A program made the translations under genes and the position numbers. Positions 1 through 64,000 of a stretch of 64,000 nt of DNA are shown here, piece after piece (within the stretch, counting starts at the first letter, position 1; every line of letters starts with the position of its first letter). The stretch spans positions 21,467 through 85,466 of the forward strand of contig NZ_FTNE01000010.1 of the NCBI RefSeq assembly GCF_900156265.1. Reading direction: 5' to 3'. Below the pieces are notes generated by a model, which did no database searches, was not told the DNA's origin, and saw only the letters and a list, made by a program, of their open reading frames with translations. The stretch comes from Acidiphilium rubrum. GTDB lineage: Bacteria; Pseudomonadota; Alphaproteobacteria; Acetobacterales; Acetobacteraceae.

Positions 1-159
1 TTCATGGACCAATACAAAATCAACCCCGACGGCAGCATCGACTTCACGCCAGAACAACTCCACGAAATCCTCGGCCCACCCCCACCGCCCGTGCCACCTT
101 GGCACCAACCCTTCATCCCCTCCTTCAACGTCAAAAAAATGTGGCGCAAAGGGCCATGA
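1..159 (+). CDS. C-terminal part of an unrecognised protein
   Basis: A reading frame open from the first base ends in TGA at 157-159 and encodes 52 residues. Codon choice is C-rich and regular like the neighbouring genes. The peptide has a run of five prolines after an acidic segment and ends in a basic tail (KKMWRKGP). An ATG at base 4 could make it a complete 51-residue protein, but no ribosome-binding site can be judged at the window edge, so it may be the tail of a longer gene. No family was recognised. Confidence 0.45.
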   Translation, partial: FMDQYKINPDGSIDFTPEQLHEILGPPPPPVPPWHQPFIPSFNVKKMWRKGP

Positions 160-174
160 TTTTGCACGTCTATT

Positions 175-194
175 TCATTACGATATCGTAATGA
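175..194. promoter_or_regulatory. Perfect 20-bp palindrome upstream of the LysR gene
   Basis: The bases TCATTACGATATCGTAATGA form a perfect dyad in the AT-rich gap between the partial gene ending at 159 and the LysR gene. A closely related dyad with the same TTACGAT/TCGTAA half-sites lies at 21307-21332. A perfect dyad in an upstream region suggests a repressor or activator site, possibly for the LysR gene itself. The binding protein is unknown. Confidence 0.5.
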
Positions 195-287
195 TATACA
201 ATCTTCCAGCATCAGAAATGCGCCGATGAGCCATCCCATCGCCCCCACCCCTTGCCATCGCCCCCAACCCCGACAAAACTCGCCAGA

Positions 288-1223
288 ATGGCCGCCAAAC
301 CCATCATCAACCGCAGCTGGATTCCCCTCAACGCCCTGCGCGCCTTCGAGGCGGTGGGTCGTCACCTCAGCTTCACCGCCGGCGGTCAGGCGCTCAACGT
401 CTCCCAAAGCGCCCTGAGCCGCCATGTCCAAACCCTGGAATCCCTGCTCGGCTCACCCTTGCTCATCCGCCGCCCCCACGGACTCGAACTCACCGCCTCG
501 GGTCAGGCGCTCCTGCCGGCCATCAGCCGCTCGTTCGATGCCATCGAGCGCGAAATGAACGAGATTATCCGCAACCGCGGCCGCGCCAGCCACCAGCGCA
601 CGCTGCGGGTCCACATGCCGCCCAGCTTCCTCCAGCAAATCGCCATCCCGGCCCTGAAATACTTCCACCGCGAATACCCGGACATCCTGATCGATGTCTT
701 CTCCTCCAACGGCACCGGCATGCCCAAGGAAGAACCCGACGTCGCCGTGGTCTACGACCGCCCCCAGGTCAGCCAGACCGTCACCGACCTGCTCTGGATG
801 ATCAACCTCGCACCCGTCTGCGCCCCCGAAATCGCCGAAGCCCATCAAGGCAAATCCCTCGAACAATTCCTGCGCGACAACGAGCTTCTGCACGTCAAAC
901 TCGAAGGCCAGGCCCGCGGCATCAAGTGGGCCAGCTACGTCCAGCAACTCAAACTCGACGTCAACACCGACCGCGGCCTCGCCTTCGATACCGCCAGCTA
1001 CGCCGCCAGCTACGCCATCGCCGGCACCGGCGTCGCCCTCACCGACCTCAACCTGTTCGCCGCCGAACTCGCCACCGGCCGCCTCGTCATGCCCTACGAC
1101 GCCATCATCGACGAAGGCTACGGCTACTTCCTCATCCTCCGCCCCGAAGACCTCGCCGACCCCGTCGTCGCCCTCTTCCGCAGCTGGATGATCGAACACT
1201 GCGCCCGCCCCCCCGCCCCGTAA
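288..1223 (+). CDS. LysR-family transcriptional regulator (GcvA-like)
   Basis: A 311-residue LysR-type regulator when started at the ATG at 288; an in-frame TTG at 252 would add 12 residues, but 288 gives the usual family length of about 300. The N-terminal winged helix (about residues 8-66) carries the typical LNALRAFEAV and NVSQSALSRH segments, most like the GcvA branch. The rest is a periplasmic-binding-protein-like effector domain. The gene converges on the flavoprotein/gbcA operon, with only 29 bp between stop codons, so it may control that operon or choline genes. The effector is unknown. Codons become strikingly C-rich toward the 3' end. Confidence 0.85.
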   Translation: MAAKPIINRSWIPLNALRAFEAVGRHLSFTAGGQALNVSQSALSRHVQTLESLLGSPLLIRRPHGLELTASGQALLPAISRSFDAIEREMNEIIRNRGRASHQRTLRVHMPPSFLQQIAIPALKYFHREYPDILIDVFSSNGTGMPKEEPDVAVVYDRPQVSQTVTDLLWMINLAPVCAPEIAEAHQGKSLEQFLRDNELLHVKLEGQARGIKWASYVQQLKLDVNTDRGLAFDTASYAASYAIAGTGVALTDLNLFAAELATGRLVMPYDAIIDEGYGYFLILRPEDLADPVVALFRSWMIEHCARPPAP

Positions 1224-1252
1224 GGCAGATCGTGCCGATGCGGCCTCCGGTA

Positions 1253-2365
1253 TCAACCGGCCCGGCCGGCCGCCCAAATCGCCAATGTGTCGGCATCGCG
1301 TTCACCGGCGATCGTGGCGGCAATGCCCTCACCGATCAGCGGCCCCAATTTGAACCCGTGGCCGGAGCATGCGCTGCCGAGCCAGCCTCTGGTGCCTTCC
1401 CGCCGCACCAGGAATCGTTCATCAGCCGTCACGGTATAAAAACATGCCTTACGCTCCAGCACCGTATAGGCGTCGAAATCGAGCCAGGCGCGCCGCGCCG
1501 CCGCGGTCAGGCGTTCCACATCGGCATCGGTGCCGGTGCGGTCCTCATCGGGATCGCCCTGGCGGGTGAACTGATGATCGCCGATTTTCAAACGCGTGCC
1601 GGCACGCGGCGGCAATGTATAAGTGCCGCTGTCCGGCCCGATATCGATCAGCACCGGCGCCGCCTGCCACGCATCCATCAGCGCCGGCGGCGGCGCCAGA
1701 AACATCACCGCCTGGCGCGACGGCACCGCAACCCCGGTGGTGGACGGGATCAACCGGTTCACCCAGGCCCCGGCCGTCACCACCACCGCATCGCCCTGGG
1801 TAAGGCCCGCCGCGGTCCGCACCGTACCGGCTTGCAGATCAACCGATTCCACCAGCGAATTCGGGTGCAGCACCACGCCCAGCCCCGCAATCAGCTTGAC
1901 CATGTCGGTCAAAATACGGATCGGATACAACATCCCCGCACCATCGGTCTGCACCACACGGGTGACACCCTCGGGATTGACCATCGGATACCGCGCCATC
2001 GCCGCATCGATCGAAATATCCGTGCACGCCACACCCATCCGGCCCATCGAGCGCTTGGTCGTCTCGTACCAGTCGCTCTCGCCGCGCATCAGATAAACCG
2101 CCGGCATCGCATCGTAATGGCAGACCCCCAAAGCCGCCCACAACGCATTCCAGACCCGAAACGCCTCGGGCATCAGATACGCATAACCCTCCATATCGCC
2201 GTACGCATGGCGAATGATCCGGTGCTCATCATAAGACGACGCCTTGGGATACGGCAGCGCCCCCTGCTCAAACAACTCCACCGCAAACCCACGCCGCACC
2301 AAGCCCCAGGCCGTGCTCAGCCCGGCAATGCCACCACCGACCACAAGAATTTTTCCCGCACTCAT
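1253..2365 (-). CDS. SolA-like FAD-dependent N-methyl amino acid oxidase
   Basis: A 370-residue flavoprotein of the DAO superfamily, close in length to monomeric sarcosine oxidase and N-methyltryptophan oxidase (about 370-390). The N-terminus has the dinucleotide-binding motif VGGGIAGLSTAWGL. Near the C-terminus ACFYTVTADERF matches the region where monomeric sarcosine oxidases attach FAD covalently through Cys, and SGHGFK is the conserved late motif. The ATG at 2365 overlaps the preceding stop by 4 bp (ATGA), so it is translationally coupled. It is the last gene of the gbcA operon and probably removes an N-methyl group or oxidises a secondary amine. The exact substrate is not shown. Confidence 0.82.
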   Translation of the reverse strand: MSAGKILVVGGGIAGLSTAWGLVRRGFAVELFEQGALPYPKASSYDEHRIIRHAYGDMEGYAYLMPEAFRVWNALWAALGVCHYDAMPAVYLMRGESDWYETTKRSMGRMGVACTDISIDAAMARYPMVNPEGVTRVVQTDGAGMLYPIRILTDMVKLIAGLGVVLHPNSLVESVDLQAGTVRTAAGLTQGDAVVVTAGAWVNRLIPSTTGVAVPSRQAVMFLAPPPALMDAWQAAPVLIDIGPDSGTYTLPPRAGTRLKIGDHQFTRQGDPDEDRTGTDADVERLTAAARRAWLDFDAYTVLERKACFYTVTADERFLVRREGTRGWLGSACSGHGFKLGPLIGEGIAATIAGERDADTLAIWAAGRAG

Positions 2366-3540
2366 GCCGGGACACTGGCTTGGTGTGTCGCCGGGGTGAC
2401 CCAGCCCTGGATGCGCCGCCAATCCGGGTCCAGCCCGTCGAACCGCCGCAGCGACAATTTGTCGATATCGGCGAACGAACATCGTCCGTCGATCACCAGG
2501 TCCCGCAGGGCCCGCCCGGTCGCGGGCGACAGGCCGAAGCCGACGCTCGACATGGTGGCCACCGTCACGTTGCCGGGGTTGGCGGGCCGGTCGAGCACGG
2601 GCCGGCCGTCCGGCGTGTTTTCAATGATGCCGGCCCAGGAGCGGATCATCCTTGTGTGTGCCGCCTTGGGCAGCATCTGCGCGATGCGCAGCGCGATGTG
2701 TTGCAGAACGGGGGTCGAGGGCCGGGGCAGCGCGCCGTGCAGCGGCAATTCGTCCATCCACTCGTGCCAGCCGCCGCCGTAGGCGAGGTTGCCGCGCAGC
2801 GTCTGCCGCCCGTAGAGACCGTTGCCGTCGACGCCGCCGTACGGCATCAGCGGCAGCGCCTCGGTCACGATCATTTCCGCCCGCGCGGGTGCCACCGGCA
2901 GGTCGATCCCGATGCCGCGCAGCAGCGTGCCCGATTGCGGCCCCGCCGCGACGATCAACTGATCGCAGCCGATCATGCCATCCCGCGTCCGCACACCCAC
3001 CGCACGGCCATGCGCCATTTCGATGCCCAGCACCGGCGTATGCTGCATGATCCGCGCGCCGTGGTCCTGCGCCGCCCAGGCATAGGCCTGCACGGTGCGT
3101 TGCGGATTGGCCTGCCCGCCGGTGCGGATATGCACGCCGCCGATATGCTGATCGCCCGCCAGCGGCACCGCATCGCGCACTTGCTGCGGATCGAGCAGGT
3201 CGGCCCGATAACCGAGCCCGGCCAGAATCCCCTGCATCCGCTGGTAGCGCGCCATCTGCGCCTCGTTCATCGCGATCACGATGCGCTCCGGCCGGTGTTC
3301 GGTCGGATAACCGAGCAGTTCATCCATCAGCGGCCACAGCCGTTGTTCCTCGTGGAACAGCGGGCTCTGATAATGCGTCGCACCACCGCCGTTGCGGCTC
3401 GAGGCTTCGTAGCCGATCACGCCCTTGTCGAGCACCAGCACATCCACCCCGTCGCGCGCCAACCACCAAGCGGCACTCAACCCGGTCACGCCCGCGCCGA
3501 TGATGACGACCGCAGCGCCGTTCTCCCGCGTCTGGCTCAT
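2362..3540 (-). CDS. FAD-dependent amine oxidase, HcnC/OoxB/SoxB-like
   Basis: A 392-residue DAO-family flavoprotein. It begins with IIGAGVTGLSAAWWLARDG (FAD/ADP binding), has the SSRNGGG segment typical of sarcosine oxidase beta-like proteins, and ends with PDGRPVLDR and VGFGLSPATGRAL. Start and stop overlap both neighbours by 4 bp (ATGA). Pairing with an HcnB-like subunit directly upstream resembles two-subunit opine oxidase (OoxAB), hydrogen cyanide synthase HcnBC and D-hydroxyproline dehydrogenase. The small ferredoxin-like HcnA subunit is absent, as in opine oxidases. In this operon a methylated amine is the likely substrate; that is inference. Confidence 0.8.
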   Translation of the reverse strand: MSQTRENGAAVVIIGAGVTGLSAAWWLARDGVDVLVLDKGVIGYEASSRNGGGATHYQSPLFHEEQRLWPLMDELLGYPTEHRPERIVIAMNEAQMARYQRMQGILAGLGYRADLLDPQQVRDAVPLAGDQHIGGVHIRTGGQANPQRTVQAYAWAAQDHGARIMQHTPVLGIEMAHGRAVGVRTRDGMIGCDQLIVAAGPQSGTLLRGIGIDLPVAPARAEMIVTEALPLMPYGGVDGNGLYGRQTLRGNLAYGGGWHEWMDELPLHGALPRPSTPVLQHIALRIAQMLPKAAHTRMIRSWAGIIENTPDGRPVLDRPANPGNVTVATMSSVGFGLSPATGRALRDLVIDGRCSFADIDKLSLRRFDGLDPDWRRIQGWVTPATHQASVPA

Positions 3541-5030
3541 AGATGCATGTCTCCGGCGATATAGTCGGCCTCGCGCGGCGTGCCGATTTCATCATAGGGC
3601 ACCCATTGCGCGACGATGCCGAACCACACATCCCAGCCGTCCCGCCCGGCTGCGTCATCGGGTGCCGCGAGGGCCGCCAGGCTCAGCGGGCGCACCGGCG
3701 CGCGAAACCCGGCGCGGTTGACGATGCCGATATCATTGCGCGCGCCGATCGCCAGCAGCATCGCCACCTGTTCGCGGCAGCGCCGCCCCTGGCATGGCCC
3801 CATCGAAACCCGGGTCAGCCGCTTCATCTGGTCGTGATCCGGCGGCCCGTCGGCCAGCAGCCCGGCCAGATCGCGCGCCGCCATCGCCTCGGATTCCGGG
3901 CCGAGATAGCGTGGCTGATGCAGCGCGAACACATCGCCGCGGGTCACCTCCTCGCAGGTGCAGGCCAGCGCGTCGTTGCCGCCGGTATCGAGCAGCGCGC
4001 GCATCCACGCCATGCGGTAATCGAGCCCGCCGGGCTCGGCCACACCGGCGCAATCCCCCGCCACGCTGATCGCTTCGATCGAGGTCTGGCCCGTTGCATC
4101 GCACACCGGCACATAGCCGCCCCGATCGCGATCGAGCGTGACCGCCGCCCCCAGCGTATCGAGCAGTTCGATCTGCGGCACCAGGCCGAGTGCCAAGCAT
4201 ACGGTGTCGCACGCAATCCGCTCGACCGCACCACCCGCCACCGGAATGATCCGCAGCGCCACCACGCCATCGACCGTGGTCTCTGCCATCAACGGCACGG
4301 CGCCGCAGCGAATTGCAACCCCGCGCGCCGCGACTTCGGCCACCAGATCGGCCGGACCCTGCGGCGCATCGCGCACCTCGATCAGGGCGGCCACCGTCAA
4401 ACCCTTGTCGAGCGCGAGCAGCGCGGTTTCCAGCGCCAGCCGGCCCGATCCCAGAATGCTCACCACGCGGCCGGCGAAGGCGTCATAGCGCGTCAGCAGC
4501 GCGTGCAGCCCCTGCGCGCCGACCACGCCCGGCTGGTCCGACCCCGCGAAGGACAGCACCAGATCGCGCGCGCCGGTCGCGATCACCGCGCGGCCGAAGC
4601 CGCACAGCCAGGACCGATCCTCGGTCGCAAGCCCCGCCACCGCGCACGGCAGCACCTGCAAGCCCGGCCCGGCGACCCACATGCCCCAGACGCTCACGTT
4701 CAGCGCCACCTCGATCCCCGCCTCGAACGCATCCTCCAGGCCCGGCATGGCGCCCGCCACCTGTTCGATCATCCGGGCCTGATTGCCCAACGCCGGCGTT
4801 GCCCGGCCGCCGAACAGATAGGGCACATCGAGCCCGGCCATCGCCGCACTGACCGGATGCTCATCGACCAGCATGACCGAACGACCCTCACCCGCCGCCG
4901 CCAGCGCGGCCGCGATGCCCGCCGGGCCGGCACCGACCACCAGCACATCGACGAATTGCGCCGGTCGCGCCAGCTTGCCCACCGCGGATTTCGGATCGAC
5001 CGGATACGCCTGCCGCATCACACCATCCAT
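3537..5030 (-). CDS. HcnB/OoxA-like NAD(P)/FAD oxidoreductase with [2Fe-2S] centre
   Basis: A 497-residue pyridine nucleotide-disulfide oxidoreductase-like flavoprotein. Residues about 27-60 hold VVGAGPAGIAAALAAA, and a second Rossmann motif (SILGSGRLALETALLALDKG) follows about 190. The C-terminal region has paired cysteines CTCEEVTRGDV and GPCQGRRC, which mark the BFD-type iron-sulfur domain of the alpha subunits of opine oxidase, HcnB and hydroxyproline dehydrogenase. It probably passes electrons from the DAO-type partner encoded immediately downstream (4-bp overlap). Its ATG lies 3 bp after the upstream stop. Substrate unknown. Confidence 0.82.
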   Translation of the reverse strand: MDGVMRQAYPVDPKSAVGKLARPAQFVDVLVVGAGPAGIAAALAAAGEGRSVMLVDEHPVSAAMAGLDVPYLFGGRATPALGNQARMIEQVAGAMPGLEDAFEAGIEVALNVSVWGMWVAGPGLQVLPCAVAGLATEDRSWLCGFGRAVIATGARDLVLSFAGSDQPGVVGAQGLHALLTRYDAFAGRVVSILGSGRLALETALLALDKGLTVAALIEVRDAPQGPADLVAEVAARGVAIRCGAVPLMAETTVDGVVALRIIPVAGGAVERIACDTVCLALGLVPQIELLDTLGAAVTLDRDRGGYVPVCDATGQTSIEAISVAGDCAGVAEPGGLDYRMAWMRALLDTGGNDALACTCEEVTRGDVFALHQPRYLGPESEAMAARDLAGLLADGPPDHDQMKRLTRVSMGPCQGRRCREQVAMLLAIGARNDIGIVNRAGFRAPVRPLSLAALAAPDDAAGRDGWDVWFGIVAQWVPYDEIGTPREADYIAGDMHL

Positions 5031-5033
5031 CGC

Positions 5034-6317
5034 TCAGATCCTTTCCAGCGCCTGCGCCAGATCACCGATAATATCCGCCTCATGCTCGATCCCGACCGAG
5101 AGCCGAATGGTCGCATCGGTCACGCCCGAAGCCTCGCGCCGGGCCTTCGGCACCGAAAAATGCGTCGTCGTCGCCGAGTGGCAGATCAGCGTCTCCGTGC
5201 CGCCCAGGCTGACCGCGAGGCGCAGCAGTTTCAGCGCATCGAGCATCCGGAACGCCTCGACCTCGCCGCCCTTGATGTCGAACACGAAGGTCGAACCCGC
5301 ACCCGCGCATTGCCGCTCGAACGTCGCGCGCGCCGCACTGCCCTCCGGCAGAAACCCGGCATAGGTCACGCGCGCCACTTTCGGATGATCGCGCAAAAAC
5401 CGCGCCACGGCGGCGGCGTTGCGGCACGCCCGCTCGGTGCGCAGGCCCATGGTTTCCAGCGAGCGCAACAGCAACCAGCAGCCATGCGGATCGAGATGCG
5501 TGCCCATCACCGTGCGCATTTTCCGCAACGGCTCGATCAGCGCGAACCGGCCGGACACGCTGCCGCCCAACAGATCACTATGCCCGCTCGCGTATTTGGT
5601 CAGCGAGGTCATGCACAGATCCGCCCCCTGTTCGAGCGGGTTTTGCAGCAGCGGCCCCATGAACGTGTTATCGACCACCACCAGCGGCCGGCTGCCCTGC
5701 TGCAATTCCAGCCGCCGGGCAATCCGCGCGATCAGCGCGATATCGGCAATCCCGGCCAGCGGGTTCGACGGTGTCTCGACCCAGATCATCCCGAGCCGCC
5801 CATGTGCCAGCGCCTGATCGACCGCGCTGGTGATCGAAGCCTCATCCACCGCATCCGCGATCGCGACCGGCTTTACCCCGTGCGCGGGTGCCATCAGATT
5901 GTTCAGCAACCCATCGGTGCCGCCGTACAGCGGGCTGGTGTGCACCACGCTCTCGCCCGGCCGCACCAGCGACAGCAGCGTAGTCGAAATCGCCGCCATG
6001 CCGGAATTGAACACCGCACACGCCTCGGCACGGTCGAGTGCGGCCATCCGGTCCTGCAGCATCTGCATGTTCGGATGATCGAGCCGGGCGTAGATATAGC
6101 CCTCATCCGCGCCGGACTGCGGCGCGCGGCCGGCGATGTAGCCCTCATGCGCGGTCTTGGCGTGCATCGAATCGCGATACACGAAGGTCGAGGTCAGATA
6201 GACCGGCGGTTTCGCCGAACCGTGATGCTCGGCCGGATGATAACCGTGCCCGACCGCAATGGTTTCCGGGTGCCAGGCCTGGTGATCCCGATCGGCGCCG
6301 AGCGGCAGATCGGCCAT
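5034..6317 (-). CDS. PLP-dependent transsulfuration-family enzyme (Cys/Met metabolism fold type I)
   Basis: A 427-residue member of the cystathionine gamma-synthase/methionine gamma-lyase family. Visible motifs are the PLP-phosphate loop FNSGMAAIS (about residue 110), WVETPSNP (about 185), VVDNTFMGP with the cofactor-contacting Asp, and the Schiff-base lysine in SLTKYASGHSD (about 240). C-terminal SLGGTETL is also typical. The ATG at 6317 is one base after the gbcA stop, and the next gene starts 3 bp after its own stop, so it is firmly inside a gbcA operon. A C-S or beta/gamma-elimination lyase is not part of the standard glycine betaine route, which makes its role unclear. Longer N-terminal readings run into gbcA and are unlikely. 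Confidence 0.85.
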   Translation of the reverse strand: MADLPLGADRDHQAWHPETIAVGHGYHPAEHHGSAKPPVYLTSTFVYRDSMHAKTAHEGYIAGRAPQSGADEGYIYARLDHPNMQMLQDRMAALDRAEACAVFNSGMAAISTTLLSLVRPGESVVHTSPLYGGTDGLLNNLMAPAHGVKPVAIADAVDEASITSAVDQALAHGRLGMIWVETPSNPLAGIADIALIARIARRLELQQGSRPLVVVDNTFMGPLLQNPLEQGADLCMTSLTKYASGHSDLLGGSVSGRFALIEPLRKMRTVMGTHLDPHGCWLLLRSLETMGLRTERACRNAAAVARFLRDHPKVARVTYAGFLPEGSAARATFERQCAGAGSTFVFDIKGGEVEAFRMLDALKLLRLAVSLGGTETLICHSATTTHFSVPKARREASGVTDATIRLSVGIEHEADIIGDLAQALERI

Positions 6318-6318
6318 G

Positions 6319-7569
6319 TCAGAGCCCGACCAGGGCGGGCCGGCGCATCGGCGCCGGTTGCGGCACCACCGAAGCCACCCGGTTGGCATACCAATCGACG
6401 AAGCGGATCGCGAGCGATTCCGAACTCTCGCTGTAGGGTCCTGGCGTATATCCCAACGAATTCACCCCGCGCTGGTTGTTCTCGACCAGATCGCGGTCCT
6501 GCAGATTGGTCTCGTTCCACACGTTGGTCAGATCATCGACCGTGTAATCGATCCCTTCCTGCGCGTCCTTATGCACCAGCCATTTCGCCATCACGATGGT
6601 CTCCTCGGGGGCGACCGGCACCGCGATGAACATGAACACGAAATCGCCCAGCGCATGACAGAAACTATGCGGCTCCAGCGCCCAGCGCATCGACCCGACA
6701 TCGCCGCCGTTGACGCTGCACATCGGCTTTTTCACACAGGGCTTGCCATCGATCGTGATCGACTCGTTGCCCTCGCGCAGCGCAAAGCGCGAGGCCTGCC
6801 ACCACGCCCCTTCGACCGGCGCGCTCGGCAGGCCCATCGCCTCCATCCGCTGCTTGAAATCCAGGATATCGACCCGCTCGGAGCTCAGAAAATTGCCCCG
6901 CGCATCGGTCGGGAACGAGACCGATAATTGCGGATGGCGCGCCGCGCAATGATAGCACTCGCGCGCGTTTTCCATCACCAGCTTCCAATTGCCGCGCTCG
7001 ACCAGCGTGGCCTGGGCCGCGACCTTGGCGTTCAGCATATCGTGCGGCGCCAGCATCGGGGCCAGCGCATCGTGAAACGCGGTGAAATCCGGCGCCTGTT
7101 CGGCGAGACACACATAGACCGTGCCGGCCACGGTGCGGACGTGAATGGGCTTCAAGCCATGCTGGGATTTATCGAAATCGCGCGGCATCCGCCCGGCCCC
7201 GCGCAGCGCGCCGCGATCATCGTACATCCATTGATGATACGGGCACATCAGCCGCTCGGCGGTGCCGCACCCATCCGGCAGGATCTGCGCGCCCCGATGC
7301 CGGCACGAATTGAAAAATCCGCGCAACACGCCATCCTGCCCGCGCAACACCACCACCGGGCTGCGGCCGATCGTGATCGCCAGATAGGCGCCCGCCGCCG
7401 CCACCTCGACCTCGAAGCCGACCATCAGCCACGCCTGGCCGAAAATCTCGCGCAGGTCGAAGTCGAAAATCGCCGGATCGTGGTAGAACGCCCCGGGCAG
7501 ACTATGCCCCGGCCGGCGGGTGGCCAATAGATCACCGATCTGCGCGTTGATCGTCTGCTGGTCGAGCAT
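6319..7569 (-). CDS. gbcA: Glycine betaine demethylase, Rieske oxygenase subunit
   Basis: A 416-residue Rieske non-haem iron oxygenase. The Rieske [2Fe-2S] ligands are C89/H91 (SCRHRG) and C109/H112 (CPYHQW). The mononuclear iron histidines H207 and H212 lie in ENARECYHCAARHP. The segments GLKPIHV, KWLVHKDA, EGIDY and NQRGVNS match what I recall of Pseudomonas GbcA, which converts glycine betaine to dimethylglycine and formaldehyde with the GbcB reductase. The ATG at 7569 follows a GGAG site. A longer frame upstream enters hairpin repeats and is not real. gbcB lies 55 kb away at the other end of the window. A related quaternary amine such as stachydrine remains an alternative substrate. Confidence 0.88.
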   Translation of the reverse strand: MLDQQTINAQIGDLLATRRPGHSLPGAFYHDPAIFDFDLREIFGQAWLMVGFEVEVAAAGAYLAITIGRSPVVVLRGQDGVLRGFFNSCRHRGAQILPDGCGTAERLMCPYHQWMYDDRGALRGAGRMPRDFDKSQHGLKPIHVRTVAGTVYVCLAEQAPDFTAFHDALAPMLAPHDMLNAKVAAQATLVERGNWKLVMENARECYHCAARHPQLSVSFPTDARGNFLSSERVDILDFKQRMEAMGLPSAPVEGAWWQASRFALREGNESITIDGKPCVKKPMCSVNGGDVGSMRWALEPHSFCHALGDFVFMFIAVPVAPEETIVMAKWLVHKDAQEGIDYTVDDLTNVWNETNLQDRDLVENNQRGVNSLGYTPGPYSESSESLAIRFVDWYANRVASVVPQPAPMRRPALVGL

Positions 7570-7680
7570 GAAGAGTCTCCGAATGCGCCCGCAGGTTAGG
7601 ATTGCGCGGCGCGGTGAGGCAAATTGCATTTGTGCATAAGCCCATGTCTTTCTGCGGGCGGCGGCGCAGGGAAGGGAAGC

Positions 7681-7797
7681 GCTTCTTTTTTGAAAAAAAG
7701 AAGCAAAAAACTTTTTTGAACTGGGCTTCGGGCGCCGCAACGGCACGGGACGCGCGAATAGACGTTTTTTTGCTTCTTTTTTTTCAAAAAAAGAAGT
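7681..7797. repeat. Inverted pair of A/T-tract hairpins
   Basis: Two copies of one hairpin family lie head to head. The copy at 7681-7717 reads rightward as a GCTTCTTTTTT stem and complement, then CAAAAAACTTTTTT. The copy at 7763-7797 is its reverse complement. Other copies (21224, 22045 and 23655) sit just after stop codons and look like intrinsic terminators. Here the flanking genes are divergent (gbcA leftward, SMR remnant rightward), so the pair has no gene to terminate. It may be left over from a deletion or rearrangement. Confidence 0.75.
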
Positions 7798-7844
7798 GCT
7801 TATCGTCCCTTTCCCTCATTGACCTCCCTGAGAGTCGCCCCCCG

Positions 7845-8015
7845 ATGCCATCCCCTTACATCCTCCTCGCCATCGCGATCCTGTTCGAAGTCGCCGGCAC
7901 CTCGTTCCTGAAGGCGTCGCGCGGCTTCACCCAGCCGGTGGCCGGTGTGCTGACGGTTCTGTTTTATGCCGGGGTCGCTATCGTCAATTTTTGGTCGACC
8001 GGCCTGCCCCATTAG
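7845..8015 (+). pseudogene. SMR (EmrE-type) efflux protein with an internal deletion
   Basis: A 56-residue frame. Residues 1-42 (YILLAIAILFEVAGTSFLKA, then a second hydrophobic stretch) match the N-terminus of small multidrug resistance proteins, including the essential membrane glutamate in helix 1. The tail GVAIVNFWSTGLPH matches the extreme C-terminus of the same family (EmrE ends in a similar ILIINLLSRSTPH-like segment). About 50 central residues, covering most of helices 2-4, are missing, and the junction is in frame with no stop. Full-length SMR proteins are about 105-110 residues, so this is probably a non-functional remnant. It follows the hairpin pair at 7681-7797. Confidence 0.7.
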
Positions 8016-8016
8016 G

Positions 8017-8076
8017 TGCAAGATGGGCGGATGCAAGGGCGATGTCGCTTGCATGCAAGACGCCGTCGGGTGCAAC
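8017..8076. promoter_or_regulatory. Cluster of TGCAA motifs upstream of choX
   Basis: TGCAA occurs at 8017, 8032, 8054 and 8071, and the third lies in a perfect 12-bp palindrome CTTGCATGCAAG at 8048-8059. The cluster is 100-160 bp upstream of the choX start. A related TTGCATTTGTGCAT sequence lies near 7624-7637, in the region upstream of gbcA. This suggests a shared operator for choline/betaine genes, possibly for GbdR or the LysR protein. Neither factor is demonstrated. Confidence 0.4.
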
Positions 8077-8178
8077 ATGATGCTTAGCGTTACGGCGACC
8101 GCACACAGATTGCGGCGTTCCAGGGACAGAAAACCAGCGCGGATTGGTTACGAGAATCTGTGCATCCAGGAGGCTAAA

Positions 8179-9135
8179 TTGAAAAATCTAACCGTCATCA
8201 CGGCTTTTGCGTCGATCATGGCAACGGCATCGCTCGGGCTCGGCATTGCCCGCGCCGCGGAGCCGGCTTCGTGCAAGACCATCACCATGGCAAACATCGG
8301 CTGGACCGATAATGCCGTGCAGAACGCGGTGTTCACCGATGTCGCCCAGGATCTGGGTTACACGGTCAAGACCAATCTCTATTCGCTGCAGGTCATGTAC
8401 GCCGGCATGCAGGACAAGAAGATCGACGTCTTTCTCGACAATTGGACACCTTCGCAGGACAAGACGACCGAACCCTACATCAAGCAGAAAGCGATGGAAG
8501 TGATCGGCCCTGACCTGACCGATGCGAAATACACGCTGGTGGTGCCGCATTATCTCTACAAACAGGGCCTCACCAGCTTTGCCGACATCGCGAAATACGG
8601 CAAGCAGCTCGACTACAAGATTTATGGCATCGAGCCCGGCAACGACGGCAATCAGCACATCCTCGCCATGATCAAGGCGAATAAATTCGGCCTCGGCAAG
8701 TTCCATCTGGTGCAGTCGAGCGAAGCGGGCATGCTTTCGGAAGTATCGCGCAAATATCCGAAAAAACAGGCGATCGTGTTCCTCGGCTGGGAACCGGAGC
8801 CGATGAACGTGCAGTTCCATATCGACTACCTCTCCGGCGGGCATGATTATTTCGGCCCGGACGAAGGCAAGGCGACCATTTATATCAACACCAAATACGG
8901 CTACGCCAAGGAATGCCCGAATGTCGGCACCCTGCTGCATCATTTCAAACTCACCATCAACGACGAAAACGCGATGATGTACGATGTGCAGGTGAAACAT
9001 AAGGACGCCAACGCGGTAGCCGCGGCCTGGCTGCTCGCGCATCCGGATTGGGTGAAATCCACCCTGGCCGGTGTCACCACCACCGATGGCAAGCCGGGCG
9101 CGCCCGCCGTGATGAGCAAGCTCAAGGCGAGCTGA
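8179..9135 (+). CDS. choX: Choline ABC transporter, periplasmic binding protein
   Basis: A 318-residue OpuAC-type binding protein. The start is the TTG at 8179, five bases after a strong AGGAGG (8168-8173); it gives a clean signal peptide ending near GIARAAEPASC. The sequence resembles ChoX of Sinorhizobium: ANIGWTDNAVQ near the N-terminus, IDVFLDNWTPSQD, FLGWEPEPMN and GGHDYFGPDEG with aromatic residues for the quaternary ammonium cage, and AKECPNVGTLL. It delivers choline to ChoWV and is followed by betB and betA, which supports choline over glycine betaine as ligand. A 97-bp gap with a hairpin separates it from choW. Confidence 0.9.
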   Translation: MKNLTVITAFASIMATASLGLGIARAAEPASCKTITMANIGWTDNAVQNAVFTDVAQDLGYTVKTNLYSLQVMYAGMQDKKIDVFLDNWTPSQDKTTEPYIKQKAMEVIGPDLTDAKYTLVVPHYLYKQGLTSFADIAKYGKQLDYKIYGIEPGNDGNQHILAMIKANKFGLGKFHLVQSSEAGMLSEVSRKYPKKQAIVFLGWEPEPMNVQFHIDYLSGGHDYFGPDEGKATIYINTKYGYAKECPNVGTLLHHFKLTINDENAMMYDVQVKHKDANAVAAAWLLAHPDWVKSTLAGVTTTDGKPGAPAVMSKLKAS

Positions 9136-9155
9136 TCCAACCCCCGCCGCGCACC

Positions 9156-9187
9156 GCCTGCCCCGGCACCGATCAGCCAGGGCAGGC
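9156..9187 (+). promoter_or_regulatory. Intercistronic hairpin between choX and choW
   Basis: GCCTGCCC at 9156-9163 pairs with GGGCAGGC at 9180-9187 over a 16-base loop, 20 bp after the choX stop. There is no U tract. Such hairpins after binding-protein genes often stabilise the upstream message, giving more binding protein than permease. That role here is inferred. Confidence 0.4.
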
Positions 9188-9232
9188 ATTGCGCGCCAGC
9201 AATCGACACGGGCCCATGCGGGAGAGATCATC

Positions 9233-10099
9233 GTGACCCTTCTGACCCATCCCGAGACCTGGATTACCGACCACGAAATACCGGTCGGCACCTGGTCGAC
9301 CGATTTCGTCAATTTCGTCAAAAATAATTTCCAGGGTTTTTTCGACGGTCTGTCCAACGTGCTGGGCTTTCTGCTCGATGGCACGACCAGCATTCTGCAC
9401 GCGGTTCCCGCGCTGCTGCTGATCGTGATTTTTGCGGCACTCACCTATGTTTTCAAAAAATCCTGGCGGATGGCGCTGTTCGTTTTCCTGGCCCTGCTGT
9501 TCATTTTGAACCAGGGCTATTGGGATCGCACGCTCGAGACGATTTCGCTGATCGTGTATGCCACGCTCGCGTGCATGGCGATCGGCGTGCCGATCGGCAT
9601 CGCCGCCGCGCACCGGCCGGCGCTGTACCGCGTGCTGCGCCCGGTGCTTGATATGATGCAGACGCTGCCGACCTTCGTCTACTTGATCCCGACATTGGTG
9701 CTGTTCGGCCTCGGCAGCGTGCCGGGTCTGATTTCCGCCATCGTCTTCGTGGTGCCCACGCCGATCCGGCTGACCTATATCGGCATCAGCAACGTCCCCC
9801 GCCCCTTGATCGAAGCCGGGCAGGCGTTCGGCGCGAGCCCGACCGAACTGCTCTGGAAAGTGGAAATCCCCGCCGCTCTGCCGACCATTCTGGCCGGGCT
9901 GACGCAGGTGATCATGCTGAGCCTGTCGATGGTGGTGATCGCCGCCCTGGTCGGCGCCGGCGGCCTGGGTGAGCCGGTGGTCGAGGCGATGGAGACCGTG
10001 CAAATCGGCAAGGGATTCACCTCGGGTCTTGCCATCGTGATCGTCGCGGTCATTCTCGATCGGGTGTTCCGGCCGAGCCAGGAAAGCACCAACGCATGA
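9233..10099 (+). CDS. choW: Choline ABC transporter, permease
   Basis: A 288-residue membrane permease of the ProW/OpuAB class. The start is GTG at 9233 behind GGAGAG (9221-9226). About seven hydrophobic segments are visible. The EAA loop that contacts the ATPase is in IEAGQAFGASPTELLWKVEIPAALPTIL (around residues 196-223). The permease moves choline across the inner membrane with ChoX and ChoV. The downstream choV start overlaps the stop by 4 bp (ATGA). Confidence 0.9.
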   Translation: MTLLTHPETWITDHEIPVGTWSTDFVNFVKNNFQGFFDGLSNVLGFLLDGTTSILHAVPALLLIVIFAALTYVFKKSWRMALFVFLALLFILNQGYWDRTLETISLIVYATLACMAIGVPIGIAAAHRPALYRVLRPVLDMMQTLPTFVYLIPTLVLFGLGSVPGLISAIVFVVPTPIRLTYIGISNVPRPLIEAGQAFGASPTELLWKVEIPAALPTILAGLTQVIMLSLSMVVIAALVGAGGLGEPVVEAMETVQIGKGFTSGLAIVIVAVILDRVFRPSQESTNA

Positions 10100-11325
10100 G
10101 TTTCGCCGCCAAGTTCGAAGCCGTCGATATCCTGTTTCCCGGCAGCGCCGACCGTGGCGCGCGCGGGCGGATGACGATGGCGCTCGCCGAACTCGACGCC
10201 GGCAAGACCCGCAACGACATCATCGGCTCGACCGGCATCGTGGTCGGCGCGGCGGACGTCAATCTGGAGGTCGAACAGGGTGAGATTTTCGTGCTGATGG
10301 GCCTGTCCGGCTCGGGCAAGACCACGGTGCTGCGCGCGCTGAACGGGCTGAACACGATCAGTCGCGGCCGCATCACCATCCGCCACGGCGACGAGCTGGT
10401 CGATATGAGCAACCCGCCGCCCGCCACCTTGCGCCGCCTGCGCAACCAGGCGGTCTCGATGGTGTTTCAGCAATTCGCGTTGCTGCCCTGGCGTACCGTG
10501 CGCCGCAACGTCGAACTCGGGCTCGAACTGCGCAAGATGAAACCCGCCGAAATGCGCGCCAGCGTCGATCAATGGCTCGATCGCGTCGGCCTGCTGCAAT
10601 GGGCGGACAAGCACGCGAGCGAATTGTCGGGCGGGATGCAGCAGCGCGTCGGCCTCGCGCGCGCGCTGGTCACCAACCCCGATATTCTGCTGATGGACGA
10701 ACCGTTTTCCGCCCTCGATCCGCTGATCCGCAACAAATTGCAGGACGAGTTGCTTCAACTGCAACGCACCGTGCAGAAGACCATCATTTTCGTCACCCAC
10801 GATCTCGACGAGGCGCTGAAAATCGGCAACCGTATCGCGATCATGAAGGACGGCAGGGTGATCCAGGTCGGCAAGCCCGAAGACATCGTGCTGCGCCCGG
10901 CGACCGATTACGTCGCGGAATTCGTTGCCCATATGAATCCGCTCACCGCGATCCGCGCCGCCTCGTTGATGCGTCCGATCGGAGCGTTGCGCGCCCCGGA
11001 CGGCGCGCATCATTTCAACGACAATCAGGATTACGCGCTGCATCTCGACAATAGCGGCCAGTTGATCGCGCTGCACCGCGATGGCGCGGCGGCACCATTT
11101 CATCAGCCGCAACCGGGCGTACGCTGCCCGCAAGGCAGCACCGGCATCGTCACCGGCCAGCATCTGCTCAAGGACATCGTGGAAATCCGCCAGCAGACCA
11201 CCCGCCCGGTGCTGGTGGCCGATAACGGCCGCATCGTCGGTTGCATCGGCACCACCGAGATTCTCGATGCGCTGACCCAGGCCGGCCGCGCCGATTACCG
11301 CGACAACACCGCCGCCACCAACTGA
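10096..11325 (+). CDS. choV: Choline ABC transporter, ATP-binding protein
   Basis: A 409-residue ABC ATPase. Walker A is GLSGSGKTT (about residue 70), the Q-loop is FQQFALLPW, the signature is LSGGMQQR, Walker B is ILLMDEPFSALD and the switch histidine is in FVTHDLDEA. The N-terminal extension ending in TRNDIIGSTGIVVGAADVNL is characteristic of the ChoV/ProV class. A C-terminal region of about 130 residues carries a degenerate CBS-like regulatory part, with LVADNGRIVGCIGTTEILDAL near the end. It energises choline uptake. Translation is coupled to choW by ATGA, and betB starts 20 bp later, so all four are probably one operon. Confidence 0.9.
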   Translation: MSFAAKFEAVDILFPGSADRGARGRMTMALAELDAGKTRNDIIGSTGIVVGAADVNLEVEQGEIFVLMGLSGSGKTTVLRALNGLNTISRGRITIRHGDELVDMSNPPPATLRRLRNQAVSMVFQQFALLPWRTVRRNVELGLELRKMKPAEMRASVDQWLDRVGLLQWADKHASELSGGMQQRVGLARALVTNPDILLMDEPFSALDPLIRNKLQDELLQLQRTVQKTIIFVTHDLDEALKIGNRIAIMKDGRVIQVGKPEDIVLRPATDYVAEFVAHMNPLTAIRAASLMRPIGALRAPDGAHHFNDNQDYALHLDNSGQLIALHRDGAAAPFHQPQPGVRCPQGSTGIVTGQHLLKDIVEIRQQTTRPVLVADNGRIVGCIGTTEILDALTQAGRADYRDNTAATN

Positions 11326-11345
11326 CCCACAAGGCTACGCCCAGC

Positions 11346-12800
11346 ATGATAGCGCGCCCCAATTTCATCGCCGGACAAGACTGGTCCGCGATCAGCCTTG
11401 CGACTTTCGAGGATCGCAACCCGGCGACCGGCGCGCTGCTCGCGACACTCGACATCGCGGATGCCGCCACGATCGATGCCGCGGTCGCCGCCGCCACCGC
11501 CGCTCAGCGCGACTGGGCGGCAACGCCCGCCGCCGCGCGGGGGCGGATTCTGCTGCGCGCCGCCGCGTTGCTGCGCGAAAACCTACCCGCCCTCGCGCGC
11601 CTGGAATCCGAGGACACCGGCCGTCCGATCAGCGAAACCATCGCGGTCGATGTGATTTCCGGCGCCGAATGCCTCGAATATTTCGGCGGGCTGGCCGGTA
11701 CCATCGGCGGCGAAGCGATCGATCTCGGCCCGACCGCGTTCGGTTACACCAGGCGCGAGCCGATCGGCGTGGTTGCCGCGATCGGCGCATGGAACTACCC
11801 GCTGCAAATCGCGTGCTGGAAAGCCGCCCCCGCGCTGGTCTGCGGCAATGCGGTGATCTTCAAACCGGCGCCGCAAACCCCGCTCACCGCGCTCGAACTC
11901 GCGCGCATCTTCAAGCAGGCTGGGTTGCCGGATGGGCTGTTCAACGTGGTCAATGGTCTCGGTGAAACCGGCCAGCACCTCGTCGAGCATCCCGGCATCG
12001 GCAAAATCTCGCTCACCGGATCGGTCGCGACCGGTAAAGCCGTCGCTGCCCTCGCCGCCGCCAGCCTCAAGCGCGTCACGCTCGAACTCGGCGGCAAATC
12101 CCCCATCATCATCTGCGACGACGCCGATATCGACAGCGCCGTGAACGCGGCCATGCTGGGCAATTTCTACTCCGCCGGTGAAATCTGCTCGAACGGCACC
12201 CGCGTATTCGTCCATCGCAGCATCCACGACCGGTTTCTCGACGCTCTCATCGCGAAAACCCGCACCCTCACCATTGGCGATCCACTCGACCCCGCCACGC
12301 AGATCGGCGCCCTGATCTCGCCGGAGCACATGGCAAAAGTCCTCACCCATATCGAAGCCGGCAAAGCCGCCGGTGCCCGCCTCGCTGCTGGCGGCAACCG
12401 ATGCACCACCGGCGCCCTCGACCAAGGCAGCTTCGTCGAACCCACCATCTTTGCCGATTGCACCGATGGCATGAGCATCGCCCAAGAGGAAATCTTCGGC
12501 CCCGTGATGGCGGTATTCCCCTTCGATACCGATGCCGAAGCCATCACCCGCGCCAACGCAACCCAATACGGCCTGTCCGCCGCCGTGTTCACCACCACCC
12601 TCGCGCGCGCCCATACCATGATCGCCCAACTCAAAGCCGGCACCTGCTGGATCAACCAATACAACATCACCCCGGTCGAACTGCCGTTCGGCGGCATGAA
12701 ACAATCCGGCTACGGCCGCGAAAACAGCCGCACCGCACTCGACGCCTACACCGAGACCAAATCCGTCTACGTCGCACTCACACCGGTTGTGGGGTTTTGA
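11346..12800 (+). CDS. betB: Betaine aldehyde dehydrogenase
   Basis: A 484-residue NAD(P)-dependent aldehyde dehydrogenase; E. coli BetB is 490. The catalytic Glu lies in TLELGGKSP and the catalytic Cys in SAGEICSNGTRVFV, the form seen in betaine aldehyde dehydrogenases. AWNYPLQIACWK and the C-terminal PFGGMKQSGYGRENS are also characteristic. It oxidises betaine aldehyde to glycine betaine. The ATG at 11346 is chosen because the longer frame overlaps choV. Codons become very C-rich at the 3' end, in contrast to betA across the palindromic element that follows. Confidence 0.92.
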   Translation: MIARPNFIAGQDWSAISLATFEDRNPATGALLATLDIADAATIDAAVAAATAAQRDWAATPAAARGRILLRAAALLRENLPALARLESEDTGRPISETIAVDVISGAECLEYFGGLAGTIGGEAIDLGPTAFGYTRREPIGVVAAIGAWNYPLQIACWKAAPALVCGNAVIFKPAPQTPLTALELARIFKQAGLPDGLFNVVNGLGETGQHLVEHPGIGKISLTGSVATGKAVAALAAASLKRVTLELGGKSPIIICDDADIDSAVNAAMLGNFYSAGEICSNGTRVFVHRSIHDRFLDALIAKTRTLTIGDPLDPATQIGALISPEHMAKVLTHIEAGKAAGARLAAGGNRCTTGALDQGSFVEPTIFADCTDGMSIAQEEIFGPVMAVFPFDTDAEAITRANATQYGLSAAVFTTTLARAHTMIAQLKAGTCWINQYNITPVELPFGGMKQSGYGRENSRTALDAYTETKSVYVALTPVVGF

Positions 12801-12810
12801 TGGCTTACGG

Positions 12811-13018
12811 AAGGAAGATCAGGGGGCTTTGCCCCCCGAACCCCCCACTAAGGGCGGAGCCCTTAGAACCCGCTAGTTTTAGGCAAGGGGAGGGCGCTGC
12901 CTCGGTGGTTCCGCTGATCTGGCCTGGACAGCCCTCCCCTTGCCTAAAACTAATGGATTTTAAAGGCTCCGCCTTTAACGGGGTCCAGGGGCAGAGCCCC
13001 TGGCCTTCTTCCCGAAAG
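12811..13018. repeat. Multi-hairpin palindromic element, copy 1
   Basis: A nested palindrome fills the betB-betA gap. The core stem is a perfect 22-bp inverted repeat, 12874-12895 with 12931-12952 (TAGTTTTAGGCAAGGGGAGG outward to centre), closing a 35-base loop. Outside it sit smaller hairpins: GGGGGC/GCCCCC and AAGGGC/GCCCTT on the left, AAAGGC/GCCTTT and CCAGGGGC/GCCCCTGG on the right. The same design recurs at 35270, 41749 and 56024. Orientation is opposite to copies 2 and 4. The right end reaches to 11 bp before the betA start, so it forms the betA leader. Confidence 0.9.
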
Positions 13019-13029
13019 GCACCAACCCC

Positions 13030-14685
13030 ATGACCGAGTATGATTACGTCGTTGTCGGAGCAGGCTCCGCGGGGTGTGTGTTAGCGGCGCGGTTATCGGA
13101 GGATGCCGGGGTTTCGGTTTTGTTGTTGGAGTATGGCGGATCGGATCGATCGGTGTTGATACAGATGCCGAGTGCGTTATCGATGCCGATGAACATGCCG
13201 AAGTATGATTGGGGTTATCACAGCGAACCCGAGCCGCATTTGGGGGGGCGGCGGATGCATACGCCGCGCGGCAAGGTGTTGGGCGGATCGTCTTCGATCA
13301 ACGGGTTGGTTTATATTCGCGGCAATCCGCTGGATTTCGACCGGTGGGAGGAGATGGGCGCGCGGGGCTGGGCGTATCGGAATGTGTTGCCGTATTTCAA
13401 GCGTGCCGAGACGCGTGATGAGGGCGGCGATGCGTGGCGGGGTGGCGAGGGGCCGTTGCACACGAAATATGGGCCGCTGCGCAATCCGCTATACCAGGCC
13501 TTCATCGAGGCGGGACGGCAGGCGGGATATCCGGTGACCGAGGATGTCAACGGGTATCAGCAGGAGGGGTTTGGCCGGATGGACATGACGGTTCATCGCG
13601 GCCGGCGGTGGAGTGCGGCGAATGCGTATTTGCGGCCGGCGCGGGGGCGGGCGAATTTGACGGTGGAGTCCCGCATTCTGGTTTCGCGTGTGGTGTTCGA
13701 GGGGTCGCGTGCGGTGGGGGTGGCGTATCTGCGGCGGGGCCAGGAGGTTGTGGTGCGGGCGCGGCGCGAGGTGGTTTTGGCGGCCGGGGCGATCAATTCG
13801 CCGAAGCTGCTAAAATTATCGGGGGTTGGCCCGGCGGATGAGTTGCGGGCGCACGGCATCGGCGTGGTCGCGGATCGTCCGGGGGTTGGCGAGAATTTGC
13901 AGGATCATCTGGAGTTTTACTTCCAGTATGCCTGCACCCAGCCGATTACATTGTATTCGAAGATGAATCCGCTGGCGAAGGCGTTGATCGGCCTGCGGTG
14001 GCTGGCGTTGCGCGATGGTTTGGGGGCGACCAATCATTTCGAGAGTTGCGGGTTTATTCGCTCGCGTGCGGGGATCGATTATCCGGATATCCAATATCAT
14101 TTCCTGCCGCTCGCGGTGCGGTATGATGGCAAGGGAATAGCGTCCGAGCATGGGTTTCAGGCGCATGTCGGCCCGATGCGGTCGCGCAGCCGGGGGTGGG
14201 TGCGGTTGCGCGGGGCTGATCCGGCGGCGGCGCCGTCGATCGTGTTCAACTACATGAGCGATCCGGAGGATTGGGTCGATATGCGGGCGTGTGTGCGGCT
14301 GACGCGCGAGATTTTTGCGCAAGATGCGTTCGCGCCGTTCCGGGGGCGCGAGATTGCGCCGGGTAGCGGCGTGGTGAGTGATGCCGAGATTGATGCGTAT
14401 ATCAGCAAGAGTGTCGAGAGCGCGTATCATCCGTGTGGCACGTGCAAGATGGGCGCGGTGGACGACCCGATGGCGGTGGTGGCACCGGACACCAGGGTGA
14501 TCGGGGTGGAGGGGCTGCGGGTGGCGGATAGTTCGATCATGCCGCGGGTGACGACGGGGAATTTGAACGCGCCGACCATCATGATCGGGGAGAAGGCGGC
14601 GGATCATATCCGGGGTGTGGCGTTGCTGCCGCCGAGCAATGCGCCGTTTTACACGGCGAAGAATTGGGCAGTCGCGCAGCGATGA
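13030..14685 (+). CDS. betA: Choline dehydrogenase
   Basis: A 551-residue GMC flavoprotein; E. coli BetA is 556. The FAD motif is [18 protein letters not shown] at the N-terminus, followed by [15 protein letters not shown]. The active-site histidine region is [12 protein letters not shown] and the C-terminal signature is [20 protein letters not shown]. It oxidises choline to betaine aldehyde at the membrane. No convincing ribosome-binding site precedes the ATG; only GAAAGG within the palindromic element is available. Codons are markedly G-ending, unlike betB just upstream, although both lie on the same strand. Confidence 0.93.
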
Positions 14686-14740
14686 CGGAATTATACAAGT
14701 CTTGTGCCGAGTGAGTGCGCGTAGACCGTGTAGGCTTGTG

Positions 14741-14804
14741 CCTTAACTAGCGGGGTCTGGGGCCTAAGGCCCCAGCGGGTCCAGGGCAGAGCCCTGGCCT
14801 TAAC
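14741..14804. repeat. Half copy of the palindromic element family
   Basis: In the betA-soxB gap, ACTAGCGGGG is followed by two hairpins, CTGGGGCC/GGCCCCAG (14757-14775) and CCAGGGC/GCCCTGG (14781-14797). This mirrors the outer right half of the large elements (ACTAGCGGGTT, hairpin, GGGTC, hairpin GGGGC) but lacks the long central stem and the other half. CCTTAAC borders both ends. It may be a decayed or minimal copy and could influence soxB expression. Confidence 0.6.
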
Positions 14805-14817
14805 TTGGAGCCTTGAT

Positions 14818-16071
14818 ATGCAGAAATTCTCAGCCTTTGCCTTGGCGAAAGAGGCGTTATCCGGCCAGAAAGGCTGGACCCGCCAATGGCGCGATGCCGC
14901 ACCCAAACCGGCCTATGAGGCCATTATTGTCGGTGGCGGCGGGCATGGGTTGGGCACGGCGTATTATCTCGCGAAGAAGCACGGGCTGCGCAACATCGCG
15001 GTGCTGGAAAAGGGCTGGATCGGCGGCGGCAATACCGGGCGCAACACCACGATCATTCGTTCGAATTATCTGTTCGACGAGAGTGCCGCGCTTTACGACC
15101 ATTCCGTGAAGTTGTGGGAGGGGTTGTCGGCGGATTTGAATTATAACGTCATGTTCTCGCAGCGTGGCGTGATGATGCTGTCGCATAATGTGCATGACGA
15201 GCAGGTGTTCAAGCGGCATGTGCATGCAAACCGGTTGAACGGTGTCGATAACGAGTGGTTATCGCCCGATCAGGCGAAATCGTTCTGCCCGCCGCTGAAC
15301 ATCGCACCCGGGATGCGTCATGCGGTGACGGGGGCGGCTTTGCAGCGGCGTGCGGGTACGGCGCGGCATGATGCGGTGGCGTGGGGCTATGCGCGGGCGG
15401 CGGATGCGCTCGGGGTCGACATCATTCAGAATTGCGAGGTCACCGGGATCGATCGTGATGCGAGCGGTCGGGTCAGCGGGGTGCAGACCAGCAGGGGTGC
15501 GATCGCGACGCGGCGGTTGGGGATTGTCGCGGCGGGCAATACATCGGTGCTGATGGCGATGGCGGGGCAGCGGATGCCGCTCGAGAGTTATCCGTTGCAG
15601 GCGCTCGTGTCCGAGCCGATCAAGCCGATTTTTCCGTGCGTCGTGATGTCGAACACGATCCACGCCTATATCAGCCAGTCCGACAAGGGCGAGCTGGTAA
15701 TCGGCGCGGGGACGGATGCGTATATTTCGTACAGCCAGCGCGGGGCCTTGCATATTTCATCGCACACGCTCGAAGCGATCTGCGAATTGTTTCCGATGTT
15801 CCGGCGGATGCGGATGCTGCGCAACTGGGGCGGTATTGTCGATGTGACGCCGGATCGCTCGCCGATCATCGCCAAGACCGAGGTGCCGGGCCTGTATGTG
15901 AATTGCGGCTGGGGCACCGGCGGGTTCAAGGCGACGCCGGGCTCGGCGGATTTGTTCGCCTACACGATGGCGAAGGACGAGCCGCACAAGATCAATGCGC
16001 CGTTCAACCTTGAGCGGTTCGGCGCCGGGCGATTGATCGACGAGGCGGCGGCTGCCGCTGTCGCGCACTGA
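14818..16071 (+). CDS. soxB: Heterotetrameric sarcosine oxidase, beta subunit
   Basis: A 417-residue DAO-family flavoprotein. IIVGGGGHGLGTAYYLAKKHG binds FAD, and RRAGTARHDAVAWGYAR contains the histidine known to bind FMN covalently in this subunit. LYVNCGWGTGGFKATP is typical near the C-terminus. It oxidises sarcosine to glycine with the one-carbon unit passed to tetrahydrofolate on SoxA. The ATG follows GGAG (14807-14810). soxD begins 14 bp after the stop. First gene of soxBDAG-sdaA. Confidence 0.93.
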   Translation: MQKFSAFALAKEALSGQKGWTRQWRDAAPKPAYEAIIVGGGGHGLGTAYYLAKKHGLRNIAVLEKGWIGGGNTGRNTTIIRSNYLFDESAALYDHSVKLWEGLSADLNYNVMFSQRGVMMLSHNVHDEQVFKRHVHANRLNGVDNEWLSPDQAKSFCPPLNIAPGMRHAVTGAALQRRAGTARHDAVAWGYARAADALGVDIIQNCEVTGIDRDASGRVSGVQTSRGAIATRRLGIVAAGNTSVLMAMAGQRMPLESYPLQALVSEPIKPIFPCVVMSNTIHAYISQSDKGELVIGAGTDAYISYSQRGALHISSHTLEAICELFPMFRRMRMLRNWGGIVDVTPDRSPIIAKTEVPGLYVNCGWGTGGFKATPGSADLFAYTMAKDEPHKINAPFNLERFGAGRLIDEAAAAAVAH

Positions 16072-16085
16072 CAAGGAGATTTAAG

Positions 16086-16349
16086 ATGTTAGTGATTTCC
16101 TGCCCTTATTGCGGCGATCGTCCTGAAATCGAGTTCTCCTATGGCGGTGAGGCGCATGTGGTGCGCGCACCCGCCAGTGTGACCGATGAGGAATGGACGG
16201 CGTTTCTTTACCAGCGCAGCAACGCGCGCGGCAGCTACGCCGAACGCTGGCGGCACGCGCATGGGTGCGGGCGGTTTTTCAACGCGCGGCGCAATACCGT
16301 GACGGATTTTTTCGAGCAGACCTACAAGATCGGTGAGGCGCCGGCATGA
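16086..16349 (+). CDS. soxD: Heterotetrameric sarcosine oxidase, delta subunit
   Basis: An 87-residue small subunit. The zinc-binding residues are visible as CPYCGDRPE near the N-terminus and HAHGCGRFFNARR near residue 58. An AAGGAG site (16073-16078) precedes the ATG. The stop overlaps the soxA start by 4 bp. Its length and position between soxB and soxA are standard. Confidence 0.93.
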   Translation: MLVISCPYCGDRPEIEFSYGGEAHVVRAPASVTDEEWTAFLYQRSNARGSYAERWRHAHGCGRFFNARRNTVTDFFEQTYKIGEAPA

Positions 16350-19294
16350 CACAAAAGTATCGCCTTGCCACCGGTGGGCTGATCGACCGGCGCGTGACGG
16401 TTCCGTTCACCTTCGATGGCAAGGCCATGACCGGCCATGCGGGGGACACGCTGGCCTCGGCGCTGCTGGCCAACGGGGTGCACCTGGTCGGGCGGAGTTT
16501 CAAATATCACCGCCCGCGCGGCATTGTTTCGGCGGGGGCGGAGGAGCCGAACGCGTTAGTCGGCGTCGGGCGCGACGAGGGGCATTATACGCCCAATCTG
16601 CGCGCCACGCAGGTTGAGCTTTATCACGGGCTGCGCGCGGAAAGTCAGAACCGCACGCCTTCGCTGGAGCGTGATGTCGGCAGCATTACCGACCGGCTGT
16701 GGCGCTTTTTCCCTGCCGGATTCTACTACAAGACCTTCATGTGGCCGAAGGGCGCGTGGACGAAGTTTTTCGAGCCGCGCATCCGCGCCATCGCCGGGCT
16801 TGGGCGCTCGCCGGCGGCACCCGATGCCGCGCGCTACGCGCAGATTTATGCCCATTGCGATGTGCTGGTGATCGGCGCCGGGCCTGCCGGGCTGAGCGCA
16901 GCACTCGCCGCTGCCGAGACCGGCGCGCGGGTGATCCTTTGCGACGAGCAGCCGCAGTTCGGCGGCGCGCTGCTGGCAGAACCCGGCCAATCCGCCTGGC
17001 TCGCCGAACAGCGCGCACGGCTTGCCGGTTTTGCAAACATCACGATGCTGCCACGCACCATCGCGTTCGGCTATTTCCCGCACAACATGATCGGGCTGGC
17101 ACAGGATCTGACCGATCACCAGGGCGAAACCAGCGACGATGCGCCGCGCGGCCGGCTGTGGCAGGTGCGCGCCAAGCAGGTGATCACCGCGACCGGTGCG
17201 ATCGAACGGCCTTTGGTGTTTCCGGACAACGATCGGCCGGGCATCATGCTGGCCGATGCCGCGCGGACCTATGTCGAGCGCTACGCGGTCAAACCCGGCA
17301 ATCGTGCCGTGGTGTTCACCGCGCATGACGATGCGTATCGCGCGGCGGTTTCGCTGCACGAGGCCGGTGTGACGATTGCCGCCATCGTCGATCTGCGGGA
17401 AAGCCCGGAGGGGCCGTGTTTGGACGCGGCACGCGCGGCGGGCCTGCCGATCCGCACCCATGCGACGATCATTGGCACCGAGGGCAATCTGCGCGTTGCG
17501 GCCGTCAGCGTTGCCACCATCGGCGCGGCGAACGCCGAGCGGATTGCCTGCGATCTGGTGCTGATGTCCGGCGGGTTTACGCCCAGCGTGCATCTGTTCT
17601 CGCAGAGCCGGGGCAAGCTCGCGTTCGATCCGGCGCTGGATGCCTTCATCCCCGGGACGCCGGCCGAGCCGACGATTGCGGCGGGTGCTGCCTCGGGCTG
17701 CCAGTCGCTCGAAGCGGCGATCGCCTCAGGCCGCGCGGCCGGGCTTTCGGCGACGGGGCAGGCGGTGGCGGCGCCGGTGGCCGAGACTGTTGCGGCCGGG
17801 TTTCTGGGCGAGGTGCCGCATGGCCGCGATCCGGCCAGCGTGCGCGCCTTTGTTGATTTCCAGAACGACGTGACGGCGAAAGACATCACGCTCGCGCTGG
17901 CCGAGGGGTTTCGCTCGATCGAGCATGTCAAGCGCTACACCACCACCGGCATGGCGACCGATCAGGGCAAGACCTCGAACATGAACGCGCTCGGCATCGT
18001 TTCGAAATCACTCGGCGTGCCGATCCCGAGCATCGGCACCACCACGTTCCGGATGCCGTATACGCCGATCCCGTTCGGCTATTTCGCGGGCTATGCGCGC
18101 GGTGATCTGTTCGAACCGGTGCGTGAGACGCCGATCCACGCCTGGGCCGCCGAACAGGGCGCGGTGTTCGAGGATGTCAGCCTGTGGAAACGCGCGCGGT
18201 ATTTTCCGCGCGGGGCGGAGACGATGCATGAAGCGGTCGCGCGCGAATGCGCCGCGGTGCGCGCCGGGGTTGGTCTGTTCGATGCCTCGACGCTCGGCAA
18301 GATCGAAATTACCGGCCCGGATGCTGCGGAATTTCTCAACCGCATGTATGTCAACGCCTGGACCAAGCTGAAACCCGGAAGGCTGCGCTACGGCATTCTG
18401 CTGCGCGAGGACGGGTTCATCATCGATGACGGCGTGGTCGGCCGGATTGCCGATGATCGGTTCCACGTGACCACCACGACCGGCGGTGCGGCGCGCGTGC
18501 TGAACATGATGGAAGATTATCTGCAGACCGAATTCACCGATCTGAAGGTCTGGCTCACCTCGACCACCGAACAATATGCGGTGATTGCGGTGCAGGGTCC
18601 GCGCGCGCGGGAGGTGATTGCGCCGCTGGTGGAAGATGCCGATATTTCGGCGGCCGCGATGCCGCATATGAGCGTGGTGGAATGCCGGGTCGCCGGCGTG
18701 CCGGCACGGTTGTTCCGGGTCAGTTTCACCGGCGAACTCGGCTTTGAGATCAACGTGCCGGCCGATTACGGGCGCGCGGTTTGGGAGGCGATTGATCAGG
18801 CGGGTCAGACCCACGGCATCGTGCCCTATGGCACCGAGACGATGCACGTGCTGCGCGCGGAGAAAGGCTATATCATCGTCGGTCAGGAGACCGATGGCAC
18901 GGCGACGCCCGATGATGTCGGCCTGACCTGGGCGATCGGCAAGGCGAAGCCCGATTTCGTTGGCAAGCGCGCCCTTGCCCGCACCGCGCTGGCCAGCCAG
19001 ACCGATCGCAAGCAATTGGTCGGGCTGCTCACCGCCGATCCTGCCGAAGTGCTGGAGGAGGGTGCGCATCTGGTCGCCGATCCGGCCCAGCCGATTCCGA
19101 TGACCATGCTGGGGCACGTGACGTCGTCCTATTGGAGTGCGGCGCTCAATCGCTCGATCGCGCTCGCGATGGTGCGCAACGGAAGGGCGCGGATTGGCGA
19201 AACCCTGCATGTCCCCCTGCCGGGACGCTCGGTCGCGGTGACGCTGACCGACCCGGTTTTCTACGATCCCGAAGGAGCACGGCTCGATGGCTGA
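16346..19294 (+). CDS. soxA: Heterotetrameric sarcosine oxidase, alpha subunit
   Basis: A 982-residue fusion-type subunit. The N-terminal ubiquitin-fold region has RSFKYHRPRGI, the NAD-binding Rossmann domain carries VLVIGAGPAGLSAALAAAETG near residue 173, and the C-terminal third is an aminomethyltransferase (GcvT-like) domain with GELGFEINVP, where methylene groups are loaded on tetrahydrofolate. It yields 5,10-methylene-THF during sarcosine oxidation. The start overlaps soxD by 4 bp and the end overlaps soxG by 8 bp. Confidence 0.94.
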   Translation: MTQKYRLATGGLIDRRVTVPFTFDGKAMTGHAGDTLASALLANGVHLVGRSFKYHRPRGIVSAGAEEPNALVGVGRDEGHYTPNLRATQVELYHGLRAESQNRTPSLERDVGSITDRLWRFFPAGFYYKTFMWPKGAWTKFFEPRIRAIAGLGRSPAAPDAARYAQIYAHCDVLVIGAGPAGLSAALAAAETGARVILCDEQPQFGGALLAEPGQSAWLAEQRARLAGFANITMLPRTIAFGYFPHNMIGLAQDLTDHQGETSDDAPRGRLWQVRAKQVITATGAIERPLVFPDNDRPGIMLADAARTYVERYAVKPGNRAVVFTAHDDAYRAAVSLHEAGVTIAAIVDLRESPEGPCLDAARAAGLPIRTHATIIGTEGNLRVAAVSVATIGAANAERIACDLVLMSGGFTPSVHLFSQSRGKLAFDPALDAFIPGTPAEPTIAAGAASGCQSLEAAIASGRAAGLSATGQAVAAPVAETVAAGFLGEVPHGRDPASVRAFVDFQNDVTAKDITLALAEGFRSIEHVKRYTTTGMATDQGKTSNMNALGIVSKSLGVPIPSIGTTTFRMPYTPIPFGYFAGYARGDLFEPVRETPIHAWAAEQGAVFEDVSLWKRARYFPRGAETMHEAVARECAAVRAGVGLFDASTLGKIEITGPDAAEFLNRMYVNAWTKLKPGRLRYGILLREDGFIIDDGVVGRIADDRFHVTTTTGGAARVLNMMEDYLQTEFTDLKVWLTSTTEQYAVIAVQGPRAREVIAPLVEDADISAAAMPHMSVVECRVAGVPARLFRVSFTGELGFEINVPADYGRAVWEAIDQAGQTHGIVPYGTETMHVLRAEKGYIIVGQETDGTATPDDVGLTWAIGKAKPDFVGKRALARTALASQTDRKQLVGLLTADPAEVLEEGAHLVADPAQPIPMTMLGHVTSSYWSAALNRSIALAMVRNGRARIGETLHVPLPGRSVAVTLTDPVFYDPEGARLDG

Positions 19295-19844
19295 CATCGC
19301 AATCGCCCCCGCAAGGCGCACCGCCCCGCTGCCGGGTGCGGTGGACCGCAGGATCGAAAAATCCGCGCCGCTCACCCGCTTCGTGCTGCGGCTGCCGGAA
19401 GAGTCCATCACCGCCGCGGGTGCCGCGCTCGGGCTTGATTTCACCGCGCCGATCAACCGCGCCGTGACCGCGGGCTATCGGATGGCGCTGCGCCTTGGGC
19501 CGGATGAGTGGCTGGTGCTGGCGCCCGCCGCCGATGCCGCGATTCCGGGCGCGCTTGGCGCCGGTCTGGCGGATCGGCTGTTTTCACTGGTCGATGTCAG
19601 CCATCGGCAGACCGGCATCAGGCTCGCCGGGCCGCACGCTGGCGCGATGATCAACGCGCTGTGTCCGCTTGATCTGGGCAGTGCGGCGTTTCCGGTCGGC
19701 ATGGCGACGCGGACGATTTTCGCCAAGGCCGATATCGTGCTGTGGCGGACCGGGATTGCCGAATTCCACCTTGAAATCTGGCGCTCTTTCGCGCCCTATG
19801 TGGTTTCATTGCTGCACGAGATCGGCCGCGAGTATCCGGATTGA
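19287..19844 (+). CDS. soxG: Heterotetrameric sarcosine oxidase, gamma subunit
   Basis: A 185-residue subunit of the GcvT-like fold. LRLGPDEWLVLAP, DVSHRQTGIRLAGP and LCPLDL are typical of SoxG, followed by WRTGIAEFHLEIWRSFAPYV at the C-terminus. It completes the SoxBDAG complex. The ATG at 19287 lies inside the soxA 3' end (8-bp overlap), and sdaA starts 7 bp after its stop. Confidence 0.92.
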   Translation: MADIAIAPARRTAPLPGAVDRRIEKSAPLTRFVLRLPEESITAAGAALGLDFTAPINRAVTAGYRMALRLGPDEWLVLAPAADAAIPGALGAGLADRLFSLVDVSHRQTGIRLAGPHAGAMINALCPLDLGSAAFPVGMATRTIFAKADIVLWRTGIAEFHLEIWRSFAPYVVSLLHEIGREYPD

Positions 19845-19851
19845 CCCTGTC

Positions 19852-21213
19852 ATGATCAGCCTGTTCGATCTGTTCAAAATCGGCATCGGACCGTCATCGT
19901 CCCACACGGTCGGGCCGATGCGGGCTGCGCATAGTTTTGCGGCCGACCTGGCCGATCCGGCTGGCGTGGCGCACGTGCAAATCACGCTGCTCGGTTCGCT
20001 CGCCTGGACCGGCAAAGGCCACGGCACGGATAAAGCCGTGATCCTCGGCCTGGCCGGTGAGGCGCCGGAAACGGTTGATCCCGATCAGGCGGATGCGATC
20101 GCCGCAGCGGTTACGACGGCTTGCGTGCTGAAACTCGGCGGGTTTCACCCGATCAAATTCGATCCGGCAACGGATATTGTGTTCGACTACGAAACACCCA
20201 CCACGCGACACCCCAACACACTCGAATTCAGCGCACGCGATGCCGCCGGCAGCATTCTCGCCGCCGAACGCTGGTGCTCGGTCGGCGGGGGTTTCGTCAT
20301 TCGCGAAGATGAAAAACCCGATCTTGGCGCGATTACCGAAACGGTGCCCTATCCCTTCGCCAACGCCGTCGATCTGCTGCGGCTCGGCGAAGCCTCCGGC
20401 CTGTCGATCGCGGCCATGATGCGCGCCAATGAATTCTCGCTGCGCGACCCGGCAACCGTGCTCGCCCACGCCGACCTGGTGCTTGCCACCATGATGAACG
20501 GCATCGAACGCGGGATGCGGACCACCGGCACCCTGCCCGGTGGTTTGAAAATCACCCGGCGCGCCCCCGCGCTGCACGCAAAAATGCAGACCGACGCTGC
20601 ACGCAACGACCTCGCACCCCATGAAAAAATGGACTGGGTCAGCCTGTTCGCGATGGCGGTGAACGAGGAAAACGCCGCCGGTGGCAAAATTGTCACCGCG
20701 CCGACCAACGGTGCCGCCGGGGTCATTCCCGCCGTGCTGCGCTATTTCCGCGATTTCTGCCCCGGCGCCACCCATGAATTGATGCGCGACTTTCTGTTCA
20801 CCGCCACCGCGATCGGCGGGTTGTTCAAGACCAACGCCTCGATCTCGGGCGCTGAAGTCGGCTGTCAGGGCGAGGTTGGGGTCGCCGCCTCGATGGCCGC
20901 CGCCGGCCTCGCCGCCGCACGCGGGGCAACCAACCGTCAGATCGAAAACGCCGCGGAAATTGCCATGGAACATCACCTTGGCATGACCTGCGACCCGGTC
21001 GGCGGGCTGGTGCAAATTCCCTGCATCGAACGCAACGCGTTCGGCGCGATCAAAGCCATCAGCGCCGCCTCGCTCGCGGCACGGGGCGATGGAACCCACC
21101 ATATCTCGCTCGATCAGGTGATCGCGACCATGCGACAGACCGGGGCGGATATGAATAGTAAATATAAAGAGACCTCGCTTGGGGGGCTCGCTGCTAATTT
21201 TATTGAGTGTTAG
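19852..21213 (+). CDS. sdaA: L-serine dehydratase, iron-sulfur type
   Basis: A 453-residue single-chain enzyme; E. coli SdaA is 454. It starts MISLFDLFKIGIGPSSSHTVGPM, the classical N-terminus. Cluster cysteines are visible in EVGCQGEVG, MTCDPVGG and IPCIERN. It deaminates L-serine to pyruvate. Directly after soxG it would consume serine formed from glycine plus the methylene-THF released by SoxBDAG, joining choline catabolism to central carbon. A longer upstream frame overlaps soxG and is rejected. A hairpin terminator follows 15 bp after the stop. Confidence 0.93.
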   Translation: MISLFDLFKIGIGPSSSHTVGPMRAAHSFAADLADPAGVAHVQITLLGSLAWTGKGHGTDKAVILGLAGEAPETVDPDQADAIAAAVTTACVLKLGGFHPIKFDPATDIVFDYETPTTRHPNTLEFSARDAAGSILAAERWCSVGGGFVIREDEKPDLGAITETVPYPFANAVDLLRLGEASGLSIAAMMRANEFSLRDPATVLAHADLVLATMMNGIERGMRTTGTLPGGLKITRRAPALHAKMQTDAARNDLAPHEKMDWVSLFAMAVNEENAAGGKIVTAPTNGAAGVIPAVLRYFRDFCPGATHELMRDFLFTATAIGGLFKTNASISGAEVGCQGEVGVAASMAAAGLAAARGATNRQIENAAEIAMEHHLGMTCDPVGGLVQIPCIERNAFGAIKAISAASLAARGDGTHHISLDQVIATMRQTGADMNSKYKETSLGGLAANFIEC

Positions 21214-21223
21214 GGTGAAGGGG

Positions 21224-21262
21224 AAGACTTCTTTTTTGTAAAAAAGAAGCAAAAAACTTTTT
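21224..21262 (+). terminator. A/T-tract hairpin terminator after sdaA
   Basis: CTTCTTTTTT/AAAAAAGAAG pairs across GT, followed by CAAAAAACTTTTT, starting 11 bp after the sdaA stop. The same hairpin in reverse occurs at 22045-22081. Similarity between the two extends inward for about 20 more bases (CTGGGACT region, 21266-21287 against 22023-22037). Confidence 0.75.
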
Positions 21263-21306
21263 GACTCTGGGACTGGGGGTTTGGCTGGATTTCGCCTTAT
21301 TCGTTT

Positions 21307-21332
21307 ATATCGTTACGATCTCGTAACGATAT
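21307..21332. promoter_or_regulatory. 26-bp dyad related to the site at 175-194
   Basis: ATATCGTTACGA at 21307-21318 and its reverse complement at 21321-21332 flank TC. The core TTACGATCTCGTAA differs from the core at 178-191 by one base. It lies 22 bp beyond the stop of the 21354-21935 gene, downstream of sdaA, an odd place for an operator. A binding site for the same protein as at 175-194 is inferred. Confidence 0.5.
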
Positions 21333-21353
21333 GGGCGTGCGAAGGTGCTTGGG

Positions 21354-21935
21354 TCAGGCGGGTTGAATTTTGAAATCTTGGTCTGGGGTGGGGGATTCGG
21401 ACGCGGCGCAATCTGGCGTGCCGAAGATGATGTGGCGGCGGGAGTCTGGTGGTGGGTCGGGGGCGAAGGGGGGTTCGGTGGGCAGGTCGATGCCCATGGC
21501 GTTGTAGAGCGGGGTCAGGATGCGGATGAGTTTTGGGTTGGCTACTAGGAATCCTGCGAATTCGGGGTCGGCGAGGATGTGTTGCAGGGTGAAGCGGGTG
21601 AAGCCGGTTTCGGGGATCAGGCGGTAGAGCCAGGCTTCGCGGCACGGCAGGGTGAGGCGTTTGCGGCGGGCGCGGGGTGGCTGGGTGGGTTGGGATTCGG
21701 TTGTGGCTTCGGACGTTGGTTTGGGGGTTGGTTTCGCGCGGGGTGGGATGGGGCCGCGGGCGAGGGCGGCGAGGAAGCGGGTGGTGAGGTTTTGCAGGCG
21801 GGTCCAGATCAGATTGACCATGGGGACGGGGACGTAGCCGGCCGGGCCGTGTTCGGCCACGGTGTCGCACAGCGCGTTCATCATGACGATGAAGCAGCGG
21901 ATGACGAACGGGGGATTGGTTGGGGTTGCTGGCAC
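21354..21935 (-). CDS. Unrecognised 193-residue protein
   Basis: No family was recognised. The N-terminal part (about residues 1-62) looks helical with cysteines at 14 and 23. A basic, Pro/Thr-rich linker follows (about 60-92), then a compact C-terminal part with CREAWLYRLIPETGFTRFTL, ILADPEFAGFLVANPKLIRI and LYNAMGIDLP, and a disordered acidic tail. Coding strand is C-rich. There is no clear signal peptide or catalytic motif. It sits alone between two inverted A/T-tract hairpins with extended similarity (21224 and 22022-22081), so it may be part of a small inserted cassette. M4 downstream starts are possible. Confidence 0.55.
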   Translation of the reverse strand: MPATPTNPPFVIRCFIVMMNALCDTVAEHGPAGYVPVPMVNLIWTRLQNLTTRFLAALARGPIPPRAKPTPKPTSEATTESQPTQPPRARRKRLTLPCREAWLYRLIPETGFTRFTLQHILADPEFAGFLVANPKLIRILTPLYNAMGIDLPTEPPFAPDPPPDSRRHIIFGTPDCAASESPTPDQDFKIQPA

Positions 21936-22022
21936 GCGAGGATGATAGGACGCGGGACGGGGGGTGGGAAAGCATTTTGTTAGAATTATTGTTAGATATT
22001 GGGCCGGGGCTATTTTAGCCCC

Positions 22023-22081
22023 AAGCCCAAGTCCCAGATTAATAAAAGTTTTTTGCTTCTTTTTTACAAAAAAGAAGTCTT
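22023..22081 (-). terminator. A/T-tract hairpin terminator after phaB
   Basis: Read on the minus strand, CTTCTTTTTTGTAAAAAAGAAG is the hairpin (22056-22077), followed by CAAAAAACTTTTAT, beginning 22 bp after the phaB stop. It is the inverse of the copy after sdaA. A further stretch (22023-22037) also matches the inner flank of that copy, making an imperfect inverted repeat of about 60 bp around the orphan gene. Confidence 0.72.
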
Positions 22082-22099
22082 ACTCCTGACGTAGCCTGC

Positions 22100-22822
22100 T
22101 CAATACATATGTTGTCCACCGTTGATCGAGAGTGTCGATCCGGTGACGAAATCGGCGTCGTCGGCGGTGAGGAAGACGACGCCGCGGGCGATATCTTCGG
22201 CGTGGCCGAGGCGGCCGACGGGGATTTTGGCGATGATTTTTTCCAGCACGTCGGGGGGTACGGCGCGGACCATATCGGTATCGACGTAGCCGGGTGCGAT
22301 GGCGTTGACGGTGATGTTGTAGCGTGCGCCTTCCTGGGCGAGGGCTTTGGTGAAGCCGTGGATGCCGGATTTGGCGGCGGCGTAGTTGACCTGGCCGTAT
22401 TGGCCGGCCTGGCCGTTGATTGAGCCGATGTTGACGACGCGGCCGAATTTTTTGGCTTTCATGCCGTCGAATGTGGCTTTGCAGAGATTGAAGCAGGAGC
22501 CGAGGTTGGTGTCGATCACGGCGTCCCACATATCGCGGGACATGCGGGACATGGTGCCGTCTTTGGTGATGCCGGCGTTGTTGACCAGGATTTCGATGGG
22601 TCCGAGGCGGCTGGTGATGCTGGCGACGGCGGTGGCGCAGGCGTCGAAGTCGCAGGCGTCGAATTTCATGGCTTCGATGCCGTGGACTTCGGTGAAGTTT
22701 TCGGCGGCGGCCTGGTTACCGGCGTAGCTCGCGATGACGGTGCGGCCGGCGGCTTTCAGGGCCACGCTGATGGCGGCGCCGATTCCGCGTGTGCCACCGG
22801 TGACGAGTGCGATTCGCGACAT
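22100..22822 (-). CDS. phaB: Acetoacetyl-CoA reductase
   Basis: A 240-residue short-chain dehydrogenase. The cofactor motif is VTGGTRGIGAAI and the catalytic set is N...S...Y...K in NNAGITKDG, NIGSINGQAGQYGQVNYAAAKSG. GITKDGTMSRM, GQYGQVNY and the ending TLSINGGQHMY are characteristic of PhaB rather than FabG. It reduces acetoacetyl-CoA to (R)-3-hydroxybutyryl-CoA for polyhydroxybutyrate. AAGGAGGAAACAAA precedes the ATG. No phaA or phaC is nearby, so it stands alone here. Confidence 0.9.
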   Translation of the reverse strand: MSRIALVTGGTRGIGAAISVALKAAGRTVIASYAGNQAAAENFTEVHGIEAMKFDACDFDACATAVASITSRLGPIEILVNNAGITKDGTMSRMSRDMWDAVIDTNLGSCFNLCKATFDGMKAKKFGRVVNIGSINGQAGQYGQVNYAAAKSGIHGFTKALAQEGARYNITVNAIAPGYVDTDMVRAVPPDVLEKIIAKIPVGRLGHAEDIARGVVFLTADDADFVTGSTLSINGGQHMY

Positions 22823-22889
22823 TTTGTTTCCTCCTTGATACGTTCCGCGCAGTTTGGACCCGATCAGGGGTGGCTGTAAATGACCGGAA

Positions 22890-23630
22890 TCATGCCGTTT
22901 TGGTTGCTGCGGCGCGGCATGTGGCGAGGCTGCGGATTTGGGTGCCGTTGGCGGTGAAGTTGGCGGGGTCGAGCCAGGCGAGGAAGCCGGCGCGGATTGC
23001 CGGCCATTCGGGGTCGATGATGGCGTGCCAGGCGGTGTCGCGGTTGCGGCCTTGGGTGACGTGGCTTTGGCGGAAGATGCCTTCGAGTTGAAAGCCGAGG
23101 CGGAGGGCGGCCTGGCGGGATGGGGTGTTTAGGCTGTGGCACTGCCATTCGCAGCGGCGGTAGGCGAGTTCGTCGAAGGCGCGGCTGAGCATGAGGAAGA
23201 TGGCTTCGGTGCCGGCGCGGCTGCGGTGCAGGGCGCGGGTATAGTTGACGGCGCCGATTTCGATCGAGCCGTGTTCGGGGTTGATGCCCATGTAGGCAGC
23301 GTAGCCGACGGCGCGGTTCGTGGCGTCGATGATGGCGAACGTGGTGAATTCGGTGATGGCGGCGATGCGGGCGAGGTCGGCGTGGAATGCGGCGGCATCG
23401 GCTGGGCGGGGGGTGCGCCACCAGGTCCAGTCACGATCGTCGGGTGCGGCGAGGAAGCCTTGGACCAGATCATCGGCGTGGCGGGCGGGGTCGAGGGGTT
23501 CGAGGTGGCAGTAGGCGCCGTGCATCGGGGTGTGCGGCGGTGGGGGGCGTGGCGTCCAGTCCGGCACTGGGGCGCCGACGATCTGGCCGTACGCGTTACG
23601 ACACAAGCTCACGGGCGTGCCCGCAGCCAA
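22890..23630 (-). CDS. GNAT acetyltransferase (RimJ/RimL type)
   Basis: A 246-residue protein. After GAPVPDWTPRPPPPHTPM the GNAT domain runs from CHLEPLDPARHADDL, with GYAAYMGINPEHGSIEIG as the core strand region and SRAFDELAYRRCEWQCHSLNTPSRQAALRLGFQLEGIFRQ as the acetyl-CoA binding part. The start is uncertain: 23630 or a GTG near 23612. Substrate is unknown; relatives acetylate protein N-termini or small amines. It lies alone between phaB and queD. Confidence 0.75.
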   Translation of the reverse strand: MAAGTPVSLCRNAYGQIVGAPVPDWTPRPPPPHTPMHGAYCHLEPLDPARHADDLVQGFLAAPDDRDWTWWRTPRPADAAAFHADLARIAAITEFTTFAIIDATNRAVGYAAYMGINPEHGSIEIGAVNYTRALHRSRAGTEAIFLMLSRAFDELAYRRCEWQCHSLNTPSRQAALRLGFQLEGIFRQSHVTQGRNRDTAWHAIIDPEWPAIRAGFLAWLDPANFTANGTQIRSLATCRAAATKTA

Positions 23631-23654
23631 GATGCGCCCCCGACCCCATTAACA

Positions 23655-23690
23655 AGAGTTTTTTGGTTCTTTTTTGCAAAAAAGAACCCT
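23655..23690 (-). terminator. A/T-tract hairpin terminator after queD
   Basis: On the minus strand GTTCTTTTTT/AAAAAAGAAC pairs across GC, followed by CAAAAAACTCTTG. It begins about 4 bp after the queD TAA. It belongs to the same family as the hairpins at 7681, 21224 and 22045, with C-to-G changes on both arms that keep the pairing. Confidence 0.75.
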
Positions 23691-23693
23691 TCC

Positions 23694-24050
23694 TTAACCC
23701 TCATAGGTGCAAGACTCCCCTTCGCTATCGCGAAACACCGCGACGCGAGCGAGGCCGGGGCAGGCGGGGTGGAGGGTGCGCCAGATGAACGCGGCGAGGT
23801 TTTCGAGGGTGGCGGGGCCGAGGTTGGGGACTTCATCGAGGAAGCGGTGATCGAGGATGTCGCGCAGGGTGGCGATGTGGGTGTTCAGGATGCCGAAATC
23901 CATGATCATGCCGGAGGCTCCGGGGGTGCCGCGCAGGGTGATGGTGGCGCGGTAGGAGTGGCCGTGGATGCGGCGGCTCGATTCGGTTTCGATCGTGCGG
24001 TTGAGGGTGTGGGCGGCTTCGAAGCGGAAGTCCTTGGTGATTTCGAACAT
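23694..24050 (-). CDS. queD: 6-carboxy-tetrahydropterin synthase-like protein
   Basis: A 118-residue member of the PTPS/QueD family. Zinc histidines are H14 (FEAAH) and H29/H31 (RIHGHSY), and a late glutamate region (SEGES) is present. QueD makes 6-carboxy-tetrahydropterin for 7-deazaguanine (queuosine) synthesis. The canonical catalytic cysteine four residues before HGH is Ser25 here (ESSRRIHGH), so activity or subtype may differ. The ATG overlaps the queE stop by one base (TGATG), which supports the queuosine assignment. A hairpin terminator follows. Confidence 0.85.
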   Translation of the reverse strand: MFEITKDFRFEAAHTLNRTIETESSRRIHGHSYRATITLRGTPGASGMIMDFGILNTHIATLRDILDHRFLDEVPNLGPATLENLAAFIWRTLHPACPGLARVAVFRDSEGESCTYEG

Positions 24051-24685
24051 CAGGGGATGCCCAGGTATTTATGGGTCTGCATCGAGAGGCGCCATTTTGG
24101 GTGGGTTTGGCAGTAGGCGATGGCGGCTTGGGTGTTGGCGGTGCGGTCTGGCCCGTCCATCGGCTGGAGGAGGAAGGTTTTGAAATCGAGGCTGGTGAAG
24201 CGTTCGGGCATTGCTTCGGGTTGGGGGTAGACGAGTTTGAGTTCATCGCCCTGGCTGAGCGCGAGGGGGGCGCGGGCTTTGGGGCTGACGCAGAGCCAGT
24301 CGATGCCGGGTGGCGGGGTGATGGTGCCGTTGGTTTCGACGGCGATGCTGAAGCCTTGGGCGTGGATGGCTGCGATCAGCGGTTCATCGAGTTGGAGCAG
24401 CGGTTCGCCGCCGGTGATGACGACGAGGGCGTGGGCGGTGGTGGGTGCGGTCCAGGCAGCGCGGATGGCGGCGGCGAGGCTGGCGGCGTCGGTGAATTTG
24501 CCGCCGCCGGTGCCATCGGTGCCGATGAAATCGGTATCGCAGAACTGGCAGGTGGCGGTGGTGCGGTCGGCTTCGCGGCCGGTCCATAGGTTGCAGCCGG
24601 CGAAGCGGCAGAACACGGCGGCGCGGCCGGCGTTGCTGCCTTCGCCCTGCAGGGTGAGGAAGATTTCCTTGACGCTGTATGTCAT
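24050..24685 (-). CDS. queE: 7-carboxy-7-deazaguanine synthase
   Basis: A 211-residue radical SAM protein. The cluster motif is CX14CX2C (CNLW...ATCQFCDTDF), the form used by QueE proteins with an extended loop. EIFLTLQGEGSNAGR at the N-terminus, VITGGEPLLQ and VETNGT are further signatures. It converts carboxy-tetrahydropterin to carboxy-deazaguanine. The start is the ATG at 24685; upstream extensions run into the region divergent from the sulfotransferase gene. It is coupled to queD by TGATG. Confidence 0.92.
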   Translation of the reverse strand: MTYSVKEIFLTLQGEGSNAGRAAVFCRFAGCNLWTGREADRTTATCQFCDTDFIGTDGTGGGKFTDAASLAAAIRAAWTAPTTAHALVVITGGEPLLQLDEPLIAAIHAQGFSIAVETNGTITPPPGIDWLCVSPKARAPLALSQGDELKLVYPQPEAMPERFTSLDFKTFLLQPMDGPDRTANTQAAIAYCQTHPKWRLSMQTHKYLGIP

Positions 24686-24811
24686 GCGCGACCGCTCATG
24701 GCTGCGGACTATCGCAATCCGCGCGGTTTGGCGACCGGTTTGGCGCATTGCTTCCATTACGCTTGATAGGGGGACGCTTGATCGGGGGGCGCGGTTGGGC
24801 AAGATGGCGGG

Positions 24812-25885
24812 ATGGATCAGGCGGGCGGGTTTCGGCAGGCGATATTGGTGCTTGGGATGCATCGGAGCGGCACGTCGGCGCTGACGCGGGTGATTTCACT
24901 GTGTGGTGCGGATTTGCCGGCAACGCTGATGCCGCCGGCGGCGGGGGACAACGAGACCGGGTTCTGGGAGCCGCAGGCGCTGGTTGATCTGCATGACGAG
25001 GTGCTGGCGGCGATGGGTTCGTCGTGGCGCGATGTGCGCGGGATGCCGGCGGATTGGTTCGACAGCGCGGCGGCGGTGCCGTTTCGCGAACGGTTGGCGG
25101 CGCTGCTGGTGGCGGAATATCGGGATGCAGCGGTGTTCGTGGTGAAGGATCCGCGGCTGTGCCGGTTGTTGCCGTTGTGGCTGCCGGTGCTGGCGGCGCT
25201 GGGGATTGCGCCGCGCGTGGTGGTGCCGGTGCGCCATCCGCTGGAGGTGGCGGCGTCGCTGCATCGGCGCGAGGGGTTCGATGCGGGGCGGGCGCAGGCG
25301 CTGTGGCGGAGCCATGTGCTGGTGGCGGAGCGGGAGTCGCGCGGGTTGGTGCGGTGTTTCGTGACCTATGATCAGTTGATGACGGATTGGCGGGTCGTGG
25401 TGCGGCGGATCGGCGCGGTGGCCGGGGCGGATTGGCTGGCGGGTGCGGATGCGGGCGCGATCGAGGCGTTTTTATCGGCTGATTTGCGGCATCACGCGGT
25501 CGCCGGGGACGATGGTGATGGTGATGGTGCGGCGATGATTGCCGGGGTGGCACCGGTGTTCGACTGGCTGGTGGCGGCAGCGGCGGGGGATGAGCCGGAT
25601 GGGGCGTTGATGGATCGGGTTGCGGCGGACGTTGCGATCGGCGAGGCGTATTTCGGGCCGGTGATCGCGCCGATCGAGGCGGCGTTGGCCAAGCAGGCGG
25701 GGGATTTGCAGCATTGGATCGACGCGGCGGTGGAGCGTTATGCGGTGATCGAGGATTTGCGCCGGGAGATCGACCGGTTGGCGGCGCTGGTGCCGGGCGC
25801 GCGGCCGGGGCGGTTGCCACGATGGGTCGCCGCGCTGCGCCGGCTGGTGGGGGCGGCCGGCGCGCGCGGTGAGGATGAGGGGTAG
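24812..25885 (+). CDS. Sulfotransferase-family protein
   Basis: A 357-residue P-loop protein. The 5'-phosphosulfate loop is LVLGMHRSGTSALTR (about residues 11-25) and the 3'-phosphate-binding region is VVVPVRHPLEVAASLHRR (about 140). KDPRLCRLLPLW is also typical of bacterial sulfotransferase-like proteins found with surface glycans. The C-terminus (about 300-350) has a helical, possibly coiled-coil segment. It starts 126 bp from the divergent queE gene. The acceptor is unknown. The coding strand is extremely G-rich. Confidence 0.75.
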   Translation: MDQAGGFRQAILVLGMHRSGTSALTRVISLCGADLPATLMPPAAGDNETGFWEPQALVDLHDEVLAAMGSSWRDVRGMPADWFDSAAAVPFRERLAALLVAEYRDAAVFVVKDPRLCRLLPLWLPVLAALGIAPRVVVPVRHPLEVAASLHRREGFDAGRAQALWRSHVLVAERESRGLVRCFVTYDQLMTDWRVVVRRIGAVAGADWLAGADAGAIEAFLSADLRHHAVAGDDGDGDGAAMIAGVAPVFDWLVAAAAGDEPDGALMDRVAADVAIGEAYFGPVIAPIEAALAKQAGDLQHWIDAAVERYAVIEDLRREIDRLAALVPGARPGRLPRWVAALRRLVGAAGARGEDEG

Positions 25886-25888
25886 CGG

Positions 25889-26776
25889 CTAGCGCCGGCC
25901 GATTTCGTGGACCAGGAAGTCGCGGAAGACGCCGACGCGTTTCGAGTTGCGGAGTTCTTCGGGGTAGACGAAGAACATGTCGATTTTCGGGGTTTTGGCT
26001 TCGGGCAGCAGGCGGACCATGCCGGTGGTGTCTTCGGCCAGATATTCCGGCACGGCGCCGATGCCGAGGCCGCTTTTGATCGCGATCAGCATGGCTTGCA
26101 GCGAGTTGACTTCGAGCGCACCGGTGCGGGCGGCGGCGCCATCGGCCCGGCCGAGGCCGGCGAGCCAGTTGACGTCGCTGACCGGTGGTTTGCGATCGCC
26201 GAACAGGATCAGGCGGTGCTGATCGAGATCTTCGGGGCGTTCGGGCTTGTTGCCGGCGGTTTTCAGGTAGTCTTCGGAGGCGAAGATCTGCCAGCGGATT
26301 TCACCGAGCGAGCGCTGCACCAGATCGGGCTGGCGGGGCGGGTGCATGCGGATGGCGACGTCGGCTTCGCGCATCGCGAGGTCGAGATCGGTATCGTCGA
26401 GCAGCAGGGTCATGCTGACGTCGGGGTATTGGTTGAGGAAGGTTTTCAGGCGCGGTGCGAGCCAGGCGACGCCGAAACTATGGGTGGTGGTGACTTTCAG
26501 GCGGCCGGCCGGGCGGTCCTTGCTTTCGGTCAGCAGGGCTTCGGTCATCTGGAGTTTGGCGAAGACCTCGCGCACGGTGCGGTTGAGCTGTTCGCCCTGC
26601 TCGGTGAGGATCAGGCCGCGCGCGTGGCGGTGGAACAGCGGCACCGAGAGGGCTTCCTCGAGGGCCGAGATCTGGCGGGAGACCGCCGATTGCGACAGGT
26701 TCAGCGTATCGCCCGCGTGGGTGAAGCTGCCGGCCTCGGCGACCGCGTGAAACACCCGCAGCTTGTCCCAATCCAT
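25889..26776 (-). CDS. LysR-family regulator, LsrB/VtlR-like
   Basis: A 295-residue LysR protein. It starts MDWDKLRVFHAVAEAGSFTHAGD and has SQSAVSRQISALEE in the recognition helix. Position after trxB and near lrp matches the lrp-trxB-lsrB arrangement known in rhizobia, where LsrB/VtlR controls oxidative stress and envelope genes. The whole protein contains no cysteine, whereas redox sensing by rhizobial LsrB has been attributed to cysteines, so sensing may differ. It is 64 bp downstream of trxB on the same strand. Confidence 0.8.
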   Translation of the reverse strand: MDWDKLRVFHAVAEAGSFTHAGDTLNLSQSAVSRQISALEEALSVPLFHRHARGLILTEQGEQLNRTVREVFAKLQMTEALLTESKDRPAGRLKVTTTHSFGVAWLAPRLKTFLNQYPDVSMTLLLDDTDLDLAMREADVAIRMHPPRQPDLVQRSLGEIRWQIFASEDYLKTAGNKPERPEDLDQHRLILFGDRKPPVSDVNWLAGLGRADGAAARTGALEVNSLQAMLIAIKSGLGIGAVPEYLAEDTTGMVRLLPEAKTPKIDMFFVYPEELRNSKRVGVFRDFLVHEIGRR

Positions 26777-26840
26777 ATGATTCCCTGTCACGATGAAGCG
26801 TCCCCTGTTGCGGTGCTTGTATGACCGCCCGTTATGCCGA

Positions 26841-27830
26841 TCACGCCGCGCGCCGTTCGATTTGCGCGTGTTCGGCCAAGAATTTTTCTGCCTCGAGGGC
26901 TGCCATGCAGCCGGAGCCTGCGGCGGTGACGGCCTGGCGGAAGATGCGGTCCTGCACGTCGCCGGCGGCGAACACGCCGGGGGACGAGGTGCGGGTGCTG
27001 CCGGGCACCGTCGTGATGTAGCCATCGGCGTCCATATCGAGCTTGCCGCGGAACAGGCTGGTGGCGGGATCGTGCCCGATTGCGATGAACACGCCATCGA
27101 CCGTGATGTCGCGGTGCGCGCCGGTTTCGGTGTGGCGCAGGCGGGCACCGGTGACGACGGCGGGTGAGCCGGCGCCGAGGATTTCATCGACCGCGTGATC
27201 CCAGATGACGTCGATTTGCGGGTTTTTGAACAGGCGGTCCTGGAGGATTTTTTCCGCGCGCAGCACGCCGCGCCGGTGGATCAGGATCACTTTGCTGGCA
27301 TGATGGGTGAGGTAAAGCGCTTCCTCGACCGCGGTGTTGCCGCCGCCGACCACCGCGACGGTCTTGCCGCGATAGAAGAAGCCATCGCAGGTGGCGCAGG
27401 CGGAGACGCCGGCGCCCTGATAGGTCTGTTCGGAGGGCAGGCCGAGCCAGCGCGCCTGGGCGCCGGTGGCGATGACGATGGCATCGGCCAGGTAGATCGT
27501 GCCGGAATCGGCGACCGCCTGCATCGGGCGTGTGGTGAAATCGACGCTGGTGATGATATCGTGATCGATCCGGGTGCCGACGTGGCGGGCTTGCGCTTCC
27601 ATTTGCTCCATCAGCCAGGGGCCTTGGATGACATCGGCGAAGCCGGGGTAATTTTCGACATCGGTGGTGATGGTGAGCTGGCCGCCCGGTTGCAGCCCGG
27701 CCACCAGCACGGGGGCGAGGTTGGCGCGCGCGGCGTAGATGGCGGCCGTGTAGCCGGCCGGCCCTGCCCCGATGATCAGAACCCGCGTGCTGACCGCCGC
27801 CGCCAAATTGATCGTACCCGTATTCGCCAT
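26841..27830 (-). CDS. trxB: Thioredoxin reductase
   Basis: A 329-residue NADPH-dependent flavoprotein. FAD motif IIGAGPAGYTAAIYAARA, redox-active disulfide CATCDG (about residues 144-147), NADPH motif VVGGGNTAVEEALYL, and C-terminal VFAAGDVQDRIFRQ. It reduces thioredoxin in the cytoplasm. The ATG at 27830 has a GAGGG site; the GTG at 27839 is less likely. Divergent from lrp across 189 bp, which must hold both promoters. Confidence 0.93.
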   Translation of the reverse strand: MANTGTINLAAAVSTRVLIIGAGPAGYTAAIYAARANLAPVLVAGLQPGGQLTITTDVENYPGFADVIQGPWLMEQMEAQARHVGTRIDHDIITSVDFTTRPMQAVADSGTIYLADAIVIATGAQARWLGLPSEQTYQGAGVSACATCDGFFYRGKTVAVVGGGNTAVEEALYLTHHASKVILIHRRGVLRAEKILQDRLFKNPQIDVIWDHAVDEILGAGSPAVVTGARLRHTETGAHRDITVDGVFIAIGHDPATSLFRGKLDMDADGYITTVPGSTRTSSPGVFAAGDVQDRIFRQAVTAAGSGCMAALEAEKFLAEHAQIERRAA

Positions 27831-28019
27831 AACCCTCACTCAGATCCCGATTTGGTACCCGGCCCCTATATGTGCCAAGTTTTCGACCAGTTTCATATCA
27901 TATCGAGGTTGCATCGCGCCACACAAGCGGCGAGACGCGGCCCCGGTGGTCTTGAACCCTTTCACAGACCGTCGATATGCAATTATATTACGCGTACAAC
28001 TCTGTCACCGGTGATATCC

Positions 28020-28541
28020 ATGCCGTTTAGCTCGGCCAACACGAACGCAACCAATTCGACCGCCCAGGCACGCGCCAATGAGGTGCCGCAGCTCGATGAG
28101 ATCGACCGCCGCATCCTGACCGAATTGCAGGGCAACGGGCGGATGACCAATGTGGAGCTGGCGAGCCGCGCCGGGATTTCGCCGCCGCCCTGCCTGCGCC
28201 GCGTGCGCCGGCTTGAGGAAGCCGGGTTGATCAAGGGGTATCATGCCGAGACCGACCCGCAGAAACTCGGCTGGCAGATCCAGTTTTTCGCGATCGTTGG
28301 GCTCGATAGCCAGCGGCAAAGCGTGCTCGACGCGTTTGAACAGCTGGTCGGTTCGTGGGAGGAGCTGCGCGAGTGCCACATGATCCGGGGTGGTGGTGAT
28401 TTTCTGTTGAAATTCGTGGCGCGCGATGCGGCGCATGAGAACCGGCTGACCGAACAGCTCACCGGAGCGGATAATGTGACACGGGTGCAGACGTTGCAGA
28501 CCATTCGCACCAGCCGGGTGCTGGCGGGCGTGCCGATTTGA
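28020..28541 (+). CDS. lrp: Lrp/AsnC-family transcriptional regulator
   Basis: A 173-residue regulator. The helix-turn-helix spans about residues 25-75 (LDEIDRRILTELQGNGRMTN, ISPPPCLRRVRRLEEAGLIKGY), followed by the RAM ligand-binding domain (HMIRGGGDFLLKFVARD). It is longer at the N-terminus than E. coli Lrp by about 20 residues. ATG at 28020; an AT-rich 189-bp gap with TATGCAATTATATTACGCG (27976-27994) separates it from divergent trxB. The next gene overlaps its stop by 4 bp. Confidence 0.9.
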   Translation: MPFSSANTNATNSTAQARANEVPQLDEIDRRILTELQGNGRMTNVELASRAGISPPPCLRRVRRLEEAGLIKGYHAETDPQKLGWQIQFFAIVGLDSQRQSVLDAFEQLVGSWEELRECHMIRGGGDFLLKFVARDAAHENRLTEQLTGADNVTRVQTLQTIRTSRVLAGVPI

Positions 28542-29515
28542 GCGGGGCGCTCGATCGGCCGGGGTTTCATCGGTTCGATACGGTCGATCGCCGCGCGGTG
28601 ATTGCCATTGTGATCGCGGGTGGTCTGCTCGATCTGGCGAGCCGGTATCTGCCGGCGGATTTGCCATATCTGGCGCCGTTCATTTTCAATATCCCGATCT
28701 TTGCCGGCACGATTTTGTTCGGTTTCTGGTACGCGCGGGGATTGCACCGGACGGCGCGGGGCGCGTGGCCGGCGCTGTGGCGGCGGATTGCGTATTTCAG
28801 CGGGGTCGGGGCGATCTATTTCGTGGCGCAGACCCATTTCGAATACGCTGCCCAGCACATGTTCTTTCTGAACCGGCTGCAACAGATGACGCTGGGGGTG
28901 TTCGCGCCGTTTCTGATCGCGTTCGCGTGGCCGCGCGATGTGCTGGCGGCGGGTGTGCCAGCGGAATTGATCGGGGTGGCGGGGCATCGGCTGTTGCGCC
29001 GGCCGATCGCGGTGTTGCGCAACCCGATTGTCGCGGCGGTGATTTCGATTGCGGTGACCGATGTGTGGCTGCTGCCGGCGGTCGATTTCGCGGCGATGAT
29101 CAACCCGCCGCTGTATGCGGTGATGAATCTGGTGATGCTGCTGGCCGGGTTGCTGTTCTGGCTGGTAGTGCTCGACCCGCGGCCGCGCGCCGAGGCGGGC
29201 TATAGTTATTTGACGCGCATGGTCTGCGGCTTTCTGACCATGTTTCCGCAGATTTTGGTGGCCGCGACCGTCGCGCTGTCGGGCATCAGTTACTATGATT
29301 TTTATGATTTGTGCGGCCGGCTGTATCCGTCGATTTCGCCGATTCAGGACCAGTTGATCGGCGGGATGATCGAATGGATCCCGCCCGGCCTGCTCAACAC
29401 CGCGGTGCTGTTCGTGCTGCTCAATGCGATCCGCAAGAACGAGGATAAGGAAACCCGGGAAACGCCGATCCCGCCGGGTGCCCGGGTGATCGAGGCGAAA
29501 TGGACCGGGCGGTGA
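28538..29515 (+). CDS. CtaG-like membrane protein (cytochrome oxidase assembly family)
   Basis: A 325-residue inner-membrane protein with about eight or nine hydrophobic helices. The HFEYAAQHMFFLNRLQQMTLG segment (about residues 100-120) and following FAPFLIAFAWP resemble the caa3-type CtaG family, where conserved histidines near QH are thought to aid copper delivery to oxidase. The start is TTG at 28538, overlapping the lrp stop (TTGA). No cytochrome oxidase genes are nearby, so the role is a family inference. Confidence 0.65.
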   Translation: MSGALDRPGFHRFDTVDRRAVIAIVIAGGLLDLASRYLPADLPYLAPFIFNIPIFAGTILFGFWYARGLHRTARGAWPALWRRIAYFSGVGAIYFVAQTHFEYAAQHMFFLNRLQQMTLGVFAPFLIAFAWPRDVLAAGVPAELIGVAGHRLLRRPIAVLRNPIVAAVISIAVTDVWLLPAVDFAAMINPPLYAVMNLVMLLAGLLFWLVVLDPRPRAEAGYSYLTRMVCGFLTMFPQILVAATVALSGISYYDFYDLCGRLYPSISPIQDQLIGGMIEWIPPGLLNTAVLFVLLNAIRKNEDKETRETPIPPGARVIEAKWTGR

Positions 29516-29680
29516 GCCGGCACCCCTAAAACGACGCAGTGTGCAATGAAGTTTGTGCCATCACCGCCCGGTGATGCCCTTGCGGATGGCGGCGGTAGCG
29601 GCTAGGCCGCATGTCGATATGGTGCGAGGGTTGGCCCTTGCATCGGGTTTCATGATCTGGGTTCGTTTAGGAGATTATCC

Positions 29681-32047
29681 TTGCGGCGACTGCGGTTGGC
29701 TTTGATGACCTCGGCGTGCCTGGTGCCAAGCGTTCTGGCGCCCGCCACACAATCCGCCGTCGCGGCGACGCGCACGGCTGCGTCTCATGCGGCGGGCCAG
29801 ACCCGCGAGGCGACCGGCGGCACGATTGCGGCGGTCGATGTTTCGGGCAATCAGCGGATCGATGCCAGCACCATCCGATCGTATATTCTGCTGCAGCCGG
29901 GTGATGCGTTCAGCGCGCGGCGGATGGATCTGAGCCTCAAGACGCTGTACGCGACCGGGCTGTTCAAGACCGTTTCGATCACCCGCCAGGGCAATGATCT
30001 GATGGTGAAGGTCAAGGAAAACCCGATCGTCAATCAGGTGTTCTTCGAGGGCAATTCGGTCGTCAAGGACAAGGACATGAAGGGCGCCATCGCGCTCAAG
30101 CCGGGGTCGGTGTTCACCGCCGGCGGTGCGGCGACGGCGACCAAGGCGATTTTGGGGCTGTATGCCAAGCGCGGCCATTACAGCGCGACCGTGGTGCCCG
30201 AAATCGTCAAGCTGCCGGAAAATCGCGTCAACGTCGTGTTCAAATGCCACGACGGCACGCAGACGTTGATCAGCCGGATCAATTTCATCGGCAATCATGA
30301 ATATGGCCAGGGCAAGCTGCGCGAGGTGATTTCGTCGCGCCAGGATGCGTGGTACCGGTTTTTGTCGGATTCCGATCAGTATAACAGCGAGCGGGTGAAG
30401 TACGACGAATCCCTGCTCAGCCGATTTTATTTCCACCACGGCTACGCCGATTTCAAGATTGTCAGCGCCACAGCGCAGCTCGCGCCCAATCGGAAATCGT
30501 TTTATCTGACCTTCGTGGTCGATGAAGGGCCGCGCTATCGTATCGGGTCGGTGCAGGTGGTCTCGTCGCTGCGGAAACTGCCGGGCAAGCAGTTGCGGCC
30601 GCTGGTGCCGATTGAGAAAGGCGATATTTTCGACGGCGATGCGTTGCAGGCGGCCGATAAATCGATTTCCACCTATGTGCAGGACCGCGGCTTCGCGTTT
30701 GCCCAGGTCGAGCCGGATGTGAAGGAAAACCACAAGGACCACACCATCGCGCTGACGTTCCGCGTCATCGAAGGGCCGCGGGTTTATGTGGACAATGTGT
30801 CGATCAGCGGGAATACCCGCACCGAGGATAGCGTGATCCGCCGCGAAATCGAACTCGCGCCGGGCGATGCCTATAACGAACAAGCCGTGAAGCAATCCAA
30901 GGATAATCTGGAAAACCTGGGGTTCTTCAAGAAAAAAGACATCTCGATCAAGCCGGTGCCGACGCAGCAGCCTGACCGGGTCAACCTCGACGTCGGGATC
31001 GGCGAACAGGCGAACGGGCAGTTCTCGCTCGGTGGCGGGTATTCGACCGATCTGGGTGCGTTGGTCAACGTCGGGCTCAGCCAGAGCGATTTTCTGGGCA
31101 CCGGGATCGAGGCTTCGATCAGCGCGCTGCTGGCGCAGAAGGGCACGCAGTTCAACCTTGGCGTCACCAACCCGTATTTCCTCGGGCGCAACCTGATCGC
31201 CGGGTTCGATCTGTTCCGCACCGATACCGCCAATACGACGTCCTATGTGTTCAGCGAACGCTCGATCGGCGGCGATCTGCGGCTGGGGTTCCGCTATAAC
31301 CAGCACGTCAGCCAGGCGTTCACCTACACGATCAGCACGCGCGATATTTATAACATCGCGACCGGTGCCAGTCTTTACATTCTGAACGAGGCCGGATCAT
31401 CGAGCCTGTCGCAGCTCGGCACCACGCTGACGTTCGATTACCGCGACGACCGGCTCGACCCGACCTCCGGCGGGCTGCTGTCGCTTTCGGGCGATTTTGC
31501 GGGGCTGGGCGGCAGCGCGAAATATGTCCGCCTGCAGGCGCGCGGGGCGTATTACATTCCGCTCGCGCGGTATTTCGGCAGCAAGGCCTGGGTGCTCGAA
31601 TTCGACGGGCATGTTGGCGACCTCGTCGATATCCTGGGTTATAAATCGCTGATTGCCGACCGGTTCTTCCTCGGTGGCGATAGTCTGCTTGGTTTCCAGA
31701 CCGGCGGCGCCGGGCCGCATGATACGCTGTATGGCGACAGTTTGGGCGGCAAATTCATCTATACCCAGGATACCGTGCTGCACTTCCCGCTGCCGGTTTC
31801 GCCTGATCTGGGTGTGTCGGGCTTTGCCTTCACCGATATCGGCAGTCTTTCGGGCGTGAGTCCGATCTCGGTGAACGGCAAGACCCTGGGGCTGTACGAC
31901 AACGCCGCCCCGCGCATTTCCGCCGGTATCGGTGTGGCCTGGAACACACCGTTCGGGCTGATCGATCTTTCCTTCGCCCAGCCGATCAAGAAGTATAAAT
32001 ACGACCAGATCGAGCAATTCCGCGTTTCCTTCGGTACGAGGTTCTAA
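29681..32047 (+). CDS. bamA: Outer-membrane protein assembly factor BamA
   Basis: A 788-residue Omp85 protein. A signal peptide ends near AVAATRTA. POTRA repeats fill about residues 48-415 (for example AAVDVSGNQRIDASTIRSYI and VYVDNVSISGNTRTEDSVIR), and a beta-barrel follows with DPTSGGLLSLSGDF and YRDDRLD. The chain ends RVSFGTRF, a C-terminal Phe typical of outer-membrane barrels. It inserts outer-membrane proteins. The start is TTG at 29681 behind TTTAGGAGAT. It heads bamA-skp-lpxD-fabZ-lpxA, the usual order. Confidence 0.94.
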   Translation: MRRLRLALMTSACLVPSVLAPATQSAVAATRTAASHAAGQTREATGGTIAAVDVSGNQRIDASTIRSYILLQPGDAFSARRMDLSLKTLYATGLFKTVSITRQGNDLMVKVKENPIVNQVFFEGNSVVKDKDMKGAIALKPGSVFTAGGAATATKAILGLYAKRGHYSATVVPEIVKLPENRVNVVFKCHDGTQTLISRINFIGNHEYGQGKLREVISSRQDAWYRFLSDSDQYNSERVKYDESLLSRFYFHHGYADFKIVSATAQLAPNRKSFYLTFVVDEGPRYRIGSVQVVSSLRKLPGKQLRPLVPIEKGDIFDGDALQAADKSISTYVQDRGFAFAQVEPDVKENHKDHTIALTFRVIEGPRVYVDNVSISGNTRTEDSVIRREIELAPGDAYNEQAVKQSKDNLENLGFFKKKDISIKPVPTQQPDRVNLDVGIGEQANGQFSLGGGYSTDLGALVNVGLSQSDFLGTGIEASISALLAQKGTQFNLGVTNPYFLGRNLIAGFDLFRTDTANTTSYVFSERSIGGDLRLGFRYNQHVSQAFTYTISTRDIYNIATGASLYILNEAGSSSLSQLGTTLTFDYRDDRLDPTSGGLLSLSGDFAGLGGSAKYVRLQARGAYYIPLARYFGSKAWVLEFDGHVGDLVDILGYKSLIADRFFLGGDSLLGFQTGGAGPHDTLYGDSLGGKFIYTQDTVLHFPLPVSPDLGVSGFAFTDIGSLSGVSPISVNGKTLGLYDNAAPRISAGIGVAWNTPFGLIDLSFAQPIKKYKYDQIEQFRVSFGTRF

Positions 32048-32051
32048 TATC

Positions 32052-32837
32052 GTGACACGAGTTTCTTCGCTTCGCCTTGGCCTGGTTCTGCCGGCCGTTC
32101 TGTTCGGCCTTGGCGTCGGCCATGCGCAGAGCAGCAATGGCCAGGGCTTTTTCATTCCGCACCCCAAGGCGCCGCCGGTCAGCCATTCGGTGCCGGTTCG
32201 TGCCCAGCCGATGATCCAGCAACAGCAGCAGGGTATGCCGGAACAGGGCCAGCAGCCCGGCACCCAGGCGATTCCGCCGCAGAAACTGCCGCCAATTCCC
32301 CAGCTTCCCGCGCTGCCCAAGGAAAACGCACCACCCGCGCCGGTGATGGGCGTGCTCTCGGTGCCGGAGGTGATGCAGCAATCGACCGCCGCACAGGGTG
32401 TCGAAAAAATCATCGAGGCGCGGCGCCAGAAACTCGCCGCCGAGGCCCAGGCCGACCAGCAGAAATGGGAAGGCGAGCAGAAGACCATCACCGGCGAAAA
32501 GGCCAAACTGTCCAAGGCCGCGCTGGCGACCAAGGAACAGGCGCTGCAACGCGAGATCGAGGAAGCGCAGGTCGATTTCCATAACCGCAACCTCGCGATC
32601 GAGGTTTCGGCCCGAGGCGCACTCGGGAAAATCGAATCCACCCTCATCGCCGTGATCCGCCAGGTCGCGCAGGCGCATGGCATGAACCTGGTGCTGCACC
32701 GCTCGCAGGTGGCGCTGAACGTCAACGGGTTCGACATCTCCAAGGAAGTCGCGGCGCATCTGAATACCATTCTGCCGTCGGTCGCGGTGCCGCCGGCCGT
32801 GGTTCCCAAAATGGCCAATGCGCCAGCCAAAAAATAA
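32052..32837 (+). CDS. skp: OmpH/Skp-family periplasmic chaperone
   Basis: A 261-residue protein starting at GTG 32052, four bases after bamA. A signal peptide ends near GVGHAQ. A Gln/Pro-rich stretch (about residues 45-95) is followed by VMQQSTAAQGVEKIIEARRQ and a long charged coiled coil (about 115-200), the tentacle region of Skp. A final helical part and Pro/Ala/Lys tail follow. It carries unfolded outer-membrane proteins to BamA. The low-complexity insert makes it longer than E. coli Skp (161). Confidence 0.85.
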   Translation: MTRVSSLRLGLVLPAVLFGLGVGHAQSSNGQGFFIPHPKAPPVSHSVPVRAQPMIQQQQQGMPEQGQQPGTQAIPPQKLPPIPQLPALPKENAPPAPVMGVLSVPEVMQQSTAAQGVEKIIEARRQKLAAEAQADQQKWEGEQKTITGEKAKLSKAALATKEQALQREIEEAQVDFHNRNLAIEVSARGALGKIESTLIAVIRQVAQAHGMNLVLHRSQVALNVNGFDISKEVAAHLNTILPSVAVPPAVVPKMANAPAKK

Positions 32838-32846
32838 GGGCTGATC

Positions 32847-33932
32847 ATGACTGATACGGCCGGCGCCGGGTTGCCGGGCGACCCACGGTTTTTTCCGCGC
32901 TCCGGCCCGTTCACCCTGGCCGAGGTTGCCGCCGCGATCGATGCGGCGGCACCGACCGGCACGCCTGACCGGATGTTTCGCGGCATCGCGCCGTTGCAAA
33001 GCGCGGGGCCGGACGAAATCAGCTTTCTCGATAACCGCAAATACCTCAATCTGCTGGCCGAAACACGGGCCGGCGCCGTCATTCTGCTGCCTGAGTTGGC
33101 CGATCGGCTTGGCAAGCAGAGCCTCGCGCTGCCGGTTGCGCACCCCTACCTCGCCTGGGCCAAGGCTGGCGGGCTGTTTCATAAACTGCCGCCGGCCAAC
33201 CCCGGCATTCACCCCACCGCGATTATCGATCCCGCCGCGCGGGTCGACGCCGCTGCCGAAATCGGCCCCTACGCCGTCATCGGGCCACGCGTCGAAATCG
33301 GGCCGCGCAGCATCATCGGGCCGCATTGCGTCATCACCGCCGGGGTGATCATCGGCGCCGATTGCCGCATCGCCGGGCATGTCTCGATCGGCTTTGCCAT
33401 CATCGGTGATCGGGTCACGCTGCATCCGGGCGTGCGCGTCGGGCAAGATGGCTTCGGCTTTGCGCAGTCGCCCACCGGCTTTGTCAGTGTTTCGCAACTC
33501 GGCCGGGTGCTGATCCACCATGATGTCGATATCGGCGCCAATACCACGATCGATCGCGGCTCGGCGCAGGATACCATCATCGGCGCCGGCACCCGCATCG
33601 ATAACCAGGTGCAGGTCGGTCATAATGTTCAGCTCGGCCGCTGCTGCATCATTGTCGCACAGGTCGGTATCTCGGGCTCGACCATCATCGAGGATTTCGT
33701 GGTCGCCGCCGGGCAGGCCGCGTTCTCGGGCCATCTGCACATCGGCAAAGGCGCGCGGATCGGGCCGCAGGCCGGGGTGATGAGTAATCTGGATGCGGGG
33801 GTCGAGGTGCTCGGCAGCCCGGCCCAGCCCTCCAAAGCGTTCTTTCGCGAAGTCGCCATGATCCGCCGCTTTGCGCGGCGCGACAGAATGCGGCATTCTG
33901 AGACCAAGCCGGACCAACCCGCCGGCGACTGA
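32847..33932 (+). CDS. lpxD: UDP-3-O-acylglucosamine N-acyltransferase
   Basis: A 361-residue acyltransferase. The N-terminal uridine-binding domain (about residues 1-110) contains DEISFLDNRKYL, and the left-handed beta-helix has repeated I-G hexapeptides (for example VIGPRVEIGPRSIIGP). TTIDRGSAQDTIIG and VQVGHNVQLG give the conserved catalytic histidine region. It adds the N-linked hydroxyacyl chain in lipid A synthesis. It starts 9 bp after skp. Confidence 0.94.
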   Translation: MTDTAGAGLPGDPRFFPRSGPFTLAEVAAAIDAAAPTGTPDRMFRGIAPLQSAGPDEISFLDNRKYLNLLAETRAGAVILLPELADRLGKQSLALPVAHPYLAWAKAGGLFHKLPPANPGIHPTAIIDPAARVDAAAEIGPYAVIGPRVEIGPRSIIGPHCVITAGVIIGADCRIAGHVSIGFAIIGDRVTLHPGVRVGQDGFGFAQSPTGFVSVSQLGRVLIHHDVDIGANTTIDRGSAQDTIIGAGTRIDNQVQVGHNVQLGRCCIIVAQVGISGSTIIEDFVVAAGQAAFSGHLHIGKGARIGPQAGVMSNLDAGVEVLGSPAQPSKAFFREVAMIRRFARRDRMRHSETKPDQPAGD

Positions 33933-33962
33933 ACCATTCACAGGAAATACGGATCCATCCCG

Positions 33963-34463
33963 ATGGACGGCACCACACCAGACAGCAGCGCGCCGGCCAC
34001 ACCAGCCGGACGCACTATCGATATCGCCGGCATCTTGCACGCGATTCCGCATCGCTATCCCTTCCTGCTGATCGATCGCGTGGTCGAACTGGTCGAAAAC
34101 GTCTCGGCGGTCGGGGTCAAGAACGTCTCGGTCAATGAAAACTTCTTCCAGGGCCACTTCCCCGGTCACCCCGTGATGCCGGGCGTGCTGATCATCGAAA
34201 GCATGGCCCAGACCGCCGCCGTGCTGGTGGTTGAAACGCTCGGTCCGTCCGAAGCGGGCAAGATCGTGTATTTCATGTCGGTCGAAGGGGCGAAATTCCG
34301 CCGCCCGGTGGTGCCCGGCGATACGCTGCGCATCCATGTTGTTAAAGAGCGCAACCGTGGCAATGTCTGGAAATTCCACGCCGTCGCGCGGGTCGATGGC
34401 GTCGCCGTCGCCGAAGCCACCTACGCCGCTATGATTATGGATCAGAAAGCCGACCACACATGA
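33963..34463 (+). CDS. fabZ: 3-hydroxyacyl-ACP dehydratase
   Basis: A 166-residue hot-dog enzyme. ILHAIPHRYPFLLIDRV, NFFQGHFPGHPVMPGVL (catalytic His) and LIIESMAQTAA (catalytic Glu) are all present. It dehydrates hydroxyacyl-ACP in fatty acid synthesis and shares its substrate pool with LpxA and LpxD. About 20 extra N-terminal residues are Pro/Ala/Thr-rich. Its stop overlaps lpxA by 4 bp (ATGA). Confidence 0.94.
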   Translation: MDGTTPDSSAPATPAGRTIDIAGILHAIPHRYPFLLIDRVVELVENVSAVGVKNVSVNENFFQGHFPGHPVMPGVLIIESMAQTAAVLVVETLGPSEAGKIVYFMSVEGAKFRRPVVPGDTLRIHVVKERNRGNVWKFHAVARVDGVAVAEATYAAMIMDQKADHT

Positions 34464-35266
34464 TCCACCCCCTCGCGGTCGTCGATCCGAACGCCAAAAT
34501 CGGCGCGCGCGTCCATATCGGCCCGTTCTGCATGGTCGGCCCCGGCGCCATCCTCGCCGATGGCGTCGACCTGGTTTCGCACGTCGTGATCGATGGCCGC
34601 ACCAGCATCGGGGAAGGCACCAAAATCTTTCCGTTCGCCACCATCGGCATGGCACCGCAGGATCTGAAATATAAAGGCGAAGATACCGAAACGATCGTCG
34701 GCGCGCGCTGCACCATCCGCGAACACGCCACCATCAATCGCGGCACCGCACCCGGCGGCGGTATCACCCGCGTCGGTGACGATTGCCTGTTGATGACCGC
34801 CGTGCACGTCGCCCATGACTGCCAGCTCGGCAACGGCATCGTTATCGCCAATAACGTCGTCATGGGCGGCCACGTCGAAATCGCAGACCGCGCCATCATC
34901 GGCGGCGCCGCCGCCATCCACCAGTTCGTCCGGATCGGTCAAGGGGCGATGATCGGCGGGATGTCCGGCGTCGAAGCCGACGTGATCCCCTACGGCATGA
35001 TCATCGGCAACCGCGCCCGGCTCGCCGGCCTCAATATCATCGGGCTGCGCCGGCGTAACATCGATCACGCCACCATCCACCACATGCGCGCCACCTTCAA
35101 CGCCCTGTTCCGCGATTGCACCCACCCGTTCCAGGAACGCCTCAAAACCCTGCAATCGCAACCCCACGACCCCCACACCACCGAAATCCTCGCCTTCGCC
35201 GCCAACCCCGGCAAACGCGGCCTGATCCGGACGACGACCACCGCCGCTGACGACGCCGAGGGGTGA
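34460..35266 (+). CDS. lpxA: UDP-N-acetylglucosamine O-acyltransferase
   Basis: A 268-residue left-handed beta-helix enzyme. It begins IHPLAVVDPNAKIGARVHIG, has the catalytic histidine region TAVHVAHDCQLGNG and GGAAAIHQFVRIG, and a helical C-terminal domain with GLRRRNI. It performs the first step of lipid A synthesis. The 3' end is extremely C-rich, and a palindromic element begins 4 bp after the stop. Confidence 0.95.
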   Translation: MIHPLAVVDPNAKIGARVHIGPFCMVGPGAILADGVDLVSHVVIDGRTSIGEGTKIFPFATIGMAPQDLKYKGEDTETIVGARCTIREHATINRGTAPGGGITRVGDDCLLMTAVHVAHDCQLGNGIVIANNVVMGGHVEIADRAIIGGAAAIHQFVRIGQGAMIGGMSGVEADVIPYGMIIGNRARLAGLNIIGLRRRNIDHATIHHMRATFNALFRDCTHPFQERLKTLQSQPHDPHTTEILAFAANPGKRGLIRTTTTAADDAEG

Positions 35267-35269
35267 CGG

Positions 35270-35503
35270 GGTGGGGTGGGGTGAGGAAGAAGGCCAGGGG
35301 CTCTGCCCCTGGACCCCGTTAAAGGCGGAGCCTTTAAAATCCATTCGTTTTAGGCAAGGGGAGGGCGACCCAGGCCAGATCGACGGAAAATCCCAGGCAG
35401 CGCCCTCCCCTTGCCTAAAACTAGCGGGTTCTAAGGGCTCTGCCCTTAGTGGGGGTCGAGGGGGCAAAGCCCCCTGGCCTGCTTCCTCACCGAACCCCAC
35501 CCC
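35270..35503. repeat. Multi-hairpin palindromic element, copy 2
   Basis: Inverted relative to copy 1. The core stem pairs 35347-35367 with 35401-35421 around a 33-base loop, which, read in reverse, shares most bases with the loops of copies 1 and 4. Left side hairpins: CCAGGGGC/GCCCCTGG and AAAGGC/GCCTTT; right side: AAGGGC/GCCCTT and GGGGGC/GCCCCC. The outermost arms (GGGGTGGGGTGAGGAAG and its imperfect complement ending at 35503) are specific to this copy but still complementary to each other. It fills the lpxA-lpxI gap completely. Confidence 0.9.
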
Positions 35504-36322
35504 ATGACCCTAGGCATCATCGCCGGCGGTGGTCCGTTGCCCGGTCAGGTGGCGTTGGCGGCGCTTGCGGCGGGGCGTGGGGTTTTTGTGGTGGCGTTGG
35601 AGGGGTATGCGGATTTGCGGGTGGTTGGTGGGTTTCCGCATGAGGTGGTGCGGCTGGGTGCGGTGGGTGTTGCGGTGGCGGCGTTGCGGCGGGCGGGGTG
35701 TGTGGATTTGGTGTTGGCGGGGCCGGTGAAGCGGCCATCGTTGTTGGATTTGCGGCCGGATGCGGTGGGGGCGCGGTTGCTGGCGCGGGTGGGGCGGGCG
35801 GCGTTTGCGGGGGATGACGGGTTTCTGGCAGCGATCGTGCGGGTTCTGGGCGAGGAGGGGTTTCGGGTTCTGGGGGCGCATGAGGTGATGGCGGAGGTTT
35901 TGGCGCCGGCGGGTTTGCTGACGCGGGTGGGGCCGGATGCGGCGGCGTTGGCGGATATTGCGCGGGGTGTTGCGGTGGTGCGGGCGATGGGTGTGGCGGA
36001 TGTCGGCCAGGCTTGCGTGGTGCAACAAGGGATTGTGCTGGCGGTCGAGGCGGTTGAGGGCACGGATGCGATGTTGGCGCGTGCTGGGGCTTTGGCGCGA
36101 CCGGGGCCGGGCGGGGTGTTGGTCAAGCTGGTGAAGCCGGGGCAGGACCGGCGGGCGGATTTGCCGACGTTGGGGCCGGCGACGATTGCCGGGGCGCGTG
36201 AGGCTGGGTTGCGCGGTGTGGCATTCGAGGCGTTGGGCGCCATATTGATCGAGCGCGCGGCGATGGTTGCGTCGGCGGATGGGGCGGGGTTATTTCTGCT
36301 CGGCATCGATCCGGCGGCTTGA
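35504..36322 (+). CDS. lpxI: UDP-2,3-diacylglucosamine pyrophosphatase, LpxI type
   Basis: A 272-residue protein. N-terminal LGIIAGGGPLPGQVA, GPVKRPSLLDLRPD, GDDGFLAAIVRVLGEEGF, VVQQGIVLAVEAVEGTDAML and VKLVKPGQDRRADLPTLGP match the LpxI family, which replaces LpxH in alphaproteobacteria. It forms lipid X. The ATG abuts the palindromic element, with no purine-rich ribosome-binding site in the CCCCACCCC before it. Codons are extremely G-rich, in sharp contrast to lpxA on the same strand. lpxB is not next, as it often is. Confidence 0.93.
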   Translation: MTLGIIAGGGPLPGQVALAALAAGRGVFVVALEGYADLRVVGGFPHEVVRLGAVGVAVAALRRAGCVDLVLAGPVKRPSLLDLRPDAVGARLLARVGRAAFAGDDGFLAAIVRVLGEEGFRVLGAHEVMAEVLAPAGLLTRVGPDAAALADIARGVAVVRAMGVADVGQACVVQQGIVLAVEAVEGTDAMLARAGALARPGPGGVLVKLVKPGQDRRADLPTLGPATIAGAREAGLRGVAFEALGAILIERAAMVASADGAGLFLLGIDPAA

Positions 36323-36360
36323 TGATCGTTGGGTCATAATCGTTGGAAAGGGAAACCAGA

Positions 36361-36756
36361 ATGAGCGGCGAGTTTCAGTATCTGCATACGATGATCCGGG
36401 TGAATGATCTGGAGGAGAGCATCGGCTTTTATACCAAGTTGCTGGGGATGAAGGAGTTGCGCCGGACTGATGTGCCGGACGGCAAGTATACGCTGGCGTT
36501 CGTGGGGTATGGTGGCGAGAAGGACCACACGGTGCTTGAGCTGACCTATAATTACGGCACCGATCATTACGATCAGGGCACGGCGTTCGGCCATCTGGCG
36601 CTGGGTGTGGCGGACATCAAGGCGACTGTGGAAAAACTGCGGGCGGCGGGTGCGAAGATTTCGCGCGAGCCGGGCCCGGTGAAGTTCGGCACCACGGTGA
36701 TTGCGTTCATCGAGGACCCGAACGGCTACAAGATCGAGCTGATCGAGCGCCACTGA
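36361..36756 (+). CDS. gloA: Lactoylglutathione lyase (glyoxalase I)
   Basis: A 131-residue vicinal-oxygen-chelate protein. Metal ligands are visible in [10 protein letters not shown] (His), VLELTYNYG (Glu), FGHLALGV (His) and YKIELIER (Glu). [16 protein letters not shown] is typical. It isomerises the glutathione hemithioacetal of methylglyoxal. The ATG at 36361 follows GGAAAGGGAAACC, better than the upstream GTG. The next gene begins one base after its stop. Confidence 0.92.
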
Positions 36757-36757
36757 G

Positions 36758-38032
36758 ATGAGCACCGCGCCGGTTCCGCCGATTCCCGCGTTGCGGCAGG
36801 GCAAGAGCCTGTCGTTTCGGGCTTTGTCGGCGGGGTTTGGCGCGGTGGAGGCGGTGGTGCCGCGCCATTGGCCGGCGGTGACGGCGGATGGCATTGCGCG
36901 GGCGGCGGGGGTTTCGCTCGATGGGGCGGCGCGGGAGGGTTTGGCGCGGCTGACCGAGGCGATGGCGCGCGAGACGCATCTTTCGTTGTTCGGGCGGGTT
37001 TCGGTGCGGTATGATCTGACAAGGCTGGCCCGCAATGCTGCGCTGATCGAGCGGATGCATGCGGAGACGCCGGCGATCGGGGCGGCGCCGGTGGTGGCGC
37101 CGCTGTTCATTATGGGGTTGCCGCGGTCGGGCACCAGTTTTTTGCATACGCTGCTTGGCTATGATCCGGACGTGATGGTGCCGCGGGTGTGGCAGACGCT
37201 GTATCCGGCGCCGCGGCCGCGCGATTTCGACAAGCGGGGAAGTGCGGCGGCGCGCAAGACGGATCGGCAGTTGGATATTTTCGCGGGGATGGCGCCGGAT
37301 TTTCCGGCGATTCATCCGATCGATGCGGACAGTCCGCAGGAGTGCAGCGAGATTACCGCGCATGTGTTCCAGTCGCTGCGGTTCGATACGACGTTCCGGG
37401 TGCCGTCCTACACGACATGGCTCGATGGGTTTGGCCATGATGCGGCGTTTGCGTTTCACAAGCGGTATTTGCAGGCGTTGCAGCATGGGGTGGGGGCGAA
37501 ATTCTGGGCGCTGAAATGTCCTGACCATACGTTTTCGATTCCGGCGATTCTGGCGACCTATCCGGATGCGCGATTCGTGGTGGTGCATCGGGACCCGGTG
37601 CATGTCTTTGCCTCGGTCGCGCATATGACGGAGGTGCTGCGGGCGCCGTTCCTGCGGGAGATCGACACGGTGGAGATCGGCCGGCAGGTGACCGAGCGCT
37701 GGATCGAAGGGGCGAAATTGCTGGTGGCGTTCGACCGCAGCGGCGCGGTGCCGCCGGAGCGGTTGATCAACCTGCACTATGAGGATCTGACCGGTGATCC
37801 GGTCGCGACGGTGGATCGGGTCTATCGCCATTTCGGCGAGACGCTGTCACCGGCGGCGGCGGCGGCGATGCGCGGCCATCTGGCTGCGGCGCCGCGCGGC
37901 GGGTATGGCCGCAACCGCTATCAGATGGCGGATTTTGGGATCAATCCTGAGCGGCTCCGGCCGGATTTCGCGCCGTATATGGATTATTTCGGCATCAATA
38001 CGCGGGCTGCACCCGGAGAGCTGCCGGCATAG
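36758..38032 (+). CDS. Sulfotransferase-family protein (Sulfotransfer_3-like)
   Basis: A 424-residue protein. The phosphosulfate loop is LFIMGLPRSGTSFLHTLLG (about residue 118). ECSEITAHVFQS, FWALKCPDHTFSI and ARFVVVHRDPVHVFASVAHM (3'-phosphate region) are shared with bacterial sulfotransferase_3 proteins. The acceptor is unknown; lipid or glycan sulfation in the envelope is possible. It starts with TGAGATG coupling to gloA. Second sulfotransferase-like gene in the window; the two are only distantly alike. Confidence 0.75.
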   Translation: MSTAPVPPIPALRQGKSLSFRALSAGFGAVEAVVPRHWPAVTADGIARAAGVSLDGAAREGLARLTEAMARETHLSLFGRVSVRYDLTRLARNAALIERMHAETPAIGAAPVVAPLFIMGLPRSGTSFLHTLLGYDPDVMVPRVWQTLYPAPRPRDFDKRGSAAARKTDRQLDIFAGMAPDFPAIHPIDADSPQECSEITAHVFQSLRFDTTFRVPSYTTWLDGFGHDAAFAFHKRYLQALQHGVGAKFWALKCPDHTFSIPAILATYPDARFVVVHRDPVHVFASVAHMTEVLRAPFLREIDTVEIGRQVTERWIEGAKLLVAFDRSGAVPPERLINLHYEDLTGDPVATVDRVYRHFGETLSPAAAAAMRGHLAAAPRGGYGRNRYQMADFGINPERLRPDFAPYMDYFGINTRAAPGELPA

Positions 38033-38350
38033 ACCGATGGCCGTGACGCGGCGTGGGTAAAGGTTTGCGGCGGTTAATCGTTACATGCGTAATTTCTGAT
38101 GTTGTAATTTCAGCTCAATTTTATCTACAGCTTGTCAATTGTATTGGACAGCTTGATTACGGCTTGTATTGTCGTTGTTGGTAACCTGATTTTAGCGCTT
38201 GCGTTGGTATCGTCGAAGCGCTGCCCGCGGGCGCCGATGCGGCTTGCGAGACCTCTACACACATGTCTGGCTTTCTGATACTAACATTCATGTAACGAGA
38301 TTATAGCCATTAATGGGTCTGTGGTCTCGCTGGGCTCAGGAGAGGTATTT
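38033..38350. promoter_or_regulatory. AT-rich 318-bp intergenic region
   Basis: The longest gene-free stretch. Its middle (about 38080-38200) is much more AT-rich than surrounding DNA. ACAGCTTG occurs at 38127-38134 and 38148-38155, exactly 21 bp apart (two helical turns), with a related CGGCTTGT at 38160-38167. TTGTCA at 38132 could be a -35 element. This probably holds the promoter and operator of the regulator gene starting at 38351. No RNA gene or small coding frame is evident. Confidence 0.4.
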
Positions 38351-41221
38351 TTGTCCGCAGTGATCCCGTTTCCGCGCCATCAGCCCGGTAAAGCCAAGGA
38401 TACTGTGTGCTTCCTGATCGCTGACCTGGAAGCGGCAACTGCCACCGAGGCGCCCGCGCGCGGAAGTGTGCCGCAGCCCTTGTTGGCGGGGTATAAATCG
38501 CTGATCGGGCGCATTGTCGGCGAATGCGGTGGCCGTGTGTTCAAATCGGGCGCCACGCGCTCGCACGCGGCGTTTGCCAGCGTCGGCCCTGCCGTTGCGG
38601 CGGCGCTCGAACTACAACGCGCCTTTATCGCGCGCGGGCCGGACGATGGTGTGGCGGTGCGCGCGGGGATTCATGCGGGGCTCGCGGAATTGGTCGGGGA
38701 CGAGTATGGCGGTGCGGCGCTCAACCGCGCCGCCCGGCTGGCGACGATTGCGCATGGCGATCAGGTGCTGATTTCGGCCGAGGCGGCGCGGATGGTGGAT
38801 GCCGCCGAACTGCCGGACTTCGCGACGATCGACCGGCTCGGCTGGTTCCGGCTGCGGGACCTGCTTGAGCCGGAGGCGGTTCATCAACTGACTCACCCTG
38901 ACCTGCGCGCTGATTTCCCACCGTTGCGCTCGCTTGATAGCGGCCCACACAATCTGCCGCTGCTGAGCAATTTCTGCATCGGCCGGAATCAGGAACTCGC
39001 GGTGCTCGGCGAATTGCTCGATCATCATCGCCACCGGCTGATCAGCATCGTTGGTCCGGGCGGGATCGGTAAAACGCGGCTGGCGCTGCAATGCGGGGCG
39101 GAAAACCTGGCCTGGTTTCCCGATGGGGTGTGGTTCGTCGATGTCGGGGTTTTATCCGAGGCGGGACAGGTGGCCGAAGCGGTGTGCACGCTGCTCGGCT
39201 TCAAATTCGGCGGGGATCGCACCGCGGCGGAGCTGCTGCCCTCGCTGCTGCGCCACAAGCGGCTGATGATCGTATTCGACAATTGCGCGCATCTTGCGGG
39301 GCAGGTGGGCATTCTGGCCACCGAACTGCTGCGCGGCTGCCGGGATGTTACCGTGCTGGCCACCAGCCGGACCCCGATTGGGGTCGAGGGCGAATATTGC
39401 ATGGCACTCGGCGGCCACGGGCTGCCGGGTGAAGGCGGGCACCTGACGCTCGCCACAGCGATGGCTGCCCCGGCGATTCGACTGTTCGTTGCCCGCGCCC
39501 GTCAGGCGGTCGCGGATTTCAAGCTCACCGAAGCCAATTTGCCGATCGTCGCGGCGGTCTGCGGCCGTCTTGATGGCTCTGCGCTCGCGATTGAACTGGC
39601 CGCGGCACGGCTGCGCCAGTTGTCGCCTGCCGAACTGCTGCGCAGCCTGTCGAAAGGCACCGGGTCGCCGCTCGATGCGCCTGACCCCGGCTTCAACGGC
39701 GATCATGCGCTCGACCGCGTGATCGAAGCCAGTTACGAAATTCTGGATGCGGACCAGCGGGTCGCGTTCGCCCGGCTCGCGGTGTTCGGCGGCAGTTTCA
39801 CGCTCGATGCCGCACGCGAGACCATCGGCATGAGTCCGCTGCGCCCGTCGATGGTGCCGGGCCTGGTGAGTGCCCTGATCGATCAGTCGATGCTGACCAG
39901 AGTGCCTGGCTGGTCCGATGAGACCCGCTACCGATTGGCCGATACGGTGCGGCGCCATGCCATCGAAAAGCTGCGCGGCGACGCGGCCCGGCACGACGTT
40001 ATGGACCGTCTGTGCGCCTGGCTGATCCGCCACTATGGCGAGGGTGAGCGCATCTGGGCTGCCAGCCGCGCCGATGAATGGCTGGCGCGCTACCGGTGCG
40101 ACATCGATAATCTGCGCACGGCGTTCGCCTGGGCGTTCAACACCTCCGCCGGGCTGCTGCCGCGCGACCCCGGCTCGATCACCGATACCGGCAACGGCAA
40201 CACCGCCGCCGGGCTCATGCTGGTCAGCCTGACCAGCGAGTTGTGGCGCGATATGGGCATGACTGCCGAACAGCGCCACTGGCTGGATGTGGCACAGCCG
40301 CGCATTGGTGCCGCCACGCCGGATCGTGTCGCCGCACGCATCGGGCTTGATATCGCGTTTGCGAGCGGCGGCGGCGCGTTCGGTGACAAGCGCCGGGTCG
40401 GCGACGCGCTTGATGCGCTGGCGCGCTACAAGACCGTGGGCAATGCCGAGGATATCGCGCTGGCGGCATCGCGCATTGCCGTCTGTGTCATGAGCCCGGT
40501 GGATACCTCGGCCGCGCAACCCTATGTCGCGCTGATCGAGGCCGCCCTGCCAAACATGGGCCGCACCCGGCGCCGCGCGTGGTTGCTGAACGTGCTGGCC
40601 GCCATGACCCATTTCGCGGGTGACAGCCGGCGCGCGATCGCCCTGCTCGATGAAGCCTTGGCGATCAGCCGGCACTTTCGCGATCAGGTGAATATCCAGA
40701 TCGCGGGGCTCAACCTTGGTGAATTCCTGTTCGCGCAGGGCGATGTCGGCCGCGCCGCCGAGGAAGCGACCGCCGTGGCGGCGAGTTGCCGCGAAACCGG
40801 CAATCTGCTCGATCTGGCATTCTCGCTTGGCAATCTCGCCGCGTACGCCATGGTGCTGAACGATACGCCGCGCGCCCGCGCCGCGTTGGCCGAAGCCCTG
40901 CCGCTGGCGGCCGATATCAACATCGAATTCGTCCTGATGTCCTGCCTGCAGACGGCGGCCCTGCTCGCGGCACGCGAGGGTGCGCTGCACGACGCCTGCC
41001 GCCTTGCCGGCCATGCCGGGCATTTCTACGCGGTCAACGCCCTGGCGCGCGAGGCGACCGAAGCCGCCATTGACCATGCGCTGAGCGAAAGCCTCGATCA
41101 GGCGGAGGCCAGCGGTGCGCTGGCACACGCCGAGCGGGTGGCCCTGACGGAGCAGGGCGCCGGCGTAAAAACCCGGCACGCGATCGAACTCGCTACAAAA
41201 AATCGCGCTGGGCGGGCCTGA
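38351..41221 (+). CDS. Regulator with degenerate class III cyclase, NB-ARC-type ATPase and TPR-like repeats
   Basis: A 956-residue protein starting at TTG 38351 behind AGGAGAGG. Residues about 10-165 resemble an adenylate/guanylate cyclase domain: FLIADLEAAT keeps one metal Asp region and GIHAGLAELVGDEYGGAALNRAARL the late core. The second metal segment, usually ending GDG, reads FKSGATRSHAAF, so catalysis is doubtful. A STAND ATPase follows, with Walker A IVGPGGIGKTRLAL (about 230), LMIVFDNCAHL as Walker B and LATSRTPIG. The last 350 residues are helical TPR-like repeats (for example LNVLAAMTHFAGDSRRAIAL). Such proteins are signal-transduction ATPases; no DNA-binding domain is visible. Target unknown. 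Confidence 0.75.
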   Translation: MSAVIPFPRHQPGKAKDTVCFLIADLEAATATEAPARGSVPQPLLAGYKSLIGRIVGECGGRVFKSGATRSHAAFASVGPAVAAALELQRAFIARGPDDGVAVRAGIHAGLAELVGDEYGGAALNRAARLATIAHGDQVLISAEAARMVDAAELPDFATIDRLGWFRLRDLLEPEAVHQLTHPDLRADFPPLRSLDSGPHNLPLLSNFCIGRNQELAVLGELLDHHRHRLISIVGPGGIGKTRLALQCGAENLAWFPDGVWFVDVGVLSEAGQVAEAVCTLLGFKFGGDRTAAELLPSLLRHKRLMIVFDNCAHLAGQVGILATELLRGCRDVTVLATSRTPIGVEGEYCMALGGHGLPGEGGHLTLATAMAAPAIRLFVARARQAVADFKLTEANLPIVAAVCGRLDGSALAIELAAARLRQLSPAELLRSLSKGTGSPLDAPDPGFNGDHALDRVIEASYEILDADQRVAFARLAVFGGSFTLDAARETIGMSPLRPSMVPGLVSALIDQSMLTRVPGWSDETRYRLADTVRRHAIEKLRGDAARHDVMDRLCAWLIRHYGEGERIWAASRADEWLARYRCDIDNLRTAFAWAFNTSAGLLPRDPGSITDTGNGNTAAGLMLVSLTSELWRDMGMTAEQRHWLDVAQPRIGAATPDRVAARIGLDIAFASGGGAFGDKRRVGDALDALARYKTVGNAEDIALAASRIAVCVMSPVDTSAAQPYVALIEAALPNMGRTRRRAWLLNVLAAMTHFAGDSRRAIALLDEALAISRHFRDQVNIQIAGLNLGEFLFAQGDVGRAAEEATAVAASCRETGNLLDLAFSLGNLAAYAMVLNDTPRARAALAEALPLAADINIEFVLMSCLQTAALLAAREGALHDACRLAGHAGHFYAVNALAREATEAAIDHALSESLDQAEASGALAHAERVALTEQGAGVKTRHAIELATKNRAGRA

Positions 41222-41223
41222 GG

Positions 41224-41748
41224 CTAGCGGCCGTCCCGCCGTATCACGCTCTGGTACAGCAGCATTGGTACATCGTCGCGCACGAAACCCTCGACCTCGA
41301 CCATGCCGATGGCGCCCAGCACCGTGCGGCTCGCGAAATTATCGGCGCGCGCCACGGCGACGATCCGGGGCAGGCGCGCCTGGTCATGGCCGTAGCGCAA
41401 GGCGGCACCGCCGGCCTCACGCGCGAGGCCGGCGCCGCGCACCTCCGGCCACAGGGCGAACCGCAGCGCGATGCCGCGCCCATCCGGCCGCGCCGCCAGC
41501 CCGGTCATGCCGATGAAATTGCCGGTGTTCAGGCCGCGCACGGTCCAGATGCCGTAACCGTGCCTTCCCCATAAGCCGATGTCCTCGGCCAATTCTTCCG
41601 CCGCGCGCTCGCGGGTGCGCACGCCGCCCAACATCAGGGCGAAGGCGCGTGGGTCGGTTTTCAACGCGACGAGATCGGCGAGGTCGGCCCAGCTGACCGG
41701 GTCGAGCCGTAATCGCGCCGTGGTGACGCGCCAGGTGGGGTTGGTCAT
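41224..41748 (-). CDS. GNAT acetyltransferase
   Basis: A 174-residue RimJ/RimL-type protein. TTARLRLDPVSWADLADL starts the domain, FIGMTGLAARPDGRGIALRFALWPEVRGAGLAREAGGAALRYG holds the acetyl-CoA region, and ADNFASRTVLGAIGMVEVEGF ends it. Start at ATG 41748; the longer reading to 41766 goes into the adjacent palindromic element. It converges on the regulator gene, with 2 bp between stops. Substrate unknown. Confidence 0.8.
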   Translation of the reverse strand: MTNPTWRVTTARLRLDPVSWADLADLVALKTDPRAFALMLGGVRTRERAAEELAEDIGLWGRHGYGIWTVRGLNTGNFIGMTGLAARPDGRGIALRFALWPEVRGAGLAREAGGAALRYGHDQARLPRIVAVARADNFASRTVLGAIGMVEVEGFVRDDVPMLLYQSVIRRDGR

Positions 41749-41980
41749 CGCGGGGCTCCGCCCCACACCCGGCCAGGGGCTCTGCCCCTGGACCCCGCTA
41801 AGGGCGGAGCCCTTAGAACCCGGAGTTTTAGGATTGGGGAGGGCGCGGCACGGCGTTGCGACGGCGAAGACGTAGCAGCGCCCTCCCCAATCCTAAAACT
41901 AATGGATTCCAAAGGCTCCGCCTTTGGTGGGGGTCCAGGGGGCAAAGCCCCCTGGTGGGGTTTGGGGCGAAGCCCCATCA
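41749..41980. repeat. Multi-hairpin palindromic element, copy 3 (variant)
   Basis: The core stem is a perfect 22-bp inverted repeat, 41824-41845 with 41879-41900. It differs from the other copies at three adjacent positions (GGATTGGGG instead of GGCAAGGGG), and the opposite arm carries the matching changes. The central loop is unlike the others. Side hairpins include CCAGGGGC/GCCCCTGG, AAGGGC/GCCCTT, AAAGGC/GCCTTT and GGGGGC/GCCCCC, plus an extra outer pair of small hairpins, GGGGCTCCGCCCC on the left and GGGGCGAAGCCCC on the right. It lies between the GNAT start and the ettA stop. Confidence 0.88.
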
Positions 41981-41993
41981 CTGACCGTCCCCA

Positions 41994-43673
41994 TCAGCGC
42001 GTCAGCGGGCGATATTTGATCCGGTGCGGTTCGGTCGAGTCTGCACCTAGTCGGCGGCGTTTGTCTTCTTCGTAGGCCTGGAAGTTGCCTTGGAACCATT
42101 CGACGTGGCTATCGCCTTCGAAGGCGAGGATGTGGGTGGCGAGGCGATCGAGGAACCAGCGATCATGCGAGATGATGACGGCGCAGCCGGGGAATTCCAT
42201 CAGCGCGTCTTCGAGGGCGCGCAGGGTGTCGACATCGAGATCGTTGGTCGGTTCGTCCAACAAGATGACGTTGTGTTCGCCTTTGAGCATTTTGGCGAGG
42301 TGGACGCGGTTGCGTTCGCCGCCCGAGAGGATGCCGACTTTCTTTTGCTGATCGGAGCCTTTGAAGTTGAAGGCACCGACATAGGCGCGTGATGGCACCG
42401 AGCGTTTGCCGAGCGTGATGACGTCGGTGCCGCCTGAGACTTCTTCCCAGACCGATTTATCGGGGTTGAGGCTGTCGCGTGACTGATCGACGTAGCCGAG
42501 CTTGACGGTGTCGCCCACTTTGAAGGTGCCGCCGTCGGGGTGTTCGACGCCGGTGATCATTTTGAACAGCGTGGTTTTGCCGGCACCGTTCGGCCCGATC
42601 ACGCCGACGATGCCGCCTGGCGGCAGTTTGAACGAGAGACCGTCGATCAGGACGTGGTTGCCGAAGCCTTTGCGGAGGTCTTCCGCCTCGATCACGGTGC
42701 CGCCGAGGCGCGGGCCGGGTGGAATGATGATTTCCGCGACGCCGCCGACCTGTTCGTTCGATTTCGCGAGCATATCCTCGTAGCGGGTGATGCGGGCCTG
42801 GTTTTTGGCCTGACGGGCCTTGGGCGAGGCGCCGATCCACTCGCGCTCTTCCTTGAGGGCGCGCTGGCGGCCGGATTCTTCCTTTTCCTCCTGCGACAGG
42901 CGTTTTTGCTTCTGTTCGAGCCAGGAGGTGTAATTACCCTCGAACGGGTAGCCGCGGCCGCGCTCGAGTTCGAGAATCCAGTTGGTGACGTTTTCGAGGA
43001 AATACCGGTCATGGGTGACCACGATCACGGTGCCGGCGTAGTTGCGCAGGGTTTTTTCGAGCCAGGCGACCGATTCCGCATCGAGATGGTTGGTCGGTTC
43101 GTCGAGCAGCAGGAGGTCGGGTTTTTCGAGCAGGAGCCGGCAGAGGGCGACGCGCCGGCGCTCGCCGCCGGACAGGTTGGTGACGGGGCTTTCCGCGGGC
43201 GGGCAGCGCAGGGCATCGAGCGCGATGTCGATCCGCCGGTCGAGCTCCCAGCCGTCATCGGCGTCGATTTTTTCCTGCAACATGGCCTGTTCGGCGAGCA
43301 GATCGTTCATTTTGTCGTCGTCCATCGGCTCGGCGAATTCCTCGGAAATCGCGTTGAACCGGGCCAGTGCCGCGCGCAGATCGGCGAAGGCGAGGGCGAC
43401 GTTGTCACCGACGGTGAGGTCCGGTTCGAGATGTGGCTCCTGCGACAGATAGCCGATGGTGGCGCCCTCGGCGGCCCAGGCCTCGCCGCCGAACTCCTTT
43501 TCGATGCCCGCCATGATTTTCAGCAGCGTCGATTTGCCGGCACCGTTGACGCCGAGAACGCCGATTTTCACGCCGGGCAGGAACGAGAGGGTGATGCCTT
43601 TGAACACCTCGCGCCCGCCGGGGAAGGCTTTGGTGAGGTCTTTCATGACGTAGACGTATTGGTATGCGGCCAT
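41994..43673 (-). CDS. ettA: ABC-F translational throttle protein EttA
   Basis: A 559-residue cytoplasmic protein with two ABC ATPase modules; E. coli EttA is 555. Walker A motifs are GVNGAGKSTLL and GPNGAGKTTLF, and signatures LSGGERRRVALCRL and LSGGERNRVHLAKM. The arm and linker appear as EEKEESGRQRALKEEREWIG and KARQAKNQARITRYEDML. It binds the ribosomal E site and gates elongation by the energy state. Start ATG 43673; upstream extension is unsupported. Confidence 0.95.
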   Translation of the reverse strand: MAAYQYVYVMKDLTKAFPGGREVFKGITLSFLPGVKIGVLGVNGAGKSTLLKIMAGIEKEFGGEAWAAEGATIGYLSQEPHLEPDLTVGDNVALAFADLRAALARFNAISEEFAEPMDDDKMNDLLAEQAMLQEKIDADDGWELDRRIDIALDALRCPPAESPVTNLSGGERRRVALCRLLLEKPDLLLLDEPTNHLDAESVAWLEKTLRNYAGTVIVVTHDRYFLENVTNWILELERGRGYPFEGNYTSWLEQKQKRLSQEEKEESGRQRALKEEREWIGASPKARQAKNQARITRYEDMLAKSNEQVGGVAEIIIPPGPRLGGTVIEAEDLRKGFGNHVLIDGLSFKLPPGGIVGVIGPNGAGKTTLFKMITGVEHPDGGTFKVGDTVKLGYVDQSRDSLNPDKSVWEEVSGGTDVITLGKRSVPSRAYVGAFNFKGSDQQKKVGILSGGERNRVHLAKMLKGEHNVILLDEPTNDLDVDTLRALEDALMEFPGCAVIISHDRWFLDRLATHILAFEGDSHVEWFQGNFQAYEEDKRRRLGADSTEPHRIKYRPLTR

Positions 43674-43756
43674 TGGCTGATCCTGTCCGGTGCGATCGCT
43701 TGAACGTAGCGATGGGGTTGGCGCACGTATAGAAACAGCTTCGCCGCGGAGCAACC

Positions 43757-43773
43757 GACGGCGAGGCGCCGTC
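43757..43773 (-). terminator. Hairpin downstream of the heavy-metal protein gene
   Basis: GACGGCG and CGCCGTC pair around AGG, 38 bp after the stop of the 43811-44008 gene on the minus strand. There is no U tract, so termination is uncertain. Confidence 0.3.
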
Positions 43774-43810
43774 TAATACACGACGGTGCGTTGCCGTCAG
43801 GTCGGGCGGC

Positions 43811-44008
43811 TCAGGTGACGGTGTAGCCTTCCGCGACGATCGCGGCGGTGATGCCGGCCATGTCGGCCGAGGTTGCCTGCTCGATCCGCACGGTGCCGGT
43901 CGGCAGATCGACCGCAACCGGCGTTTGCGCAACGACGCTGTGCACCGCCTCGGTCACCGCGCGCACACAATGGCCGCAGGTCATGCCGCCGACGTGAAGT
44001 TCAACCAT
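43811..44008 (-). CDS. Heavy-metal-associated domain protein (CopZ-like)
   Basis: A 65-residue single HMA domain. The metal-binding motif is GGMTCGHCVRAV (CxxC at residues about 11 and 14). It resembles copper chaperones of the CopZ type. GAGGAGATC precedes the ATG. No copper ATPase or regulator is adjacent; folB lies 65 bp upstream on the same strand. Copper is inferred from the family. Confidence 0.85.
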   Translation of the reverse strand: MVELHVGGMTCGHCVRAVTEAVHSVVAQTPVAVDLPTGTVRIEQATSADMAGITAAIVAEGYTVT

Positions 44009-44073
44009 GATCGATCTCCTCTGGCCCGGTATCAGGCCGTGGATGTATTATGGTGATTGCCACCATGGGAAGG

Positions 44074-44502
44074 TCAAGGTGTGCGGCGGCGCTCGATTTC
44101 GACGCCGGCGGAGGCGGCATCGGGGAAGACATCGAGCTTCTCGACCATCACGCGGGCAGCGACGACGCGCGCATCCGCGAGGCAGATTTCGGCGAGCCGC
44201 TCGGCCAGGGTTTCGACCAGCTGGACATGGCCGGCCGCGACCGTGGCGCGGGTTGCGATCACGATCTGCTCGTAATCGACCACGCGCGCCAGATCATCCC
44301 GCCCGACGCCGGGGCGCGACAAGTGACGCGCGCCGGGGAGAGCGGCTTGATCCTCGATCGCCAGATCGAGATTGATCCTGATCCGCTGGGTCCGCCCATG
44401 CTCATGTGCGTAGACCCCGATCGCGGCATCGAGCACCAGATCGCGGATGAACATGCGGCGGATGCCCTTGATTGCATCGGCACTGAAAGAACTGTCCTGC
44501 AT
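44074..44502 (-). CDS. folB: Dihydroneopterin aldolase
   Basis: A 142-residue protein, or 126 from M17 (MFIRDLVLDAAIGVYAHEHG). IRINLDL, VVDYEQIV and the lysine region VMVEKLDVFPDA are typical of FolB. It cleaves dihydroneopterin to hydroxymethyl-dihydropterin for folate synthesis. The M17 start fits the usual length of about 120. Folate is also the one-carbon acceptor for SoxBDAG, but no link in expression is visible. Confidence 0.88.
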   Translation of the reverse strand: MQDSSFSADAIKGIRRMFIRDLVLDAAIGVYAHEHGRTQRIRINLDLAIEDQAALPGARHLSRPGVGRDDLARVVDYEQIVIATRATVAAGHVQLVETLAERLAEICLADARVVAARVMVEKLDVFPDAASAGVEIERRRTP

Positions 44503-44736
44503 CAGCCGCCTCTGCGCCGCAAACCGGCAGGACGCAAGCGCATGATTGTTGCAAATGCTTGAACGGCGGCGACATGGCGGGGCAGATGGTTCCGGTGGTT
44601 TGCCGCCAAGATGAGCGCTGCCTTACCGAGGCGCTGGTCCGCGTTCGTTGCCGGTGCTGCGATGCCTTCTTGCGGACACATCTGCCACCCCATATGCGCA
44701 TTGCGGCGCCGTGCCGTTTTTAACAGGAGATCGACC

Positions 44737-45168
44737 ATGCGCCTATCCGCCACACGCATCATGCCGTTGACGGCTGCTGCCGTCATCGCCTTCTCGGGCG
44801 TTGCCCTGGCCAAAGTGACCTATCTGCACGCGACCCTCGCACCCGGCGCCGCCGTCACCGGTTCGATGGGCAAGGGCAAGATGACGGGCCACTATAATTC
44901 GAACACCCACATGCTGTATTGGCATGTCGTCTACAGCCATCTGACCAGCAAAGTGACGATGTCGCATTTTCATGGCCCTGCGAAACCGGGTGAGAACGCA
45001 CCGGTGCTGGTGCCGATCAGCGGTCCGCATGCCAGCCCGATCACCGGGCACGCGAAGATCACGGCCGATCAGGCGAAGGTTCTGCTCGATGGCATGGCGT
45101 ATGTGAACGTCCACACCGTGAAGTTTCCGGCCGGCGAGATTCGCGGCCAGGTCGAGACCGGCAAGTAA
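44737..45168 (+). CDS. Secreted CHRD-domain protein
   Basis: A 143-residue exported protein. A signal peptide ends near SGVALAKV. The rest is one CHRD domain with HYNSNTHMLYWHVVYSHLTS, MSHFHGPAKPGENAPVLVPI and VNVHTVKFPAGEIRGQV. Bacterial CHRD proteins have no settled function. The start is ATG 44737 after AACAGGAGA. A strong terminator follows, shared with the converging HiPIP gene. Confidence 0.88.
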   Translation: MRLSATRIMPLTAAAVIAFSGVALAKVTYLHATLAPGAAVTGSMGKGKMTGHYNSNTHMLYWHVVYSHLTSKVTMSHFHGPAKPGENAPVLVPISGPHASPITGHAKITADQAKVLLDGMAYVNVHTVKFPAGEIRGQVETGK

Positions 45169-45195
45169 TCTGCGGTTTCGTTGATCCGACAGCAA

Positions 45196-45226
45196 AACGC
45201 CCGGTCCTGCTGGACCGGGCGTTCTT
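45196..45226. terminator. Bidirectional terminator between CHRD and HiPIP genes
   Basis: AACGCCCGGTCC at 45196-45207 pairs perfectly with GGACCGGGCGTT at 45212-45223 around TGCT, followed by TCTTG on the right and preceded by AGCAAA on the left. It lies between convergent genes and can serve both. Confidence 0.85.
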
Positions 45227-45268
45227 GTCAGGAGCGTGCTGGACGCTCCGATCAGAGCTGAAACCCGT

Positions 45269-45556
45269 TCAGGATTTCGGGCTCCACAGCGTGCACCAGC
45301 CGGCCGGCGCGATCGAACCGGCGACGGCCTTGCACTTGCCGTTCGCGGTCGCCGAGGCGCCGGGGATGTACAGCGCGCAACCATCGCACTGATGGCCATC
45401 CTTGGGCTTGTCCTGATATTGCACGGCGGATTGCGCCATGCCGGCGGCCTTGGCGGACTGGGTCGCGACGACGCCGGCGGCGGCGATCGCGGCGGACAGA
45501 CCAGCGGCCTTTTTGAGCAGCGCGCGGCGGCCATTGAAATTCGCATTCTCAGTCAT
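45269..45556 (-). CDS. High-potential iron-sulfur protein with Tat signal
   Basis: A 95-residue protein. The twin-arginine signal is NFNGRRALLKKAAGL, cleaved near QSAKAAG. The mature part has four cysteines in HiPIP spacing: CDGCALYIPG, NGKCKAVAG and PAGWCTLWSP, binding one [4Fe-4S] cluster. HiPIPs carry electrons in the periplasm, often between the bc1 complex and a reaction centre or oxidase. AAAGGAGCC precedes the ATG. No clear partner is adjacent. Confidence 0.92.
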   Translation of the reverse strand: MTENANFNGRRALLKKAAGLSAAIAAAGVVATQSAKAAGMAQSAVQYQDKPKDGHQCDGCALYIPGASATANGKCKAVAGSIAPAGWCTLWSPKS

Positions 45557-45725
45557 CGGTGGCTCCTTTTGTCGGGCGTTCTATGAGTGATCTGGCAGAC
45601 AAGACAGTAGTTTAGGGCGAGACGGCGGAACAGCAAGCGTATTTCGCAACGCCAGCCTCACCTTGCACGATATGATCCGCGAAACATGGCTGCATCGTGG
45701 CGTACACGCTTATGTGATTGAGGGC

Positions 45726-46703
45726 TCACGGGATCAGGACCGTGCTGCCGGTGGTGCGCCGTGCCTCCAGCGCTTCCTGTGCGGCGGCGGCTTCGGCCAA
45801 AGGAAACGTCTGGTTGACGCGGATTTTCACGGCACCGCTCGCCACCACATCGAACAGATCATTGGCGACCGCGACCAGATCTTCGCGCCTGGCCGTGTAG
45901 GTCGCAAGCGTCGGGCGGGTCAGGAACAGGCTGCCTTTGGCGGCGAGCATGCTCAGATCGATCGGCGGCACCGGGCCGGAGGCGTTGCCGTAGCTGACCA
46001 TCAGCCCCAGCGGTGCGAGGGAATCGAGGCTCGGCGCGAACGTGTCCTTGCCGACCGAATCATAGACGACCGGCACCATCGCGCCATCGGTCAGGCGCTT
46101 GACCTCGGCCGCCAGATTGGCGTGGCCGATCACCACATGATCGGCGCCGTGGGCGCGGGCGATTTCGGCCTTTTCCTCGGTGGAGACCACGCCGATCACG
46201 ATGGCGCCGATCTGCTTGGCCCATTGGCACAGGATCAGCCCGACGCCGCCGGCTGCCGCGTGGACCAGGATGGTCTCGCCGGGCTGCACCCGATGGGTCC
46301 GGCGGATCAGATATTGGGCGGTCATGCCCTGGAGCATCATGGCGGCGCCGGTTGCGAAATCGATGCTGTCCGGCAATTTCACCAGGCGGTCCGCCGCGAT
46401 CACGCGTTCGGTCGCGTAGGCGCCGATCGGGCCGCCCGCGTAGGCCACGCGGTCACCGATTGAAACCTCGGTCACGCCGGCGCCGATTGCGCGGACCACG
46501 CCGGCCCCCTCCATGCCGAGCGTCGCGGGCAGGTGCGGGATTTTGTAGAGGCCGATACGGAAATAGATGTCGATATAGTTGAGCCCGATCGCCTCGTGAT
46601 GGATCAGCGCCTCGCCCGGACCGGGCTCGGGCGTGGGAACATCGTCCCACCGCAGAACCTCAGGCCCGCCATGGGCGTGGATGCGAATGGCCTTGGTGCT
46701 CAA
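45726..46703 (-). CDS. qor: NADPH:quinone oxidoreductase (zeta-crystallin type)
   Basis: A 325-residue medium-chain reductase without zinc ligands. IRIHAHGGPEVLRWDDVPTP starts it, NYIDIYFRIGLYK and GMEGAGVV form the catalytic domain, and ILVHAAAGGVGLILCQWAK binds NADPH. It reduces quinones by one electron in known relatives. GAGAGAACC precedes the ATG. It is alone, with no operon partner. Confidence 0.9.
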   Translation of the reverse strand: MSTKAIRIHAHGGPEVLRWDDVPTPEPGPGEALIHHEAIGLNYIDIYFRIGLYKIPHLPATLGMEGAGVVRAIGAGVTEVSIGDRVAYAGGPIGAYATERVIAADRLVKLPDSIDFATGAAMMLQGMTAQYLIRRTHRVQPGETILVHAAAGGVGLILCQWAKQIGAIVIGVVSTEEKAEIARAHGADHVVIGHANLAAEVKRLTDGAMVPVVYDSVGKDTFAPSLDSLAPLGLMVSYGNASGPVPPIDLSMLAAKGSLFLTRPTLATYTARREDLVAVANDLFDVVASGAVKIRVNQTFPLAEAAAAQEALEARRTTGSTVLIP

Positions 46704-46836
46704 AACGGTTCTCTCCCCAGGGTGCCGACCCCCTGAGGGTGCGAGGCCCTGCCGCCCCTGTCAAGATGACGAGACAGACCACGCCGGAAAACGATGCTGG
46801 CGCGGCCCCAATGCCTGGGTTGACTGTAATCCGCGC

Positions 46837-47340
46837 TCAGTCGTTGCGCTGGGTCTGGCCCTGGTTGGACTGGGCCATCTGCGCCTGGTTGATGCGGCAG
46901 GAGTGGGGCACCTGGCCCTGGTAGCGCATCCAATGCTGGGTCTGGCCGAAGATCGGCAGGCCGATGTAGCCGCGCAGCGCGAGTTCGCCGGCGTTGGTGA
47001 CGTGGAATTCGGCGTGATATTCGCTGCCGTTGCGCGGATCGACGATGCCGCCGTGCCACGCGCTGCCGTGTTCGGCGGAGGGGCGGATCAGCTCGAAGCC
47101 GCATTGCGGCTGGCCCTGGTAGTCGGACGGGATGGCCGCGCCGTGGTTGAGCATCAGGCCGACGATATGGCCGCACAGGCCGGGTTGATCGGCGCAGGGG
47201 GCAATCTGAACGACGGCACCGCCGCGCCCGGTCAGCCAGTCACCCACGGGCGAGGGGGTCTGCGCCGCGCTTGCGAAACCGCCCAGCGCGACCCAGAGTG
47301 CGCCGAGGATGATGGTGGATGTCAGTGCAAAGCGTCTCAT
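46837..47340 (-). CDS. Secreted DUF2147-family protein
   Basis: A 167-residue protein with a signal peptide ending near GFASAAQ. SPVGDWLTGRGGAVVQIAPC, LCGHIVGL and WHGGIVDPRNGSEYHAEF with LRGYIGLPIFGQTQHWMR match DUF2147, an exported beta-barrel fold whose function is not established. The C-terminus is Gln/Asn-rich. The 275 bp from it to the next divergent gene holds small inverted repeats (GAGCG/CGCTC near 47380-47400) and probably two promoters. Confidence 0.82.
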   Translation of the reverse strand: MRRFALTSTIILGALWVALGGFASAAQTPSPVGDWLTGRGGAVVQIAPCADQPGLCGHIVGLMLNHGAAIPSDYQGQPQCGFELIRPSAEHGSAWHGGIVDPRNGSEYHAEFHVTNAGELALRGYIGLPIFGQTQHWMRYQGQVPHSCRINQAQMAQSNQGQTQRND

Positions 47341-47615
47341 GGCAATATTCCAAAACTTCCTGAAGCGAGTGAAACGGTGAGCGTTTGGTTACGCTCAATT
47401 AACTTCGCTCTCGAACTATAACTTACGCTACGATCCGTACTTTGAAACGGATGTATTCCTCATAGGTTCCATGCGAAAAGCGCGCGGATTTCGATGTCGG
47501 TGTGGCGGAATCCGCACAGCCATCTTGCTTCGCGGCCACGGCGCGCCATACATTCAGGCTGCGAACCACCAATATCGGGCGTCTGCCGTCCGACATGACA
47601 TTCAGGACGACCCGC

Positions 47616-48638
47616 ATGACCAAGTCACTGGCTCTGATCGCCCTTTGCGCCGCTCCGCTGCTCGGGATCGCGCAGGGTCAGGCGCAATCGACGACAACCA
47701 CGGCAGCTGCGGGAGCGGGTTTTCCATCCGGCACCTGGACGATCCAGGATGAAAACGCATCGATCAGTACGCAGAGCCTGACGGACCGGTATTACGTCAA
47801 TGGGTTGCACATCGGCTGGACCTCGCATGAGGGGGCGCTGCCGGATGCGGTGGCCAATTTCGGGCATGATCTGCTGGGGGCCGGTGATCAGCGGATCAGC
47901 ATCAGCCTGACCCAGAAAATTTTCACCCCCGCCGCGACCCAGGCGATCAATCCGCCGGTGAACGACGAGCCGTATGCGGGGTCGCTGCTCGGCACGGTTG
48001 AACTGATCCAGGATACGCACAATTCCCGCACCGTGCTGGGGTTCGATGCCGGGGTGGTCGGGCGTGATGCCGGCGCCGAGATTGTGCAGAACGGGTTTCA
48101 TGCGATCATCGGCCAGAGCGGCACGCATGGTTGGGCGTATCAATTGCCGTCGGAACCCGCGTTCGATGTGCTGGCCTCGCGCACCTGGCGCGTCGGGGTC
48201 GCGCAGTTCGGCAACGGGCTGGAGGTGGATGCGCTGCCGCAGCTGTCCGGCATGGTTGGCACGACCGAGGCGTATCTGGAGCCGGCGGTGTCTTTTCGGA
48301 TCGGCGAGGGGCTGAACTCCGATTTCGGCGCGCCGCTGCTGCGCCCGGGGCCTTCGGGGTCGGATGCGTATCGCCAGACGCGGCCGTTCGTGTGGTATGT
48401 GTTCGGCGGGGTGGCGGGCAAGCTGGTCGGGCATGATGAATTTCTGTCGGGTGCGGATTTCCAGTCGAGCCGTGCGGTCAACCCAACCCATGCGGTCGGT
48501 CAGCTCGATGCCGGGGTCGCGATCATCTGGCACGGGGTGCGGTTGAGCTATACCCAGGTGTTCCAGACCCGGCGCTATGTCGGGCAGATCGGTGGCATTC
48601 ATGAATACGGTTCGCTCGCGGTATCGGCGAAGTTCTGA
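47616..48638 (+). CDS. LpxR-like outer-membrane lipid A deacylase (DUF2219)
   Basis: A 340-residue exported protein from ATG 47616, signal peptide ending near [46 protein letters not shown] and [19 protein letters not shown] match the LpxR family, in which an Asn/Asp/His/Ser-containing site removes the 3'-acyloxyacyl group of lipid [19 protein letters not shown] near the end and the C-terminal Phe fit a barrel. It may remodel lipid A made by the lpx genes about 14 kb upstream. Confidence 0.85.
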
Positions 48639-48771
48639 CGCCCGATGGCGGCGCTGGGGCGGCATGCTCACGGACAATCGTGCAGACAATCGCGCCCGTG
48701 ATGCAAATTTTGCTTTCCCATCCGGGCGACCTGTGGATATGCTGCATCGGATAAGAATTGAGATTAGGTTG

Positions 48772-49101
48772 ATGTCTGGCTCTGATCGTCGTGGCACTGG
48801 CAATGGATTGGGCACCGGGGTGGCAACCCGGACGCGCACCAAGACTCGCAAACCGGCCCTCTACAAGGTGCTGATGCTGAACGACGACTACACGCCGATG
48901 GAGTTCGTGATTCACGTGCTCGAGCGGTTTTTTTCGAAAAGCCGCGAGGAGGCCACCCGCATCATGCTGCATGTGCACCGCCGCGGCGTTGGGGTGTGCG
49001 GCGTGTTCACCTACGAAATCGCCGAGACCAAGGTGACTCAGGTGATGGATCTGGCGCGCCAGAGCCAACATCCGCTGCAATGTACGATTGAGAAAGAATA
49101 G
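48772..49101 (+). CDS. clpS: ATP-dependent Clp protease adaptor
   Basis: A 109-residue adaptor. [22 protein letters not shown] contains the N-degron pocket residues (Asn-Asp) and [21 protein letters not shown] the conserved fold. It delivers N-end-rule substrates to ClpA, encoded next. The start is ATG 48772; an earlier ATG at 48739 is possible but gives an atypical N-terminus. Confidence 0.93.
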
Positions 49102-49120
49102 GACGATGAATCATCGTCCT
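49100..49120 (+). promoter_or_regulatory. Hairpin at the clpS stop
   Basis: AGGACGATGA and TCATCGTCCT pair around a single A, starting in the clpS stop codon. There is no U tract. It may attenuate read-through into clpA. The following 200 bp also hold a 15-bp dyad, TATCATG-T-CATGATA at 49181-49195, and a TTATAC box at 49199, so clpA may have its own promoter. Confidence 0.4.
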
Positions 49121-49321
49121 GCGGCCGATAAATTTGCAGGGGTGATCTCCTTTGGTCATCATTGCGAAAGGTTTGTGCGGTATCATGTCATGATAGTGTT
49201 ATACAGACACCGTACGTGCCGAGCCTACGCATGACGACCGATTTCGCGGCTGAGCCGTATCGGGCTTGACCAGGGTGGCATGGGCCGCCCGCCGGAAGCC
49301 CGGCTAGGAGTGGATTTTAAT

Positions 49322-51649
<2,328 letters not shown>

Positions 51650-51658
51650 TCCAAAACC

Positions 51659-51690
51659 GGGCCGGAACGACAGTAGTGTCGTTCCGGCCC
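51659..51690. terminator. Bidirectional hairpin after clpA
   Basis: A perfect 14-bp stem, GGGCCGGAACGACA with TGTCGTTCCGGCCC, around GTAG, starting 10 bp after the clpA stop and ending 11 bp before the stop of the converging gene. No U tract on either side. Confidence 0.7.
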
Positions 51691-51700
51691 GTGGCTGCCG

Positions 51701-52861
51701 CTACTGCAACCGGTCCGATATCTGACGCGCGAGCACCTGCACGCAGGGTTTGCGCAGCATGGTGATGTGTGAGCCGGGCACCGGCACGATTTCGACCGAA
51801 CGCGCCAATCGTCGCCAGATCCGCACCGGATCGCAGCCGTGCTGGTCGCCATGTTGCGACTTGAACAGGACCACCGCCAGATCGGTCGGTGCCGGATTGT
51901 GGCTTTCATACGCGATGATCGAGGCATCGCGTACACGCTGCAAATTCGGCTCCAGCCCGCTGACGTAATAGGCCGATTGCGTGAAACTCGCTGCCCCAGC
52001 GGCCGGGTTCAGCCGCCGGCCGAAGTGCCGGCCCAGCGCCGCCGCCCGGCTGATGAGGTGCCGCAGGGCGGCCGGCGGCGTCATCTCGCGCATCTCGCCC
52101 AGGCGCCGCGCGCCGCGCCGGCACACCACCCGCAGCCATTCCGAGCGCGGCCAGTATTTTTCGTAACTCGCGCTGTCGATCAGCCCGACCAGGCCGATCG
52201 GCGAGGCCGAATCGCCCAGAATCCGCGCCACTTCGACACAGACCAGCCCGCCGAACGAATAGCCGATCAGATTGATCGCGCCCGGACCCGTGTGCCGCGC
52301 CCGGATCGCATCGGCGTAAAGGCGTGCCATCGCCGGAATCGATGTCAGCGGTGCCGCTTCGCCATCCAGCCCCGGCAATTGCAAGGCCCAGATCTGGCCC
52401 GGAAATTCGATGTTCGCTGCCAGTTCGCACAATTCCAGCACCAGCCCGGTGCCGGCGGCCACCACGTACAGCGCCGCGTCGTCCCGACCGTCACGCAGCA
52501 GAACCAACGGCGAGGCCGGCGGAAACGCACCGCGCGCGATCGCGGCCGACAGCGCCTTGATGGTGCCCAGCCGCATCAGCGCCGTAGGCGGTATCCGCAT
52601 ACCGAGTTCGGCCTCCACCGCATCGATGAACCGCGTCATGCGCCCGATGCCGACCGAGATGTGCAGCACATGAGCGGCCACATCCTGGCCTTTCCGACCG
52701 AATTCACGCCGCCACAGGGGGACAAGAACGGCCATAACATCGTCGATGACGCGCGTGTCAAACTCGTCGGCACGTCCAATGACCGCGCCAGGCTCCAACG
52801 GCGGAGACCCATCCATGCTCAAATTCGCTTTCAGTGATAACCCTGTAACGCTATGCAACAT
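51701..52861 (-). CDS. Thioesterase with an N-terminal carrier-like domain lacking the serine
   Basis: A 386-residue protein (or 371 from M at 52816). Residues about 35-105 resemble a peptidyl/acyl-carrier domain: FIDAVEAELGMRIPPTALM and LGTIKALSAAIARG match its second half. Where GGDSL should be, the sequence reads SVGIGRMTRF, so the phosphopantetheine serine is missing. Residues about 115-386 are a type I thioesterase alpha/beta hydrolase with the nucleophile in LIGYSFGGLV and a late histidine in GSHITML. Such carrier-thioesterase pairs normally end NRPS/PKS lines, but no synthase is nearby. Product and role unknown. Confidence 0.75.
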   Translation of the reverse strand: MLHSVTGLSLKANLSMDGSPPLEPGAVIGRADEFDTRVIDDVMAVLVPLWRREFGRKGQDVAAHVLHISVGIGRMTRFIDAVEAELGMRIPPTALMRLGTIKALSAAIARGAFPPASPLVLLRDGRDDAALYVVAAGTGLVLELCELAANIEFPGQIWALQLPGLDGEAAPLTSIPAMARLYADAIRARHTGPGAINLIGYSFGGLVCVEVARILGDSASPIGLVGLIDSASYEKYWPRSEWLRVVCRRGARRLGEMREMTPPAALRHLISRAAALGRHFGRRLNPAAGAASFTQSAYYVSGLEPNLQRVRDASIIAYESHNPAPTDLAVVLFKSQHGDQHGCDPVRIWRRLARSVEIVPVPGSHITMLRKPCVQVLARQISDRLQ

Positions 52862-52972
52862 GAATAGCAGTTAACGTGATCGTGACCAAGACAAAAATTG
52901 GAGTTTTCTATAAAAGATCAAAATATAGAATATAGACGAAAAACTGATGCTTTCTAAATCCGGTGTGCGGTC

Positions 52973-54154
52973 TTACCCCACCAACTCAACCACCTCGACC
53001 CGGCGCCCCTTCGCCGCCAGGGCGATTTTGCCCGCCTTCAGACGTAGCGCATCCGTGCCGAACACGTCCGCCCGCCAGCCGGACAGGCAGGGCAGATCGG
53101 GCGCATCCTCGCCGGCCAACGCATCGATATCATCGCCTGACGCGATCAGCCGTGCCGCGACGTGATTGGCGTTGGCGCGCTCGGCGAGCAGCACTTTCAG
53201 CAAGGCGACCAGCGCGGGCGATGGCTTGATCATGTCGTTGGCGCGCGGCAGGTGCGGCAGGTCGCGCTCCGGCAGCGCCTTGGCCGCAGCGATCACGCTG
53301 AGCAACGCGGTGCCCGATTTACCCTCGGCGAAGCCGCGGGTGATGCCGCGCACCCGCGTCAGCCCCTCGGCATCGCCGGGGGCGAGGGCCGCGAGTTCAG
53401 GGATCTGTTCGTCCTTGATGACGCGCTGGCGCGGAATGTTGATCCGCATCGCCTCACGCTCGCGCCACGCCGCGATCGCCTGCACGAGCGCGAGTTGCCG
53501 GCGGTTGGCACCGCGCAGCTTCAGCCGCCGCCACGCGTCCGCCGGGTCGGTGCGGTAGGTGCCGGGCTCGTTCAGAATAGCGGCTTCCTCGGCCACCCAA
53601 TCGAGCCGGCCCTCGCGCACCAGCCGATCGCGCAACGCCTCGTACACCAGGCGCAGCCAGGTTACGTCGGCCGCGGCATAGGTGACCTGCGCGGGTGAAA
53701 GCGACCTTGCCTGCCAGTCGGAAAACCGGTGCGCCTTGTCGATGCTGCCGCCCGCCAGGGAGGACACCAGCGTGTCATACCCCACCTGATCGCCGAACCC
53801 CGCGACCATCGCGGCTACCTGGGTGTCGAAAATCGGGGTCGGCACGACACCGAATTTCAGCAGGAAAATCTCGATATCCTGCCGGCAGGCGTGAAACACC
53901 TTGACCACACCTTGGTTCGCGAACAACGCGCCGAGCGGTGCCAGATCGAGGTTGGGGGCCTGCGCGTCGATCACCGCGACATCGCTGACACCGCCAAGCT
54001 GGATCACGCATAATTCGGGGTAATAGGTCCGCTCACGCATGAACTCGGTATCGACCGTCACATACGGCTCAGCGGCCAGGCGTTCGCACAGGGCGGCCAG
54101 GGCTTCGCTGGTGGTGATCAGGACGGGTTCGGCGAATTTAACGTGCGGCTTCAT
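52973..54154 (-). CDS. rnd: Ribonuclease D
   Basis: A 393-residue DEDD exonuclease. Exo I is VDTEFMRERTYYPELCVIQL, Exo II HACRQDIEIFL and Exo III YAAADVTWL. An HRDC domain (NRRQLALVQAIAAWREREAM) follows, then a second helical module. It trims tRNA 3' ends. Start ATG 54154; the longer reading is unsupported. It diverges from aspS across 83 bp. Confidence 0.93.
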   Translation of the reverse strand: MKPHVKFAEPVLITTSEALAALCERLAAEPYVTVDTEFMRERTYYPELCVIQLGGVSDVAVIDAQAPNLDLAPLGALFANQGVVKVFHACRQDIEIFLLKFGVVPTPIFDTQVAAMVAGFGDQVGYDTLVSSLAGGSIDKAHRFSDWQARSLSPAQVTYAAADVTWLRLVYEALRDRLVREGRLDWVAEEAAILNEPGTYRTDPADAWRRLKLRGANRRQLALVQAIAAWREREAMRINIPRQRVIKDEQIPELAALAPGDAEGLTRVRGITRGFAEGKSGTALLSVIAAAKALPERDLPHLPRANDMIKPSPALVALLKVLLAERANANHVAARLIASGDDIDALAGEDAPDLPCLSGWRADVFGTDALRLKAGKIALAAKGRRVEVVELVG

Positions 54155-54237
54155 TATAACGGAGTGCCACGCCCTGTCTTGACAGGAAAGACCCACGACG
54201 TCCATTTGCCCCTGATTTCATTCAGGACTGGTCCCCG

Positions 54238-56016
54238 ATGCACGAATATCGCACCCATACCTGCGGCGCCCTGCGCGCGGCCGATGCCGGCAGCACCGCC
54301 CGCCTCTCCGGCTGGGTCAACGTCAAGCGCGACCACGGCGGGCTGCTGTTCATCGATCTGCGCGATCATTTCGGCATCACCCAATGCGTGATCCCGAACG
54401 GCTCCGCCGTGTTCGATCTGGCGGAAGCCACCCGCGTCGAAAGCGTGATCACAGTGACCGGCACGGTGGTCGCGCGCGACGCCGCCACCGTCAATCCGCG
54501 GCTGCCGACCGGTGAAATCGAACTGCGGGTCGAGGATTTCGTGCTTCAATCCGCCGCCGATGTGCTGCCGATCCAGGTGGCGGGCGATGCCCAGTTTCCC
54601 GAAGACCTGCGCCTGCGCTATCGGTTCCTCGATCTGCGGCGCGAGAAACTGCACCGCAACATCATGCTGCGCGCCAATGTGGTGACCTGGCTACGCCGGG
54701 AAATGACCGCGCGCGGCTTTACCGAATTCACCACCCCCATTCTCACCGCGTCATCACCCGAAGGGGCGCGCGACTTTCTGGTGCCCTCGCGCCTGCACCC
54801 TGGCCAGTTCTACGCCCTGCCCCAGGCACCCCAGCAGTTCAAGCAATTGCTGATGGTCGCCGGGTTCGACCGCTATTTCCAGATCGCGCCCTGCTTTCGC
54901 GATGAAGCCAGCCGCGCCGATCGCGCCCCGGGCGAATTCTACCAGCTCGATTTCGAAATGAGCTTCGTCGATCAGGAAGAAGTGTTCGCCACGATCGAAC
55001 CCGTGCTCGGCGGGCTGTTCAAGGAATTCAGCGGCGGCAAAACCGTCAGCGACTGGCCGTTTCCGCGCATCGCCTACGACGACGCGCTGCTGACCTACGG
55101 CTCGGACAAGCCCGATCTGCGCAACCCGCTGAAAATCGCGGACGTAACCGATGCCTTCCGGGATTCCGGCTTCGGCCTGTTCGCCAAAATCGTCGCGGGC
55201 GGCGGCGTGGTCCGCGCCATCCCCGCACCCGGCGCCGGAGGCAACCCGCGCAGCTTTTTCGATAAACTCAACGATTGGGCCCGCACCGAAGGCGCCGGCG
55301 GCCTCGGCTACATCATTTTCGAGGCGGACGGCGCCAAAGGCCCGATCGCGAAAAACCTTGAACCGGCGCGCGCCGAAGCCATCCGCACCGCCGTGGGCGC
55401 ACAACCGGGCGATGCCGTGTTCTTCGCCGCAGGCCCGCGCGATACCGCCGCTAAATTTGCCGGCAGCGTGCGTACCAAACTCGGTAACGACCTCGGCCTG
55501 ATCAGCAACGATAGCTTCAAATTCTGCTGGATCGTCGATTTCCCGATGTTTGAAATGGACGAAGACACCAAACAAATCGCCTTCAGCCATAACCCGTTCT
55601 CGATGCCCCAAGGCGGACTCGAAGCCCTCAATACCCGCGACCCGCTGACCATCAAGGCATTCCAGTACGATATCGTGGTCAACGGCGTCGAACTCTGCTC
55701 CGGCGCCATCCGTAACCATAAACCCGAAATCATGCTGCGCGCGTTCGAAATCGCCGGCTACGGACCCGAAATCGTCGAAGCCCAGTTCGGCGGCATGCTC
55801 AACGCCTTCCGCTACGGCGCCCCACCCCACGGCGGCGCCGCACCAGGCATCGATCGCATGGTCATGCTGCTCGCCGATGAACCCAACCTGCGCGAAGTCA
55901 TCACCTTCCCCCTCAACCAACAAGGCCAAGACCTCATGATGGGCGCACCCGCCCCCGTCGATGCCACCCGCCTCCGCGAACTGTCCCTGGCACTGGCCCC
56001 ACGTAAGCCGAACTGA
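54238..56016 (+). CDS. aspS: Aspartyl-tRNA synthetase
   Basis: A 592-residue class II synthetase. The N-terminal OB-fold has [20 protein letters not shown]. Motif 2 is [19 protein letters not shown] and motif 3 [14 protein letters not shown]. The bacterial insertion domain lies between. [11 protein letters not shown] is the alphaproteobacterial form. Whether it also charges tRNA-Asn cannot be told from sequence. Its 3' third is strongly C-rich and runs into a palindromic element 8 bp after the stop. Confidence 0.95.
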
Positions 56017-56023
56017 TGCCGGG

Positions 56024-56268
56024 GGTGGTGAGGGTGAGGTAGAAGGAAGCAAGGCCAGGGGCTCTGCCCCTGGACCCCGTTAAAGGCGGAGCCTTTAAAA
56101 TCCATTAGTTTTAGGCAAGGGGAGGGCGACACAGGCCAGATCAACGGAACCACCGAGGCAGCGCCCTCCCCTTGCCTAAAACTAGCGGGTTCTAAGGGCT
56201 AAGCCCTTAGTGGGGGTCGAGGGGGCAAAGCCCCCCGCCTTGCTTACTTCCGCCTCACCCTCACCGCC
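56024..56268. repeat. Multi-hairpin palindromic element, copy 4
   Basis: Same orientation as copy 2. The core stem is a perfect 23-bp inverted repeat, 56106-56128 with 56162-56184, around a 33-base loop nearly identical to that of copy 1 in reverse. Left hairpins: CCAGGGGC/GCCCCTGG, AAAGGC/GCCTTT; right: AAGGGC/GCCCTT and GGGGGC/GCCCCC. The outer arms GGTGAGGGTGAGG (56027-56039) and CCTCACCCTCACC (56253-56265) are perfect complements of each other but unlike the outer arms of other copies. It overlaps the etfB stop by a few bases. Confidence 0.9.
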
Positions 56269-56986
56269 CCCGGAACTGTTCGACATACGCGAGGACAGCG
56301 GCAGCGGCGGTTTCGGGGGTGGGGGCGAGCATGAGGTGGCCGGCGGTGGTGGGTTGGGTGGTTTCGGCGATCAGGCGGGGGCGTTGGCGGTAGGGGCGGA
56401 TTTCGTGATTGTCGGTGGGGCTGGGGGCGGGGATGCCGGGTTTTTCGTGAATTGTGCCACTGCGCCTTGCGCGGAAGGCGAAGGTGCGGGCGGGTGGGGC
56501 CGCTTCGTGGATTGTGACGATGGCGGGCCGGGCGAGGGTGAGGCGCCGGCGGGCCCCGCGGGGGAGCGACTGGAGGATGGCGAGGTCGTTGCCGTCGGGT
56601 TCGATGGCGATGGCGTCGGCGGCGATTGGCATGGCGCGGGCGCGGGCCAGCCGATAGGGCAGCAGTCCCGAGTCGGTGCCGCCGCGGCCGCGCCGGCCGG
56701 CCAGGATCAGATCGGGGCGGGCGCGGTCGATTTCGGCGGCGAGGGTGGCGAGGGGGTCATCGGCGGGGTTGGTTCGCAGCAGGGTGAGTGTGGTGAGCCC
56801 GTGGCCGAGGGCATCGAGCACGGATGGGTCGGGTTCGCCGGCGTGCAGGCCGGTGATTGTGGTGGTGGGTGCGAGGTGGGTGGCCAAGGCAAGGGCGAGG
56901 GCGATCGCTTGCAGTTCGACCGGCACGGGCCGTGGCGTGCCGGATTGGGGGTCGCGCCCGGCGGAGAGCAGGACGATGATGTTCAT
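56261..56986 (-). CDS. etfB: Electron transfer flavoprotein, beta subunit
   Basis: A 241-residue ETF beta-family protein. It starts MNIIVLLSAGRDPQSG; DLILAGRRGRGGTDSGLLPYRLA holds the AMP-binding region. It carries electrons with EtfA from DgcAB to the quinone pool. The ATG overlaps the etfA stop by 4 bp. The stop at 56261 lies in the outer arm of palindromic element copy 4. It is shorter and more divergent than housekeeping EtfB (about 250). Confidence 0.82.
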   Translation of the reverse strand: MNIIVLLSAGRDPQSGTPRPVPVELQAIALALALATHLAPTTTITGLHAGEPDPSVLDALGHGLTTLTLLRTNPADDPLATLAAEIDRARPDLILAGRRGRGGTDSGLLPYRLARARAMPIAADAIAIEPDGNDLAILQSLPRGARRRLTLARPAIVTIHEAAPPARTFAFRARRSGTIHEKPGIPAPSPTDNHEIRPYRQRPRLIAETTQPTTAGHLMLAPTPETAAAAVLAYVEQFRGR

Positions 56987-58050
56987 AGCATGGCTCGCAG
57001 GGCCTGCATCACGTCCTGGGCATCGGCGATGATGGCGAGGCCGGCGCGGGCGATGATGGCGGCGTGGAGGTCGGTGTTGATGGCGACGATGTGTTCGACC
57101 GTGCCGATGCCTTGGAGGTGTTGCGGCGCGCCGGAGATGCCGAGGGCGATGTAGCATTCGGCATTGAGCACGGTGCCGGAGGCGCCGACCTGCAGGGCGC
57201 GGGGCAGGGCGCCGGCGTCGCACACCACGCGGCTGGCGCCCGGGGTCGCGCCGAGGGCGCGGGCGAGGTCGAGAAACCCAGCGAAATCGGTCACGCCGTT
57301 GCCGGCGGCGATGACCAGGGGCGCCTGATCGAGCGGGATGGTCGCGGCATCGACCGCGAGGGTGGTGGCGGCGCGGATGCCGCCTGGCGTGGCGGCGGCG
57401 GCGGGCGTCGGCAGCGGATCGGCGGCGTGGGGTGCGCCGTGATAGGGGGCGATGCGATCCGGCGCGATGCTGATCAGGCGGGGCGGGGTGGCGCGCAGTT
57501 CGACCCGCCCGGCCTGGGCCGGGCGGATGGCCTGGGTTGGGGTGAGGCTTTCGGCGCCGGCGAACAGATCGGCTTCGGTCAGGGCGGCGACGCGGCGGGC
57601 GAGGTCGCCGCCATCGGCTGATTCCGGGAAGACGACGTGGCGGGGGGCGTGATCGGTGATCGCCTGGGCGATCAGTGCGGCGCTGCGTTCGGGGTCGTAG
57701 GTCGGGGTGGGGAGCGTGATCGTGCGGTCGCCGCCGGCGGTACCGATGGCATCGGGCGCCTGGGAGGGCAGATGGGGCGTGAGCACGACCACCGCCGCAT
57801 CGCGTCCCGCGAGCGTGCGGGCGGCGCCGATCACCTGGCGATCGTGCCGGTTGAGCGCACCGCCTGCGGCTTCGATGACGGCGAACACCAGGAATGCGGG
57901 TTCGGCGATGTGGATGATCGTGGGGGCGGCGACGGGTGCATCGGCCCGGGTAAGGGACGCGCCACCCCGGTGCGTCCGGTCCAGCCGCAGCCGGGGCGTG
58001 CGCGATACCACCATGGCGTCGCGTTCGGCGCGGGGATCGCGCCGGATCAT
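56983..58050 (-). CDS. etfA: Electron transfer flavoprotein, alpha subunit
   Basis: A 355-residue EtfA. The FAD domain at the C-terminus has GASGTVLNAECYIALGISGAPQHLQG and AINTDLHAAII. The N-terminus has about 40 extra basic residues, seen in the EtfA encoded with dgcAB in Pseudomonas-type loci. It accepts electrons during dimethylglycine demethylation. ATGA overlaps link it to dgcB and etfB. Confidence 0.88.
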   Translation of the reverse strand: MIRRDPRAERDAMVVSRTPRLRLDRTHRGGASLTRADAPVAAPTIIHIAEPAFLVFAVIEAAGGALNRHDRQVIGAARTLAGRDAAVVVLTPHLPSQAPDAIGTAGGDRTITLPTPTYDPERSAALIAQAITDHAPRHVVFPESADGGDLARRVAALTEADLFAGAESLTPTQAIRPAQAGRVELRATPPRLISIAPDRIAPYHGAPHAADPLPTPAAAATPGGIRAATTLAVDAATIPLDQAPLVIAAGNGVTDFAGFLDLARALGATPGASRVVCDAGALPRALQVGASGTVLNAECYIALGISGAPQHLQGIGTVEHIVAINTDLHAAIIARAGLAIIADAQDVMQALRAML

Positions 58051-59876
58051 TGCAGCGCCTCGTGCACCAGCTCGGCGATATCGCGCACCAGCGGCCGCGG
58101 GCCGATGACGCCTTCGAGCATGGCGGTACAGCCGGGGCAGGCGACCGCGACCAGGGATGCGCCGGTTTCGCGCGCCTGTTCCATCCGCAGATCGGGGATG
58201 CGCTGTTTGCCCGGAATATCGGTAACCGGCGCGCCGCCGCCGCCGCCGCAGCAGAACGAGGCCTCGCGCGCGCGCGCCATTTCCACCGCCTGGCCGGTGA
58301 GGCGCGCCAGCACCCGGCGTGGTGCGGCTGTCTCGCCGTTGTAGCGGCCGAGGTAGCAGGGGTCGTGATAGGTGATGACGGTATCGGTGGCCGGTCCGAG
58401 GGTGATGCGGTTGGTGGTGATCAGTTCATCGATCAGCGCTGTGTGGTGGACCACGGTGTAATGCCCGCCGAACGCGGGATATTCCTGGCGCAGCACGTGC
58501 AGCGCGTGCGGATCGGCGGTGACGATGCGGGTGAAGCTCATGGTGCCGAGCATCGCGACGTTGACCGTGGCCTGAGCGGCGAAGCCGGCTTCGTCGCCCA
58601 GCCGGCGCGCGAGGTCGCCGCAGTCGCGCTCGGCTGGTCCCAGTACCGCGAAATCGAGCTTGGCCGCGCGCATGATGCCGATCAGGGCGCGCAGGGTTGC
58701 GCCATAGCGCCGGTCGAACGCGCCATCGCCCAGCCACAGCAGGGTATCGACCGCCTCGCCGGGTGCGAGCACGCGCAGTTTCAGCCCTGCCGCGAAGTCG
58801 AGCCGTTGCGCCGGTGCGAGCCCGCCGGTGTTGCCGGCGTAGCGCAGGGCGGCCAGCACAGCGTCGGCCTTGCCGGGTGCGGCGCCGTGCTCGAGCGTCA
58901 GGTTGCGGCGGATATCGATCACCGCATCGACGTGTTCGATCATCATCGGGCAGGCGGCGACGCAGGCGCGGCAGGTGGTGCAGGACCACAGCGTTTCGGC
59001 GTGGAGCACGCCGAGTACGGGGCCGGGTGATGCGATGCCGGGGTGTGGGCTGCCAGCGTAGGCTGTGCCTCCCTTCCGGTTCGCCGCGCAGAAATCCTGG
59101 ATCAGCGCCTTGGGGTTGAGCGGCTGGCCGGCAGCGAAGGCGGGGCATGCCTCTTCGCACCGGCCGCACTGGATGCAGGCATCGAAGCCGAGCAGCCGGT
59201 TCCAGGCGAAATCACCGATCGTGCCGACGCCGAGACGGGCGGCATCGAGGTCGAGCGGCACCAGATCGCTCGCCGCGCCGCCGGCAAAGCGGGCCGGGCG
59301 CGGGTGCGCCGCGAGGTGCAGCGCGCCGGCGACGGCATGGCGCATCGGGCCGCCGGTGATCTGAGCGACCAGCCCGATGCCGCCGAACGCGGCCAGCGCC
59401 ACGCCGAGCAGCCCGGGCACGCCCGGCAGCAGTGTGGCGATCAGCCCGCCCGCCGCATAGGCACCGAGATAGGCGGGCAGGGTGAGAAACGCGCCGGCCG
59501 AGAGCGACGCTGGCTTCACCGGCACCCGCCGCCGCCGCACCAGCACCGCGCCGACCAGAGCGACCGCGAAGGCGAGCGCGATCAGCAGCCAGTAGAGCGC
59601 CGCCGCGAACAGGGCGGGGATCGCTGCCAGCAGCAGCAGCCCGGTTGCGGCCAGCAGGCCGCCGGCGATCGCCTGATGCATGACGGAGCTTGCCGGTTTG
59701 CGCGCGACGACCGCATGAACATCGACCAGGTAGCGCCGGGGCAGCGCGCGCAACCCGCCCAGCCAATCGACCGATGCGCCGGCACCGCGCCGCCACCGCA
59801 GCCCCAGCCGCCCCACCTGCACCGCGACGCCGGCCAGCAGCAACCATGCCAGCAGGACCAGCGCGCCGAACGCCAT
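58047..59876 (-). CDS. dgcB: Dimethylglycine catabolism Fe-S protein DgcB
   Basis: A 609-residue membrane-linked iron-sulfur protein. About five N-terminal hydrophobic segments span residues 1-180. Two [4Fe-4S] motifs follow, CIQCGRCEEACP and CTTCRACVAACP, and the C-terminal half has CCG domains with DPCYLGRYN, FCCGGGGG and VACPGC. It passes electrons from DgcA toward EtfAB or quinone. The order dgcA-dgcB-etfA-etfB matches the known locus in Pseudomonas. One-base overlap (TGATG) with dgcA. Confidence 0.88.
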   Translation of the reverse strand: MAFGALVLLAWLLLAGVAVQVGRLGLRWRRGAGASVDWLGGLRALPRRYLVDVHAVVARKPASSVMHQAIAGGLLAATGLLLLAAIPALFAAALYWLLIALAFAVALVGAVLVRRRRVPVKPASLSAGAFLTLPAYLGAYAAGGLIATLLPGVPGLLGVALAAFGGIGLVAQITGGPMRHAVAGALHLAAHPRPARFAGGAASDLVPLDLDAARLGVGTIGDFAWNRLLGFDACIQCGRCEEACPAFAAGQPLNPKALIQDFCAANRKGGTAYAGSPHPGIASPGPVLGVLHAETLWSCTTCRACVAACPMMIEHVDAVIDIRRNLTLEHGAAPGKADAVLAALRYAGNTGGLAPAQRLDFAAGLKLRVLAPGEAVDTLLWLGDGAFDRRYGATLRALIGIMRAAKLDFAVLGPAERDCGDLARRLGDEAGFAAQATVNVAMLGTMSFTRIVTADPHALHVLRQEYPAFGGHYTVVHHTALIDELITTNRITLGPATDTVITYHDPCYLGRYNGETAAPRRVLARLTGQAVEMARAREASFCCGGGGGAPVTDIPGKQRIPDLRMEQARETGASLVAVACPGCTAMLEGVIGPRPLVRDIAELVHEALQ

Positions 59877-61915
59877 CAGAAATCCTTACACAGGCGGAGC
59901 GCGTCGTAGATGGCGGCGTGGATGTTGCGCCCGGCCGCCGCATCGCCGATCCGGTACAGCCGATAGCCCGCCTCACCCTGATGCGGCTGGGGCTGGCCCG
60001 CGATCAGCGCCGCCGCATCGGTCTGGCCGCGATTGACCGCGCCGTCTTTCAGATCGGTGAACACGGCATCGACCGGCAGCGTGCCGAAATCGACCACGAC
60101 ATGATCGACCACGCGTTCTTCCTCGACCATGTCCATCGTGTTGCGCAGCACCGCCACCAGCCGGTTGGCCTCGCGCCGGACCGCGACGATATCGAGGTTC
60201 GGCGTCACGATGACGCCGAGCTTGTACATGTTGCGCAGATGCACCGGCTGGTTGGTGGTGCCGACTTCCTCGGCCGCCATGCGGTCCGGTGTGGCGAGTT
60301 CGACCAGCGCGCCCCTGGTTGCGAGGTATTCCGCGCAGGATGCCGCATTGTGCTGGCCCATCGCATCGTACAGCAGCACCGAACCGCTCAGGTCGATGCC
60401 CTGGTGCAGCACGGCCTGGGTGGTGGTGACCAGATCGGCCCCCGGCATCAGCCCCGGGTTCGCGGCCCCGCCGGTTGCCACCACGACGATGTCCGGCCGT
60501 TCGGCCAGCACCAGCGCGGCATCCGCCGCGACGCCCAGCCTGATATCGACGCCCAGCTTGCGCACCTGTGCCGCCAGCCAGCGGGGAATGCCGGACAAGG
60601 CCTCACGCCAGCCGGCTTTGGCCGCGATGTTGATCTGCCCGCCCAGCGCGCTCTCACGCTCGAACAGAACGACGTGATGGCCGCGCTCGGCGCAGACGCG
60701 GGCGGCTTCAAGCCCGCCCGGCCCGCCGCCGACCACCACGATGCGCCGCGCGGTTGCCGCCTTTGCGATGACGTGCGGCATGGTCGCTTCACGCCCGGTC
60801 GCGGCGTTTTGGATGCACAGCGCATCGGCGCCGGTGTAGATCCGGTCGATGCAATAGCCGGCGCCGACGCATTGGCGGATGTCATCCGCGCGGCCTTCCA
60901 GCAGCTTGCGCCCGATATAGGGGTCCGCGATGTGTGCCCGCGTCATTGCCACCATATCGACATGGCCTTCCGCCACGGCGCGCGCGGCGGTTGCGAAATC
61001 GGTGATGCGTTGGGCGTGGAATACCGGCACCTCGACCTCGCGCCGGATCGCGCTCGCGAGATACAGGAACGGCGCGACCGGAAACGCCATGTTCGGCAGC
61101 GAGACCGCGTGCGCCATATGGTCGCGCGCCTGGCCGCCCATCACGTTGACGAAATCGACCAGGCCGCGCCTGGTGTGCTCGGCGGCGATAGTCACGCAAT
61201 CCTCGCCGCTCAGCCCTTCATCGAACAATTCATCGCCCGACATGCGCATGCCGATCACGAAATCATCGCCGGCGGCCGCGCGCATCGCCGCCAGGACCTC
61301 GAAGCCGAAGCGCATGCGGTTGAGCAGGGAGCCGCCGTAGCCATCGGTGCGGCGGTTGACCGAGGGGGACCAGAATTGATCGACCAGATGGCCGTGGGCC
61401 GCCGAGATTTCGCAGCCATCCATCCCGCCTTCACGCGCGCGCCGGGCGGCTTCGGCGAAATCGTGCACCACGCGGTCGATATCGTCCTGGCTCATTTCGC
61501 GCGGGATCGACCGGCTGGCGGGTTCGCGCAGCGGCGAGGCGGAGATGGTCGGCAGCCAGTGCTCGGTATCCCAGCGGGTGCGGCGGCCCATGTGCGTGAG
61601 CTGGATCATCAGCGCCGCGCCGTGCGCGTGCACCCGATCGGCGAATTGCTGGAAATAGGGGATCACGCTGTCATCGGCGACCGAAACCTGATTCCAGGGG
61701 GCGGCCGGACTATCGAGCGAGACCGAGGATGAGCCGCCGAACATGGTCAGGCCGATGCCGCCTTTGGCTTTTTCGGCGTGGTAGAGCTGATAGCGCTCCT
61801 GCGGCTTGCCATCGCGCCCGTAGCCCGGCGCGTGGCTGGTGCTCATCAGCCGGTTGCGGATGGTCAGGCCGCGCAGTGTGAGCGGGCGGAACAACGCATC
61901 GGTGCTGGCGCTCAT
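59876..61915 (-). CDS. dgcA: Dimethylglycine demethylase DgcA
   Basis: A 679-residue member of the NADH:flavin oxidoreductase (OYE/trimethylamine dehydrogenase-like) family. The FMN barrel (about residues 1-370) has MSTSHAPGYGRDGKPQERY, GCEISAAHGHLVDQFWSPS and RRTDGYGG. A C-terminal dinucleotide domain has IVVVGGGPGGLEAARVCAERG. CVGAGYCIDRI supplies some of the cysteines of a [4Fe-4S] site. It oxidises dimethylglycine to sarcosine and formaldehyde. ATG 61915 overlaps the gbdR stop by 4 bp; longer readings run into gbdR. Confidence 0.9.
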   Translation of the reverse strand: MSASTDALFRPLTLRGLTIRNRLMSTSHAPGYGRDGKPQERYQLYHAEKAKGGIGLTMFGGSSSVSLDSPAAPWNQVSVADDSVIPYFQQFADRVHAHGAALMIQLTHMGRRTRWDTEHWLPTISASPLREPASRSIPREMSQDDIDRVVHDFAEAARRAREGGMDGCEISAAHGHLVDQFWSPSVNRRTDGYGGSLLNRMRFGFEVLAAMRAAAGDDFVIGMRMSGDELFDEGLSGEDCVTIAAEHTRRGLVDFVNVMGGQARDHMAHAVSLPNMAFPVAPFLYLASAIRREVEVPVFHAQRITDFATAARAVAEGHVDMVAMTRAHIADPYIGRKLLEGRADDIRQCVGAGYCIDRIYTGADALCIQNAATGREATMPHVIAKAATARRIVVVGGGPGGLEAARVCAERGHHVVLFERESALGGQINIAAKAGWREALSGIPRWLAAQVRKLGVDIRLGVAADAALVLAERPDIVVVATGGAANPGLMPGADLVTTTQAVLHQGIDLSGSVLLYDAMGQHNAASCAEYLATRGALVELATPDRMAAEEVGTTNQPVHLRNMYKLGVIVTPNLDIVAVRREANRLVAVLRNTMDMVEEERVVDHVVVDFGTLPVDAVFTDLKDGAVNRGQTDAAALIAGQPQPHQGEAGYRLYRIGDAAAGRNIHAAIYDALRLCKDF

Positions 61916-62913
61916 GACAGGCGCATCGCGCTGCGCGATACGGCAGCGATGGCGCGCAACTGCCGTTCGGCGCGCGGTGAATAGCCGAAATGCGCCCGAT
62001 AGGCGCTGGAGAAATACGCACTCGACCCGAAGCCGCACGCCATGGCCACCTCCGTCACCGGCATTTCGCGCGCCTGCAACATGGCCTGCGCGCGCTGCAG
62101 TCGCAGCGCCTTGATGAAACTCGCCGGGCTTTCACCCAGGTGCGCGCGAAACAGGCGCTGCAACTGGCGCAGGGAAATTCCAAGGCGCGCTGCAATGTCG
62201 GTCAGTTTCGGCGGTTCGTTGATCTGATCCTCGATCATGGTCATGGCGCGCGCGAGGGTCGGCTGGTCGGAGCGGGCGCGGTCTTGTGCCGCGATCGGCT
62301 GACGCTCGCCGCTGGTGCGGATGCGATCGAGAATGAAGGTGACCGCGACATGCTCGGCCACCACGCGGCCGAGCTTTGCCTCGATCAAATAGAGCATCAT
62401 GTCGAGCGGGCCGATGCCGCCGGTGCAGGTCAGGCGGTTGCGGTCGAGCACGAATAATTCATTGACCAGTTCGATCGCGGGAAACGCATCGCGCATCGAT
62501 GCAGCATCTTCCCAATGCACGGCACAGCGATAGCCATCGAGCAGGCCGGCCTCGGCCAATGCGAAGGTGCCGGTGCACAGCGCGCCGAGCGGCACGCCAT
62601 CGCGCGCGGCGCGGCGCAGCGCATTGAGCAGGGGCCGGCCGACCACGCTGCGCACATCGACCCCGCCGCACACGAACAGCAGATCCGGCGGGGCGGCGCG
62701 GCTTGGCTGATCGAGCGCGGCGGTGGGCGCCATCGTCATGCCGTTGCTGGCGGCAACCGGCGTGTCGTTCAGCCCGTAGACGGTCCAGCTGTAAATGCTC
62801 CGCCCTGCGCAGCGGTTGGCCATGCGCAATGCCTCGATCGCGCTGGTCACCGCGATCATCGAATAATCCGGCAGGGTCAGAAAACCGAAATGCGCGAGCC
62901 GGGCGATGTTCAT
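61912..62913 (-). CDS. gbdR: GbdR-like AraC-family regulator
   Basis: A 333-residue regulator. Residues about 8-195 form a GATase1/DJ-1-like sensing domain (FLTLPDYSMIAVTSAIEALRMANR, ALCTGTFALAEAGLLDG). The C-terminal AraC domain has two HTH segments (LTDIAARLGISLRQLQRLFR and MPVTEVAMACGFGSSAYFSS). GbdR activates choline/betaine catabolic genes in Pseudomonas in response to glycine betaine and dimethylglycine. The gene sits inside the gbcB-gbdR-dgcAB-etfAB operon (2 bp after gbcB, 4-bp overlap with dgcA), so it is probably autoregulated. Confidence 0.88.
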   Translation of the reverse strand: MNIARLAHFGFLTLPDYSMIAVTSAIEALRMANRCAGRSIYSWTVYGLNDTPVAASNGMTMAPTAALDQPSRAAPPDLLFVCGGVDVRSVVGRPLLNALRRAARDGVPLGALCTGTFALAEAGLLDGYRCAVHWEDAASMRDAFPAIELVNELFVLDRNRLTCTGGIGPLDMMLYLIEAKLGRVVAEHVAVTFILDRIRTSGERQPIAAQDRARSDQPTLARAMTMIEDQINEPPKLTDIAARLGISLRQLQRLFRAHLGESPASFIKALRLQRAQAMLQAREMPVTEVAMACGFGSSAYFSSAYRAHFGYSPRAERQLRAIAAVSRSAMRLS

Positions 62914-62915
62914 GA

Positions 62916-63998
62916 TCAGCGCTCGATCACCAGATCCGACAGGGGACGGGAACAGCAGATCAGGATCATGCCCTGGTCGATCTCGCGCTGGCGGATGCCA
63001 CCCTGGTGCTGCATATCCACCTGGCCCGAGATCAGCCGGCTTTTGCAGGTGCCGCACATGCCCTTGGTGCAGGACGAGGGCAGCCGCATGCCCGCGCTGC
63101 GCGCCGCCGTGAGCACGAATTGGTCGGCGCCGACCGCGATGCTGCGGCCCGATTTGCTGAAACTGACCGCAAACCCCGTCGCGGTCGGCGCGGTCGGTTC
63201 GGCGGGTGCGGGGGCTTCGGTGATCGTGCCGAAATCGAAACTTTCTTCGTGATAGCGGCTCATGTCGAAATCGAGCGCGCCGAGCGCGGTCCGCACCGCG
63301 GCCATGAACACGGCCGGCCCGCAATCGAACACCATGCGCAGCGCCAGATCGGGCACCAGCAGCGCCAGCATGGCGGCACTCACCCGGCCGCGCGGGCCGC
63401 CCCAGCGCTCGCCGGGTGCATCGGCCTCGCAGACGGTGATGACGCGCAAATTCGGCATCATCTGCATCATCGATGCGAGTTCGTTTCGAAAAACAATATC
63501 GGCGGGCGTGCGTGCGAAATGCACGAACACGATATCTGTCTCGGGTGCGAGATCGTGATGCGCCCGCGCCATCGACATTAGCGGCGTGATACCCGAACCG
63601 CCGGACAGAAACAGATAGGCCTCGGCCGGTGCAGCGACGAAGCTGAAATCGCCCATCGGCCCGACCGCGCGCAATGATACTCCTGGGCGCACATGCTCGT
63701 GCAGCCAGGGCGACACCACGCCGCCGGCCTGGCGCTTCACGGTGATCGAAATCCGGTCCGGCCGGGTCGGCGTTGAGGCGATGGTATAGCAACGATTGAC
63801 GCTGCCGCCATCGACCGGCACGTCGAACGTCAGGAACTGGCCGGGCAGGTAGTGGAACCGCGCCGGAGTGCGCGGCGCGAAGGTGAAGCTGCGCACGTCG
63901 GGCGTTTCATCGCGCACGGCGACGCAGACCAGCTCGTCATCGAGCTCGGCATTCCAGACCGGCAGACCATCCCGCAGTGCGATACTCTGGGCCGCCAC
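62916..63998 (-). CDS. gbcB: Glycine betaine demethylase, ferredoxin reductase subunit (5' end at window edge)
   Basis: 360 residues are visible from a GTG at 63998; the true start may lie outside the window. The FAD domain has RCYTIASTPTRPDRI, the NAD domain GGSGITPLMSMARAH and VFDCGPAVFMAAVR, and a C-terminal plant-type [2Fe-2S] domain has CTKGMCGTCKS and a distal Cys. This is the one-component reductase of Rieske demethylases and closely resembles GbcB. It supplies electrons to GbcA, encoded 55 kb away. First visible gene of the gbdR-dgc-etf operon. Confidence 0.9.
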   Translation of the reverse strand: MAAQSIALRDGLPVWNAELDDELVCVAVRDETPDVRSFTFAPRTPARFHYLPGQFLTFDVPVDGGSVNRCYTIASTPTRPDRISITVKRQAGGVVSPWLHEHVRPGVSLRAVGPMGDFSFVAAPAEAYLFLSGGSGITPLMSMARAHHDLAPETDIVFVHFARTPADIVFRNELASMMQMMPNLRVITVCEADAPGERWGGPRGRVSAAMLALLVPDLALRMVFDCGPAVFMAAVRTALGALDFDMSRYHEESFDFGTITEAPAPAEPTAPTATGFAVSFSKSGRSIAVGADQFVLTAARSAGMRLPSSCTKGMCGTCKSRLISGQVDMQHQGGIRQREIDQGMILICCSRPLSDLVIER

Positions 63999-64000
63999 GC

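What the first reader, a model, noticed from the sequence alone, without database searches (positions are those of the whole stretch)
12811..56268. Family of 200-245 bp multi-hairpin palindromes in intergenic gaps
Full copies at 12811-13018, 35270-35503, 41749-41980 and 56024-56268, and a half copy at 14741-14804, share one design: a perfect 21-23 bp central inverted repeat around a loop of about 35 bases, flanked on each side by two or more small GC-rich hairpins. The two halves are distinguishable and copies occur in both orientations. They form leaders or intercistronic regions (betB-betA, lpxA-lpxI, GNAT-ettA, aspS/etfB). I do not recognise them as a named element. They could be a non-autonomous mobile element, a structured RNA, or a DNA cruciform site.
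Basis: seen in the sequence. Interest (0 to 1): 0.75.

Follow-up and report, generated by a model that had tools for sequence, protein, structure and literature searches.

The report
Acidiphilium palindromes that skew neighbouring DNA
This bacterium carries dozens of copies of a long, hairpin-rich DNA palindrome between its genes, and around most of them the two DNA strands are lopsided in a way usually tied to a chromosome's origin of replication.

Summary
The four full copies lie where stated, and the central palindrome occurs at 58 places in the 3.98-Mb genome. 34 of 43 named matches are Acidiphilium. No Rfam family matches the window.

(1) Outside a conserved core of about 184 bp, the two flanks of each copy mirror each other in a copy-specific way: the true partner ranks first in 30 of 35 copies. 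(2) At 20 sites occupied in two species, the core is scored inverted in 10 while the genes stay collinear. (3) Strand skew flips at the element, C/A-rich before and G/T-rich after, fading over about 2 kb: 35 of 41 places. A relative lacking the element is flat in GC skew at matching flanks. Other Acidiphilium species with different central stems repeat it, 18 of 18 scored.

Best reading: a DNA-level composite palindrome whose arms and orientation are remade by template switching, and from which DNA synthesis runs outward. Anatomy, inversion and skew are shown; the mechanism is inferred. An RNA role is not supported.

The parts
12811..13018 (-). Full copy 1, between betB-like and betA-like genes (both +)
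   Evidence: central stem 12874-12952
12762..12817 (.). Copy 1 outer arm in and after the betB-like gene end, pairs with 13008-13059
   Evidence: alignment; coordinates read off
13008..13059 (.). Copy 1 outer arm running into the betA-like gene start
   Evidence: alignment; coordinates read off
14741..14804 (.). Arm-like half copy without the central stem
   Evidence: by reading
35270..35503 (+). Full copy 2, between lpxA-like and lpxI-like genes (both +)
   Evidence: central stem 35347-35421
35236..35289 (.). Copy 2 left outer arm, includes about the last 30 bp of the lpxA-like gene
   Evidence: alignment; coordinates read off
35482..35535 (.). Copy 2 right outer arm, includes about the first 30 bp of the lpxI-like gene
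   Evidence: alignment; coordinates read off
41749..41980 (+). Full copy 3 with a different central stem (GGATTGGGG in place of GGCAAGGGG, matched on both sides)
   Evidence: central stem 41824-41900
56024..56268 (+). Full copy 4 between convergent aspS-like (+) and ETF-domain (-) genes
   Evidence: central stem 56106-56184
55993..56050 (.). Copy 4 left outer arm
   Evidence: alignment; coordinates read off
56242..56298 (.). Copy 4 right outer arm
   Evidence: alignment; coordinates read off
11000..15000 (.). Approximate skew territory of copy 1: C/A-rich to the left, G/T-rich to the right on the + strand
33400..37400 (.). Approximate skew territory of copy 2
54100..58100 (.). Approximate skew territory of copy 4

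Best explanation
It is a composite DNA palindrome of Acidiphilium, with arm relatives in its family: two REP-like hairpins on each side (conserved in sequence) around a long central hairpin (conserved in shape, variable in sequence), spread as a non-autonomous interspersed repeat in intergenic gaps. It acts at the level of DNA structure. Shown: the anatomy; copy-specific mirrored outer arms; flipping of the core, and separately of the central loop; strand skew that switches sign at most copies and fades over about 2 kb. Inferred: (a) arms are made alike and the core is flipped by polymerase template switching at the hairpin; (b) long palindromes survive because the SbcCD hairpin nuclease is missing (only SbcD was searched); (c) copies now and then launch DNA synthesis that runs outward on both sides (fork restart, break-induced or strand-displacing synthesis), exposing the strand whose 5' end lies at the element, so that C and A on it decay to T and G. 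Step (a) is likely, (b) plausible, (c) the boldest.
For: Own-flank complementarity score 22.2 against 7.9 for mismatched pairs (sd 2.1, max 19.5); partner first in 30 of 35; without the innermost 12 bp 17.0 against 7.1, first in 26 of 35. Identity excess up to about 60 bp from the core. L053: empty in G003, G011, G004 and G007, where the 42-bp arms are not seen; the left arm repeats, inverted, the last bases of the right-hand gene (by eye). L041: both arms changed together at 6 columns between two species. Core scored inverted in 10 of 20 shared sites; loop inverted in L058, L060, L061. Arm homogenisation plus spacer inversion is the stated outcome of template switching (PMC8604942, PMC8794818, abstracts). 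Skew: mean jump 0.375 at 14 hand-listed elements, all positive, against mean 0, sd 0.032, max 0.129 in 5000 random sets; GC skew flat in G007 flanks; 18 of 18 scored in other Acidiphilium genomes, 3 of 3 in G035, another genus of the family. Upstream side of 8 co-directional pairs: skew positive in 7. G000-lineage changes on the outward strand, outgroup G007: C>T 2.05x, A>G 2.27x, C>G 1.74x their complements. SbcD over cut-off in 1 of 21 genomes, not G000. Divergent forks leaving a cleaved palindrome are described for E. coli recD mutants (PMC6061781, abstract and passages).
Against: The G003 lineage shows no recent C>T bias (0.97, 0.67-1.38) and the reverse tendency for C>G (0.69); with G011 as outgroup (12 flanks, both lineages pooled) C>T is 1.18 and C>G 0.67 (its G000 rows alone give outward C>T 55 against G>A 48). 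G003 keeps the skew at L030, L048 and L049 although the core is gone or replaced there, so cause and present activity are not proven. TA skew in the G007 left flanks is not flat (-0.19 to -0.03). At copy 1 the upstream gene gains only 0.009 GC skew over G007. Six of 41 places lack the flip; G007's only copy, L016, shows no clear one; G026 elements show none (1 of 4 positive, mean 0.01). Divergence between G000 and G003 is not raised near the elements (0.048 at 60-120 bp, 0.072 beyond 450 bp); against G007 it is slightly higher near (0.258 against 0.221). At L030 the empty G003 site has a 10-bp palindrome of its own (by eye), so part of an arm can pre-exist. SbcC was not searched, and G003 and G002 have partial SbcD matches of 50-53 bits below cut-off.
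Confidence: 0.42

Rival explanations
1. Outward transcription: the element holds promoters firing both ways, or lets untranslated transcripts form R-loops, so that the non-template strand is exposed on both sides.
For: The strand polarity fits; skew gain over G007 is larger where the neighbouring gene runs away from the element (0.271, 9 of 9 positive) than toward it (0.142, 21 of 23); at copy 1 the upstream gain is only 0.009.
Against: Raw skew is positive on the upstream side of 7 of 8 co-directional pairs, where no read-through points backwards; gains over G007 are known for 4 of these: 0.009, 0.146, 0.222, 0.351. No promoter scan was run and no RNA-seq was at hand.
Confidence: 0.23
2. Ordinary non-autonomous repeat (MITE/BIME-like) that inserts into existing palindromic terminators at places where strand composition already switches; neither arms nor skew are its doing.
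For: L030: the empty site in G003 has a 10-bp stop-to-stop palindrome and still has skew on one side. Many copies sit between gene ends.
Against: At 11 mapped G007 sites without the element the long arms are not seen (by eye; short palindromes occur at two of them) and G007 flanks are flat in GC skew; L053's arms are not seen at the empty sites of four relatives; half of the shared cores are inverted.
Confidence: 0.2
3. A programmed invertible switch: a site-specific recombinase flips the core using the inverted arms.
For: Inversion is frequent (10 of 20 shared sites).
Against: Arms differ from copy to copy, so there is no common crossover site outside the core. No recombinase was searched for.
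Confidence: 0.07
4. A structured regulatory RNA in leaders and intercistronic regions.
For: Stems are kept while sequence changes on both sides; several copies lie inside co-directional gene pairs.
Against: No G-U excess in transcribed orientation (17 against 21), location between genes of every relative direction, no Rfam match in the window.
Confidence: 0.06

Closest known systems
REP / BIME / REPIN with RAYT transposase (PMC2817692 and PMC3116915: listing and start of abstract; PMC3733652: passages)
   Same: Interspersed intergenic palindromes, small GC-rich hairpins in inverted pairs, tens to hundreds of copies
   Different: Long central hairpin, copy-specific outer arms, no GTAG/CGTC tag seen by eye at the hairpin ends, no RAYT tracking the element, strand skew around most copies
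Rhizobial RIME/ABC and Caulobacter CIR intergenic elements (recalled, not looked up)
   Same: Palindromic mosaics of one to two hundred bp in alphaproteobacterial gene gaps
   Different: No sequence comparison was made; skew and core inversion are not part of what I recall of them
Quasipalindrome template-switch mutagenesis (PMC8604942, PMC8794818: abstracts; PMC7202029: listing)
   Same: Arms of imperfect inverted repeats become alike, spacers flip
   Different: Here a whole dispersed family carries the signature, with arms up to about 60 bp
Mammalian replication N-domains with upward skew jumps at origins (recalled)
   Same: Sawtooth skew with sharp upward jumps at fixed points
   Different: Here the jumps sit at a palindromic repeat in a bacterium and fade within about 2 kb

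Membership tests
REP/BIME/REPIN | Short palindromes with a GTAG or CGTC tag at one end | tested here: inconclusive
   Looked for by eye on the alignment: no tag at the small hairpin ends, though CGTC occurs inside the central loop on one strand. No formal scan. Families named in PMC3733652 (passages)
REP/BIME/REPIN | Cognate RAYT (PF01797) in genomes with many copies | tested here: not met
   one weak match in G000 (26.7 bits), none in G003 or G011, which carry the element; the strong same-genus matches lie in G008, G002 and G005, which have no match to the element
MITE | Terminal inverted repeats | tested here: met
   The core also matches its own reverse complement (76% at the window copy); beyond it the arms are copy-specific
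MITE | Target-site duplication at empty/filled pairs | tested here: inconclusive
   No direct repeat seen by eye at L053 or L030; instead an inverted copy of one flank at L053
MITE | A full-length IS with the same ends | not tested
   No IS database at hand; 64 arm sites in the own genome were not examined for an IS between them
Rfam RNA family | Match at the curated score | tested here: not met
   0 matches in the window
Replication origin-like site | Skew switch from C/A-rich to G/T-rich along the strand | tested here: met
   35 of 41 places
Replication origin-like site | Nascent DNA synthesis starting there | not testable with these tools
   Needs marker-frequency or nascent-strand sequencing

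The most novel reading that the evidence does not exclude
Dispersed palindromes in a bacterial chromosome act as many small bidirectional start points for DNA synthesis, giving the chromosome a sawtooth of origin-like skew, while template switching at the same hairpins keeps rebuilding their arms and flipping their cores.
Probability: 0.27. Interest if true: 0.92.

Novelty: new variant of a known kind. Interest (0 to 1): 0.78.

Why it matters
If the skew is laid down by outward DNA synthesis, each copy is a natural recorder of where forks restart, and a bacterium apparently without SbcCD becomes a place to study what long palindromes do when they are not cut. It would also show, on a natural repeat family, that perfect and covarying stems can arise from a mutation mechanism without selection on RNA structure, a warning for covariation-based RNA discovery.

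Tried and rejected
RAYT-driven REPIN: PF01797 does not track the element. Structured RNA: G-U test negative. Plain hairpins as the cause of skew: those at G003 C86 22331 and 128511 and window 51658 and 7693 give jumps of -0.152, 0.075, -0.095 and 0.037. A second, AT-rich hairpin family gives no consistent sign (16 rows, two of them the same site; 9 positive, 7 negative). Double-strand-break resection: wrong strand (recalled reasoning). Insertion causing skew within the G000/G003 split: not shown, because G003 keeps the skew where it lacks the core.

Gene direction from GC3 or codon usage of the skewed genome misread known genes, the lpxI-like gene among them, and was dropped; only the skew values are used, with directions. 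Of 67 candidate frames 40 were scanned; Pfam gave no family for L051 (5 frames) and the left side of L060 (2 frames), and L033 and L059 were not scanned.

Counts and dropped rows: the 41 places include one copy split in two (L039), counted twice; about 40 of the 58 copies were examined. One search used 35 of 41 places (6 partial rows dropped). One search used the 20 sites with both flanks mapped in G003 and a gap of at least 215 bp; three of the ten inverted calls (L033, L035, L039) have small margins because loop and arms point different ways. In one search the 14 elements were listed by hand, remnants left out. One search scored 26 of 40 loci; 14 had no suitable stem near the expected place; L186, L199, L201 and L206 had been looked at earlier, where several loci of other genera showed no flip.

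Odds: after checking, best-explanation confidence went from 0.45 to 0.42, the novel case from 0.30 to 0.27 and the transcription rival from 0.20 to 0.23, because of the G011-outgroup result, the G007 TA skew and the small upstream gain at copy 1.

Literature: no description of this element or of skew switches at dispersed bacterial palindromes was seen in the listings; these cover only the held open-licence papers.
Full report
WHAT IS THERE. The four full copies and the half copy are in the sequence at the stated places. A core of about 184 bp is strongly conserved between copies: hairpin A, hairpin B, a perfect central stem (21-23 bp in the window) around a loop of 31-35 bases, hairpin B', hairpin A'. 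The central palindrome pattern occurs 58 times in the own genome, 31 in G003, 4 in G011, 3 in G012, 2 in G001 and 0 in the other 55 of 60 genomes searched; elements with other stems are not counted by it. The named-genome scan gave 43 stretches: 34 Acidiphilium (30 from Acidiphilium sp. PA, 3 from isolate STC_15, 1 from 37-60-79) and 9 single hits in unrelated organisms, which I take as chance without having examined them. That G007 is A. multivorum is recalled from its chromosome length. No Rfam family matches the window.

THE CENTRAL STEM KEEPS ITS SHAPE, NOT ITS SEQUENCE. Copy 3 in the window has a different stem, changed on both sides. Stems in G011, G006, G009, G010 and G035 differ widely yet stay paired.

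MIRRORED, COPY-SPECIFIC ARMS. Beyond the core the two flanks of each copy are imperfect inverted repeats of each other, different at every site. Over 35 complete copies the local score of a flank with its own partner averages 22.2, with other copies' partners 7.9 (sd 2.1, maximum 19.5); the own partner ranks first in 30 of 35. Leaving out the innermost 12 bp it is 17.0 against 7.1, first in 26 of 35. Identity exceeds mismatched pairs up to about 60 bp from the core (0.81, 0.76, 0.70 against 0.59-0.60). In copy 2 the arms reach into the end of the lpxA-like and the start of the lpxI-like gene; part of that coding match may be coincidence of codons. In L053 the arms form a perfect 42-bp repeat; the site is empty in G003, G011, G004 and G007, the long arms are not seen there, and the left arm in G000 repeats, inverted, the last bases of the right-hand gene (by eye). 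Against a clean story, the empty L030 site in G003 has a 10-bp palindrome of its own (by eye).

INVERSION. At 20 sites occupied in G000 and G003 with both gene flanks mapped, the core is scored in the same orientation in 10 and the opposite in 10. Three of the ten inverted calls have small margins (L033, L035, L039), where arms and loop point different ways. The loop inside the central stem is flipped in L058, L060 and L061. At L041 both arms changed together (6 columns), and over all 20 sites 13 columns are of this concerted kind, 7 are swapped between arms and 186 keep the arm difference: concerted change is real but slow. By eye, partial losses occur in G003: core deleted with arms kept at L049, half deleted at L051, an AT-rich palindrome in its place at L048.

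STRAND SKEW. Reading along one strand, the DNA left of a copy is rich in C and A and the DNA right of it in G and T: mean GC skew -0.29 and +0.25 at 80-200 bp, -0.13 and +0.07 at 800-1000 bp; 35 of 41 places have both signs. In the window the largest upward jumps are at 35550 (0.51), 13050 (0.43), 56300 (0.41), all elements, then 21150 (0.37, beside an AT-rich hairpin) and 42000 (0.21, copy 3), the last hardly above 28350 (0.20) and 9300 (0.19), where I know of no element; the G003 contig also has downward jumps to -0.34. For 14 elements in the window and that contig the mean jump is 0.375, all positive, against a maximum of 0.129 in 5000 random sets; outward skew is 0.215, 0.167, 0.081, 0.035 at 0.12-0.5, 0.5-1, 1-2 and 2-3 kb. 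Matching flanks in G007, which lacks the element there, have flat GC skew (+0.03 to +0.09 on both sides; 32 flanks); their TA skew is near 0 on the right but -0.19 to -0.03 on the left, weaker than in G000 (-0.43 to -0.12). In other Acidiphilium genomes 18 of 18 scored elements jump upward (2 of 20 loci not scored); of 20 loci from other genera 8 were scored: G035 3 of 3, G032 1 of 1, G026 1 of 4 positive. One of the 18 is orthologous to a G000 site (L192, the site of L040_1007); the others were not checked. G007's own single copy (L016) shows no clear flip.

WHAT THE SKEW IS NOT. It does not simply follow gene direction. On flanks with G007-based gene calls, the gain over G007 is 0.142 (21 of 23 positive) where genes run toward the element and 0.271 (9 of 9) where they run away. 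In 8 co-directional pairs (copies 1-3, L031, L040_1007, L048, L050, L054; directions, raw skew) the upstream side is positive in 7; where the gain over G007 is known it is 0.009, 0.146, 0.222 and 0.351. Four other hairpins do not show it, nor does the AT-rich family consistently.

DIRECTION OF THE PROCESS. Polarised with G007 over 31 flanks, changes on the outward strand in the G000 lineage are C>T 200 against G>A 124 (per-site ratio 2.05, 1.51-2.84), A>G 42 against T>C 21 (2.27, 1.40-4.10), C>G 119 against G>C 87 (1.74, 1.22-2.51), C>A 0.46; the G003 lineage shows no such bias (C>T 0.97, C>G 0.69, A>G 0.73). With G011 as outgroup and 12 flanks, both lineages pooled give C>T 1.18, C>G 0.67 and A>G 0.88; the G000 rows alone give C>T 55 against G>A 48. 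So present activity is supported in one lineage only. C>T with A>G on one strand is what deamination of single-stranded DNA gives (established knowledge). The exposed strand has its 5' end at the element, as expected for the lagging-strand template of forks leaving the element or for a strand displaced by outward synthesis, and opposite to DSB resection. Divergence from G003 is not raised near the element; from G007 it is slightly higher near than far (0.258 against 0.221). I do not claim a mutation hotspot.

HOW IT MOST LIKELY WORKS. Template switching is known to make inverted-repeat arms alike and to flip spacers (PMC8604942, PMC8794818, abstracts). SbcD, half of the nuclease that cuts such hairpins, passes its cut-off in 1 of 21 genomes searched (G001), not in G000, with partial sub-threshold matches in G002 and G003; 13 of 14 control genomes ring, 8 over the cut-off, and Caulobacter is not among them. 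SbcC was not searched. AddA matches in 21 of 21, over cut-off in 18. In E. coli, repair at a cleaved palindrome can send divergent forks outward when RecBCD control is lost (PMC6061781, abstract and passages). I infer that hairpins here stall or restart replication, giving arm homogenisation, inversion and occasional outward synthesis. The first two effects are close to observation; the third is inference.

FAMILY. It is REP/BIME-like and MITE-like in layout but fails the RAYT test, and no GTAG/CGTC tag was seen by eye at the hairpin ends; a parental IS was not sought in a database. I file it as a new variant of interspersed palindromic elements with a strand-skew property not seen described in the listings.

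Noticed in passing
window 7693-7783, 21229-21262, about 22043; L105: A second, AT-rich multi-hairpin family (CTTCTTTTTT..AAAAAAGAAG with AAAAGTTTTTTG ends); it occupies the L048 site in G003, where G000 has the main element. The 21.2-kb copy sits on a skew jump of 0.38, the other rows give no consistent sign.
   Followed up: partly
L104, L106, L108, L085 (G003); L052, L062 (G000): Further palindromic modules nested inside the hairpin loops of some copies (GGAGCC..AAGGTTCCAGCGATGCTCTTC type), as if palindromes insert into palindromes.
   Followed up: no
L083 1300-2283 against L029 and L057: The right flanks of two G000 copies about 8 kb apart are neighbours in G003, pointing to a rearrangement with ends at the elements.
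   Followed up: no
G000, G003, G004, G006, G007, G010, G011: No SbcD match over cut-off in these Acidiphilium genomes; the one over cut-off among 21 genomes is in G001.
   Followed up: partly
G000:C39:264055-264384: One weak Y1_Tnp (RAYT-like) match, 26.7 bits, in the own genome.
   Followed up: no
L211, L212, L217 (G026): Another genus carries family members with perfect stems of 56-60 bp and loops of 0-5 bases, without a consistent skew jump (-0.01, 0.16, -0.08).
   Followed up: no
L050 and L038 flanks: tRNA-like 3' ends lie close beside two copies; seen by eye, not run through a tRNA finder.
   Followed up: no
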